A stretch of 64,000 bases of DNA from Tridacna crocea (taxonomy: Eukaryota; Mollusca; Bivalvia; Cardiida; Cardiidae). The notes below the pieces were generated by a model. It saw only the letters and a list, made by a program, of their open reading frames with translations. It was not told the DNA's origin and ran no database searches. The translations under genes were made by a program, and so were the position numbers. Of this stretch, positions 1-64,000 are shown piece by piece; position 1 is the first letter of the stretch, and every line of letters starts with the position of its first letter. The stretch covers positions 59,168,001 through 59,232,000 of the forward strand of contig OX031057.1 of the NCBI GenBank assembly GCA_943736015.1, read 5' to 3'.

Positions 1-27
1 TGTCCCGATATGTTCTGTGCAGTATTA

Positions 28-171
28 GTTGTATAGTCAGGTGTCAGGGGACTTGGAAACTTGTTCATGGCTTTTGTGAATCATGTCGCTCCAAGCCAAA
101 GGCGAGGTAGCAACATGATTAACCACAGTCGTGAACAAGCTTCCAAGTTCCCTGCCAACTGACCGTACAAC
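28..171. repeat. 144-bp hairpin repeat next to Family K body
   Basis: The outer arms GTTGTATAGTCAGG... and ...CTGACCGTACAAC pair over about 40 bp, and the interior (AATCATGTCGCT against AGCAACATGATT) pairs again. In the large units only the left arm survives, ahead of the Family K body (about 10155-10232, 25496-25571 and equivalents). Confidence 0.75.
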
Positions 172-175
172 AAAT

Positions 176-531
176 TTATTATACTGCAAAGTTTTATCCT
201 TTCAAAGCTCGTTAATCGAAATTTTCCTGTTTTATAATTTCACGAATCGAGTATGTTGACGAAATAGAAATTCCCTTCTGTGTGCCCCAATTCAATGAAA
301 ACTGACGTCACTGGAAACTGACGTCAATAAAATGTGCAGTTTGGTGCATAAATGTGCAGTGTAGTGATCGATCGACGCAGCCATTTTGGATGATGTATCG
401 CACGTGTAGTGATGTTTACGGGTCACTCAAAAGGGAAACTGGTTATACATGGTTTTTGCCAGGGAACAAGATATCATGTTCCCGGCATGTTAACCAATCA
501 GATCACGAGAAATTTCTTTGCAGTATAATAA
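176..531. mobile_element. Family K MITE (TTATTATACTGCAAAG ends)
   Basis: An approximately 356-bp element with terminal inverted repeats TTATTATACTGCAAAG and CTTTGCAGTATAATAA. It contains paired TGACGTCA words near 304-328. It is preceded by the hairpin at 28-171. The same hairpin arm plus body occurs in every large unit, so the two parts probably move or were copied together. Confidence 0.7.
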
Positions 532-539
532 TCTGATTT

Positions 540-1004
540 GATCTTTGCTAACAGCAATAGTCACTGTTTTTGCATTCAATGCTGCAAGGGTTATAAAACA
601 AAAGTTGAAGGCAGAAAGGGGGAGAGTGACGATGTCTGCGCATGTCATATTCTTCGAAGATTCGACTGTCTTATATTACGCATCACTAGCCATAAAAGCG
701 GGCAGACTGTAATATTACGCTCTCTAAAGTAGCAATGTAGAAAAGAGCTTTTATCAATAAGTTTGAGGAGAAATGAGACCTGCTTTAGCTCCAGATTTCT
801 CTAAACTTCTGATCACAGCTGAGTGAATTGCACGAAGTTGCGTTTTATTGAGTAAACGTTTATTTCAGTTTGAAATTCAAAGTAACGGTTGTCGCGTATG
901 AAAGTGGTTCGGTTCTGTACCCAGGATGCCCAAATTAGATAGATGAGTATTTATAGAATGCCATTTAGTGGGAGATAATGGGGAGAGTGAAAATAAAAGC
1001 TTAC
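540..1004. other. intron sequence 3' of the TSR exon
   Basis: No exon or repeat family was recognised here apart from short AT-rich stretches. A 64-codon plus-strand frame (538-732) has no supporting features. Confidence 0.5.
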
Positions 1005-1148
1005 AAGTAGAGCAGTTGTATGCTGTACAAGCTTCTATTTCAATATACGAATCACAGGTTCCGGATCTTGTACGTTGTCTCGTATTTGTGTCACAATCAC
1101 AGGGCAACCAGTTGCTCCAGCTTGAACAATATGGAGTTGTCATGTTAC
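1005..1148 (-). CDS. exon: thrombospondin type 1-like repeat (most C-terminal one in window)
   Basis: This is a 144-nt exon with phase 1 at both ends, the symmetric class usual for shuffled extracellular modules. Acceptor TTGTAACAG precedes it and donor T|GTAAGC follows. It encodes about 48 residues with the TSR signature CSSWSNWLPCDCDT, then RQRTR, GTCDS and EACTAYNCST, so the Trp, Arg ladder and six-Cys spacing resemble a divergent TSR. Two N-glycosylation sequons (NMT, NCS) are present. The split first codon joins the G left by the preceding TSR exon to give Gly. A 108-residue open frame covers the exon, but its outer parts are intron read-through. The continuation to the left lies outside the window. 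Confidence 0.75.
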
Positions 1149-1202
1149 CTGTTACAAGAAAAATCTTATAGAGAGAGAGAGAGAGAGAAAAAAAACCACT
1201 CA

Positions 1203-1505
1203 ACTCTTTACCAAATTACAAAATTTTGGACTGCTCCAAATTCAAAAGATTTACAGAAATTACAAAGAGTAATTTTGGCTTAATTCTTTCCTCCATATAT
1301 AATCGTTTTAAAACAATGAAGAAAAAAGCATTAGGAAAACATTGTGAGAAAAGGTGAAATTGCTCAAAATGAGCAATTTCACCTTTTCTCACAATGTTTT
1401 CTATGCAATTTATATCTTAAAACCCACTGGTTGCCACATTTCAGTGGTCGTCTGCAGCCTCTTTGAATTTGGGACGGTCTCAAAATGGTCGGTTAGGTAA
1501 TGGGT
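1203..1505. mobile_element. Family B palindromic MITE
   Basis: The ends ACTCTTTACC and GGTAATGGGT match the family. The core at 1335-1401 is a perfect 32-bp inverted repeat with a 3-bp loop (GAAAACATTGTGAGAAAAGG and its inverse). The flanks are decayed and TA is seen on one side only. Confidence 0.75.
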
Positions 1506-1691
1506 TAAATGATGGAATATCCTTTTGATAAAGTAGAAGACATAGTGGGAAAAGGAAAGAACTACGCTGGTTACAAGCTTTCCCTCTTTTTCCCTGTTTT
1601 TTATGGTTTCAAAAACCTGCACAGTAAAGTGGTAGTGCAATATGAATATTGAAATTCTTATGATATTCAGTATGAGGAGATATGATGAATT

Positions 1692-1942
1692 GGCTTGTCA
1701 CACGATAAAAGGGGCATTCCGACATTTGTCGGTTTGGATCAGCCTGTACAGTCCGCGCAGGCTAATCCAAGATGGCACTTTATGACTACATTAGAATTCG
1801 TGCTGCAGAAAGCTTGTGCAAAACAGAAGAATACACAGAAACGGAAAGTGTGATTTTGAATTAGCCAGTGCAGACTGCGCAGGCTGATCCGAGACGACAT
1901 TTTACGCAATTGTCCCAATGCCATTTTCGCATGTTGCAGGCC
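1692..1942. mobile_element. Family C MITE (GCAACACGCGAAAAGGGGCAT type), diverged
   Basis: An approximately 250-bp repeat with inverted ends (CACACGATAAAAGGGGCATT and inverse ending ATGTTGCAGGCC). It has two internal stem-loops built on CGCGCAGGCTAATCC-type words. This is one of the more diverged copies in the window. Confidence 0.7.
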
Positions 1943-2371
1943 ATTTCCTACTTTTCTTAGTTCCTTTGCATAAAGTTGAAAAAGTGAGGAAGCGTTTCAC
2001 AAGATTTGAGGCTAATCCAAATCATCTCTAATGTACCTAGATGCAAATATTTATTAAATTATCCAAAGATTATTATTTCGCTGAATAAACATTGTTGTTT
2101 TGGTTTCAGAGGGATAGAGCAGATCAAGATGGAACAACAACAAAAGTGCATGGGCTTATCTTGACCTACATTCTACCATACGTAGTATGTTCTGTGGTAT
2201 TCTGTATGAAAAGATGGTGGAAAAAGGTTTACATTTTTATACCCCCACAAAACAAATGTTTTAAGGGGGTATACTGAAATCAACCTGTCTGTTTGTGTGT
2301 CTGTCCATGTGCGTACAAAATACATGTACTAGTAATTGTCTGTTTCTATCAAAGCGCTGGCGGGGTTATTA
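1943..2371. other. intron between the two TSR exons
   Basis: Nothing recognised. A 61-codon plus-strand frame at 2092-2277 has no domain or splice context. Confidence 0.5.
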
Positions 2372-2594
2372 ACCCTTTACTCCATAGATACTCATTTCTA
2401 CGCACCGCTTGTAGGAGCCTTTGGAAAACATTGTGGCAAAAGGTGAAATTGCTCGTGACGAGCAATTTCACCTTTTGTCACAATGTTTTCTATGCTATCA
2501 AAAGGTGTCATATACACATAAGAAATTACTTCATCCTTGCTGTTATTTAAGGCCAATTAGTGATACCATAGAAATGCCTTATGAGGTAAAGGGT
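2372..2594. mobile_element. Family B palindromic MITE with TA flanks
   Basis: A 223-bp element with ends ACCCTTTACT and GGTAAAGGGT and TA on both sides. The core hairpin at 2424-2490 has 32-bp arms with one mismatch and a 3-bp loop. Confidence 0.8.
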
Positions 2595-2926
2595 TAAGTC
2601 ACATTCAGTGACAGCTCTAGCGTTGCTTTGATAGAGTACAAGACATTGTGGGTAAAGACAAAATACTGTCTACAAGTATTTTCTCCTTTTGCTACAGTGG
2701 TGTCAAAACAGATGCTTCTCAGAGTCATTAAAACTGCTGACTGTGTGGTAATGAGTAAACAAGTAGGCTTCTCCGTCCGGCCTTAGTGTAGATGGTTCCG
2801 TAGGTTTTCACACTCAGCATGGGTACAAAACTGTAACTTAAATTGTGAGAACATGTTATAAGCACTGTAAAAGTTAATGATATAAAAGAGAAGTAGTAGC
2901 AACAAAAAAAAAAAATGAGAACTAAC

Positions 2927-3073
2927 CACAACATTCCCCGCATTCTTCAGTTTCTGTCTCATAACTGGGACAAGACACAGATGGTCCAGTCACAAGATTC
3001 CTATATCTATTTCTCCATCCACTGCAGGTTGCTGAGCAACTGGTCCAGGGACCCCAAGTATCATACACACAGT
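2927..3073 (-). CDS. exon: thrombospondin type 1 repeat
   Basis: This is a 147-nt phase 1-1 exon of 49 codons, with acceptor CTATTTTTAG and donor G|GTTAGT. The translation begins DCVYDTWGPWTSCSATC, a canonical TSR start (W-x-x-W-x-x-C-x-x-x-C), continues with GWRNRYR (Arg layer), and ends with SCPSYETETEECGECC. TSRs are about 50-60 residues long and occur in secreted or matrix proteins, where they often carry C-mannosyl Trp. Here they follow a VWC-like domain, an order also known from SCO-spondin-type and mucin-like invertebrate proteins. The exon is too short to stand out as a long open frame and was found from its motif and splice borders. Confidence 0.85.
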
Positions 3074-3182
3074 CTAAAAATAGAGTTTATACAATGAGCC
3101 TGTCAAATGAAAGTTTAGTGCTTATCTTCTTACGAACATGCACATACAAGAAATGCACAGCTGAAATATAAACTGCATCTGG

Positions 3183-3268
3183 CGGGATTCGAACCTATGC
3201 GGAAAAATATTCTCGTTTTTGGAGGTTTAAAAAAAAAACATAACAACTGCGCTAAAGAGATATCTCCC
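3183..3268 (-). repeat. tRNA-like relic with A/B boxes
   Basis: On the minus strand TTAGCGCAGTTG (box A-like, ending 3255) precedes GGTTCGAATCCC (perfect box B, 3184-3195). The gap of about 60 bp is stretched by an A/T run near 3230-3238. The stems are incomplete, so this is a tRNA pseudogene or SINE head rather than a tRNA. Confidence 0.45.
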
Positions 3269-3348
3269 TAACACAGTTGTTAGGTATTATATCCAAATCG
3301 AAGCGAAGCCATGCATGACGGAGTGGTCTCCCGTAACAATTTGCATGA

Positions 3349-3623
3349 ACTCTTTACCAAACCACAAACTTTAAACTTGTCCAAATTCAAAGCATTTTCA
3401 GACGACACAATAAGTGTGACTCAAAAGTTTAACCTTGACTTTGGAAGAGTAGAAAACATTGTGGGAAAAGGAGAAAATGCTGGGTTAACCAGCATTTTCT
3501 CCTTTTTCCACAATGTTTTCTACCCTTCACAAAACAATTTTCAAAGTTCAGTCACTTTTATCCTATCGTCTGCAAATGCTTTCAAGTTGGACAAACCTTA
3601 AATTTTGCCGTTTGGTAATGCAT
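3349..3623. mobile_element. Family B MITE, full-length palindrome form
   Basis: Both halves of this 275-bp copy are mutually inverted over most of their length (about 135 bp per arm). The core is GAAAACATTGTGGGAAAAGG facing its inverse around 3496. It overlaps a chance 96-codon open frame on the plus strand, which is not taken as a gene. Confidence 0.75.
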
Positions 3624-3645
3624 TAATGACATCTTACTTTCTTTA

Positions 3646-3765
3646 TTAACCCATAGGCCACTGGGCACGACTCACTGACCTTTTGTGGACAGTGTAGATC
3701 AAGATCAGACAGCACAAAACGTGCAGTCTGATCTGTGATCTACATTGTCCACTAGGGACACTTTT
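3646..3765. mobile_element. Family D hairpin repeat
   Basis: An approximately 120-bp repeat with a palindromic core at 3685-3752 (GTGGACAGTGTAGATCAAGA facing its inverse, loop AAAAC). Confidence 0.7.
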
Positions 3766-3869
3766 TTCCCTTTAAAAGATAACTTTGAAATAGCCAGATT
3801 TTCGTTTTTATAAGCAGCTTAAATTCCAAGACATGTAGGCCTAATCTTTTTATTTAACTGTTTATTAAA

Positions 3870-4070
3870 CGATGAAATCTGGACTCGACCAAACTGAAAA
3901 CATCTGCAGACGACAAAATAAATTTGGTTCAAGTAATGATTTCTGTCTCTGATAGTGCAGAGAACATTTTTGGAAAAAAGACGAAAATGCGGTTTACCAG
4001 TAGTCTCCTTTTTCTACAATGTTTTTCAAAAGCCTTCTTTGCAGGGTTATGAAACTGTATGGTAAAGGGT
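3870..4070. mobile_element. Family B MITE, decayed copy
   Basis: A degenerate core (GAACATTTTTGGAAAAAAG near 3961) and the right end GGTAAAGGGT identify the family. The left end is not recognisable. It lies just downstream of the 47-nt exon in gene orientation. Confidence 0.55.
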
Positions 4071-4120
4071 AGACTGATGAAGTGGAATTATTAAATTGAA
4101 ATTTTAATGTGTTTACTTAC

Positions 4121-4167
4121 CGCATGGCACTTTATCTGCACAGTTCAACTCATAGTCTTCGCACACA
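4121..4167 (-). CDS. 47-nt exon: C-terminal piece of VWC-like Cys domain
   Basis: This very short exon has a strong acceptor (CTTTACAG) and a consensus donor (G|GTAAGT). It enters in phase 2 and leaves in phase 1. The first T completes the TG left by the long mucin exon to make a Cys codon, and the exon then reads VCEDYELNCADKVPC. The final G joins the next exon to give Asp, so the spliced protein has C-x-x-C-x-C, then ELNC and VPC, then DC and the TSR start. That is the second half of a VWC-like module. The exact fit to its neighbours at both borders is the main evidence, as a 47-nt open stretch alone means little. Confidence 0.77.
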
Positions 4168-4192
4168 CTGTAAAGTAGAATTCACCCATCTT

Positions 4193-4318
4193 AACCCTTT
4201 GGCTTCTTAGCGCAACTAGCTGACCTTTTGCGGGCAGTGCAGATCAAGATCAGACTGCACAGAACGTGCAGTCTGATCTTGGATCTACACTGCCCGATAG
4301 GGAGATATCCCCAAAACC
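4193..4318. mobile_element. Family D hairpin repeat
   Basis: The core at about 4230-4296 pairs CGGGCAGTGCAGATC and CAGACTGCAC with their inverses. It begins 26 bp from the acceptor side of the 47-nt exon. Confidence 0.72.
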
Positions 4319-4342
4319 ATAACTTCGAAATACCAATATTTA

Positions 4343-4564
4343 ATACTTACCAAACAACAAAATTTTAGACCTATCCAAATTGGAAGCGTATGCAGATGAC
4401 AAAATTAATGTGACTCAAGAATAGAAATTTGTTACGAAGAGGGAAGAAAACATTGTGGGAAAAGGAGAAAATGCTGGTTACCAGCATTTTCTCCTTTTCC
4501 AACAATGTTTTCAGAAGGCATCTTTCTCAGGGTCGTGAAAACCAGGGATTGTTTGGGAAAGGGT
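4343..4564. mobile_element. Family B palindromic MITE with TA flanks
   Basis: A 222-bp element with TA on both sides. Its core near 4446-4513 is an inverted repeat of GAAAACATTGTGGGAAAAGG with one mismatch. The right end is GGAAAGGGT. Confidence 0.8.
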
Positions 4565-4828
4565 TAAGTTATTAATATAGAACTGATAATTTGATTTCAG
4601 TTATTTTGCAGTATAAAGGTTAAATATTGTAATTTATTATATACCTAGCAGTGAAATCCTGGAATTTCCCAGTGTAATAAATTTTGATACCATCACTAGT
4701 GACGTTATCAACTTTCACTTTCACTTCCTGACGTAATTTGGGAACTACGTTTTTTTTTCGACTACATTTTTTTCGACTTTCAAACGCAAAATTACAAATA
4801 TTGATGTTAATAAGGTATATAATAAATA

Positions 4829-4984
4829 GAATAATCAACTGGTTGTATTTGATATGAAAAATATCTCACTCGGACGCGTCGTAAGGCGTTAAAAAAACTC
4901 GTGCTGCGCACTCGTTTTTTCAACGCCTAACAACGCATCCTCGTGAGATATTTTTCATATCAAAAACAACCAGTTGATTATCCT
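4829..4984. mobile_element. Family F hairpin (GATAATCAACTGG ends)
   Basis: A 156-bp inverted repeat with arms containing ATGAAAAATATCTCACTCGG and GGCGTTAAAAAAACTCG around a TGCTGCGCA centre. The adjoining segment 4625-4828 is also repeated (see 14225-14540), so the mobile unit may be larger. The 72-codon open frame across it is not taken as a gene. Confidence 0.75.
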
Positions 4985-5334
4985 CTATATCACAAACCTA
5001 TATTGGTCAAATCTGTCAAAAAAGGGGTTTAAATGCATTTGCTAAAAGTGTTAACTCATGCAGGCTGCCTTGATCAAAACTTGGCTTGGGTCAATTCCGG
5101 GCATATCATAGGACCAGCCTTCCTCATGACCAATTGTTGTAGAGAATGGATTTTGTGAGCCAATAATACTGTGATGAATTACTTGACATCATGCTACATG
5201 TTGGTGCATTAAACCCCATATTCCCAGAATATAGCTCATATATATAATTCTCTAATCCTGCTAAATAACTTAAAGCGAAATTTTCAGTTCTATACTAAAA
5301 CCTCAAATATAGCTGTTTCAGAGGTACTTTGTTG
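4985..5334. other. intron between mucin/VWC exon and 47-nt exon
   Basis: AT-rich and non-repetitive at this scale. No feature seen. Confidence 0.5.
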
Positions 5335-5455
5335 GGAATGATACCTCCCTATCGGACAGTGTAGATCCAAGATCAGATTGCACGGTCTGTGCAGTCTGAT
5401 CTTGATCTACACTGTCCGCAAAATGTCACTGATTCACGCATAGAAGTCTAAAGGC
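5335..5455. mobile_element. Family D hairpin repeat, inverted orientation
   Basis: The core at 5353-5418 (CGGACAGTGTAGATCCAAGA facing its inverse) is the same family in the opposite orientation to the other two copies. Confidence 0.72.
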
Positions 5456-5528
5456 TAAGTACACACATGAAATCTCTGATAACTTGCTCTCTATAGGCAT
5501 AAAGTCGGGAGGATGGCAGGAGGTAAAG

Positions 5529-6045
5529 CATCTTTGCAAGCCAAGGGTGATGATCCAGTACGCTACTCTACCCTTGGCAGATCGAGCTTGATTTCGACAT
5601 TCCAGCGATACGCATTTTCATTGGTTGCAGCTACCTCTAGCAGCACCAATCAAATCGCTCGTAGCATTCATTTTTGATAAAAATAGAACAAGGTCGTGAC
5701 CTTTCGAATAAATGTAAAAGTTAAACATAGATACCTCCGTGGATATGTGTAGGATTTGTAATGATTTATTACCTAAAAACATCAAATATCGGAGGTTTTT
5801 GGCTATTAGAGCACCTGACGATGGAATGTCGGAGTACGTTTGTGCTTATTGCTTCATTTTGAATTATTGTATTCGTAAGCGGTTTGTAAAACGATATTTC
5901 ATTGGACATCAGAAATGTGACGTAAAGGGGGATAGTGATATTCTCAGCATCCAATAGAGGGCGCATCGTGGGAATCTCGAAATATTGGGCTGGATCCGCC
6001 AAGGTAAGATCCAAGTAGTGATCGTAACCTTGGCTCGCGAAGATG
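5529..6045. mobile_element. Family E MITE (CATCTTCGCRAGCCAAGGT ends)
   Basis: A 517-bp element with inverted ends CATCTTTGCAAGCCAAGG and ACCTTGGCTCGCGAAGATG, plus GATCC-AGTAGTGATCGTAA-type subterminal repeats. A 72-codon plus-strand frame inside (MDMCRICNDLL...) shows two Cys pairs but is unsupported by related copies. Confidence 0.75.
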
Positions 6046-6241
6046 GAGGTTAAGTTGGACCATTTGTAAACTATTTTTCTTATTTTAATTTTTACGGTGC
6101 TGGACTATTTTCTTTTAATGATATAACACAACAGTGTGAAACTGGTAGGAGAAATACCCTTTGTCCTGGTTGTAAATTTTCCAGTATTCTTTCTCTAGTT
6201 TGAAAGTTAAACGTGTCATGAGTAAAGTTTTTATTTAATTA

Positions 6242-6507
6242 CATATGAGCCATGCTCTGGCAAGAGGGCCCTAAATGCATCAACATGATTCTTGATACCA
6301 GCCCAAGTCATCACATAATTCTGGATCCATAATAGTCACTTTTTAAATAACCGACTTCTTCATGTGGTAGATTTTGACAAAGAGAAAATTGACCGATATC
6401 GAAAATGTTTCGGCCCAGGTTAGCCTGCGCGGATTGTGCAGGCTGACCTGGGTCGATACTTTTTGCATATGCATTAAATCCCCTTTTCACAGAGCATGGT
6501 TCATATG
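6242..6507. mobile_element. Family H MITE (CATATGARCCATGCTCTG ends)
   Basis: A 266-bp element with inverted ends CATATGAGCCATGCTCTGG and CAGAGCATGGTTCATATG. It has a central palindrome near 6412-6460 (CCCAGGTTAGCCTGCGCGGA against its inverse). Confidence 0.72.
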
Positions 6508-6518
6508 TTAACAAAAGG

Positions 6519-6604
6519 ATATCGTCGGTTTATTTCCAAAACCTCGTAACTACAGCTTGTTACAAGCTTTAGTTACAAGGTTTTGGAAGTAAACTGACGA
6601 TATA
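6519..6604. repeat. inverted repeat next to mucin/VWC donor
   Basis: ATATCGTCGGTTTATTTCCA faces an imperfect inverse ending GACGATAT, with arms of about 34 bp and a loop containing CTTGTTACAAG. A short ATGTTTCAA tandem follows at 6651-6681. It is in the intron downstream of the donor at 6775. Confidence 0.75.
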
Positions 6605-6775
6605 TAGGTAAAGATTTAGCCAAATCTGTACAGTTTTAGCATTGAAAGGGAATGTTTCAAGATGTTTCAAAATGTTTCAAGAATCAAAATAGAACCCATG
6701 TGCTCTATCCTCAAGCTAACGAGTGTGCTTTCCTCGTTTAAATACCAAATTAAGGTATATCGGATATATCTTTAC

Positions 6776-8504
6776 CATGTTTGACAGCCATTCACGATGA
6801 TCTCAACTCCAGGTTGAACTGAATCACCGTTTCGAATTTTTTCTCCTTCAGACGAAAGACCTGGGATTCCGTCTTTCTCTATATAACCAATTACAGCCTC
6901 CTCGTCATATCCAGTTATATCAACAATGCAAACTGGTGTAGTTGTTATGGTTGAAAAGGTTGACGTTCCTGTATAAGCAGAGCTAGAGACAGATGCTGTT
7001 GTAGTTGGAGTTGATGAACTTGATAATGTTTGGTTTGTGGAAACTGTAGTGGGTACGGTGGTGGTGTATGGTGTGGTCAATGTGGTTGTTGGTGCAGTGG
7101 TATACGGTGTGGTTACTATCGTTGTAGAAGAACTAATGTAGGATGTGGTTGCAATTGTTGAAGAAAAACTTGTATAGGGAGTACTCAATGTTGTTTGTGA
7201 TGTGGTATTAAACGGAGTAGTCACTGTAGTTGATGGTGTAGCTGTTGACGATGTTGTCACTGTAGTTGGAGATGTAATTATTGATGGTGTTGTTGTCCCT
7301 GTTGTTAATGATGTAGTTGGAGATGAAGCTGTTGACAGCGTTGTAGCTGTTGTCGGAGATGTAGCTGTTGACGGTGTGGTCGCTGTTGTCGGTGACGTAG
7401 CTGTTGACGCTGTTGTCGGAGACGTAGCTGTTGTCGCTGTTGTCGGAGACGTACCTGTTGACGCTGTGGTCGGTGACGTAGCTGTTGACGCTGTTGTCGG
7501 TGACGTAGCTGTTGTCGCTGTTGTCGGAGACGTAGCTGTTGATGCTGTTGACGCTGTTGACGCTGTTGTCGGAGATGTCGCTGTTGACGCAGTTGTCGGT
7601 GATGTAACTGTTGATGCTGTTGACGCTGTTGTCGGTGATGAAACTGTTGACGGTGTTGTTGCTGTCGTCGGAGATGTAGCTGTTGATGCTGTTGACGCTG
7701 TCGTCGGAGATGTCGCTGTTGACGCTGTCGTCGGTGATGTCGCTGTTGACGCTGTTGTTGCTGTTGTCGGTGATGAAACTGTTGACGATGTTGTTGCTGT
7801 TGTCGGTGATGTAGCTGTTGATGCTGTTGACGCTGTTGTCGGAGATGTCGCTGTTGACGCTGTTGTTGATGTTGTCGGTGATGAAACTGTTGACGGTGTC
7901 GTCGGAGACGTAGCTGTTGTCGCTGTCGTCGGAGACGTAGCCGTTGAGGGTGTCGTCGGTGACGTAGCCGTTGAGGGTGTCGTCGGTGACGTAGCCGTTG
8001 ACGCTGTCGTCGGAGATGTAACTGTTGACACTGTTGACGCTGTCGTCGGAGATGTAGCCGTTGAGGGTGTCGTCGGTGATGTAGCCGTTGACGGTGTCGT
8101 CGGTGATGTAGCCGTTGACGGTGTCGTCGGTGATGTAGCTGTTGACACTGTTGACGCTGTCGTCGGTGATGTAAATGTTGTCACTGTTGACGCTGTCGTC
8201 GGAGACGTAGCTGTCGACGCTGTCGTCGGAGACGTAGCTGATGTCGCTGACGTCGGAGATGTAGCTGTAGACGCTGTTGTCGCCGTTGTCGGAGACGTAG
8301 CTGTCGTCGCTGTCGTCGGTGACGTAGCTGTTGACGCTGTCGTCGGAGACGTAGCTGTTGTCGCTGACGTCGGAGATGTAGCTGTTGACGCTGTTGTCGC
8401 CGTTGTTGGAGATGTAGCTGTTGACACTGTTGTCGCTGTTGACGGTGTTGTCGCCGTTGTCGGTGATGTAGCTGTTGACGCTGTCGTCGCCGCTGTTGTA
8501 ATTT
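6776..8504 (-). CDS. exon: long Thr/Ser/Pro mucin domain followed by VWC-like domain start
   Basis: This 1,729-nt exon enters in phase 1 (acceptor ACTTAACAG) and leaves in phase 2 (TG|GTAAAG). About 520 residues are nearly all Thr, Ser, Ala, Pro and Val in 9-, 12- and 15-residue periods such as ATSPTTAST and TATSPTTATTAS, which are dense O-glycosylation sequence. The repeat then decays into less regular Thr-rich sequence (around 6950-7260). A non-repetitive tail follows, starting TPVCIVDITGYDEEAVIGY, with IRNGDSVQPG and VNGCQT, which is the N-terminal half of a VWC-like domain completed by the 47-nt exon. The only visible stop (6772-6774) lies in the intron after the donor. Its acceptor region resembles those of the four downstream mucin exons, but its 3' part is unrelated to theirs. 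Confidence 0.85.
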
Positions 8505-8942
8505 CTGTTAAGTATGAAATGTCAAATTGTTCTCATGAGCCGAATGACAAGTTCTATTCTTATCTTTGCATAGTTGCTTTAACTATTTGAAATTAAATTG
8601 GACATACACGACTTCATACCTTACAAATAAATGAACAGCTGAAGATTTGCTGCAAAAGTTTTAGCAGAAAAGGAATCATTGCTTTTGTTGCTTTGTTTTT
8701 TTTTCTAAATCGGACAAATATCCAAGAATATTAGTATTTGTAAGGAATTTCAGCGGGAAAATAGTTGAAGAATTAGGTTACATTTTCGATTTTGGCTGCA
8801 GGTAATGTAATTGTAATGTTGATTTTGTAAAAGCTCTATGAACCTTTTTGTACTGCCACTACCACTTTTAACCCTTGACCACAAAACCATGCGTTTTAAC
8901 TCTGACAACGAAAGAGGAGAAAATGCCGATGAACTGTATTTT

Positions 8943-9296
8943 CCCTTTTCTAGCTATCTTTTCAACCCTCTCACACACAGGTCTCGACATGTGACCAACA
9001 TTTGATTTTTCGTCTTTAGATACTGTCAATTTGGACGTGTCTAAAATTTTGCCGTATTTTCCCTTTTCTAGCTATCTTTTCAACCCTCTCACACACAGGT
9101 CTCGACATTTGACCAACATTTGATTTTTCATCTATAAATACTCTCAATTTGGACGAGTCTAAAATTTTGCCGTATTTTCCCTTTTCTAGCTATGTTTTCA
9201 ACCCTCTCACACACAGGTCTCGACATTTGACCAACATTTGATTTTTCATCTATAAATACTCTCAATTTGGACCAGTCTAAAGTTTTGCCGTCTGTT
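8943..9296. repeat. 118-bp tandem repeat, three copies
   Basis: Copies start at 8943, 9061 and 9179 with the word CCCTTTTCTAGCTATSTTTT. Units 2 to 4 have a single copy here, interrupted by a Family B MITE. Confidence 0.85.
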
Positions 9297-9712
9297 CAAA
9301 GAGGCTAAAGCAGTATCCTATCGTATGACGAACTAATGAGTTGTGTCAAGTAGATAATGAAATGTCTCTCGTCCCATATGCTATTATTTGACATAAAATT
9401 TTGCCTCCCGAGTGTACATACATTTTTTTCCCTCAACGATTTGACCCAATGATATACTTTTAGACCCAACCTAACCCATTTTCAGCTCAAGTAAAATACC
9501 ACAAAGACAAACATTCTTGCCAACTTTCATACAGATCAGAAACGTTTGATAAGGTGACTTAATTTTGGATCCCAAAATAAGAAATATAGTGGTAAGATAA
9601 TTGAAATATTGTTGCTAGTGGAAAAAAAAATCCCAAACACATTTTATCGGTTTTGCGATATTCTTCTCGATGCCACTGAAGTATATCATAATGTAAACAG
9701 TAGAGTTTAACA

Positions 9713-9746
<34 letters not shown>

Positions 9747-10232
9747 TTATTGCCAGATTTTTTTCCGCGTTGGTTCGAATCTTTTGCATTATTATATATC
9801 TTAATTTCGCATTCTAAAGTGTTTTTTTTTTTTTGGGTTATATGCACTTTTTCGCATTATCACATGTTTAAATTTGTTATTACGTGTATTTGAAATTCTT
9901 TTTACCTTCAAACAGATCCTTGTAAACTTTCGTGATATAGCACTAGAGAATTGTAATAAAAGTTAGCCTATCATTGCTATTCAAATATTTCTGGATACGG
10001 GATAAACACAAAAAAATTGAAAGAAACTGTTCTAGCTCTCATTCTCCTCTGTCAGGTTTACAATGCTGTCCCCAAACCTGAAAGAGCTACTTCTATAAAA
10101 CCAAATGCTACGTGTAGAAACAAGAAAAATAGGAAGAATTAAAACATTATAGTTGTACGGTCAGGTGGGAGGGCATTTGGAAACTTATTCACGGATGTGA
10201 TGAATAATGTCGCCCCGAGGCGAAGGCGAATC
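9297..10232. other. AT-rich intron segment, unit 1
   Basis: Holds the AAT microsatellite, T-runs near 9822-9834 and the left arm of the hairpin seen at 28-171 (10155-10232). No exon recognised. Confidence 0.55.
9716..9745. repeat. AAT microsatellite
   Basis: About ten AAT/ATA triplets. In the other units the corresponding tract is shorter and includes an AATAATATTATT turn. Confidence 0.9.
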
Positions 10233-11112
10233 TATTATGCTGCAAAGTTTTTACCATTCCAACGTGTGTTAAGCTAAATTTACCTTTTTTTTTGGTTTCA
10301 AAAATTGAGTACGCTGACGAAGTAGAATTTCCCTTCTGAGTGCCCCAATTCAATGAAAACTGACGTCACTAAAACCTTGGTAAAACGTGCAGTTTGGTGC
10401 ATGATCTTGATGTTAATCTTGATCGACGCCGCCATTTTCGATATTGTGTTAAAAGTGTAGCCATATACGGGGCTCTAAAAAGGGAAACTTACGGAATCCT
10501 GTTTCCGCCATCCACTTTTCGACCTACGAGGAACTCGAAAAGTAGAAATTAGGGATACTAACTTCCACTTTTCTAGCAAAAAGGTTACCTCGAAAAGTCG
10601 AAAAGTTGAAGTTTTTGACCTGACAATTGTCATAAAACTTTCCACTTTTCGACTTCACGTTTGTCTAGAAAAGTAGAAATTAGGAAGCACTAACTTCCAC
10701 ATTTCGCCTTAAAATGCTAGGTTGAAAAGTAGAAAAGTGGAATTTTTTCACATGACAATTGTCAATAAAAATTCCACTTTTCGACCTGAAAAGACAAAGT
10801 CGAAAAGTTGAAAAGTCGAAAAGTTGAAAGGTCGAAAAGTCGAAAAGTGGAAGTTAGCCGATTAAAACTTCCACTTTTCTAGTTAGGACTAATTTTTTGC
10901 AGGATAAATTGGTCGCGTTATTATTTTAAATGTACACCGGACAAAGGAAGATGGCGGGAGCGAATGGTAGAGGTTAAATGTACACCGAATAATTCTCATG
11001 TCAGCCATAATACGGCAACTCCCCAGTTTTCACTTTAAACCCGCTCTTATCGCATTGCTACGTCCTTCAGGCTTTAACGGTGTACACATTATTAGATGTA
11101 TTGAAATCACGT

Positions 11113-11353
11113 GGCCTGCAACACGCGAAAAGGGGCATACGGACATTTGCGTAAAGTGTCGCTTCGCATCAGCCCTCGCAGTTCGACACTTTCCGTTTTA
11201 TGTAATTTTCAATTTAGCGCAAGTCTACTGTGGCACAAAATCTAATGTGGTCTTAAAGTGCCGTGTCGGATCAGCCTGTAGGATCTGCGCAGGCTGATCC
11301 GAGACGACACATTATGGAAATGTCGGAATGCCCTTTTTCGCATATTGCAAGCC
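11113..11353. mobile_element. Family C MITE inside foldback element
   Basis: A 241-bp copy starting GGCCTGCAACACGCGAAAAG and ending GCATATTGCAAGCC, with the internal GATCTGCGCAGGCTGATC hairpin and the trailing GAGACGACAC word. Confidence 0.8.
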
Positions 11354-12077
11354 ATATATAGTTGATACTTTGGACACTGATTAGTCTTTAAAGTTTAAAG
11401 GACCCATTTCACCGAAAAATATTCCCTGAAGATTGAGTTGCTATCTCAAAATGTGGCTTGATCGCCGCTGATCGCAAGTAATCGGCGGTTGAACACACCT
11501 TGGTCTTCTGTAGTCGCACAAGGTCGACGGAAAGTATATGTCCCCCCCCCCCCAAAAAAAAAGATCGAAACTAGGTTTTTGACATGTCAAAAAACTAAGC
11601 TGCGACCTGTGCGATCTGGAAAATCGCATATAGATTGCCGAAAGATCATCCGTTAAACCATTTTTTGAGTGATCTCATCCAACTCGGATTTACTTTGAAA
11701 AAACCTGCTATAGGCGAAAAGTTTCAACATGGCACAATTCCTGCAGTCTGGCCAGATCGAGATGGTCCCTTTCCATGTGACGGGTTGCATATCATGAAAT
11801 GATACTACTAGACATTACTCAACCGAAATACCAACGCGGCAGATTCGGGGAGGTCATATTGATGTTAATGTAACAATGGGGAAAATATCGAGTTCCGAGG
11901 ACAGAAATCCGTAATCGAGTTTGGAGGACATAAGTCCATAATCGACTCCGATCAGCATCATAGATAGGCCTACATCGACATTTTTATTAACCTTACAAAG
12001 ATTATGAAGGATCCCAGTGCCCACGCCAAGCCAGTGTTCGAACCAGCGACCCAGATGTTGACAAGTCACACATTTTA

Positions 12078-12291
12078 ACCCATTAGCACACGATTCCTGT
12101 TTTTGACATTTTTGCAAAATATTATTTAGGAAAACATTGTTAAAAAAGGAGAAATAACTTTTTTCAAACTATTTCTCTCACAATGTTGCCTACTCTATAT
12201 TATACTTAGATTTCAATGCACACTTTGAAATGTCGTCTACAGTTTCTTTAAATTCGGACAGTCTTTTATTTTTTGTCATCTCGTAATGGAT
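12078..12291. mobile_element. Family B MITE nested in foldback element
   Basis: A 214-bp copy with ends ACCCATTAGC and CGTAATGGAT and TA flanks. Its core hairpin is eroded. It lies inside the foldback transposon and was probably carried in with it. Confidence 0.7.
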
Positions 12292-13016
12292 TAAACGTGG
12301 TTTGAACATGTCAAATTGGGCGCACGCTTGATGCGCAGTTCCTGACTAGATTTGTGTAACTATAAACTCGGCCCATAGGCAGTATCGGATAAAGATAGAC
12401 GTCAGACTTAAACAGTGTATACATGTTTTCTTATTCGGTGGAGGTTTAACTTTCACCGGGTCCAAATACGAAGGACCGGTGACACAGGCATTTTTACCCC
12501 TACACCGGCTCCAACTTTTCAACTTTTCGACTTTTCAACTTTGTCTTTTCTAGGTCGAAAAGTGGAAGTTTTATTGACAATTGTCATGTGAAAAACTTCC
12601 ACTTTTCTACTTTTCGACCTAGCATTTTAAGGCGAAAAGTGGAAGTTAGTGCTTCCTAATTTCTACTTTTCTAGACAAACGTGAAGTCGAAAAGTGGAAA
12701 GTTTTATGACAATTGTCAGGTCAAAAACTTCAACTTTTCGACTTTTCGAGGTAACTTTTTGCTAGAAAAGTGGAAGTTAGTATGCCTAATTTCTACTTTT
12801 CGAGTTCCTCGTAGGTCGAAAAGTGGATGGCGGAAACAGGATTCCGTAGAAACTGCCTTACGTTCGCCAGGGTACATGTTATGTATGTTCAGGACATAAA
12901 TTATTATCCAATCAGATCACAAGAAATGTCTTTGCAGTATGATAAGAATTCTTTTTCTGTATTCAACTTTCAATACCCATTTGATGCAGGCACTTTAGTC
13001 TTTTACCAAAGAATTA

Positions 13017-13202
13017 ACCCATTACCACACAATCCCTACTTTTGACGCCCCTGAGAAAGAAGCCTTTTGAAAACACTTTGGGAAAACACAGTGTTTTCTA
13101 CCCTTCTCAGAACAAATTTCAATTTTTCAGTCACCTTTATTTTGTCGTCTAGAAATGCTTTCAATTTGAACCAGTCTAAAATTTTTTCGTGTGGTAAAGA
13201 GT
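13017..13202. mobile_element. Family B MITE, unit 1 (core partly deleted)
   Basis: The left end is ACCCATTACCACACAATCCC and the right end is GGTAAAGAGT. The central hairpin is shortened to GGGAAAACACAGTGTTTTC. Equivalent copies start near 26005 and 38993, and again near 51985. A further decayed Family B-like segment follows to about 13380. Confidence 0.7.
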
Positions 13203-13472
13203 TCAACAATTAGAGTTCTCCAAATTAAAAGAATATGCTGACAGCAAATAACATGTAACTCAAAAAATGTGAAGTGTTTATAAAATGGCGGAAAACATGG
13301 TAGAAAGCCGAGAAAATGCTGGTGACACTTTCCTACAATGTTTTCGAAAGTCTTTCTCTCTCTTAAATTTCTAATAGAATAACTCTCTCTGATTCACTCG
13401 CATAATCCACCAGTATTAAATGCCATTACCACAAAATGAACTAAATAGGTATATTTCAACTAGCCAAAAGTC

Positions 13473-13505
13473 TGTTCTATTATTCTATTCTATTCTATTC
13501 TATTC
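13473..13505. repeat. ATTCT pentanucleotide microsatellite
   Basis: Six or so TATTC units. Units 2 to 4 keep only about three (for example 26467-26488). Confidence 0.85.
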
Positions 13506-13528
13506 TTTGTAAACTGGAAAGTGAAATG

Positions 13529-13650
13529 GATATTTAGCCATGCACTTTAAAAAGGAATTTTATGCATTTGCAAGAAATATCGGCCCAAGTCAGCCTAAGC
13601 AGTCCGAGCAGCATGACCTGTATCAAAATATTTTGGTAAACTTTCTGCGT
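13529..13650. mobile_element. Family H-like relic, unit 1
   Basis: The words AGCCATGCACTTTAAAAAGG, TATGCATTTGCA and GCCCAAGTCAGCCTAAGCAG resemble Family H, but the right end is lost. Another fragment of the family is at about 18990-19090. Confidence 0.45.
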
Positions 13651-13813
13651 GTCTATGGACCAAAATATCTCTGGATTCAGCAGATTGTTACACAAAATGG
13701 ATTGTATGGGTCAGAAATTATCTAATGACTTGCCTTATAATTATAAAGTATTGCTAAGATGCGTTTAAACTCCCTCCACCCCACACCCCCTTTGCCAGTG
13801 CAGGGCTCAAATA

Positions 13814-14072
13814 GCCTGCAACACGCGTAAAGGGACATTCGTAAATTAGCGTAAGGTGTCGTCTCGGATCAGCCTCCGCGCAGGCTAATCCGAAAGGACA
13901 CTTTCTGTTTTTAAGTAATTTTCTGTTTTGCGCTAGTTTACCGAAGAGCAAAATCTAATGTAGTCGTAAAGTGCCGTCTCGGATCAGCCAGCGCAGTGAT
14001 GCAGGTGATCTCAGACGGCACTTTATGACAATTGAGGCAAATGTCAGCATGCCCCTTTCGCGTGTTGCAAGC
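13814..14072. mobile_element. Family C MITE, unit 1
   Basis: Starts GCCTGCAACACGCGTAAAGG and ends CGCGTGTTGCAAGC. Two internal hairpins are present (CCTCCGCGCAGG; the second is degraded). It recurs near 26793, 39781 and 52773. Confidence 0.78.
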
Positions 14073-14224
14073 TGAATAAATATGCTATTTGTCTATATTT
14101 CTCTATACAAACTAAATCACTATTCTCTACCTTGACACTATACTAGACTAGATTTAAGACTCAGTCGTATGGGATACAGTTGCAGACGACAAATTCACTG
14201 TGACTCGAATGTGCGATTTGTCAA

Positions 14225-14697
14225 TAAATGTATTTATTATATACCTAGCAGTGAAATCCAGGAGTTTCCCAGTGTAATAAATTTTGATATCATCACTAGT
14301 GACGATATCAACTTTCACTTTCTGCCGTAATTTAGGAACTACTTTTTTTTCATTAAGCACTTATAGATAGTGTTAATTGTAAGTTCTATATTTTCAACGA
14401 GTAGTCCCGTTTTGTTCTTTTAAATTATGTATTCATCCGCACCATGTCCCTGACTTTTTTTTCTCTATCCAAAGTATTGATTTCGACTTTCAAACGAAAC
14501 ATTAAAAATAATAATTTCAAAAAGGTGTATAATAAATAAAATAATCAACTGGTTATTTTTTATATGAAAAATATCTCTTTCGGATGGGTGGTAAGGCGTT
14601 AAAAAAACTCGTGCTGCGCACTCGTTTTTTAACGCCTAACAACGCATCCTCGTGAGATATTTTTCATATAGAAATATGCAGTTGATTATCCTCTATA
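14225..14697. mobile_element. Family F repeat, unit 1 (body plus hairpin)
   Basis: The hairpin at about 14541-14693 and a body with CCTAGCAGTGAAATCC at its left edge both match 4625-4984, with about 100 bp extra between them. It recurs in all units near 27204, 40192 and 53184. Confidence 0.7.
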
Positions 14698-14757
14698 GAA
14701 TATATTGTTAGAAAACTAGATAATGATATGTAGTACTCTGGTCTATCCACTGATTTA

Positions 14758-14980
14758 ACTCATTACCAAATAACAATATTTTTGGCTTGTCCAAATCGAA
14801 AGTGTTTGCAGACGACAAAATAAAAGTGACTGAAAATTTGAAATTTGTTTTGTGAAGGTTAGAAAACATTGTGGGAAAAGGAGAAAATGCTGGTGACCAA
14901 CACTTTCTCCTTTTCCCACAATGTTTTCTATAGGCGTCTTTCTCAGGGGCGTCAAAGGTAGGGATTGTGTGTTAATGGGT
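14758..14980. mobile_element. Family B palindromic MITE with TA flanks, unit 1
   Basis: A 223-bp copy with TA on both sides. Its core near 14861-14932 has GAAAACATTGTGGGAAAAGG on both strands. It recurs at the same place in units 2 to 4 (near 27743, 40731 and 53722). Confidence 0.8.
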
Positions 14981-15273
14981 TAAATGTATAGGTTGTGTTT
15001 GTATAAGGGGACACTTATACTGCCTTGCTATAGCGCAAGCTATACATTTATATCAATCTGTGGGAAAGACTAGAGTATTACAGATAATACATAGCATTTA
15101 CTCTATTTCTGGGTGGCATTTCCAAAACGTCTTCATCAACAAGGAAACACACAACTATTTGCTAAAGGGTCAAACCAAATGGCTATTCTACATTATAAAT
15201 TATCAAAATTCTAGTCTATTCTCTATCCTCTTCGCAAACCAAGGCTGACGATTCACTACGCTACTCCACCCTC

Positions 15274-15673
15274 ATCTTCGCTAGCCAAGTTTACGATCAC
15301 TACGTGGATCTTACCTTGGCTGATTGAGCCCGATTTCGAGATTCCTTCTATGCGCCCTCTATTGGATGCTGGTTATTACGCCCCTTTACATCATATTTCT
15401 AAAAGCAAATGAAGTATCGTTTTACAAACCGTTTATGATTACACATGAAGCGATAAGCAGACATCCACGTAAGTTTCCGTGTTTTACCTTTTATTCAAAA
15501 GGTAGAGACTTTGTTCTATTTTTATCAAAGATGAAATGCTACGAGCGATTTCATTCGTTGCAGCTAGAGCTGGATGCATCCAATTAAAAAGCGTATCGGG
15601 TGAACGTAAAAATCAAGCTCGATCCGCCAAGGTAAGATCCACGTAGTGATAGTAAACTTGGCTCGAAAAGATG
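15274..15673. mobile_element. Family E MITE, unit 1 copy a
   Basis: A 400-bp copy starting CATCTTCGCTAGCCAAGTTT and ending CTTGGCTCGAAAAGATG. A left-end fragment of the family also lies at about 15226-15273. It recurs near 28259 and in units 3 and 4. Confidence 0.72.
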
Positions 15674-16047
15674 CTATACCCTTGGTGGATCAAGATTGAT
15701 TTTTACATTCCCCCGATACACTTTTTTATTGGATGCAGCCAGCTCCAACTACAACGAATGAAATCGCTAGTAGCATTTCATCTTTGATAAAAATAGAATG
15801 AGGTTGCGGCCTTTCGAATAGAAGGTAAACATGGAAACGCACGTCGATATCTGCCTATCGCTTCATGTTGAATAAATGTATTCGTAAGTGGTTTGTAAAA
15901 TGATATTTCATTGGCTTTCAGAAATATTATGTAAAGGGGGATATTAACCAGCATCCAATAGAAGGCGCATCGCAGGAATCTCGAAATCAGGTTCAATCAG
16001 CCAAGGTAAGATCCACGTAGTGATCGTAACCTTGGCTCGCAAAGATG
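15671..16047. mobile_element. Family E MITE, unit 1 copy b
   Basis: Abuts copy a and ends ACCTTGGCTCGCAAAGATG. Its left end is shortened (ATGCTATACCCTTGGTGG). Confidence 0.7.
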
Positions 16048-16279
16048 ATTCTCTATCTTCATTTTGTACCAGTTCGTGGAGGTCTTGTGGGTCGTGTGGG
16101 TCTCCTTCTTGTGGTAGTTAATACAGTTGTAAGTGTTGGGTTCTCTGGTGTGGGTAAGGTTCCACTACTGCCTATACATACATACAAGCATTTTGGCTTT
16201 TTAAAGGGGAATTAAACCTGATTACTTTTCTAAGATATCTCAACAAAGACTTCATTCTAATGCAAAGATGGTCTTAGAC

Positions 16280-16502
16280 CTTTCGAAAAGAAAAACATCC
16301 CTGGTTTTTACGACCCCGGGATGAAAGCTTTTGAAAACTTTGTGAAAAAAGGAGAAAATGCAGGTAACCAGCATTTTCTTCTTTTCCACAATATTTTCAA
16401 CCCTATTGGAAACAACTTTCAATTTTTGAGTTGCATTTATTTTGTCGTCTGCAAATGCTTTCAATTTGGACAAGTCTAAAATTTTGTCGTCTGGTAAAGA
16501 GT
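16280..16502. mobile_element. Family B MITE, unit 1
   Basis: The core GAAAATGCAGG/TAACCAGCATTTTC near 16354-16377 and the right end GGTAAAGAGT identify it. The left end is eroded, so the start is approximate. It recurs near 29265, 42253 and 55244. Confidence 0.65.
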
Positions 16503-16939
16503 TAAGCTTACATATATGGAGAAATAAATGCCGAAAGCACAAAGAATTACCTTTTTGTGTGTGTGTTTTGTAGGCCTATTCAAATTTAAGAAAAACAAAA
16601 TCTCCCAAAAATGTTGTTTTCTCGGGACTGTGAACTGTTTGCGATGGAAAAAGTAGTGCACATCGTCTTCGACGGCGTATTGGAGAAAACAGGTGCAATC
16701 CAACAAATATAATTGGAAAAGAGGTCTCACTTCAGATCTAATGTATTTGTTACGAATTCTTGTGTGGATTACAGAGAACTTGCGTTGCACAAAGAAGAAA
16801 TAGCGTAAAACTACGAACACTTTTTCTTTGAACTTAAAGTTTTGCGGGAAAAAAATTTATGAAAATAGTCAATTTTATAGTTCGAGAATGATAACTCTGC
16901 TACTATAATTTGAGAACCTGAAAAGAATACCATCAGATT
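16503..16939. other. intron segment without recognised repeat, unit 1
   Basis: A 33-codon plus-strand frame (MLFSRDCELFAMEKVVHIVF...) and a 114-codon minus frame overlap here. Neither has domain support, and the minus frame is broken by single-base indels in the other units (71 codons there). Confidence 0.4.
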
Positions 16940-17790
16940 AAGTGAAAATGTTTGACTCAAGAAATAATTTTCTTTCTAACATGGTTAATCGTTCAATAAA
17001 GCACATCTGTGAGTTACGAGGAAAATAAAATCCACGAGTGCGATGGCCCGAGTGGGTTATCCATTGCGCCTCATAATTCACAACGTGGTTTATTGAACGT
17101 TCTAACATGACACCCGAATTCGGCTCTATAATCACAGTGCAAGGAAAGCGTGGTAAAATCTGCGACAATCAATGTAGAGTGACGTCATTCTGCATCAAGT
17201 GACGTCGTTCAGTGAGTGAGTTATTCAATGGAACATAATCTTCATCCGCCTATTTACTCTAAGTTTGAACTTGTTTTCCTTTCATTAAGAATTTGTCATA
17301 TTAGAATCGAAATAATCTTCTTTCTATCGTGGGTTATCGTTAAATAAACCACGTTGTGAGTTATAAGGCGCAATGAGTAAACCACTGGGGCTATCGCCAT
17401 CGTGGATTATCTATTGTGCCTCATAACTCACAACTGTGGTTTATTGAACGATAAACCACGATAGAAAGAAGATTATTTCACAAACAAACCATGATAGAAA
17501 GAAGATTATTTCGATTCTAACATGGTCAACTCTTTGTCCAAGAGAAACAAGTTCAAACGTAGATGTAGATTATATGTCATTGAATAACGTATAAATTTAA
17601 AAGAATAACGTCACTCTATATAGAATCACGTCATCCTACATAGAATAACATGGATTTTACCACGGTTTCGATAAACTCTGAAGCCGAATTCACGCGTCAA
17701 GTTAGAATTAGGAAATAATTTTCTTTCTATCGTGGTTTATAGTTCAATAAACCATAGTTGTGAGTTATGAGGCACAATCAATAATCCACT
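16940..17790. repeat. Family G compound inverted repeats with TGACGTC words
   Basis: A full hairpin at about 17319-17482 (TATCGTGGGTTATCGTTAAA facing GAACGATAAACCACGATAG) is flanked by two half copies at about 16955-17090 and 17705-17790. Between them are segments with GTGACGTCATT-type words and a GGATTTTACCACG stretch. It recurs in units 2 to 4 with several small differences. Confidence 0.65.
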
Positions 17791-17905
17791 TTGGCGATCA
17801 CTAACAGCCTTTGGTAATCAAAAAGGATGAACTTTCACGGTAAAAACAGAAAACATGTAGCTCTAGATCCATCAAGTACAAACTTATCTGCAGTTCTCGA
17901 AATGG

Positions 17906-18173
17906 TCAGCGACACGCAAAAAGGGGCATTCAGAAATTTGAATAAAGTGTCATCTCGGATCCGAGTACACAGCAGGGGCAGGCTAATCCAAGACGGCACT
18001 TTCCTTTTTTTATGTAGGCCTAATTTTCTGTTTTTTGCGCAAGTCTTAAGAAGAACAAAATTTGATGTGGTCGTAAAGTGCCGTCTCGGATTAGCCTGGA
18101 CGGACTGTGCAGGCTGTTCCAAGACGACACTTTACGCAAACGTCCGAATGCTCCTTTTAGCGTGTTGAAGGCC
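17906..18173. mobile_element. Family C MITE, unit 1
   Basis: Left end CAGCGACACGCAAAAAGGGG, right end TAGCGTGTTGAAGGCC. Internal hairpin around GCCTGGACGGACTGTGCAGG. The unit 2 copy near 30900-31150 has a 7-bp deletion that units 1, 3 and 4 lack. Confidence 0.78.
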
Positions 18174-18286
18174 AAATGATATATGAAAACAGCTCAGGGG
18201 AGACAAGTCAAAGTGATTCTTCCACCTCGTCAATTCCTTCCTGAATAATATCTCATCGGCCATACCTTATCTTATATCAGAAATGT

Positions 18287-18536
18287 CCTGCAACACGGGA
18301 AAAGGGGCATTCGGACATTTACGAAAAGTGTCGTCTCGGATCAGTCCGCTCAAGCTAATCCGAGACGACACTTTATCTTTTTTATGTGATTTTCTGTTTT
18401 CTGCAAGTCTGCTGTAGCACAAAATCTGATGTAGCCGTAAAGTGCTGTCTCGGATTGGCCTGCATGGACTGAGCATGATGCTCTGAGACGACATCTTACG
18501 CATATGTCCGAATGCCCCCCTTTGCGTGTAGCAAGC
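18287..18536. mobile_element. Family C MITE, unit 1, second copy
   Basis: A 250-bp copy starting CCTGCAACACGGGAAAAGGG and ending TTTGCGTGTAGCAAGC, 113 bp from the preceding Family C copy in the same orientation. It recurs in every unit. Confidence 0.78.
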
Positions 18537-18607
18537 AAAATATTGTTGTTATTGTTATTGTTGTTGATGATGATGTGGACTTGATTTATCGTCTGTAGAG
18601 ATTTAAT

Positions 18608-18985
18608 TAAGAAACAGTCTTCTTCCTATCGTGGTTTATCGTTCAATAAACCACAGTTGTGAGTTATGAGGCACAATAAATAATGCACGATGGCGATAGC
18701 CCGAGTGGTTTATTCATTGCGCCTAAAAACTCACAACGTGGTTTATTGAAAGATAGAAAGAAGATTATTTCGATTCTAATATGGCCAATTCTTAATGAAA
18801 GGAAAACAAGTTCAAAGTTAGAGTAAAAATGCGGATGAAAATTATGCTCCATTGAATAACTCACTCATTGAATGACGTCACTCGATATAGAATGACGTCA
18901 CTCTACATGGATTGTCGCAGATTTTACCACGCTTTCCTTGCACTGAGTTTATAGAGCCAAAGTCGCGTGCCGTGTTAGAATATTT
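18608..18985. repeat. Family G hairpin plus CRE-like direct repeat
   Basis: A hairpin at about 18627-18768 is followed by two copies of GAATGACGTCACTC (18869-18901, one slightly altered) and the GATTTTACCACG segment. The same order occurs in 16940-17790. Confidence 0.65.
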
Positions 18986-19228
18986 AATTAGTCCATTCAG
19001 CCCATGATCTGTCAAAAAACAACGACATCATGCATCTGCAAAAAGTATCGATTCTTATCAGCTCTCGCAGTCCGCGTAGGCTGAAATGGGTTAAGCGTTT
19101 TAACTATAGGTAAATATCCTGCACGTCGAAAAAGCATTCTACCCCACGATACAGTTGGTTGAGGGACAAAATTGATTTAATGTATCCATGCGATGACTTG
19201 CCAAGTACAATAAGCTACGGAGATGCGT

Positions 19229-19417
19229 TAATATCGTTAGCATTTACAGACGACAAAATAAATGTGACTGAAAAATTGAAATTTGGTTTGGGAAGGGTTA
19301 AAAAAATTGTGGGAAAAGGAGAAAATGCTGTTACCAGCACTTTCTCCTTTTCCCACAATGTTTTCAGAAGGCTTCTACCTCTGTTTCGTAAAAACCTGAG
19401 AGTTTTTGGTAACGGGT
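19229..19417. mobile_element. Family B MITE beside exon FC2, unit 1
   Basis: The core near 19309-19364 pairs GTGGGAAAAGGAGAAAATGC with its inverse, and the right end is GGTAACGGGT. Its edge is 73 bp from the FC2 donor. Copies are present in all four modules. Confidence 0.7.
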
Positions 19418-19489
19418 TACGCCCCTTTTTGACAGTGCATGGCTCAGTTCTATATTCCATCACTTTCATGAGAAACAAATCATATTTAC

Positions 19490-19625
19490 CTCTGTCAAAG
19501 CAGCCGATGATACGTAGAGTAATATTCATACTGCTTTCATAAGGAAGTTTGTGCACAGTTATTCTGAACTTGGTGTATCCGTTTTGTGGTGGGTTAACAA
19601 TGGCCGTGTCATTAAAGTCATAAGT
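19490..19625 (-). CDS. exon FC2, module 1: C-terminal half of discoidin-like domain
   Basis: This 136-nt exon has acceptor TTGTTCTGCAG and donor G|GTAAAT, phase 0 in and phase 1 out. It reads TYDFNDTAIVNPPQNGYTKF, then RITVHKLP and ends NITLRIIGCF. The pattern of a C-terminal beta strand rich in Ile/Arg/Val followed by LR-x-x-x-GC matches the end of discoidin/F5-8 type C-like folds. It carries two N-glycosylation sequons (NDT, NIT). The last G plus AA from the following mucin exon makes a Glu codon, keeping the frame into the Thr-rich region. Confidence 0.8.
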
Positions 19626-19750
19626 CTGCAGAACAATATTCAATCCTTATTTATAACAGCAAGAAATAGATGATATATCTATATATATTTTTTTTCGGTG
19701 AAAGATTGAAATTTATTTCATCGAATGAGCATCATCGGTAATATTTTTAC

Positions 19751-19882
19751 GTCTGTTGCACAAAATCTGATGTAGTTGTGAAGTGCCATCTTGGATTAGC
19801 CTGCGCGGACTGCACAGGCTGATCATAGACGACACCTTATGCAAATGTCCTTTCGAATATCCCTTTTCGCGTGTTGCAGACC
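19751..19882. mobile_element. Family C MITE, right half only
   Basis: Only the second half is recognisable, from GTTGCACAAAATCTGATG to CGCGTGTTGCAGACC, with hairpin GCCTGCGCGGACTGCACAGG. It lies in the FC1-FC2 intron of every module. Confidence 0.7.
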
Positions 19883-20009
19883 AATTTATTGCCCTTAAAT
19901 GACGTGTTATTATAATCCTTTTTTAAATAGTACTATCATTATGTTTTGTTTAGTCAAGAATATGTTTAAAATATATCTTGAATTTCAGCCAATGTGCTAA
20001 ACTGAGACC

Positions 20010-20245
20010 AAGCCTGATAAATAGCTAAATCAGTAAGTCAACTGTAGGAGCTGAAACCAGGAGGTCACCAGTTCGACTATCAGCTCTGCCAATTTCTTTC
20101 CAAGAACTGCTGATAGTCGGCCCTCTGACAGGGCTGAACATTGGTTCAACGGTTGTGTTTTAGAGAAGCCAGTGGCTTGGGTAGGAAATTGTGCGAGGTA
20201 TACTAGCCAAAAAGAAACCCCAGGACAACAAGTGAATGCAGCGAA
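20010..20245 (+). repeat. tRNA-derived SINE-like relic
   Basis: A pol III box A-like word TAGCTAAATCAG (20022) and a box B-like word AGTTCGACTATC (20070) are about 48 bp apart, as in a tRNA. The B-box copy in unit 4 reads AGTTCGACTATCGG, closer to consensus. A non-tRNA body of about 150 bp follows. The cloverleaf stems are broken, so it is not a functional tRNA. It lies in the FC1-FC2 intron of every module. Confidence 0.5.
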
Positions 20246-20255
20246 AACAGCGTTA

Positions 20256-20478
20256 ACCCATTACCACACAATCCCTACATTTGACGACCCTGAAAAAGAC
20301 GGCTTTAGAAAACATTGTGGGAAAAGGAGAAAATGCTGGTAACCAGCATTTTCTTCTTTTCCCACAATGTTTTCCACCCTTCACAAAACAAATATCAAAT
20401 TTTCAGTCACTTTCATTTTGTCGTCCACAAATGCTTTCAATTTGGACAAGCCTAAAATATTGTCGTCTGGTAATGAGT
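20256..20478. mobile_element. Family B palindromic MITE in FC1-FC2 intron
   Basis: A 223-bp copy with ends ACCCATTACC and GGTAATGAGT, TA flanks and a strong central hairpin near 20306-20374. Copies are at about 33235, 46230 and 59221 in the other modules. Confidence 0.8.
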
Positions 20479-20724
20479 TAAGCACTATACCATCAATTAA
20501 TATTGATGAACATGCTCAAGATCTCGTGTTACATAAGATATCAATACTTTCGCCATTCTATAATGATTTCAGTGCATTTGAATGTTATGAATAATTTGAC
20601 GGTTTCAGCAAAACTTTCAGGATTATATTTTATAATGAGAGAGAAAAGGTTGTTCTTTAGACTGTGTAATATCACTGGTGTTCAATTCGCAAAATTTTTC
20701 CTTAAATTTCAGTTGTCGACTTAC

Positions 20725-21005
20725 CGTTAAATATGGATCTAAAGACATCCACTTTCCAGCGCTGGTCTGATAGTCAATTGTAAACTTGTATACGCCTTCA
20801 TTTTGACCAAGCCCAAAACTGTATACTTTATCCACTCTAAGAACTGTGATTTCTACCGTAAATGTATTGGAAAACACGACTAGTCCATTTCCAGATACTC
20901 TCAGGTCTTCTTTGTACGGATTTAGTGAACTGTCACTTGTAATGTTGATATCCCCATTTCTAATTGTATTGTTATCATCCATCCCGTCTTGTTCAACACA
21001 TGGCG
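20725..21005 (-). CDS. exon FC1, module 1: N-terminal part of discoidin-like domain
   Basis: This 281-nt exon has acceptor TATTTTAATAG and perfect donor ACG|GTAAGT, phase 1 in and phase 0 out. It encodes (T)PCVEQDGMDDNNTIRNGD, then INITSDSSLNPYKEDLRVSG, NTFTVEITVLRVDKVYSFGL and ends GKWMSLDPYLT. The lone N-terminal Cys would pair with the GC of FC2, as in discoidin-type domains where one disulfide ties the termini. Further F5-8C-like features are SSSLN-type start, VEITV, a Gly/Asn turn, Y-FTIDY and GKW. Together FC1+FC2 make about 139 aa, close to the usual 140-150. Ligand-binding loops cannot be judged from sequence alone. Confidence 0.8.
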
Positions 21006-21108
21006 CTATTAAAATAGAAACGAGTAATGCTTCGTGAAAAAGTAAATTGTATAAAACTAACTTTTCCAAGAGTTTTGCATAAAGACATATTACAATGACC
21101 TGTCTTCA

Positions 21109-21112
<4 letters not shown>

Positions 21113-21157
<45 letters not shown>
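21113..21157. repeat. AG microsatellite
   Basis: About 22 GA dinucleotides just 5' (gene sense) of FC1. The length differs between units (near 34092, 47087 and 60079). Confidence 0.92.
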
Positions 21158-21159
<2 letters not shown>

Positions 21160-21337
21160 AGTTGCTTTCTTTTTTTATGTAATCATTACTTTCTCATCAA
21201 ATAAGAAGGTCATTCAAATGGGTTTGTTGTTTTTCTTATTAATCGTATAGCAAACGACAAAATTTTAGCACTGTCAAAATGTCAGCAATGTGTGGTATAA
21301 GGTTAAAGTGTTTTAAAATAAAAACTTCCTGGCTGTG

Positions 21338-21520
21338 TTATTCAGCGGGAAATATCAATTCAGTTTTAGGATTCACATTGAACCGATTTGATTGTTTATC
21401 ATTTATTCTGTCCCTATTTCGTGATACGTTTCCAAGTTTACAGAACTGAGGATACATATAAGATCTTCTATGGACTTTTTCTACACATGATTTTTCAAAG
21501 TATACTTTAGATAAGGACAT
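21338..21520 (-). other. 60-codon open frame in mucin-FC1 intron, unknown
   Basis: It begins MSLSKVYFEKSCVEKVHRRS and ends TELIFPAE before a stop. No recognised domain and no flanking splice signals of quality. With the two neighbouring frames it marks 21338-22168 as the least repeat-like part of the unit outside exons. Confidence 0.2.
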
Positions 21521-21703
21521 GACGTTTCAAATTGTGCTTGAGAAGCCGTGATAAAAAGCTCTAATACACATTAATAATGTTGATTCTCACAGTATTATAA
21601 AGTGTTGATTTGTCTGCTGAAGGATGCTGTGGCCTCGTCCAAAATATAGTCTGGTTTCTACAGTGTACTCAACCAATAGAATTCAGTATTGTACACAAGC
21701 ATG

Positions 21704-21856
21704 TTAAATAACCTCATAGTATCGAACATTTGTGAGACATTCTGTGACTGAAGGTCCTACGCGGAATACTGGCACCACCCCAGGCTCTTGCTGTGGTGCT
21801 ACAGGAGGAATGGAAACTGGTTCCTTAGCCCCAATGTGCGATGCCAGTGCAAGTTC
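21704..21856 (-). other. 50-codon open frame between stops, unknown
   Basis: It reads ELALASHIGAKEPVSIPPVA, then PQQEPGVVPVFRVGPS and ends RYYEVI. The composition looks protein-like, but there is no ATG or good acceptor (a stop precedes it), and the exact antisense frame is also open. It lies in the sense orientation within the mucin-FC1 intron. It could be a fragment of an inserted gene. Confidence 0.25.
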
Positions 21857-21985
21857 TTATTTGCCACTGAAGAGGGACACACTTGTTACTGAAGAGGTAT
21901 TTTGAAAAGTTTCGTCTTCCATACGTGACTTTTGAGGCTAACATAAGAAGGGACTTACGTAAATTTCATTAGACATTCAAACGAA

Positions 21986-22168
21986 TTGAATTTCATGCAA
22001 TGCATTTCCTTAGGCTTGTTCATGACTGTGTTTTGCATAAATAACAGGGAATTCTCTGTGGACCGTTATTTTGCGAAAAAGCTCTTGACTCCTGGAGTAC
22101 TTGACATAGTGCCACAACAAGGATATTACTACTATCAAGCTAAAGGAAACATCTATTTCAAGCCATGA
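21986..22168 (+). other. 60-codon open frame in mucin-FC1 intron, unknown
   Basis: It starts MNFMQCISLGLFMTVFC, a signal-peptide-like stretch, and ends GNIYFKP before TGA. AATAAA lies 15 bp after the stop. The frame is identical in all four units, but recent amplification explains that without selection. The opposite strand is also open over much of it. No family recognised; possibly a decayed terminal exon of an old insertion. Confidence 0.25.
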
Positions 22169-22783
22169 AATGTATCTAATGAAATAAACTAAAATGAATA
22201 TTTGTTCGTATTGGTATTTTTTGTTCCATGGTGTACTAAGATTTCCTTAACCTCCTTTTTTTGCCTATAAAGTTCTATAAAATGCCAAGCTTTCAATTTA
22301 ACTTAAAGACTAGGCTATTTACAAATTTTTTAGTATTGTGTGTGCGCTTTTCTTAATAACATTGATCTGAAGGTCTCTACGGAGAAATATTAAGGCAGTG
22401 GCCCCGTAATACTTCTAGTACAGCATGGCATAAAATTTCTTGACAGCTCATAGAGACAGTTCTATACAGATATAACACTTTTGCACATTTTCAACCGACC
22501 AGAAATTTCTTCGATATCTATCTTGAAATTATCTGTTGATACTTTTATCAGTTTCCAGAAAAAGGAGGTAGTAATCACATCCCTTTGCAATGAGAATATA
22601 GCAGTTTTAGATTTATAAATGATAATTCTAGGAAGGACAAAAAGGAAAAAGTGGCCCTGTGAAAGCAGTACAATAATACTCATTTTTAATTTTAGCAAAT
22701 TTTGTAGGATAGTATTACAATGTAAATGGCTGTTTTCTATTACGGGTCCACTACGTTAATGCATCCTAAAGGAGCTAATCTAA
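22169..22783. other. intron 3' of mucin exon, unit 1
   Basis: AT-rich, ending in an AAT/AAC microsatellite (22784-22807) that begins 11 bp beyond the mucin donor. A 78-codon minus frame at 22462-22698 has no recognisable features. Confidence 0.5.
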
Positions 22784-22818
22784 TAATAATAATAACAATA
22801 ATAATAAAAACTTATTAC

Positions 22819-23817
22819 TGGTAATTGTTTCTGTGATTGTAGAGGGCGAAGAGGAAGATGGGGTTGTAGCAGAATATGGTGATGTCACTGTAGTTGGTGT
22901 TGTCGCTGTTGTGGGTGATGTAGCCGTTGACGCCGTTGTCACTGTTGTAGGTGATGTAGCCGTTGACGTTGTTGTCACTGTTGTCGGTGATGTAGCAGTT
23001 GACGCCGTTGTCACTGTTGTCGGTGATGTAGCCGTTGACGCCGTTGTCACTGTTGTCGGGGATGTAGCCGTTGATGGTGTTGTCACTGTTGTGGCTGATG
23101 TAGCAGTTGACGCCGTTGTCACTGTTGTCGGAGATGTAGCCGTTGACGGTGTTGTCACTGTTGTCGGTGATGTAGCCGTTGACGCCGTTGTCACTGTTGT
23201 CGGTGATGTAGCAGTTGACGGTGTTGTCACTGTTGTGGAAGATGTAATCGTTGACGCCGTTGTCACTGTTGTCGGTGATGTAGCCGTTGAGGGTGTTGTC
23301 CCTGTTGTCGGTGATGTAGTCGTTGACGATGTTGTCGGTGACGTAACCGTTGACGCTGTCGTCACTGTTGTCGGTGACGTAGCTGTTGACGCTGTCGTCA
23401 CTGGTGTCGGTGACGTAGCCGTTGAGGGTGTCGTCACCGTTGTGGGAGATGTAACCGTTGACGCAGTTGTCACCGTTGTCGTTGATGTAGCCGTTGACGG
23501 TGTAGTCGCGGTTGTCGGTGATGTAACCGTTGACTGTGTTGTCGCTGTTGTCGGCGATGTAGCCGTTGACGATGTTGTCGGCGATGTAGCCGTTGACGCT
23601 GTTGTCACTGTTGTCGGTGATGTAGCCGTTGAGGGTGTTGTCACTGTTGTGGGAGATGTAACCGTTGACGGCGTTGTCACTGTTGTCGGTGACGTAGCCG
23701 TTGACGCTGTTGTCACTGTTGTGGGAGATGTAGCCGTTGACAGTGTAGTCACTGCTGTTGAAGATGTTGTTGATGAAGTTGTTGTCACTGCTGTGGTGGT
23801 TCCAGTTGTTGTAATTT
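22819..23817 (-). CDS. exon: Thr/Ser/Pro mucin domain, module 1
   Basis: This is a 999-nt phase 1-1 exon with acceptor ACTTAACAG and donor A|GTAATA (weak at +5, but the only phase-1 donor before the stops). It encodes about 333 residues: a non-repetitive Thr-rich start (ITTTGTTTAVTTTSS), roughly 25 copies of a 12-residue repeat of the type TATSPTTVTTAS (36-bp minisatellite), and an end SPYSATTPSSSSPSTITETI. Nearly every repeat has five or more Thr/Ser next to Pro, typical of heavily O-glycosylated mucin. The split codon A+CG with FC1 gives Thr. Open-frame read-through beyond the donor runs into an AAT microsatellite read as poly-Leu, which is intronic. Confidence 0.85.
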
Positions 23818-24356
23818 CTGTTAAGTATGAAATGTCAAATTGTTATCATGTAATACAATAAGCCGAATTACAAATTCTATTCTTATCTTTGCATAATCGC
23901 TTTACCTATTTGAAATTAAATTGGACATACACGACTTCATACCTTACTAATAAATAAACAGCTGGAGATTTGCTGCAAAAGTTTTAGCAGAAAGGGAATC
24001 ACTGCTTCTGTTGCACTGTTTTCAAATCGGCCGAATATCCAAGGATAATAGTATTTGCAAGGAATTTTAGCAGGAAAATAGCTGAATAATTAGGTTACAT
24101 TTTCGATTTTGGCTGAAAGTAATGTAATTGTGATGTTGATTTTGTAAAAGCTCTATGACTTTTTTGTACTGCCACTACCACTTTTAACCCTTGACCACAA
24201 AACCTTGCCTTTTAACTCTGACAAAGAAAACCTGTGAAAAACTTGTGGAAAGAGGAGAAAATGCCGATGACCTGCATTTTCCCTTTTCTAGCTATGTTTT
24301 CAACCCTCTCACACACAGGTCTCGACATTTGACCAACATTTGATTTTTCATCTATA

Positions 24357-24581
24357 ACTCATTACCAAACAACAAAATTTTAGGTCTGACCAAATTGAAT
24401 GCATTTGCAGACTAGAAAATAAAAGTGACTGAAAATTTGCATTTTGTTTTGTGAAGGATAGAAAAACATTGTGGGAAAAAGAGAAAATGCGGGTTACCAG
24501 CATTTTCTCCTCTTCCCATAATATTTTCTAAAGGCTTTTTTTCTCAGGGGGGTCAAAAGTAGGGATTGTGTGGTAAAGGGT
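24357..24581. mobile_element. Family B MITE with empty site in unit 1
   Basis: A 225-bp copy between TA dinucleotides (24355-24356 and 24582-24583). Unit 1 reads TCTATAAATACTC straight through at the matching place (9131-9143), which defines the borders and the TA target. The same insertion is present at 37341-37565, 50340-50564 and 63318-63542. Confidence 0.88.
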
Positions 24582-24959
24582 TAAATACTCTCAATTTGGA
24601 CGAGTCTAAAATTTCATATCGTATCGTATCCTATCGTATGACGAACTAATGAGTTGTTTCAAGTAGATAATGAAATGTCTCTTGTCCCATATGCTATTAT
24701 TGGACAGAAAATTTTGCCTCCCGAGTGTACATACATTTTTTTCCCCAACGATTTGACCCAGTGATCTACTTTTAGACCCAACCTAACCCATTTTCAGCTC
24801 AAGTAAAATACCACAAAGACAAACATTCTTGCCAACTTTCATGCAGATCAGAAACGTTTGATAAGGTGACTTAATTTTTGATCCCAAAATAAGAAATATA
24901 GTGGTAAGATAATTGAAACACTTTTGCTAGTGGAAAAAAAAAATTGCTAGATCTAGTGA

Positions 24960-24982
24960 CAAAAAAAAAAAAAAAAAAAAAA
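24960..24982. repeat. poly-A tract, length-variable between units
   Basis: An A run of about 22 following GATCTAGTGAC. Other copies near 37944, 50943 and 63921 differ in length. Unit 1 lacks it at the matching place (about 9625). Confidence 0.85.
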
Positions 24983-25571
24983 TCCCAAACACATTTTATC
25001 GGTTTTGCGATATTCTTCTCGATGCCACTGAAGTATATCATAATGCAAACAGTAGAGTTCAACAAATAATAATAATAGTAATATTATTATTGCCAGATTT
25101 TTTCCGCGTTAGTTTGAATATTTTGCATTATTATGTATTTTATTTTCGCATTCTAAAGCGTTTTTTTTTTGCGTTATATGCACTTTTTCGCATTATCACA
25201 TCTTTAAATTTGTTATTAGATCTACTTGTATTTGAATTTTTTTTATCTTCAAACTGATCCTTGTAAACTTTCGTGATATAGCACTAGAGAATTGTAATAA
25301 AAGTTGGGCTATCATTGCTATTCACATATTTCTGGACACAGGATAAACATAAGAAATGTAAGAAACTGTTCAAGCTCTCATCCTCCTCTATCACGATTAA
25401 AATGCTGTCCCCAAACCTGAAAGAGCTACTTTTATAAAACCAAATGCTACGTGTAGAAACAAGAAAAATAGGAAGAATAAAATCTTATTAGTTGTACGGT
25501 CAGGTGGCAGGGGACTTGGAAACTTGTTCACGGATGTGATGAATAATGTCGCCCCGAGCCGAAGGCGAATC

Positions 25572-25932
25572 TATTATGCTGCAAAGTTTTACTATTCCAA
25601 CGTGTGTTAAGCTAAATTTACCTGTTTTTTGGTTTCAAAAAATGAGTACGCTGACGAAGTAGAATTTCCCTTCTGAGTGCCCCAATTCAATGAAAACTGA
25701 CGTCACTGGGAACTGACGTCACTAAAATCTTGGTAAAACGTGTAGTTTGGTGCATGATCTTGATGTTAATCTTGATCGACGCCGGGATTTTCGATATTGT
25801 GTTGAAAGTGTAGCCATATACGGGGCTCCCAAAAGGGAAACTGCCTTACGTTCGCCAGGGTACATGTTATGTATGTTCAGGACATAAATCATTATCCAAT
25901 CAGATCACGAGAAATGTCTTTGCAGTATAATA
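25572..25932. mobile_element. Family K MITE, unit 2 copy (empty site of foldback element)
   Basis: A 361-bp copy with both terminal repeats intact and the pre-insertion site near 25842. Matching copies sit at 38560-38920 and 51552-51912. Confidence 0.75.
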
Positions 25933-28900
25933 AGAATTCTTTTTCTGTATTCAACTTTCAATACCCATGTGATGCAGGCACTTCAGTCTTTTACCAAAGA
26001 ATTAACCCATTACCACACAATCCCTACTTTTGACGCCCCTGAGAAAGAAGCCTTTTGAAAACACTTTGGGAAAACATAGTGTTTTCTATCCTTCTCAGAA
26101 CAAATTTCAATTTTTCAGTCATTTTTATTTTGTCGTCTGCAAATGCTTTCAATTTGAACCAGTCTAAAATTTTGTCGTGTGGTAAAGAGTTCAACAATTA
26201 GAGTTCTCCAAATTAAAAGAATATGCTGACAGCAAATAACATGTAACTCAAAAAATGTGAAGTGTTTATAGAATGGCGGAAAACATGGTAGAAAGCCGAG
26301 AAAATGCTGGTGACACTTTCCTACAATGTTTTCCAAAGTCTTTCTCTCTCTTAAATTTCTAATCGAATAACTCTCTCTGATTCACTCGCAAAATCCACCA
26401 GTATTAAATGCCATTAACCACAAAATGAACTAAATAAGTATATTTCAACTAGCCAAAAGTCTGTTCTATTATTCTATTCTATTCTTTGCAAAATGGAAAG
26501 TGAAATGGATATTTAGCCATGCACTTTAAAAAGGAATTTTATGCATTTGCAAGAAATATCGGCCCAAGTCAGCCTAAGCAGTCCGAGCAGCATGACCTGT
26601 ATCGAAATATTTTGGTAAACTTTTTGCGTGTCTATGGACCAATCTATCCTAGTATTCAGTAGATTGTTACACAAAATTGATTGTATGGGTCAGAAATTAT
26701 CTGATGACTTGCCTTATAATTATAAAGTATTGCTAAGATGCGTTTAAACTCCCTCCACCCACCCCCTTTGCCAGTGCAGGGCTCAAATAGCCTACAACTC
26801 GCGTAAACGGACATTCGTAAATTTGCGTAAGGTGTCGTCTCGGATCAGCCTCCGCACAGGCTTATCCGAAAGGACACTTTCTGTTTTTAAGTAATTTTCT
26901 GTTTTGCGCTAGCATATCGAAGAACAAAATCTAATGTAGTCGTAAAGTGCCGTCTCGGATCAGCCAGCGCAGTCCGCAGAGGGTGATCCCAGATGGCACT
27001 TTATGACAGTTGAGGCAAATGTCAGCATGCCCCTTTCGCGTGTTGCAAGCTGAATAAATATGCTATTTGTCTATCTTTCTCTATACAAACTAAATCACTA
27101 TTCTCTACCTTGACACTATTCTAGACTAGATTTAAGACTCAGTCGTATGGAATACAGTTGCAGACGACAAACTTACTGTGACTCGAATGTGCGATTTGTC
27201 AATAAATGTATTTATTATATACCTAGCAGTGAAATCCTGGAGTTTCCCAGTGTAATAAATTTTGATATCATCACTAGCGACGATATCAACTTTCACTTTC
27301 ATTTCCTGCCGTAATTTAGGAACTACTTTTTTTTTCATTAAGCACTTATAGATAGTGTTAATTGTAAGTTCTATATTTTCAACGAGTAGTCCCGTTTTGT
27401 TCTTTTAAATTATGTATTCATCCGCACCATGTCCCTGACGTTTTTTTCTCTATCCAAAGTATTGATTTCGACTTTCAAACGAAACATTAAAAATAATAAT
27501 TTCAAAAAGGTGTATAATAAATAGAATAATCAACTGGTTATTTTTTATATGAAAAATATCTCTTTCGGATGGGTGGTAAGGCGTTAAAAAAACTCGTGCT
27601 GCGCACTCGTTTTTTAACGCCTAACAACGCATCCTCGTGAGATATTTTTCATATAGAAATATGCAGTTGATTATCCTCTATAGAATATATTGTTAGAAAA
27701 CTAGATAATGATATGTAGTACTCTGGTCTATCCACTGATTTAACTCATTACCAAACAACAATATTTTTGGCTTGTCCAAATCGAAAGTGTTTGCAGACGA
27801 CAAAATAAAAGTGACTGAAAATTTGAAATTTGTTTTGTGAAGGTTAGAAAACATTGTGGGAAAAGGAGAAAATGCTGGTGACCAGCACTTTCTCCTTTTC
27901 CCACAATGTTTTCTATAGGCGTCTTTCTCAGGGGCGCCAAAGGTAGGGATTGTGTGTTAATGGGTTAAATGTATAGGCTGTGTTTGTATAAGGGGACACT
28001 TATACTGCCTTGCTATAGCGCAAGCTATACATTTATATCAATCTGTGGGAAAGACTAGAGTACTACAGATAATAAACAGCATTTACTCTATTTCTGGGTG
28101 GCATTTCCAAAACGTCTTCATCAACAAGGAAACACACAACTATTTGCTAAAGGGTCAAACCAAATGGCTATTCTACATTATAAATTATCAAAATTCTAGT
28201 CTATTCTCTATCCTCTTCGCAAACCAAGGCTGACGATTCACTACGCTACTCCACCCTCATCTTCGCGAGCCAAGTTTACGATCACTACGTGGATCTTACC
28301 TTGGCTGATTGAGCCCGATTTCGAGATTCCTTCTATGAGCCCTCTATTGGATGCTGGTTATTACGCCCCTTTACATCATATTTCTAAAAGCAAATGAAGT
28401 ATCGTTTTACAAACTGCTTACGATTACACAAGAAGCGATAAGCAGACATCCACGTAAGTTTCCATGTTTTACCTTTTATTCAAAAGGTAGAGACCTTGTT
28501 CTATTTTTATCAAAGATGAAATGCTACGAGCGATTTCATTCGTTGCAGCTAGAGCTGGATGCATCCAATGAAAAAGCGTATCGGGTGAACGTAAAAATCA
28601 AGCTCGATCCGCCAAGGTAAGATCCACGTAGTGATAGTAAACTTGGCTCGAAAAGATGCTATACCCTTGGTGGATCAAGATTGATTTTTACATTCCCCCG
28701 ATACACTTTTTTATTGGATGCAGCCAGCTCCAACTACAACGAATGAAATCGCTAGTAGCATTTCATCTTTGATAAAAATAGAATGAGGTTGCGGCCTTTC
28801 GAATAGAAGGTAAACATGGAAACGCACGTCGATATCTGCCTATCGCTTCATGTTGAATAAATGTATTCGTAAGTGGTTTGTAAAATGATATTTCATTGGC

Positions 28901-31900
28901 TTTCAGAAATATTATGTAAAGGGGGGTATCAACCAGCATCCAATAGAAGGCGCATCGCAGGAATCTCGAAATCAGGTTTAATCAGCCAAGGTAAGATCCA
29001 CGTAGTGATCGTAACCTTGGCTCGCAAAGATGATTCTCTATCTTCATTTTGTACCAGTTCGTGGAGGTCTTGTGGGTCGTGTGGGTCTCCTTCTTGTGGT
29101 AGTTAATACAGTTGTAAGTGTTGGGTTCTCTGGTGTGGGTAAGGTTCCACTACTGCCTATACATACATACAAGCATTTTGGCTTTTTAAAGGGGAATTAA
29201 ACCTAATTACTTTTCTAAGATATCTCAACAAAGACTTCATTCTAATGCAAAGATGGTCTTAGACCTTTCGAAAAGAAAAACATCCCTGGTTTTTACGACC
29301 CTGGGATGAAAGCTTTTGAAAACTTTGTGAAAAAAGGAGAAAATGCAGGTAACCAGCATTTTCTTCTTTTCCACAATATTTTCAACCCCTTTGGAAACAA
29401 CTTTCAATTTTTGAGTTGCATTTATTTTGTCGTCTGCAAATGCTTTCAATTTGGACAAGTCTAAAATTTTGTCGTCTGGTAAAGAGTTAAGCTTACATAT
29501 ATGTAGAAATAAATGCCGAAAGCACAAAGAATTATCTTTTTGTGTGTGTGTTTTGTAGGCCTATTCAAATTTAAGAAAAACAAAATCTCCTAAAAATGTT
29601 GTTTTCTCGGGACTGTGAACTGTTTGCGATGGAAAAAGTAGTGCACATCGTCTTCGACGGCGTATTGGAGAAAACAGGTGCAATCCAACAAATATAATTG
29701 GAAAAGAGGTCTCACTTCAGATCTAATGTATTTTTTACGAATTCTTGTGTGGATTACAGAGAACTTGCGTTGCACAAAGAAGAAATAGCGTAAAACTACG
29801 AACACTTTTCTTTGAACTTAAAGTTTTCGCGGGAAAAAAATTTATGAAAATAGTCAATTTTATAGTTCGAGAATGATAACTCTGCTACTATAATTTGAGA
29901 ACCTGAAAAGAATACCATCAGATTAAGTGAAAATGTTTGACTCAAGAAATAATTTTCTTTCTAACATGGTTAATCGTTCAATAAAGCACATCTGTGAGTT
30001 ACGAGGAAAATAAAATCCACGAGTGCGATGGCCCGAGTGGGTTATCCATTGCGCCTCATAATTCACAATGTGGTTTATTGAACGTTCTAACATGACACCC
30101 GAATTCGGCTCTATAATCACAGTGCAAGGAAAGCGTGGTAAAATCTGCGACAATCAATGTAGAGTGACGTCATTCTGCATCAAGTGACGTCGTTCAATGA
30201 GTGAGTTATTCAATGGAACATAATCTTCATCCGCCTATTTACTCTAAGTTTGAACTTGTTTTCCTTTCATTAAGAATTTGTCATATTAGAATCGAAATAA
30301 TCTTCTTTCTATCGTGGGTTATCGTTAAATAAACCACGTTGTGAGTTATAAGGCGCAATGAGTAAACCACTGGGGCTATCGCCATCGTGGATTATCTATT
30401 GTGCCTCATAACTCACAACTGTGGTTTATTGAACGATAAACCACGATAGAAAGAAGATTATTTCTCAAACAAACCATGATAAAAAGATTATTTCGATTCT
30501 AACATGGCCAACTCTTTATCCAAGAGAAACAAGTTCAAACGTGGAGTGAAAACGCGGATGCAGATTATATGTCATTGAATAATGTATAAATTTTACAGAA
30601 TGACGTCACTCTATATAGAATGACGTCATCCTACATAGAATAACATGGATTTTACCACGGTTTCAATAAACTCTGAAGCCGAATTCACGCGTCAAGTTAG
30701 AATTAGGAAATAATTTTCTTTCTATCGTGGTTTATAGTTCAATAAACCATAGTTGTGAGTTATGAGGCACAATCAATAATCCACTTGGGCGATCACTAAC
30801 AGCCTTTGGTAATCAAAAAGGATGAACTTTCACGGTAAAAACAGAAAACATGTAGCTCTAGATCTATCAAGTACAAACTTATCTGCGGTTCTCGAAATGG
30901 TCAGCAACACGCAAAAAGGGGCATTCAGAAATTTGAGTCATCTCGGATCCGAGTACGCAGCTGGGGCAGGCTAATCCAAGACGGCACTTTCCTTTTTTAT
31001 GTAATTTTCTGTTTTGCGCAAGTCTTAAGAAGAACAAAATTTGATGTGGTCGTAAAGTGCCGTCTCGGATTAGCCTGGACGGACTACGCAGGCTGTTCCA
31101 AGACGACACTTTACGCAAACGTCCGAATGCTCCTTTTAGCATGTTGAAGGCCAAATGATATATGAAAACAGCTCAGGGGAGACAAGTCAAAGTTATTCTT
31201 CCACCTCGTCAATTCCTTCCTGAATAATATCTCATCGGCCATACCTTATCTTATATCAGAAATGTCCTGCAACACGGGAAAAGGGGCATTCGGACATTTA
31301 CGAAAAGTGTCGTATCGGATCATTCCGCTCAAGCTAATCCGAGACGACACTTTATTTTTTTTAAGTGATTTTCTGTTTTCTGCAAGTCTGCTGTAGCACA
31401 AAATCTGATGTAGCCGTAAAGTGCTGTCTCGGATTGGCCTGCATGGACTGAGCATGATGCTCTGAGACGACATCTTACGCATATGTCCGAATGCCCCCCT
31501 TTGCGTGTAGCAAGCAAAATATTGTTGTTATTGTTATTGTTGTTGATGATGATGTGGACTTGATTTATCGTCTGTAGAGATTTAATTAAGAAACAGTCTT
31601 CTTCCTATCGTGGTTTATCGTTCAATAAACCACAGTTGTGAGTTATGAGGCACAATAAATAATCCACGATGGCGATAGCCCGAGTGGTTTATTCATTGCG
31701 CCTAAAAACTCACAACGTGGTTTATTGAAAGATAGAAAGAAGATTATTTCGATTCTAATATGGCCAATTCTTAATGAAAGGAAAACAAGTTCAAAGTTAG
31801 AGTAAAAATGCGGATGAAAATTATGCTCCATTGAATAACTCACTCATTGAATGACGTCACTCGATATAGAATGACGTCACTCTACATGGATTGTCGCAGA

Positions 31901-32468
31901 TTTTACCACGCTTTCCTTGCACTGAGTTTATAGAGCCAAAGTCGCGTGCCGTGTTAGAATATTTAATTAGTCCATTCAGCCCATGATCTGTCAAAAAACA
32001 ACGACATCATGCATCTGCAAAAAGTATCGATTCTTATCAGCTCTCGCAGTCCGCGTAGGCTGAAATGGGTTAAGCGTTTTAACTATAGGTAAATATCCTG
32101 CACGTCGAAAAAGCATTCTACCCCACGATACAGTTGGTTGAGGGACAAAATTGATTTAATGTATCCATGCGATGACTTGCCAAGTACAATAAGCTACGGA
32201 GATGCGTTAATATCGTTAGCATTTACAGACGACAAAATAAATGTGACTGAAAAATTGAAATTTGGTTTGGGAAGGGTTAAAAAAATTGTGGGAAAAGGAG
32301 AAAATGCTGTTACCAGCACTTTCTCCTTTTCCCACAATGTTTTCAGAAGGTTTCTACCTCTGTTTCGTAAAAACCTGAGAGTTTTTGGTAACGGGTTACG
32401 CCCCTTTTTGACAGTGCATGGCTCAGTTCTATATTCCATCACTTTCATGAGAAACAAATCATATTTAC

Positions 32469-32604
32469 CTCTGTCAAAGCAGCCGATGATACGTAGAGTA
32501 ATATTCATACTGCTTTCATAAGGAAGTTTGTGCACAGTTATTCTGAACTTGGTGTATCCGTTTTGTGGTGGGTTAACAATGGCCGTGTCATTAAAGTCAT
32601 AAGT
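32469..32604 (-). CDS. exon FC2, module 2
   Basis: Same length, splice borders and predicted peptide as the module 1 FC2 exon. The nucleotide sequence appears unchanged across the exon while the flanking intron differs by single bases (for example a C to T in the adjoining palindromic repeat near 32350). It closes the discoidin-like domain with LRIIGCF. Confidence 0.78.
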
Positions 32605-33703
32605 CTGCAGAACAATATTCAATCCTTATTTATAACAGCAAGAAATAGATGATATATCTATATATATTTTTTTTCGGTGAAAGATTGAAATTTATTTCAT
32701 CGAATGAGCATCATCGGTAATATTTTTACGTCTGTTGCACAAAATCTGATGTAGTTGTGAAGTGCCATCTTGGATTAGCCTGCGCGGACTGCACAGGCTG
32801 ATCATAGACGACACCTTATGCAAATGTCCTTTCGAATATCCCTTTTCGCGTGTTGCAGACCACTTTATTGCCCTTAAATGACGTGTTATTATAATCCTTT
32901 TTTAAATAGTACTATCATTATGTTTTGTTTAGTCAAGAATATGTTTAAAATATATCTTGAATTTCAGCCAATGTGCTAAACTGAGACCAAGCCTGATAAA
33001 TAGCTAAATCAGTAAGTCAACTGTAGGAGCTGAAACCAGGAGGTCACCAGTTCGACTATCAGCTCTGCCAATTTCTTTCCAAGAACTGCTGATAGTCGGC
33101 CCTCTGACAGGGCTGAACATTGGTTCAACGGTTGTGTTTTAGAGAAGCCAGTGGCTTGGGTAGGAAATTGTGCGAGGTATACTAGCCAAAAAGAAACCCC
33201 AGGACAACAAGTGAATGCAGCGAAAACAGCGTTAACCCATTACCACACAATCCCTACATTTGACGACCCTGAAAAAGACGGCTTTAGAAAACATTGTGGG
33301 AAAAGGAGAAAATGCTGGTAACCAGCATTTTCTTCTTTTCCCACAATGTTTTCCACCCTTCACAAAACAAATATCAAATTTTCAGTCACTTTCATTTTGT
33401 CGTCCACAAATGCTTTCAATTTGGACAAGCCTAAAATATTGTCGTCTGGTAATGAGTTAAGCACTATACCATCAATTAATATTGATGAACATGCTCAAGA
33501 TCTCGTGTTACATAAGATATCAATACTTTCGCCATTCTATAATGATTTCAGTGCATTTGAATGTTATGAATAATTTGACGGTTTCAGCAAAACTTTCAGG
33601 ATTATATTTTATAATGAGAGAGAAAAGGTTGTTCTTTAGACTGTGTAATATCACTGGTGTTCAATTCGCAAAATTTTTCCTTAAATTTCAGTTGTCGACT
33701 TAC

Positions 33704-33984
33704 CGTTAAATATGGATCTAAAGACATCCACTTTCCAGCGCTGGTCTGATAGTCAATTGTAAACTTGTATACGCCTTCATTTTGACCAAGCCCAAAACTG
33801 TATACTTTATCCACTCTAAGAACTGTGATTTCTACCGTAAATGTATTGGAAAACACGACTAGTCCATTTCCAGATACTCTCAGGTCTTCTTTGTACGGAT
33901 TTAGTGAACTGTCACTTGTAATGTTGATATCCCCATTTCTAATTGTATTGTTTTCATCCATCCCGTCTTGTTCAACACATGGCG
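33704..33984 (-). CDS. exon FC1, module 2 (one amino-acid variant)
   Basis: Identical in structure to the module 1 FC1 exon except that GMDDNN reads GMDENN, caused by one base change near 33954. This is the only FC1 copy of the four with that replacement. It shows that the copies are distinguishable and evolve under little amino-acid change. Phase 1 in, phase 0 out. Confidence 0.78.
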
Positions 33985-34087
33985 CTATTAAAATAGAAAC
34001 GAGTAATGCTTCGTGAAAAAGTAAATTGTATAAAACTAACTTTTCCAAGAGTTTTGCATAAAGACATATTACAATGACCTGTCTTCA

Positions 34088-34134
<47 letters not shown>

Positions 34135-35793
34135 AGTTGCTTTCTTTTTTTATGTAATCATTACTTTCTCATCAAATAAGAAGGTCATTCAAATGGGTTT
34201 GTTGTTTTTCTTATTAATCGTATAGCAAACGACAAAATTTTAGCACTGTCAAAATGTCAGCAATGTGTGGTATAAGGTTAAAGTGTTTTAAAATAAAAAC
34301 TTCCTGGCTGTGTTATTCAGCGGGAAATATCAATTCAGTTTTAGGATTCACATTGAACCGATTTGATTGTTTATCATTTATTCTGTCCCTATTTCGTGAT
34401 ACGTTTCCAAGTTTACAGAACTGAGGATACATATAAGATCTTCTATGGACTTTTTCTACACATGATTTTTCAAAGTATACTTTAGATAAGGACATGACGT
34501 TTCAAATTGTGCTTGAGAAGCCGTGATAAAAAGCTCTAATACACATTAATAATGTTGATTCTCACAGTATTATAAAGTGTTGATTTGTCTGCTGAAGGAT
34601 GCTGTGGCCTCGTCCAAAATATAGTCTGGTTTCTACAGTGTACTCAACCAATAGAATTCAGTATTGTACACAAGCATGTTAAATAACCTCATAGTATCGA
34701 ACATTTGTGAGACATTCTGTGACTGAAGGTCCTACGCGGAATACTGGCACCACCCCAGGCTCTTGCTGTGGTGCTACAGGAGGAATGGAAACTGGTTCCT
34801 TAGCTCCAATGTGCGATGCCAGTGCAAGTTCTTATTTGCCACTGAAGAGGGACACACTTGTTACTGAAGAGGTATTTTGAAAAGTTTCGTCTTCCATACG
34901 TGACTTTTGAGGCTAACATAAGAAGGGACTTACGTAAATTTCATTAGACATTCAAACGAATTGAATTTCATGCAATGCATTTCCTTAGGCTTGTTCATGA
35001 CTGTGTTTTGCATAAATAACAGGGAATTCTCTGTGGACCGTTATTTTGCGAAAAAGCTCTTGACTCCTGGAGTACTTGACATAGTGCCACAACAAGGATA
35101 TTACTACTATCAAGCTAAAGGAAACATCTATTTCAAGCCATGAAATGTATCTAATGAAATAAACTAAAATGAATATTTGTTCGTATTGGTATTTTTTGTT
35201 CCATGGTGTACTAAGATTTCCTTAACCTCCTTTTTTTGCCTATAAAGTTCTATAAAATGCCAAGCTTTCAATTTAACTTAAAGACTAGGCTATTTACAAA
35301 TCTTTTAGTATTGTGTGTGCGCTTTTCTTAATAACATTGATCTGAAGGTCTCTACGGAGAAATATTAAGGCAGTGGCCCCGTAATACTTCTAGTACAGCA
35401 TGGCATAAAATTTCTTGACAGCTCATAGAGACAGTTCTATACAGATATAACACTTTTGCACATTTTCAACCGACCAGAAATTTCTTCGATATCTATCTTG
35501 AAATTATCTGTTGATACTTTTATCAGTTTCCAGAAAAAGGAGGTAGTAATCACATCCCTTTGCAATGAGAATATAGCAGTTTTAGATTTATAAATGATAA
35601 TTCTAGGAAGGACAAAAAGGAAAAAGTGGCCCTGTGAAAGCAGTACAATAATACTCATTTTTAATTTTAGCAAATTTTGTAGGATAGTATTACAATGTAA
35701 ATGGCTGTTTTCTATTACGGGTCCACTACGTTAATGCATCCTAAAGGAGCTAATCTAATAATAATAATAACAATAATAATAAAAACTTATTAC

Positions 35794-36801
35794 TGGTAAT
35801 TGTTTCTGTGATTGTAGAGGGCGAAGAGGAAGTTGGGGTTGTAGCAGAATATGGTGATGTCACTGTAGTTGGTGTTGTCGCTGTTGTGGGTGATGTAGCC
35901 GTTGACGCCGTTGTCACTGTTGTAGGTGATGTAGCCGTTGATGTTGTTGTCACTGTTGTCGGTGATGTAGCAGTTGACGCCGTTGTCACTGTTGTCGGTG
36001 ATGTAGCCGTTGACGCCGTTGACGCTGTTGTCACTGTTGTCGGGGATGTAGCCGTTGATGGTGTTGTCACTGTTGTGGCTGATGTAGCAGTTGACGCCGT
36101 TGTCACTGTTGTCGGAGATGTAGCCGTTGACGGTGTTGTCACTGTTGTCGGTGATGTAGCCGTTGACGCCGTTGTCACTGTTGTCGGTGATGTAGCAGTT
36201 GACGGTGTTGTCACTGTTGTGGAAGATGTAATCGTTGACGCCGTTGTCACTGTTGTCGGTGATGTAGCCGTTGAGGGTGTTGTCCCTGTTGTCGGTGATG
36301 TAGTCGTTGACGATGTTGTCGGTGACGTAACCGTTGACGCTGTCGTCACTGTTGTCGGTGACGTAGCCGTTGACGCTGTCGTCACTGGTGTCGGTGACGT
36401 AGCCGTTGAGGGTGTCGTCACCGTTGTGGGAGATGTAACCGTTGACGCAGTTGTCACCGTTGTCGTTGATGTAGCCGTTGACGGTGTAGTCGCGGTTGTC
36501 GGTGATGTAACCGTTGACTGTGTTGTCGCTGTTGTCGGCGATGTAGCCGTTGACGATGTTGTCGGCGATGTAGCCGTTGACGCTGTTGTCACTGTTGTCG
36601 GTGATGTAGCCGTTGAGGGTGTTGTCACTGTTGTGGGAGATGTAACCGTTGACGGTGTTGTCACTGTTGTCGGTGACGTAGCCGTTGACGCTGTTGTCAC
36701 TGTTGTGGGAGATGTAGCCGTTGACAGTGTAGTCACTGCTGTTGAAGATGTTGTTGATGAAGTTGTTGTCACTGCTGTGGTGGTTCCAGTTGTTGTAATT
36801 T
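35794..36801 (-). CDS. exon: mucin domain, module 2
   Basis: This 1,008-nt phase 1-1 exon is 9 nt longer than the module 1 exon because of an in-frame AST duplication (STASTA) in the repeat tract near 36010-36020. It also has SATTPTSSS where module 1 has SATTPSSSS. The same acceptor and weak A|GTAATA donor are present. In-frame length change in a coding minisatellite is typical of mucins. Confidence 0.83.
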
Positions 36802-39800
36802 CTGTTAAGTATGAAATGTCAAATTGTTATCATGTAATACAATAAGCCGAATTACAAATTCTATTCTTATCTTTGCATAATCGCTTTACCTATTTGAAAT
36901 TAAATTGGACATACACGACTTCATACCTTACTAATAAATAAACAGCTGGAGATTTGCTGCAAAAGTTTTAGCAGAAAGGGAATCACTGCTTCTGTTGCAC
37001 TGTTTTCAAATCGGCCGAATATCCAAGGATAATAGTATTTGCAAGGAATTTTAGCAGGAAAATAGCTGAATAATTAGGTTACATTTTCGATTTTGGCTGA
37101 AAGTAATGTAATTGTGATGTTGATTTTGTAAAAGCTCTATGACTTTTTTGTACTGCCACTACCACTTTTAACCCTTGACCACAAAACCTTGCCTTTTAAC
37201 TCTGACAAAGAAAACCTGTGAAAAACTTGTGGAAAGAGGAGAAAATGCCGATGACCTGCATTTTCCCTTTTCTAGCTATGTTTTCAACCCTCTCACACAC
37301 AGGTCTCGACATTTGACCAACATTTGATTTTTCATCTATAACTCATTACCAAACAACAAAATTTTAGGTCTGACCAAATTGAATGCATTTGCAGACTAGA
37401 AAATAAAAGTGACTGAAAATTTGCATTTTGTTTTGTGAAGGATAGAAAAACATTGTGGGAAAAAGAGAAAATGCGGGTTACCAGCATTTTCTCCTCTTCC
37501 CATAATATTTTCTAAAGGCTTTTTTTCTCAGGGGGGTCAAAAGTAGGGATTGTGTGGTAAAGGGTTAAATACTCTCAATTTGGACGAGTCTAAAATTTCA
37601 TATCGTATCGTATCCTATCGTATGACGAACTAATGAGTTGTTTCAAGTAGATAATGAAATGTCTCTCGTCCCATATGCTATTATTGGACAGAAAATTTTG
37701 CCTCCCGAGTGTACATACATTTTTTTCCCCAACGATTTGACCCAGTGATCTACTTTTAGACCCAACCTAACCCATTTTCAGCTCAAGTAAAATACCACAA
37801 AGACAAACATTCTTGCCAACTTTCATGCAGATCAGAAACGTTTGATAAGGTGACTTAATTTTTGATCCCAAAATAAGAAATATAGTGGTAAGATAATTGA
37901 AACACTTTTGCTAGTGGAAAAAAAAATTGCTAGATCTAGTGACAAAAAAAAAAAAAAAAAAAAAAATCCCAAACACATTTTATCGGTTTTGCGATATTCT
38001 TCTCGATGCCACTGAAGTATATCATAATGCAAACAGTAGAGTTCAACAAATAATAATAATAATAATAATATTATTATTGCCAGATTTTTTCCGCGTTAGT
38101 TTGAATATTTTGCATTATTATGTATTTTATTTTCGCATTCTAAAGCGTTTTTTTTTTGCGGTATATGCACTTTTTCGCATTATCACATCTTTAAATTTGT
38201 TATTAGATCTACTTGTATTTGAATTTTTTTTTATCTTCAAACTGATCCTTGTAAACTTTCGTGATATAGCACTAGAGAATTGTAATAAAAGTTGGGCTAT
38301 CATTGCTATTCACATATTTCTGGACACAGGATAAACATAAGAAATGTAAGAAACTGTTCTAGCTCTCATCCTCCTCTATCATGATTAAAATGCTGTCCCC
38401 AAACCTGAAAGAGCTACTTTTATAAAACCAAATGCTACGTGTAGAAACAAGAAAAATAGGAAGAATAAAATCTTATTAGTTGTGCGGTCAGGTGGCAGGG
38501 GACTTGGAAACTTGTTCACGGATGTGATGAATAATGTCGCCCCGAGCCGAAGGCGAATCTATTATGCTGCAAAGTTTTACTATTCCAACGTGTGTTAAGC
38601 TAAATTTACCTGTTTTTTGGTTTCAAAAAATGAGTACGCTGACGAAGTAGAATTTCCCTTCTGAGTGCCCCAATTCAATGAAAACTGACGTCACTGGGAA
38701 CTGACGTCACTAAAATCTTGGTAAAACGTGTAGTTTGGTGCATGATCTTGATGTTAATCTTGATCGACGCCGGGATTTTCGATATTGTGTTGAAAGTGTA
38801 GCCATATACGGGGCTCCCAAAAGGGAAACTGCCTTACGTTCGCCAGGGTACATGTTATGTATGTTCAGGACATAAATCATTATCCAATCAGATCACGAGA
38901 AATGTCTTTGCAGTATAATAAGAATTCTTTTTCTGTATTCAACTTTCAATACCCATGTGATGCAGGCACTTCAGTCTTTTACCAAAGAATTAACCCATTA
39001 CCACACAATCCCTACTTTTGACGCCCCTGAGAAAGAAGCCTTTTGAAAACACTTTGGGAAAACACAGTGTTTTCTATCCTTCTCAGAACAAATTTCAATT
39101 TTTCAGTCACTTTTATTTTGTCGTCTGCAAATGCTTTCAATTTGAACCAGTCTAAAATTTTGTCGTGTGGTAAAGAGTTCAACAATTAGAGTTCTCCAAA
39201 TTAAAAGAATATGCTGACAGCAAATAACATGTAACTCAAAAAATGTGAAGTGTTTATAGAATGGCGGAAAACATGGTAGAAAGCCGAGAAAATGCTGGTG
39301 ACACTTTCCTACAATGTTTTCCAAAGTCTTTCTCTCTCTTAAATTTCTAATCGAATAACTCTCTCTGATTCACTCGCAAAATCCACCAGTATTAAATGCC
39401 ATTAACCACAAAATGAACTAAATAAGTATATTTCAACTAGCCAAAAGTCTGTTCTATTATTCTATTCTATTCTTTGCAAAATGGAAAGTGAAATGGATAT
39501 TTAGCCATGCACTTTAAAAAGGAATTTTATGCATTTGCAAGAAATATCGGCCCAAGTCAGCCTAAGCAGTCCGAGCAGCATGACCTGTATCGAAATATTT
39601 TGGTAAACTTTTTGCGTGTCTATGGACCAATCTATCCTAGTATTCAGTAGATTGTTACACAAAATTGATTGTATGGGTCAGAAATTATCTGATGACTTGC
39701 CTTATAATTATAAAGTATTGCTAAGATGCGTTTAAACTCCCTCCACCCACCCCCTTTGCCAGTGCAGGGCTCAAATAGCCTACAACTCGCGTAAACGGAC

Positions 39801-42800
39801 ATTCGTAAATTTGCGTAAGGTGTCGTCTCGGATCAGCCTCCGCACAGGCTTATCCGAAAGGACACTTTCTGTTTTTAAGTAATTTTCTGTTTTGCGCTAG
39901 CATATCGAAGAACAAAATCTAATGTAGTCGTAAAGTGCCGTCTCGGATCAGCCAGCGCAGTCCGCAGAGGGTGATCCCAGATGGCACTTTATGACAGTTG
40001 AGGCAAATGTCAGCATGCCCCTTTCGCGTGTTGCAAGCTGAATAAATATGCTATTTGTCTATCTTTCTCTATACAAACTAAATCACTATTCTCTACCTTG
40101 ACACTATTCTAGACTAGATTTAAGACTCAGTCGTATGGAATACAGTTGCAGACGACAAACTTACTGTGACTCGAATGTGCGATTTGTCAATAAATGTATT
40201 TATTATATACCTAGCAGTGAAATCCTGGAGTTTCCCAGTGTAATAAATTTTGATATCATCACTAGCGACGATATCAACTTTCACTTTCATTTCCTGCCGT
40301 AATTTAGGAACTACTTTTTTTTTCATTAAGCACTTATAGATAGTGTTAATTGTAAGTTCTATATTTTCAACGAGTAGTCCCGTTTTGTTCTTTTAAATTA
40401 TGTATTCATCCGCACCATGTCCCTGACGTTTTTTTCTCTATCCAAAGTATTGATTTCGACTTTCAAACGAAACATTAAAAATAATAATTTCAAAAAGGTG
40501 TATAATAAATAGAATAATCAACTGGTTATTTTTTATATGAAAAATATCTCTTTCGGATGGGTGGTAAGGCGTTAAAAAAACTCGTGCTGCGCACTCGTTT
40601 TTTAACGCCTAACAACGCATCCTCGTGAGATATTTTTCATATAGAAATATGCAGTTGATTATCCTCTATAGAATATATTGTTAGAAAACTAGATAATGAT
40701 ATGTAGTACTCTGGTCTATCCACTGATTTAACTCATTACCAAACAACAATATTTTTGGCTTGTCCAAATCGAAAGTGTTTGCAGACGACAAAATAAAAGT
40801 GACTGAAAATTTGAAATTTGTTTTGTGAAGGTTAGAAAACATTGTGGGAAAAGGAGAAAATGCTGGTGACCAGCACTTTCTCCTTTTCCCACAATGTTTT
40901 CTATAGGCGTCTTTCTCAGGGGCGCCAAAGGTAGGGATTGTGTGTTAATGGGTTAAATGTATAGGCTGTGTTTGTATAAGGGGACACTTATACTGTCTTG
41001 CTATAGCGCAAGCTATACATTTATATCAATCTGTGGGAAAGACTAGAGTACTACAGATAATAAACAGCATTTACTCTATTTCTGGGTGGCATTTCCAAAA
41101 CGTCTTCATCAACAAGGAAACACACAACTATTTGCTAAAGGGTCAAACCAAATGGCTATTCTACATTATAAATTATCAAAATTCTAGTCTATTCTCTATC
41201 CTCTTCGCAAACCAAGGCTGACGATTCACTACGCTACTCCACCCTCATCTTCGCGAGCCAAGTTTACGATCACTACGTGGATCTTACCTTGGCTGATTGA
41301 GCCCGATTTCGAGATTCCTTCTATGAGCCCTCTATTGGATGCTGGTTATTACGCCCCTTTACATCATATTTCTAAAAGCAAATGAAGTATCGTTTTACAA
41401 ACTGCTTACGATTACACAAGAAGCGATAAGCAGACATCCACGTAAGTTTCCATGTTTTACCTTTTATTCAAAAGGTAGAGACCTTGTTCTATTTTTATCA
41501 AAGATGAAATGCTACGAGCGATTTCATTCGTTGCAGCTAGAGCTGGATGCATCCAATGAAAAAGCGTATCGGGTGAACGTAAAAATCAAGCTCGATCCGC
41601 CAAGGTAAGATCCACGTAGTGATAGTAAACTTGGCTCGAAAAGATGCTATACCCTTGGTGGATCAAGATTGATTTTTACATTCCCCCGATACACTTTTTT
41701 ATTGGATGCAGCCAGCTCCAACTACAACGAATGAAATCGCTAGTAGCATTTCATCTTTGATAAAAATAGAATGAGGTTGCGGCCTTTCGAATAGAAGGTA
41801 AACATGGAAACGCACGTCGATATCTGCCTATCGCTTCATGTTGAATAAATGTATTCGTAAGTGGTTTGTAAAATGATATTTCATTGGCTTTCAGAAATAT
41901 TATGTAAAGGGGGGTATCAACCAGCATCCAATAGAAGGCGCATCGCAGGAATCTCGAAATCAGGTTTAATCAGCCAAGGTAAGATCCACGTAGTGATCGT
42001 AACCTTGGCTCGCAAAGATGATTCTCTATCTTCATTTTGTACCAGTTCGTGGAGGTCTTGTGGGTCGTGTGGGTCTCCTTCTTGTGGTAGTTAATACAGT
42101 TGTAAGTGTTGGGTTCTCTGGTGTGGGTAAGGTTCCACTACTGCCTATACATACATACAAGCATTTTGGCTTTTTAAAGGGGAATTAAACCTAATTACTT
42201 TTCTAAGATATCTCAGCAAAGACTTCATTCTAATGCAAAGATGGTCTTAGACCTTTCGAAAAGAAAAACATCCCTGGTTTTTACGACCCTGGGATGAAAG
42301 CTTTTGAAAACTTTGTGAAAAAAGGAGAAAATGCAGGTAACCAGCATTTTCTTCTTTTCCACAATATTTTCAACCCCTTTGGAAACAACTTTCAATTTTT
42401 GAGTTGCATTTATTTTGTCGTCTGCAAATGCTTTCAATTTGGACAAGTCTAAAATTTTGTCGTCTGGTAAAGAGTTAAGCTTACATATATGTAGAAATAA
42501 ATGCCGAAAGCACAAAGAATTATCTTTTTGTGTGTGTGTTTTGTAGGCCTATTCAAATTTAAGAAAAACAAAATCTCCTAAAAATGTTGTTTTCTCGGGA
42601 CTGTGAACTGTTTGCGATGGAAAAAGTAGTGCACATCGTCTTCGACGGCGTATTGGAGAAAACAGGTGCAATCCAACAAATATAATTGGAAAAGAGGTCT
42701 CACTTCAGATCTAATGTATTTTTTACGAATTCTTGTGTGGATTACAGAGAACTTGCGTTGCACAAAGAAGAAATAGCGTAAAACTACGAACACTTTTCTT

Positions 42801-45463
42801 TGAACTTAAAGTTTTCGCGGGAAAAAAATTTATGAAAATAGTCAATTTTATAGTTCGAGAATGATAACTCTGCTACTATAATTTGAGAACCTGAAAAGAA
42901 TACCATCAGATTAAGTGAAAATGTTTGACTCAAGAAATAATTTTCTTTCTAACATGGTTAATCGTTCAATAAAGCACATCTGTGAGTTACGAGGAAAATA
43001 AAATCCACGAGTGCGATGGCCCGAGTGGGTTATCCATTGCGCCTCATAATTCACAATGTGGTTTATTGAACGTTCTAACATGACACCCGAATTCGGCTCT
43101 ATAATCACAGTGCAAGGAAAGCGTGGTAAAATCTGCGACAATCAATGTAGAGTGACGTCATTCTGCATCAAGTGACGTCGTTCAATGAGTGAGTTATTCA
43201 ATGGAACATAATCTTCATCCGCCTATTTACTCTAAGTTTGAACTTGTTTTCCTTTCATTAAGAATTTGTCATATTAGAATCGAAATAATCTTCTTTCTAT
43301 CGTGGGTTATCGTTAAATAAACCACGTTGTGAGTTATAAGGCGCAATGAGTAAACCACTGGGGCTATCGCCATCGTGGATTATCTATTGTGCCTCATAAC
43401 TCACAACTGTGGTTTATTGAACGATAAACCACGATAGAAAGAAGATTATTTCTCAAACAAACCATGATAAAAAGATTATTTCGATTCTAACATGGCCAAC
43501 TCTTTATCCAAGAGAAACAAGTTCAAACGTGGAGTGAAAACGCGGATGCAGATTATATGTCATTGAATAATGTATAAATTTTACAGAATGACGTCACTCT
43601 ATATAGAATGACGTCATCCTACATAGAATAACATGGATTTTACCACGGTTTCAATAAACTCTGAAGCCGAATTCACGCGTCAAGTTAGAATTAGGAAATA
43701 ATTTTCTTTCTATCGTGGTTTATAGTTCAATAAACCATAGTTGTGAGTTATGAGGCACAATCAATAATCCACTTGGGCGATCACTAACAGCCTTTGGTAA
43801 TCAAAAAGGATGAACTTTCACGGTAAAAACAGAAAACATGTAGCTCTAGATCTATCAAGTACAAACTTATCTGCGGTTCTCGAAATGGTCAGCAACACGC
43901 AAAAAGGGGCATTCAGAAATTTGAGTTAAGTGCCATCTCGGATCCGAGTACGCAGCTGGGGCAGGCTAATCCAAGACGGCACTTTCCTTTTTTATGTAAT
44001 TTTCTGTTTTGCGCAAGTCTTAAGAAGAACAAAATTTGATGTGGTCGTAAAGTGCCGTCTCGGATTAGCCTGGACGGACTACGCAGGCTGTTCCAAGACG
44101 ACACTTTACGCAAACGTCCGAATGCTCCTTTTAGCATGTTGAAGGCCAAATGATATATGAAAACAGCTCAGGGGAGACAAGTCAAAGTTATTCTTCCACC
44201 TCGTCAATTCCTTCCTGAATAATATCTCATCGGCCATACCTTATCTTATATCAGAAATGTCCTGCAACACGGGAAAAGGGGCATTCGGACATTTACGAAA
44301 AGTGTCGTATCGGATCATTCCGCTCAAGCTAATCCGAGACGACACTTTATTTTTTTTAAGTGATTTTCTGTTTTCTGCAAGTCTGCTGTAGCACAAAATC
44401 TGATGTAGCCGTAAAGTGCTGTCTCGGATTGGCCTGCATGGACTGAGCATGATGCTCTGAGACGACATCTTACGCATATGTCCGAATGCCCCCCTTTGCG
44501 TGTAGCAAGCAAAATATTGTTGTTATTGTTATTGTTGTTGATGATGATGTGGACTTGATTTATCGTCTGTAGAGATTTAATTAAGAAACAGTCTTCTTCC
44601 TATCGTGGTTTATCGTTCAATAAACCACAGTTGTGAGTTATGAGGCACAATAAATAATCCACGATGGCGATAGCCCGAGTGGTTTATTCATTGCGCCTAA
44701 AAACTCACAACGTGGTTTATTGAAAGATAGAAAGAAGATTATTTCGATTCTAATATGGCCAATTCTTAATGAAAGGAAAACAAGTTCAAAGTTAGAGTAA
44801 AAATGCGGATGAAAATTATGCTCCATTGAATAACTCACTCATTGAATGACGTCACTCGATATAGAATGACGTCACTCTACATGGATTGTCGCAGATTTTA
44901 CCACGCTTTCCTTGCACTGAGTTTATAGAGCCAAAGTCGCGTGCCGTGTTAGAATATTTAATTAGTCCATTCAGCCCATGATCTGTCAAAAAACAACGAC
45001 ATCATGCATCTGCAAAAAGTATCGATTCTTATCAGCTCTCGCAGTCCGCGTAGGCTGAAATGGGTTAAGCGTTTTAACTATAGGTAAATATCCTGCACGT
45101 CGAAAAAGCATTCTACCCCACGATACAGTTGGTTGAGGGACAAAATTGATTTAATGTATCCATGCGATGACTTGCCAAGTACAATAAGCTACGGAGATGC
45201 GTTAATATCGTTAGCATTTACAGACGACAAAATAAATGTGACTGAAAAATTGAAATTTGGTTTGGGAAGGGTTAAAAAAATTGTGGGAAAAGGAGAAAAT
45301 GCTGTTACCAGCACTTTCTCCTTTTCCCACAATGTTTTCAGAAGGCTTCTACCTCTGTTTCGTAAAAACCTGAGAGTTTTTGGTAACGGGTTACGCCCCT
45401 TTTTGACAGTGCATGGCTCAGTTCTATATTCCATCACTTTCATGAGAAACAAATCATATTTAC
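36802..45463 (-). other. 8.66-kb transposon-rich intron of unit 3
   Basis: Same element order as in unit 2, each about 12.99 kb further on (for example Family B 37341-37565, Family K 38560-38920). A 135-codon plus-strand frame at 37927-38334 is opened by the poly-A tract (poly-Lys) and is not a gene. Confidence 0.7.
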
Positions 45464-45599
45464 CTCTGTCAAAGCAGCCGATGATACGTAGAGTAATATT
45501 CATACTGCTTTCATAAGGAAGTTTGTGCACAGTTATTCTGAACTTGGTGTATCCGTTTTGTGGTGGGTTAACAATGGCCGTGTCATTAAAGTCATAAGT
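45464..45599 (-). CDS. exon FC2, module 3
   Basis: A 136-nt exon, phase 0 to 1, with predicted peptide identical to modules 1 and 2 and identical AG/GT borders. It is followed after 8.65 kb of intron (in the left direction along the window) by the module 2 mucin exon, whose phase fits. Confidence 0.78.
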
Positions 45600-46698
45600 C
45601 TGCAGAACAATATTCAATCCTTATTTATAACAGCAAGAAATAGATGATATATCTATATATATTTTTTTTCGGTGAAAGATTGAAATTTATTTCATCGAAT
45701 GAGCATCATCGGTAATATTTTTACGTCTGTTGCACAAAATCTGATGTAGTTGTGAAGTGCCATCTTGGATTAGCCTGCGCGGACTGCACAGGCTGATCAT
45801 AGACGACACCTTATGCAAATGTCCTTTCGAATATCCCTTTTCGCGTGTTGCAGACCAATTTATTGCCCTTAAATGATGTGTTATTATAATCCTTTTTTAA
45901 ATAGTACTATCATTATGTTTTGTTTAGTCAAGAATATGTTTAAAATATATCTTGAATTTCAGCCAATGTGCTAAACTGAGACCAAGCCTGATAAATAGCT
46001 AAATCAGTAAGTCAACTGTAGGAGCTGAAACCAGGAGGTCACCAGTTCGACTATCAGCTCTGCCAATTTCTTTCCAAGAACTGCTGATAGTCGGCCCTCT
46101 GACAGGGCTGAACATTGGTTCAACGGTTGTGTTTTAGAGAAGCCAGTGGCTTGGGTAGGAAATTGTGCGAGGTATACTAGCCAAAAAGAAACCCCAGGAC
46201 AACAAGTGAATGCAGCGAAAACAGCGTTAACCCATTACCACACAATCCCTACATTTGACGACCCTGAAAAAGACGGCTTTAGAAAACATTGTGGGAAAAG
46301 GAGAAAATGCTGGTAACCAGCATTTTCTTCTTTTCCCACAATGTTTTCCACCCTTCACAAAACAAATATCAAATTTTCAGTCACTTTCATTTTGTCGTCC
46401 ACAAATGCTTTCAATTTGGACAAGCCTAAAATATTGTCGTCTGGTAATGAGTTAAGCACTATACCATCAATTAATATTGATGAACATGCTCAAGATCTCG
46501 TGTTACATAAGATATCAATACTTTCGCCATTCTATAATGATTTCAGTGCATTTGAATGTTATGAATAATTTGACGGTTTCAGCAAAACTTTCAGGATTAT
46601 ATTTTATAATGAGAGAGAAAAGGTTGTTCTTTAGACTGTGTAATATCACTGGTGTTCAATTCGCAAAATTTTTCCTTAAATTTCAGTTGTCGACTTAC

Positions 46699-46979
46699 CG
46701 TTAAATATGGATCTAAAGACATCCACTTTCCAGCGCTGGTCTGATAGTCAATTGTAAACTTGTATACGCCTTCATTTTGACCAAGCCCAAAACTGTATAC
46801 TTTATCCACTCTAAGAACTGTGATTTCTACCGTAAATGTATTGGAAAACACGACTAGTCCATTTCCAGATACTCTCAGGTCTTCTTTGTACGGATTTAGT
46901 GAACTGTCACTTGTAATGTTGATATCCCCATTTCTAATTGTATTGTTATCATCCATCCCGTCTTGTTCAACACATGGCG
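46699..46979 (-). CDS. exon FC1, module 3
   Basis: A 281-nt exon encoding the same 93-residue core as module 1 (GMDDNN form). The 1.1-kb intron to FC2 carries a tRNA-like SINE relic and a TA-flanked palindromic MITE, as in every module, so these insertions predate the amplification. Confidence 0.78.
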
Positions 46980-47082
46980 CTATTAAAATAGAAACGAGTA
47001 ATGCTTCGTGAAAAAGTAAATTGTATAAAACTAACTTTTCCAAGAGTTTTGCATAAAGACATATTACAATGACCTGTCTTCA

Positions 47083-47133
<51 letters not shown>

Positions 47134-48792
47134 AGTTGCTTTCTTTTTTTATGTAATCATTACTTTCTCATCAAATAAGAAGGTCATTCAAATGGGTTTG
47201 TTGTTTTTCTTATTAATCGTATAGCAAACGACAAAATTTTAGCACTGTCAAAATGTCAGCAATGTGTGGTATAAGGTTAAAGTGTTTTAAAATAAAAACT
47301 TCCTGGCTGTGTTATTCAGCGGGAAATATCAATTCAGTTTTAGGATTCACATTGAACCGATTTGATTGTTTATCATTTATTCTGTCCCTATTTCGTGATA
47401 CGTTTCCAAGTTTACAGAACTGAGGATACATATAAGATCTTCTATGGACTTTTTCTACACATGATTTTTCAAAGTATACTTTAGATAAGGACATGACGTT
47501 TCAAATTGTGCTTGAGAAGCCGTGATAAAAAGCTCTAATACACATTAATAATGTTGATTCTCACAGTATTATAAAGTGTTGATTTGTCTGCTGAAGGATG
47601 CTGTGGCCTCGTCCAAAATATAGTCTGGTTTCTACAGTGTACTCAACCAATAGAATTCAGTATTGTACACAAGCATGTTAAATAACCTCATAGTATCGAA
47701 CATTTGTGAGACATTCTGTGACTGAAGGTCCTACGCGGAATACTGGCACCACCCCAGGCTCTTGCTGTGGTGCTACAGGAGGAATGGAAACTGGTTCCTT
47801 AGCTCCAATGTGCGATGCCAGTGCAAGTTCTTATTTGCCACTGAAGAGGGACACACTTGTTACTGAAGAGGTATTTTGAAAAGTTTCGTCTTCCATACGT
47901 GACTTTTGAGGCTAACATAAGAAGGGACTTACGTAAATTTCATTAGACATTCAAACGAATTGAATTTCATGCAATGCATTTCCTTAGGCTTGTTCATGAC
48001 TGTGTTTTGCATAAATAACAGGGAATTCTCTGTGGACCGTTATTTTGCGAAAAAGCTCTTGACTCCTGGAGTACTTGACATAGTGCCACAACAAGGATAT
48101 TACTACTATCAAGCTAAAGGAAACATCTATTTCAAGCCATGAAATGTATCTAATGAAATAAACTAAAATGAATATTTGTTCGTATTGGTATTTTTTGTTC
48201 CATGGTGTACTAAGATTTCCTTAACCTCCTTTTTTTGCCTATAAAGTTCTATAAAATGCCAAGCTTTCAATTTAACTTAAAGACTAGGCTATTTACAAAT
48301 CTTTTAGTATTGTGTGTGCGCTTTTCTTAATAACATTGATCTGAAGGTCTCTACGGAGAAATATTAAGGCAGTGGCCCCGTAATACTTCTAGTACAGCAT
48401 GGCATAAAATTTCTTGACAGCTCATAGAGACAGTTCTATACAGATATAACACTTTTGCACATTTTCAACCGACCAGAAATTTCTTCGATATCTATCTTGA
48501 AATTATCTGTTGATACTTTTATCAGTTTCCAGAAAAAGGAGGTAGTAATCACATCCCTTTGCAATGAGAATATAGCAGTTTTAGATTTATAAATGATAAT
48601 TCTAGGAAGGACAAAAAGGAAAAAGTGGCCCTGTGAAAGCAGTACAATAATACTCATTTTTAATTTTAGCAAATTTTGTAGGATAGTATTACAAAGTAAA
48701 TGGCTGTTTTCTATTACGGGTCAACTACGTTAATGCATCCTAAAGGAGCTAATCTAATAATAATAATAACAATAATAATAAAAACTTATTAC

Positions 48793-49800
48793 TGGTAATT
48801 GTTTCTGTGATTGTAGAGGGCGAAGAGGAAGTTGGGGTTGTAGCAGAATATGGTGATGTCACTGTAGTTGGTGTTGTCGCTGTTGTGGGTGATGTAGCCG
48901 TTGACGCCGTTGTCACTGTTGTAGGTGATGTAGCCGTTGATGTTGTTGTCACTGTTGTCGGTGATGTAGCAGTTGACGCCGTTGTCACTGTTGTCGGTGA
49001 TGTAGCCGTTGACGCCGTTGACGCTGTTGTCACTGTTGTCGGGGATGTAGCCGTTGATGGTGTTGTCACTGTTGTGGCTGATGTAGCAGTTGACGCCGTT
49101 GTCACTGTTGTCGGAGATGTAGCCGTTGACGGTGTTGTCACTGTTGTCGGTGATGTAGCCGTTGACGCCGTTGTCACTGTTGTCGGTGATGTAGCAGTTG
49201 ACGGTGTTGTCACTGTTGTGGAAGATGTAATCGTTGACGCCGTTGTCACTGTTGTCGGTGATGTAGCCGTTGAGGGTGTTGTCCCTGTTGTCGGTGATGT
49301 AGTCGTTGACGATGTTGTCGGTGACGTAACCGTTGACGCTGTCGTCACTGTTGTCGGTGACGTAGCCGTTGACGCTGTCGTCACTGGTGTCGGTGACGTA
49401 GCCGTTGAGGGTGTCGTCACCGTTGTGGGAGATGTAACCGTTGACGCAGTTGTCACCGTTGTCGTTGATGTAGCCGTTGACGGTGTAGTCGCGGTTGTCG
49501 GTGATGTAACCGTTGACTGTGTTGTCGCTGTTGTCGGCGATGTAGCCGTTGACGATGTTGTCGGCGATGTAGCCGTTGACGCTGTTGTCACTGTTGTCGG
49601 TGATGTAGCCGTTGAGGGTGTTGTCACTGTTGTGGGAGATGTAACCGTTGACGGCGTTGTCACTGTTGTCGGTGACGTAGCCGTTGACGCTGTTGTCACT
49701 GTTGTGGGAGATGTAGCCGTTGACAGTGTAGTCACTGCTGTTGAAGATGTTGTTGATGAAGTTGTTGTCACTGCTGTGGTGGTTCCAGTTGTTGTAATTT
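48793..49800 (-). CDS. exon: mucin domain, module 3
   Basis: A 1,008-nt phase 1-1 exon with the same predicted protein length as module 2 (including the STASTA insertion and the TPTSSS variant), so these two modules are each other's closest relatives in this exon. Scattered single-base changes remain, for example GGCG versus GGTG near 49650, changing a codon in the antisense reading but silent or conservative in the Thr-rich frame. Confidence 0.83.
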
Positions 49801-52800
49801 CTGTTAAGTATGAAATGTCAAATTGTTATCATGTAATACAATAAGCCGAATTACAAATTCTATTCTTATCTTTGCATAATCGCTTTACCTATTTGAAATT
49901 AAATTGGACATACACGACTTCATACCTTACTAATAAATAAACAGCTGGAGATTTGCTGCAAAAGTTTTAGCAGAAAGGGAATCACTGCTTCTGTTGCACT
50001 GTTTTCAAATCGGCCGAATATCCAAGGATAATAGTATTTGCAAGGAATTTTAGCAGGAAAATAGCTGAATAATTAGGTTACATTTTCGATTTTGGCTGAA
50101 AGTAATGTAATTGTGATGTTGATTTTGTAAAAGCTCTATGACTTTTTTGTACTGCCACTACCACTTTTAACCCTTGACCACAAAACCTTGCCTTTTAACT
50201 CTGACAAAGAAAACCTGTGAAAAACTTGTGGAAAGAGGAGAAAATGCCGATGACCTGCATTTTCCCTTTTCTAGCTATGTTTTCAACCCTCTCACACACA
50301 GGTCTCGACATTTGACCAACATTTGATTTTTCATCTATAACTCATTACCAAACAACAAAATTTTAGGTCTGACCAAATTGAATGCATTTGCAGACTAGAA
50401 AATAAAAGTGACTGAAAATTTGCATTTTGTTTTGTGAAGGATAGAAAAACATTGTGGGAAAAAGAGAAAATGCGGGTTACCAGCATTTTCTCCTCTTCCC
50501 ATAATATTTTCTAAAGGCTTTTTTTCTCAGGGGGGTCAAAAGTAGGGATTGTGTGGTAAAGGGTTAAATACTCTCAATTTGGACGAGTCTAAAATTTCAT
50601 ATCGTATCGTATCCTATCGTATGACGAACTAATGAGTTGTTTCAAGTAGATAATGAAATGTCTCTCGTCCCATATGCTATTATTGGACAGAAAATTTTGC
50701 CTCCCGAGTGTACATACATTTTTTTCCCCAACGATTTGACCCAGTGATCTACTTTTAGACCCAACCTAACCCATTTTCAGCTCAAGTAAAATACCACAAA
50801 GACAAACATTCTTGCCAACTTTCATGCAGATCAGAAACGTTTGATAAGGTGACTTAATTTTTGATCCCAAAATAAGAAATATAGTGGTAAGATAATTGAA
50901 ACACTTTTGCTAGTGGAAAAAAAAAATTGCTAGATCTAGTGACAAAAAAAAAAAAAAAAAAATCCCAAACACATTTTATCGGTTTTGCGATATTCTTCTC
51001 GATGCCACTGAAGTATATCATAATGCAAACAGTAGAGTTCAACAAATAATAATAATAATAATATTATTATTGCCAGATTTTTTCCGCGTTAGTTTGAATA
51101 TTTTGCATTATTATGTATTTTATTTTCGCATTCTAAAGCGTTTTTTTTTTGCGTTATATGCACTTTTTCGCATTATCACATCTTTAAATTTGTTATTAGA
51201 TCTACTTGTATTTGAATTTTTTTTATCTTCAAACTGATCCTTGTAAACTTTCGTGATATAGCACTAGAGAATTGTAATAAAAGTTGGGCTATCATTGCTA
51301 TTCACATATTTCTGGACACAGGATAAACATAAGAAATGTAAGAAACTGTTCTAGCTCTCATCCTCCTCTATCACGATTAAAATGCTGTCCCCAAACCTGA
51401 AAGAGCTACTTTTATAAAACCAAATGCTACGTGTAGAAACAAGAAAAATAGGAAGAATAAAATCTTATTAGTTGTACGGTCAGGTGGCAGGGGACTTGGA
51501 AACTTGTTCACGGATGTGATGAATAATGTCGCCCCGAGCCGAAGGCGAATCTATTATGCTGCAAAGTTTTACTATTCCAACGTGTGTTAAGCTAAATTTA
51601 CCTGTTTTTTGGTTTCAAAAAATGAGTACGCTGACGAAGTAGAATTTCCCTTCTGAGTGCCCCAATTCAATGAAAACTGACGTCACTGGGAACTGACGTC
51701 ACTAAAATCTTGGTAAAACGTGTAGTTTGGTGCATGATCTTGATGTTAATCTTGATCGACGCCGGGATTTTCGATATTGTGTTGAAAGTGTAGCCATATA
51801 CGGGGCTCCCAAAAGGGAAACTGCCTTACGTTCGCCAGGGTACATGTTATGTATGTTCAGGACATAAATCATTATCCAATCAGATCACGAGAAATGTCTT
51901 TGCAGTATAATAAGAATTCTTTTTCTGTATTCAACTTTCAATACCCATGTGATGCAGGCACTTCAGTCTTTTACCAAAGAATTAACCCATTACCACACAA
52001 TGCCTACTTTTGACGCCCCTGAGAAAGAAGCCTTTTGAAAACACTTTGGGAAAACACAGTGTTTTCTATCCTTCTCAGAACAAATTTCAATTTTTCAGTC
52101 ATTTTTATTTTGTCGTCTGCAAATGCTTTCAATTTGAACCAGTCTAAAATTTTGTCGTGTGGTAAAGAGTTCAACAATTAGAGTTCTCCAAATTAAAAGA
52201 ATATGCTGACAGCAAATAACATGTAACTCAAAAAATGTGAAGTGTTTATAGAATGGCGGAAAACATGGTAGAAAGCCGAGAAAATGCTGGTGACACTTTC
52301 CTACAATGTTTTCCAAAGTCTTTCTCTCTCTTAAATTCCTAATCGAATAACTCTCTCTGATTCACTCGCAAAATCCACCAGTATTAAATGCCATTAACCA
52401 CAAAATGAACTAAATAAGTATATTTCAACTAGCCAAAAGTCTGTTCTATTATTCTATTCTATTCTTTGCAAAATGGAAAGTGAAATGGATATTTAGCCAT
52501 GCACTTTAAAAAGGAATTTTATGCATTTGCAAGAAATATCGGCCCAAGTCAGCCTAAGCAGTCCGAGCAGCATGACCTGTATCGAAATATTTTGGTAAAC
52601 TTTTTGCGTGTCTATGGACCAATCTATCCTAGTATTCAGTAGATTGTTACACAAAATTGATTGTATGGGTCAGAAATTATCTGATGACTTGCCTTATAAT
52701 TATAAAGTATTGCTAAGATGCGTTTAAACTCCCTCCACCCACCCCCTTTGCCAGTGCAGGGCTCAAATAGCCTACAACTCGCGTAAACGGACATTCGTAA

Positions 52801-55800
52801 ATTTGCGTAAGGTGTCGTCTCGGATCAGCCTCCGCACAGGCTTATCCGAAAGGACACTTTCTGTTTTTAAGTAATTTTCTGTTTTGCGCTAGCATATCGA
52901 AGAACAAAATCTAATGTAGTCGTAAAGTGCCGTCTCGGATCAGCCAGCGCAGTCCGCAGAGGGTGATCCCAGATGGCACTTTATGACAGTTGAGGCAAAT
53001 GTCAGCATGCCCCTTTCGCGTGTTGCAAGCTGAATAAATATGCTATTTGTCTATCTTTCTCTATACAAACTAAATCACTATTCTCTACCTTGACACTATT
53101 CTAGACTAGATTTAAGACTCAGTCGTATGGAATACAGTTGCAGACGACAAACTTACTGTGACTCGAATGTGCGATTTGTCAATAAATGTATTTATTATAT
53201 ACCTAGCAGTGAAATCCTGGAGTTTCCCAGTGTAATAAATTTTGATATCATCACTAGCGACGATATCAACTTTCACTTTCATTTCCTGCCGTAATTTAGG
53301 AACTACTTTTTTTTCATTAAGCACTTATAGATAGTGTTAATTGTAAGTTCTATATTTTCAACGAGTAGTCCCGTTTTGTTCTTTTAAATTATGTATTCAT
53401 CCGCACCATGTCCCTGACGTTTTTTTCTCTATCCAAAGTATTGATTTCGACTTTCAAACGAAACATTAAAAATAATAATTTCAAAAAGGTGTATAATAAA
53501 TAGAATAATCAACTGGTTATTTTTTATATGAAAAATATCTCTTTCGGATGGGTGGTAAGGCGTTAAAAAAACTCGTGCTGCGCACTCGTTTTTTAACGCC
53601 TAACAACGCATCCTCGTGAGATATTTTTCATATAGAAATATGCAGTTGATTATCCTCTATAGAATATATTGTTAGAAAACTAGATAATGATATGTAGTAC
53701 TCTGGTCTATCCACTGATTTAACTCATTACCAAACAACAATATTTTTGGCTTGTCCAAATCGAAAGTGTTTGCAGACGACAAAATAAAAGTGACTGAAAA
53801 TTTGAAATTTGTTTTGTGAAGGTTAGAAAACATTGTGGGAAAAGGAGAAAATGCTGGTGACCAGCACTTTCTCCTTTTCCCACAATGTTTTCTATAGGCG
53901 TCTTTCTCAGGGGCGCCAAAGGTAGGGATTGTGTGTTAATGGGTTAAATGTATAGGCTGTGTTTGTATAAGGGGACACTTATACTGTCTTGCTATAGCGC
54001 AAGCTATACATTTATATCAATCTGTGGGAAAGACTAGAGTACTACAGATAATAAACAGCATTTACTCTATTTCTGGGTGGCATTTCCAAAACGTCTTCAT
54101 CAACAAGGAAACACACAACTATTTGCTAAAGGGTCAAACCAAATGGCTATTCTACATTATAAATTATCAAAATTCTAGTCTATTCTCTATCCTCTTCGCA
54201 AACCAAGGCTGACGATTCACTACGCTACTCCACCCTCATCTTCGCGAGCCAAGTTTACGATCACTACGTGGATCTTACCTTGGCTGATTGAGCCCGATTT
54301 CGAGATTCCTTCTATGAGCCCTCTATTGGATGCTGGTTATTACGCCCCTTTACATCATATTTCTAAAAGCAAATGAAGTATCGTTTTACAAACTGCTTAC
54401 GATTACACAAGAAGCGATAAGCAGACATCCACGTAAGTTTCCATGTTTTACCTTTTATTCAAAAGGTAGAGACCTTGTTCTATTTTTATCAAAGATGAAA
54501 TGCTACGAGCGATTTCATTCGTTGCAGCTAGAGCTGGATGCATCCAATGAAAAAGCGTATCGGGTGAACGTAAAAATCAAGCTCGATCCGCCAAGGTAAG
54601 ATCCACGTAGTGATAGTAAACTTGGCTCGAAAAGATGCTATACCCTTGGTGGATCAAGATTGATTTTTACATTCCCCCGATACACTTTTTTATTGGATGC
54701 AGCCAGCTCCAACTACAACGAATGAAATCGCTAGTAGCATTTCATCTTTGATAAAAATAGAATGAGGTTGCGGCCTTTCGAATAGAAGGTAAACATGGAA
54801 ACGCACGTCGATATCTGCCTATCGCTTCATGTTGAATAAATGTATTCGTAAGTGGTTTGTAAAATGATATTTCATTGGCTTTCAGAAATATTATGTAAAG
54901 GGGGGTATTAACCAGCATCCAATAGAAGGCGCATCGCAGGAATCTCGAAATCAGGTTTAATCAGCCAAGGTAAGATCCACGTAGTGATCGTAACCTTGGC
55001 TCGCAAAGATGATTCTCTATCTTCATTTTGTACCAGTTCGTGGAGGTCTTGTGGGTCGTGTGGGTCTCCTTCTTGTGGTAGTTAATACAGTTGTAAGTGT
55101 TGGGTTCTCTGGTGTGGGTAAGGTTCCACTACTGCCTATACATACATACAAGCATTTTGGCTTTTTAAAGGGGAATTAAACCTGATTACTTTTCTAAGAT
55201 ATCTCAACAAAGACTTCATTCTAATGCAAAGATGGTCTTAGACCTTTCGAAAAGAAAAACATCCCTGGTTTTTACGACCCTGGGATGAAAGCTTTTGAAA
55301 ACTTTGTGAAAAAAGGAGAAAATGCAGGTAACCAGCATTTTCTTCTTTTCCACAATATTTTCAACCCCTTTGGAAACAACTTTCAATTTTTGAGTTGCAT
55401 TTATTTTGTCGTCTGCAAATGCTTTCAATTTGGACAAGTCTAAAATTTTGTCGTCTGGTAAAGAGTTAAGCTTACATATATGTAGAAATAAATGCCGAAA
55501 GCACAAAGAATTATCTTTTTGTGTGTGTGTTTTGTAGGCCTATTCAAATTTAAGAAAAACAAAATCTCCTAAAAATGTTGTTTTCTCGGGACTGTGAACT
55601 GTTTGCGATGGAAAAAGTAGTGCACATCGTCTTCGACGGCGTATTGGAGAAAACAGGTGCAATCCAACAAATATAATTGGAAAAGAGGTCTCACTTCAGA
55701 TCTAATGTATTTTTTACGAATTCTTGTGTGGATTACAGAGAACTTGCGTTGCACAAAGAAGAAATAGCGTAAAACTACGAACACTTTTCTTTGAACTTAA

Positions 55801-58454
55801 AGTTTTCGCGGGAAAAAAATTTATGAAAATAGTCAATTTTATAGTTCGAGAATGATAACTCTGCTACTATAATTTGAGAACCTGAAAAGAATACCATCAG
55901 ATTAAGTGAAAATGTTTGACTCAAGAAATAATTTTCTTTCTAACATGGTTAATCGTTCAATAAAGCACATCTGTGAGTTACGAGGAAAATAAAATCCACG
56001 AGTGCGATGGCCCGAGTGGGTTATCCATTGCGCCTCATAATTCACAATGTGGTTTATTGAACGTTCTAACATGACACCCGAATTCGGCTCTATAATCACA
56101 GTGCAAGGAAAGCGTGGTAAAATCTGCGACAATCAATGTAGAGTGACGTCATTCTGCATCAAGTGACGTCGTTCAATGAGTGAGTTATTCAATGGAACAT
56201 AATCTTCATCCGCCTATTTACTCTAAGTTTGAACTTGTTTTCCTTTCATTAAGAATTTGTCATATTAGAATCGAAATAATCTTCTTTCTATCGTGGGTTA
56301 TCGTTAAATAAACCACGTTGTGAGTTATAAGGCGCAATGAGTAAACCACTGGGGCTATCGCCATCGTGGATTATCTATTGTGCCTCATAACTCACAACTG
56401 TGGTTTATTGAACGATAAACCACGATAGAAAGAAGATTATTTCTCAAACAAACCATGATAAAAAGATTATTTCGATTCTAACATGGCCAACTCTTTATCC
56501 AAGAGAAACAAGTTCAAACGTGGAGTGAAAACGCGGATGCAGATTATATGTCATTGAATAATGTATAAATTTTACAGAATGACGTCACTCTATATAGAAT
56601 GACGTCATCCTACATAGAATAACATGGATTTTACCACGGTTTCAATAAACTCTGAAGCCGAATTCACGCGTCAAGTTAGAATTAGGAAATAATTTTCTTT
56701 CTATCGTGGTTTATAGTTCAATAAACCATAGTTGTGAGTTATGAGGCACAATCAATAATCCACCTGGGCGATCACTAACAGCCTTTGGTAATCAAAAAGG
56801 ATGAACTTTCACGGTAAAAACAGAAAACATGTAGCTCTAGATCTATCAAGTACAAACTTATCTGCGGTTCTCGAAATGGTCAGCAACACGCAAAAAGGGG
56901 CATTCAGAAATTTGAGTAAAGTGTCATCTCGGATCCGAGTACGCAGCTGGGGCAGGCTAATCCAAGACGGCACTTTCCTTTTTTATGTAATTTTCTGTTT
57001 TGCGCAAGTCTTAAGAAGAACAAAATTTGATGTGGTCGTAAAGTGCCGTCTCGGATTAGCCTGGACGGACTACGCAGGCTGTTCCAAGACGACACTTTAC
57101 GCAAACGTCCGAATGCTCCTTTTAGCATGTTGAAGGCCAAATGATATATGAAAACAGCTCAGGGGAGACAAGTCAAAGTTATTCTTCCACCTCGTCAATT
57201 CCTTCCTGAATAATATCTCATCGGCCATACCTTATCTTATATCAGAAATGTCCTGCAACACGGGAAAAGGGGCATTCGGACATTTACGAAAAGTGTCGTA
57301 TCGGATCATTCCGCTCAAGCTAATCCGAGACGACACTTTATTTTTTTTAAGTGATTTTCTGTTTTCTGCAAGTCTGCTGTAGCACAAAATCTGATGTAGC
57401 CGTAAAGTGCTGTCTCGGATTGGCCTGCATGGACTGAGCATGATGCTCTGAGACGACATCTTACGCATATGTCCGAATGCCCCCCTTTGCGTGTAGCAAG
57501 CAAAATATTGTTGTTATTGTTATTGTTGTTGATGATGATGTGGACTTGATTTATCGTCTGTAGAGATTTAATTAAGAAACAGTCTTCTTCCTATCGTGGT
57601 TTATCGTTCAATAAACCACAGTTGTGAGTTATGAGGCACAATAAATAATGCACGATGGCGATAGCCCGAGTGGTTTATTCATTGCGCCTAAAAACTCACA
57701 ACGTGGTTTATTGAAAGATAGAAAGAAGATTATTTCGATTCTAATATGGCCAATTCTTAATGAAAGGAAAACAAGTTCAAAGTTAGAGTAAAAATGCGGA
57801 TGAAAATTATGCTCCATTGAATAACTCACTCATTGAATGACGTCACTCGATATAGAATGACGTCACTCTACATGGATTGTCGCAGATTTTACCACGCTTT
57901 CCTTGCACTGAGTTTATAGAGCCAAAGTCGCGTGCCGTGTTAGAATATTTAATTAGTCCATTCAGCCCATGATCTGTCAAAAAACAACGACATCATGCAT
58001 CTGCAAAAAGTATCGATTCTTATCAGCTCTCGCAGTCCGCGTAGGCTGAAATGGGTTAAGCGTTTTAACTATAGGTAAATATCCTGCACGTCGAAAAAGC
58101 ATTCTACCCCACGATACTGTTGGTTGAGGGACAAAATTGATTTAATGTATCCATGCGATGACTTGCCAAGTACAATAAGCTACGGAGATGCGTTAATATC
58201 GTTAGCATTTACAGACGACAAAATAAATGTGACTGAAAAATTGAAATTTGGTTTGGGAAGGGTTAAAAAAATTGTGGGAAAAGGAGAAAATGCTGTTACC
58301 AGCACTTTCTCCTTTTCCCACAATGTTTTCAGAAGGCTTCTACCTCTGTTTCGTAAAAACCTGAGAGTTTTTGGTAACGGGTTACGCCCCTTTTTGACAG
58401 TGCATGGCTCAGTTCTATATTCCATCACTTTCATGAGAAACAAATCATATTTAC
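49801..58454 (-). other. 8.65-kb transposon-rich intron of unit 4
   Basis: Same element order (Family B 50340-50564, Family K 51552-51912 and so on). Private single-base changes are scattered through it. No extra exon was recognised. Confidence 0.7.
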
Positions 58455-58590
58455 CTCTGTCAAAGCAGCCGATGATACGTAGAGTAATATTCATACTGCT
58501 TTCATAAGGAAGTTTGTGCACAGTTATTCTGAACTTGGTGTATCCGTTTTGTGGTGGGTTAACAATGGCCGTGTCATTAAAGTCATAAGT
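58455..58590 (-). CDS. exon FC2, module 4
   Basis: Same 136-nt exon and peptide as the other modules. The surrounding intron has private single-base changes, for example in the Family C palindrome at about 58730 (TCGGATG for TCTGATG), so it is a distinct copy. Confidence 0.78.
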
Positions 58591-59689
58591 CTGCAGAACA
58601 ATATTCAATCCTTATTTATAACAGCAAGAAATAGATGATATATCTATATATATTTTTTTTCGGTGAAAGATTGAAATTTATTTCATCGAATGAGCATCAT
58701 CGGTAATATTTTTACGTCTGTTGCACAAAATCGGATGTAGTTGTGAAGTGCCATCTTGGATTAGCCTGCGCGGACTGCACAGGCTGATCATAGACGACAC
58801 CTTATGCAAATGTCCTTTCGAATATCCCTTTTCGCGTGTTGCAGACCAATTTATTGCCCTTAAATGACGTGTTATTATAATCCTTTTTTAAATAGTACTA
58901 TCATTATGTTTTGTTTAGTCAAGAATATGTTTAAAATATATCTTGAATTTCAGCCAATGTACTAAACTGAGACCAAGCCTGATAAATAGCTAAATCAGTA
59001 AGTCAACTGTAGGAGCTGAAACCAGGAGGTCACCAGTTCGACTATCGGCTCTGCCAATTTCTTTCCAAGAACTGCTGATAGTCGGCCCTCTGACAGGGCT
59101 GAACATTGGTTCAACGGTTGTGTTTTAGAGAAGCCAGTGGCTTGGGTAGGAAATTGTGCGAGGTATACTAGCCAAAAAGAAACCCCAGGACAACAAGTGA
59201 ATGCAGCGAAAACAGCGTTAACCCATTACCACACAATCCCTACATTTGACGACCCTGAAAAAGACGGCTTTAGAAAACATTGTGGGAAAAGGAGAAAATG
59301 CTGGTAACCAGCATTTTCTTCTTTTCCCACAATGTTTTCCACCCTTCACAAAACAAATATCAAATTTTCAGTCACTTTCATTTTGTCGTCCACAAATGCT
59401 TTCAATTTGGACAAGCCTAAAATATTGTCGTCTGGTAATGAGTTAAGCACTATACCATCAATTAATATTGATGAACATGCTCAAGATCTCGTGTTACATA
59501 AGATATCAATACTTTCGCCATTCTATAATGATTTCAGTGCATTTGAATGTTATGAATAATTTGACGGTTTCAGCAAAACTTTCAGGATTATATTTTATAA
59601 TGAGAGAGAAAAGGTTGTTCTTTAGACTGTGTAATATCACTGGTGTTCAATTCGCAAAATTTTTCCTTAAATTTCAGTTGTCGACTTAC

Positions 59690-59970
59690 CGTTAAATATG
59701 GATCTAAAGACATCCACTTTCCAGCGCTGGTCTGATAGTCAATTGTAAACTTGTATACGCCTTCATTTTGACCAAGCCCAAAACTGTATACTTTATCCAC
59801 TCTAAGAACTGTGATTTCTACCGTAAATGTATTGGAAAACACGACTAGTCCATTTCCAGATACTCTCAGGTCTTCTTTGTACGGATTTAGTGAACTGTCA
59901 CTTGTAATGTTGATATCCCCATTTCTAATTGTATTGTTATCATCCATCCCGTCTTGTTCAACACATGGCG
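59690..59970 (-). CDS. exon FC1, module 4
   Basis: A 281-nt exon, phase 1 to 0, with predicted peptide equal to modules 1 and 3. The four N-glycosylation sequons of the FC1+FC2 pair (NNT, NIT, NDT, NIT) are conserved in all modules. Confidence 0.78.
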
Positions 59971-60073
59971 CTATTAAAATAGAAACGAGTAATGCTTCGT
60001 GAAAAAGTAAATTGTATAAAACTAACTTTTCCAAGAGTTTTGCATAAAGACATATTACAATGACCTGTCTTCA

Positions 60074-60120
<47 letters not shown>

Positions 60121-61779
60121 AGTTGCTTTCTTTTTTTATGTAATCATTACTTTCTCATCAAATAAGAAGGTCATTCAAATGGGTTTGTTGTTTTTCTTAT
60201 TAATCGTATAGCAAACGACAAAATTTTAGCACTGTCAAAATGTCAGCAATGTGTGGTATAAGGTTAAAGTGTTTTAAAATAAAAACTTCCTGGCTGTGTT
60301 ATTCAGCGGGAAATATCAATTCAGTTTTAGGATTCACATTGAACCGATTTGATTGTTTATCATTTATTCTGTCCCTATTTCGTGATACGTTTCCAAGTTT
60401 ACAGAACTGAGGATACATATAAGATCTTCTATGGACTTTTTCTACACATGATTTTTCAAAGTATACTTTAGATAAGGACATGACGTTTCAAATTGTGCTT
60501 GAGAAGCCGTGATAAAAAGCTCTAATACACATTAATAATGTTGATTCTCACAGTATTATAAAGTGTTGATTTGTCTGCTGAAGGATGCTGTGGCCTCGTC
60601 CAAAATATAGTCTGGTTTCTACAGTGTACTCAACCAATAGAATTCAGTATTGTACACAAGCATGTTAAATAACCTCATAGTATCGAACATTTGTGAGACA
60701 TTCTGTGACTGAAGGTCCTACGCGGAATACTGGCACCACCCCAGGCTCTTGCTGTGGTGCTACAGGAGGAATGGAAACTGGTTCCTTAGCTCCAATGTGC
60801 GATGCCAGTGCAAGTTCTTATTTGCCACTGAAGAGGGACACACTTGTTACTGAAGAGGTATTTTGAAAAGTTTCGTCTTCCATACGTGACTTTTGAGGCT
60901 AACATAAGAAGGGACTTACGTAAATTTCATTAGACATTCAAACGAATTGAATTTCATGCAATGCATTTCCTTAGGCTTGTTCATGACTGTGTTTTGCATA
61001 AATAACAGGGAATTCTCTGTGGACCGTTATTTTGCGAAAAAGCTCTTGACTCCTGGAGTACTTGACATAGTGCCACAACAAGGATATTACTACTATCAAG
61101 CTAAAGGAAACATCTATTTCAAGCCATGAAATGTATCTAATGAAATAAACTAAAATGAATATTTGTTCGTATTGGTATTTTTTGTTCCATGGTGTACTAA
61201 GATTTCCTTAACCTCCTTTTTTTGCCTATAAAGTTCTATAAAATGCCAAGCTTTCAATTTAACTTAAAGACTAGGCTATTTACAAATCTTTTAGTATTGT
61301 GTGTGCGCTTTTCTTAATAACATTGATCTGAAGGTCTCTACGGAGAAATATTAAGGCAGTGGCCCCGTAATACTTCTAGTACAGCATGGCATAAAATTTC
61401 TTGACAGCTCATAGAGACAGTTCTATACAGATATAACACTTTTGCACATTTTCAACCGACCAGAAATTTCTTCGATATCTATCTTGAAATTATCTGTTGA
61501 TACTTTTATCAGTTTCCAGAAAAAGGAGGTAGTAATCACATCCCTTTGCAATGAGAATATAGCAGTTTTAGATTTATAAATGATAATTCTAGGAAGGACA
61601 AAAAGGAAAAAGTGGCCCTGTGAAAGCAGTACAATAATACTCATTTTTAATTTTAGCAAATTTTGTAGGATAGTATTACAAAGTAAATGGCTGTTTTCTA
61701 TTACGGGTCAACTACGTTAATGCATCCTAAAGGAGCTAATCTAATAATAATAATAACAATAATAATAAAAACTTATTAC

Positions 61780-62778
61780 TGGTAATTGTTTCTGTGATTG
61801 TAGAGGGCGAAGAGGAAGTTGGGGTTGTAGCAGAATATGGTGATGTCACTGTAGTTGGTGTTGTCGCTGTTGTGGGTGATGTAGCCGTTGACGCCGTTGT
61901 CACTGTTGTAGGTGATGTAGCCGTTGATGTTGTTGTCACTGTTGTCGGTGATGTAGCAGTTGACGCCGTTGTCACTGTTGTCGGTGATGTAGCCGTTGAC
62001 GCCGTTGACGCTGTTGTCGGGGATGTAGCCGTTGATGGTGTTGTCACTGTTGTGGCTGATGTAGCAGTTGACGCCGTTGTCACTGTTGTCGGAGATGTAG
62101 CCGTTGACGCCGTTGTCACTGTTGTCGGTGATGTAGCCGTTGACGCCGTTGTCACTGTTGTCGGTGATGTAGCAGTTGACGGTGTTGTCACTGTTGTGGA
62201 AGATGTAATCGTTGACGCCGTTGTCACTGTTGTCGGTGATGTAGCCGTTGAGGGTGTTGTCCCTGTTGTCGGTGATGTAGTCGTTGACGATGTTGTCGGT
62301 GACGTAACCGTTGACGCTGTCGTCACTGTTGTCGGTGACGTAGCCGTTGACGCTGTCGTCACTGGTGTCGGTGACGTAGCCGTTGAGGGTGTCGTCACCG
62401 TTGTGGGAGATGTAACCGTTGACGCAGTTGTCACCGTTGTCGTTGATGTAGCCGTTGACGGTGTAGTCGCGGTTGTCGGTGATGTAACCGTTGACTGTGT
62501 TGTCGCTGTTGTCGGCGATGTAGCCGTTGACGATGTTGTCGGCGATGTAGCCGTTGACGCTGTTGTCACTGTTGTCGGTGATGTAGCCGTTGAGGGTGTT
62601 GTCACTGTTGTGGGAGATGTAACCGTTGACGGCGTTGTCACTGTTGTCGGTGACGTAGCCGTTGACGCTGTTGTCACTGTTGTGGGAGATGTAGCCGTTG
62701 ACAGTGTAGTCACTGCTGTTGAAGATGTTGTTGATGAAGTTGTTGTCACTGCTGTGGTGGTTCCAGTTGTTGTAATTT
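61780..62778 (-). CDS. exon: mucin domain, module 4 (most N-terminal in window)
   Basis: A 999-nt phase 1-1 exon. Its total length equals module 1 but for a different reason. It has the STASTA-type insertion and, next to it, has lost a VTT triplet (SPTTASTAST). It also has one P-to-A change in the repeat tract. This mix of shared and private changes points to recurrent slippage or exchange inside the coding minisatellite. It enters in phase 1, so the next exon to the right, outside the window, should end in phase 1, as FC2 does. Confidence 0.83.
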
Positions 62779-64000
62779 CTGTTAAGTATGAAATGTCAAA
62801 TTGTTATCATGTAATACAATAAGCCGAATTACAAATTCTATTCTTATCTTTGCATAATCGCTTTACCTATTTGAAATTAAATTGGACATACACGACTTCA
62901 TACCTTACTAATAAATAAACAGCTGGAGATTTGCTGCAAAAGTTTTAGCAGAAAGGGAATCACTGCTTCTGTTGCACTGTTTTCAAATCGGCCGAATATC
63001 CAAGGATAATAGTATTTGCAAGGAATTTTAGCAGGAAAATAGCTGAATAATTAGGTTACATTTTCGATTTTGGCTGAAAGTAATGTAATCGTGATGTTGA
63101 TTTTGTAAAAGCTCTATGACTTTTTTGTACTGCCACTACCACTTTTAACCCTTGACCACAAAACCTTGCCTTTTAACTCTGACAAAGAAAACCTGTGAAA
63201 AACTTGTGGAAAGAGGAGAAAATGCCGATGACCTGCATTTTCCCTTTTCTAGCTATGTTTTCAACCCTCTCACACACAGGTCTCGACATTTGACCAACAT
63301 TTGATTTTTCATCTATAACTCATTACCAAACAACAAAATTTTAGGTCTGACCAAATTGAATGCATTTGCAGACTAGAAAATAAAAGTGACTGAAAATTTG
63401 CATTTTGTTTTGTGAAGGATAGAAAAACATTGTGGGAAAAAGAGAAAATGCGGGTTACCAGCATTTTCTCCTCTTCCCATAATATTTTCTAAAGGCTTTT
63501 TTTCTCAGGGGGGTCAAAAGTAGGGATTGTGTGGTAAAGGGTTAAATACTCTCAATTTGGACGAGTCTAAAATTTCATATCGTATCGTATCCTATCGTAT
63601 GACGAACTAATGAGTTGTTTCAAGTAGATAATGAAATGTCTCTCGTCCCATATGCTATTATTGGACAGAAAATTTTGCCTCCCGAGTGTACATACATTTT
63701 TTTCCCCAACGATTTGACCCAGTGATCTACTTTTAGACCCAACCTAACCCATTTTCAGCTCAAGTAAAATACCACAAAGACAAACATTCTTGCCAACTTT
63801 CATGCAGATCAGAAACGTTTGATAAGGTGACTTAATTTTTGATCCCAAAATAAGAAATATAGTGGTAAGATAATTGAAACACTTTTGCTAGTGGAAAAAA
63901 AAATTGCTAGATCTAGTGACAAAAAAAAAAAAAAAAAAAAAATCCCAAACACATTTTATCGGTTTTGCGATATTCTTCTCGATGCCACTGAAGTATATCA
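62779..64000. repeat. start of a further tandem unit, cut by window end
   Basis: This matches the first 1.2 kb of units 2 to 4, including the same TA-flanked MITE (63318-63542) and a poly-A tract near 63921-63942. The array therefore continues to the right and the true copy number is unknown. Confidence 0.9.

Follow-up and report, generated by a model that had tools for sequence, protein, structure and literature searches.

Does this stretch of the Tridacna crocea genome hold a single mucin-like gene lengthened by in-frame copying of a complete intron-exon module, and, if so, how did that module multiply? We analysed a window of 64,000 nt (GCA_943736015.1, contig OX031057.1, 59,168,001-59,232,000), in which self-comparison revealed four head-to-tail units with a period of 12,988-12,992 bp. 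The longest self-alignment spans 38,227 bp (12849-51020 against 25837-64000, offset 12,988, 99.3% identity), and further self-alignments were found at offsets of 25,976 and 38,968; a chance origin of the array is not an issue. We refer to the units as U1 (highest coordinates) to U4 (lowest). The gene model reads the minus strand, a correction to the original prediction. Ahead of U1 lie a further 1.2 kb of the module intron, 99.8-99.9% identical to that of the other units, so the array extends past the window, as does the gene at its 5' end; the units number at least four.

Each unit carries three exons, all on the minus strand: a large mucin exon, M, in phase 1-1 (61780..62778 in U1 and 22819..23817 in U4, each of 999 nt; 48793..49800 in U2 and 35794..36801 in U3, each of 1008 nt); FC1, of 281 nt, in phase 1-0 (59690..59970, 46699..46979, 33704..33984 and 20725..21005 in U1 to U4); and FC2, of 136 nt, in phase 0-1 (58455..58590, 45464..45599, 32469..32604 and 19490..19625). 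All 12 of these exons are open, with stop-free sums of 472, 475, 475 and 472 aa for U1 to U4, and all four units are entered and left in phase 1. The M exon of U1 encodes 78% Thr, Ser and Pro and no Cys, and tandem repeats of 27 and 36 nt are present. The next M exon and the terminal mucin/VWC-like exon are both entered in phase 1 through an identical acceptor sequence, and a gene model of 16 exons, all with AG/GT ends and compatible phases, yields a product of 2,583 aa without a stop; because phase guided the visual choice of splice sites, this fit is partly non-independent. The FC2 donor reads GACAGAG| and the M acceptor TTAACAG|. In this, the original prediction of in-frame tandem copying of a whole cassette of about 13 kb was borne out by both the self-alignments and the open exons of all four units, as were the exon phases and the compatibility of any copy number with the next module and the final exon. 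Because each module begins and ends in phase 1, adding or removing one would change the protein by 472-475 aa without a frameshift. The predicted gain of about 472 aa per copy thus holds for the unit as a whole, but not for the stalk alone, as it comprises about 333 aa of stalk and 139 aa of FC domain.

Scored with a human splice-donor matrix, the donor of M (CCA|GTAATA) comes out weak (-3.4, rank 197 of the 668 GTs in the unit), and it is the sole phase-1 GT past the first 300 nt of the M frame. This frame closes about 42 nt past the donor; were that donor not used, each M would stay open until a stop codon behind a poly-Leu stretch, SNKFLLLLLLLLLLD. In addition, all four units hold a candidate exon of 102 nt, E4 (in U1 at 55034..55135, minus strand, phase 1-1), which is rich in Thr, Pro and Arg, with in-phase candidates at 42043..42144 in U2, 29055..29156 in U3 and 16070..16171 in U4, all on the minus strand. 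Judged from its sequence, E4 may be a fourth in-phase exon of each unit, and its use would add 34 aa per unit. Its donor, GTACAA, is likewise weak in the human matrix (-2.2, rank 132, scored on U4), and its frame meets a TGA 8 nt beyond that putative donor. An exon-candidate scan with a strict acceptor rule returned nothing and missed E4 too, whereas a scan with looser rules, set after E4 was known, returned E4 as the lone candidate in eight region-strand scans; a Markov control for the latter, modelled on 12849-22700, gave a candidate in 1 of 300 sequences. This support for E4 is suggestive and non-independent. The proposed three-exon module stands as far as M, FC1 and FC2 are concerned, all being present in all four units, but the module may possess a fourth exon.

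The weak M donor and the stops shortly past the M and E4 donors are what one would expect if each unit were instead a small gene or isoform in its own right, transcribed separately and terminating in M or E4. Against this, no signal-peptide-like first exon was found by the criteria applied on either strand of 23850-32468, in a scan run without a positive control, and the reading frame remains compatible across four units and into the VWC-like and TSR-like exons downstream. We therefore regard a row of separate genes as improbable, and read the units as parts of one gene whose modules would be spliced together.

Downstream of U4, the last intron alone contains a transposon-like insertion of 2,359 bp with terminal inverted repeats (10490..12848; TIRs 97% identical over a 338-column alignment), flanked by a 6-bp target duplication, GAAACT; the three unit junctions of the array show the empty site. 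The end of this intron (8505..10483, minus strand) is an older copy of 23818-25836, with an identity of 0.91-0.97 in 9 of 11 windows, while the two windows at a 118-bp tandem array reach 0.79 and 0.47. Similarity between the last intron and the unit intron continues as far as the terminal mucin exon, where the first 11 bases are identical to those of the unit M exon and deeper similarity is one of repeat type. Clear homology thus stops inside the mucin exon of the terminal copy; the DNA alignment continues through the repeats to 7505/22821, a region in which the exact end of homology cannot be fixed.

The terminal mucin/VWC-like exon (6776..8504, minus strand, 1729 nt, phase 1-2; 71% Thr, Ser and Pro) is followed on the same strand by a second VWC-like exon (4121..4167, 47 nt, phase 2-1, NGCQT|CVCEDYELNCADKVPC) and by two TSR-like exons (2927..3073, 147 nt, and 1005..1148, 144 nt, both phase 1-1). 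The Cys pattern NGCQTCVCEDYELNC, completed across the intron as judged by eye, is one that we take to be VWC-like by comparison with VWC modules. Pfam VWC gave no match to this region, and a homologue search with residues 500-586 of the M/VWC frame returned 308 candidates, none at E<=0.001; a match of the VWC piece to Urm1 (E 0.3) was taken as chance. The first of the two TSR-like repeats, and only that one, resembles TSP1_spondin (E 3.1e-5, 24.6 bits, below the Pfam cut-off of 41) and TSP_1 (19.3 bits, cut-off 21.6). When the three minus-strand frames of 1-26002 were compared with Pfam, TSP1_spondin was recovered at E 0.005; the other match, to Ribosomal_L22e, was a whole-sequence match under the cut-off with no passing stretch, and was taken as chance. 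Rfam (gathering scores) and ARAGORN gave no matches. Read in order, the product would consist of at least four copies of a Thr-rich stalk with a Cys-bracketed FC domain, followed by one longer stalk, also rich in Thr, and by VWC-like and TSR-like modules; it is probably a large, mucin-like, secreted protein, with stalks predicted to be glycosylated.

U1, U2 and U3 diverge pairwise by 0.11-0.17% (14-21 substitutions in 12-13 kb; 99.8-99.9% identity), whereas U4 differs from each of them by 131-133 substitutions. Near-identity of this kind could also arise if the assembler had multiplied one or two true units or placed haplotypes in tandem, and such arrays are open to misassembly: the zonadhesin paper weighs the collapse of a third repeat. 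However, U1-U3 are told apart by 24 substitution sites, of which 15 are transitions, as well as by 6 indel events, some of these changes being in-frame ones in M, with the qualification that three of the six indels lie within simple, error-prone runs; moreover, U4 is a clearly distinct copy with an older partial copy adjoining it. For this last reason at least two real units seem safe, and we consider an assembly artefact unlikely.

The 119 sites that set U4 apart are distributed very unevenly: 111 lie at or below position 18385, none in 18386-21829 and 8 beyond. The older part of the last intron (12849..18385) thus carries 111 U4-only substitutions (2.0%), and near 18.39 kb the divergence drops abruptly from 2% to zero U4-only sites across FC2 and FC1. 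Coding exons vary between copies at 9 of 1416 sites, compared with about 1.16% for the remainder. Lower coding variation, together with the 12 open module exons, speaks against the units being decaying relics of a living gene elsewhere, a reading for which the existence of an FC1 relative in public contigs might be cited; the low coding variation may, however, stem largely from the exchange boundary rather than from selection. Even so, we give the relic reading very little credence.

We favour, with reasonable though not full confidence, a model in which this is one minus-strand mucin-like gene that grew by cassette duplication and was later amplified and homogenised by exchange. In the first duplication, two mucin exons flanking the FC exons would most likely have mispaired via their alike repeats, so that an entire intron-exon cassette was duplicated in tandem; unequal exchange between the resulting 13-kb units would then have amplified and homogenised the array. 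The divergence gradient, the sharp boundary in U4 and the end of homology inside the terminal mucin exon are all features that unequal exchange would produce. As U1-U3 diverge by 0.11-0.17%, copy number probably varies between individuals, judging from this one sequence. A bolder version, to which we lend somewhat less than even weight, holds that the array is actively expanding and contracting, that its mucin VNTR exons seeded it as sites of mispairing, that subsequent exchange among 13-kb units homogenises it, that individuals vary in the number of stalk-plus-FC units and that FC lies outside known families.

The original prediction called duplication of such a cassette inside one gene unusual, which overstates the case, as LPA, NEB, DMBT1 and zonadhesin have been lengthened in similar ways. 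In the human apolipoprotein(a) gene, LPA, the kringle IV-2 VNTR likewise consists of tandem intron-exon units within one gene for a secreted protein (secretion being a prediction here), and copy number determines protein length; each kringle is encoded by two short exons, a unit measures 5.6 kb, and alleles hold from 1 to about 40 such units (PMC11462820). The present unit differs in its 13-kb length, its three or four exons and the mucin stalk in each, and the domains are unrelated. Zonadhesin (ZAN) of mouse and zebrafish belongs to a family of mosaic genes that contain mucin repeats and have grown through tandem duplication within the gene; the zebrafish gene holds three blocks, each a 17-exon group of about 5 kb between phase-1 introns. 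What was copied there is VWD domains and not, as here, the mucin stalk, and the zebrafish blocks are 85-87% identical, against about 99% or more in the present array. The nebulin triplicate (TRI) region is an eight-exon, 10-kb block present three times within the gene and variable in copy number; an allele normally has three copies, and a departure from this by at least two is pathogenic (PMC9109913), although nebulin is a muscle protein. DMBT1 (salivary agglutinin, gp340) is a secreted epithelial glycoprotein with tandem SRCR units, 7 to 20 domains per molecule (PMC4851238); its copy-number variation is measured, while ours is deduced, and the domains differ. A literature search combining intragenic tandem duplication, mucin, mollusc and exon found no paper, and we do not assert that the gene is new to the literature. 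It is a good further example of the known growth of multi-exon modules within genes, a mode that is itself not new, and leaves the general picture of how such genes grow unchanged. Its value lies in being a recent, clean case in a mucin-like gene with readable steps (an old edge, a sharp exchange boundary and a near-identical centre), and in permitting a direct test of whether individuals differ in mucin length by whole stalk-plus-domain units, beyond short repeats.

The FC domain had been described as discoidin-like, an assignment unsupported by Pfam, by a small profile HMM with shuffles or by hhalign. In Pfam no family rose above its cut-off for FC, and F5/8C was absent at E up to 10 with HMMER filters on; a narrow home-made HMM of five vertebrate F5/8C domains scored FC at -0.8 bits; of 2000 shuffled sequences, 1852 were reported, and 619 of these reached that score or a higher one; and hhalign against a narrow home-made profile of four such domains gave a probability of 0.2%. 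By eye, FC resembles F5/8C in its Cys ends, FTIDY...GKW and TLRIIGC, and the by-eye assignment serves as a lead only. A match to Golvesin_C (E 0.08) was taken as chance. A homologue search with the FC2 frame found nothing, and among solved structures no relative of FC was found (best E 0.44); AlphaFold applied to FC1 alone, with the homologue P0001, gave a pLDDT of 42. P0001, the one match among 5 candidates, is 67% identical over 61% of FC. It ends in TVS where the T of FC1 meets the donor GTAAGT, which is itself readable as VS (YLT|VS at the U4 donor, compared with YQTVS in P0001), and its contig may be the window's own chromosome.

Self-comparison of the window revealed a head-to-tail array running from about 12.85 kb to the window end, seen as one 38,227-bp alignment at an offset of 12,988 (99.3%) and two further alignments at about two and three times this offset. 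Its units, numbered in the reading direction of the minus-strand gene, are U1 (51817-64000; 12,184 bp, incomplete at the edge of the window), U2 (38825-51816; 12,992 bp), U3 (25837-38824; 12,988 bp) and U4 (12849-25836; 12,988 bp). All four carry the same trio of minus-strand exons, one of each per unit: a Thr/Ser/Pro-rich mucin exon (M; 999 or 1008 nt, phase 1-1) followed by FC1 (281 nt, phase 1-0) and FC2 (136 nt, phase 0-1), which encode a Cys-bracketed FC domain. The original prediction of a tandem 13-kb, three-exon module was thus borne out. The 1,222 bp preceding U1 M match the module intron at 99.8-99.9% identity, which places at least part of one more unit outside the window.

Together, M, FC1 and FC2 encode 472, 475, 475 and 472 aa in U1 to U4, with no stops. 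The 472 aa predicted per copy therefore stands as a total, not as a stalk to which a domain is added: in U1, it comprises a 333-aa, Cys-free stalk with 49.5% Thr, 18.6% Ser and 9.9% Pro and a 139-aa FC domain with four N-x-S/T sites. The phase of U4 FC2 is also compatible with the terminal mucin/VWC-like exon (8504-6776, minus strand; 1729 nt, phase 1-2). After it come a 47-nt exon (phase 2-1), with which a VWC-like arrangement of Cys is complete, and a pair of thrombospondin type 1 repeat-like exons (both phase 1-1); the first of the pair matches TSP1_spondin at E 3.1e-5, under the Pfam cut-off. Every one of the 16 exons in the resulting gene model has an AG upstream and a GT downstream, and no stop interrupts the 2,583 aa that they jointly encode. 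With consecutive phases matching, units would join in frame to each other and to the terminal exon, as proposed.

When the 668 GTs of the unit were ranked using a human splice-donor matrix, the FC1 donor came first and the FC2 donor ninth; the M donor (CCA/GTAATA) scored poorly (rank 197), and is the only phase-1 GT of the M frame beyond its first 300 nt. A candidate fourth exon, a 102-nt gene-sense open stretch of phase 1-1 with a weak donor (GSSGTLPTPENPTLTTVLTTTRRRPTRPTRPPRT), lies between FC2 and the next M in every unit. A scan of the U4 introns, the last-intron insertion and the tail yielded no other Thr/Ser/Pro-rich candidate of this type, and a similar candidate arose in 1 of 300 Markov sequences, under thresholds chosen after the exon had been seen. 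With or without this putative exon, the predicted module stays phase 1 to phase 1.

A homologue search found a single relative of FC, P0001 (88 aa; 2 member sequences on 2 contigs of up to about 6.06 Mb), with 67% identity across 61% of the domain. Judged by this similarity, a related FC1 exon (cf. 20725-21005) is already known in public sequence. Because P0001 ends in TVS at the point where the T of FC1 precedes GTAAGT, the place of the FC1 donor has probably been kept. Sequence-level tests did not recognise FC as an F5/8C domain, so that its description as discoidin-like was not upheld. The predicted structure of FC1 alone was uninformative and was discarded.

U1 to U3 differ pairwise by 14, 18 and 21 substitutions (0.11-0.17%), and the 24 substitution sites (15 transitions) and 6 indel events (3 in simple runs) that separate them make it unlikely that they are plain assembler copies. 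U4 differs from each of them by 131-133 substitutions (1.0-1.1%). The interval 12849-18385 holds 111 of the 119 U4-only sites, 18386-21829 has none, and the remaining 8 lie past it; we read this pattern as a sign that M, FC1 and FC2 of U4 were recently exchanged with the other units and that the last intron is older.

The near-identity of the array seems to start at 12849 because a 2,359-bp TIR element (10490-12848) inserted there. Its TIRs, each containing 132-bp tandem repeats, are 97% alike over a 338-column alignment; it has a 6-bp target duplication (GAAACT) and a longest stop-to-stop frame of 108 aa. The element is restricted to the last intron, and all three junctions within the array have an empty site. 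Nearer the 3' edge, an older module-intron copy occupies 8505-10483. In 9 of its 11 windows identity is 0.91-0.97, and in the other two, at a 118-bp tandem array, it falls to 0.79 and 0.47; global alignment of the first 1.2 kb, including that array, gave 83.5-83.6%. Among tandem repeats scoring at least 100, the 118-bp array (8936-9291; three units, 96% matches) is listed for no part of the window but the last intron. Within this otherwise older copy, 82 bp (9174-9255) are identical to 24276-24357, perhaps a small conversion patch. Homology of the last intron extends through the acceptor and 11 bases into the terminal mucin exon, and the DNA alignment continues deeper, to 7505/22821 (78.7% overall), where the likeness may come from shared repeats alone. 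As the simplest account of the array, we infer an ancestral gene in which FC1-FC2 was flanked by two mucin exons with similar repeats; mispairing between these would have produced the first duplication, and later unequal exchange of whole units would have amplified and homogenised the centre.

The view that such segmental duplication is unusual did not hold. Tandem intragenic copying of exon-intron blocks is already well established, as in LPA KIV-2 (1 to about 40 units, each of 5.6 kb with two exons; PMC11462820), the nebulin TRI (three copies of a 10-kb block with eight exons; PMC9109913), DMBT1 (7-20 SRCR domains; PMC4851238) and zonadhesin (a two-exon segment in 20 copies in mouse; in zebrafish, blocks of about 5 kb that contain groups of 17 exons, with phase-1 introns on both sides). 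The T. crocea array differs from these in unit size and recency, and in that the unit itself carries a mucin stalk.

Other repeats were also observed. Short, largely palindromic MITE-like repeats occur in both orientations, six of them in U4 (13014-13203, 14755-14983, 16333-16505, 19243-19419, 20253-20481 and 24355-24584), with counterparts in U1-U3 and the tail (3348-3522, 3450-3626 and 4347-4567). A 380-bp inverted repeat of about 89% identity is intronic in all four units (17100-17479 and 18611-18980; 30085-30464/31590-31959; 43073-43452/44585-44954; 56064-56443/57576-57945). Antisense to the mucin exons, long plus-strand open frames of 360-470 aa (7178-8590, 22779-23861, 35754-36845, 48753-49844 and 61740-62822), VVGDVAVDAVV-like in sequence, are probably a by-product of repeat lengths divisible by three.
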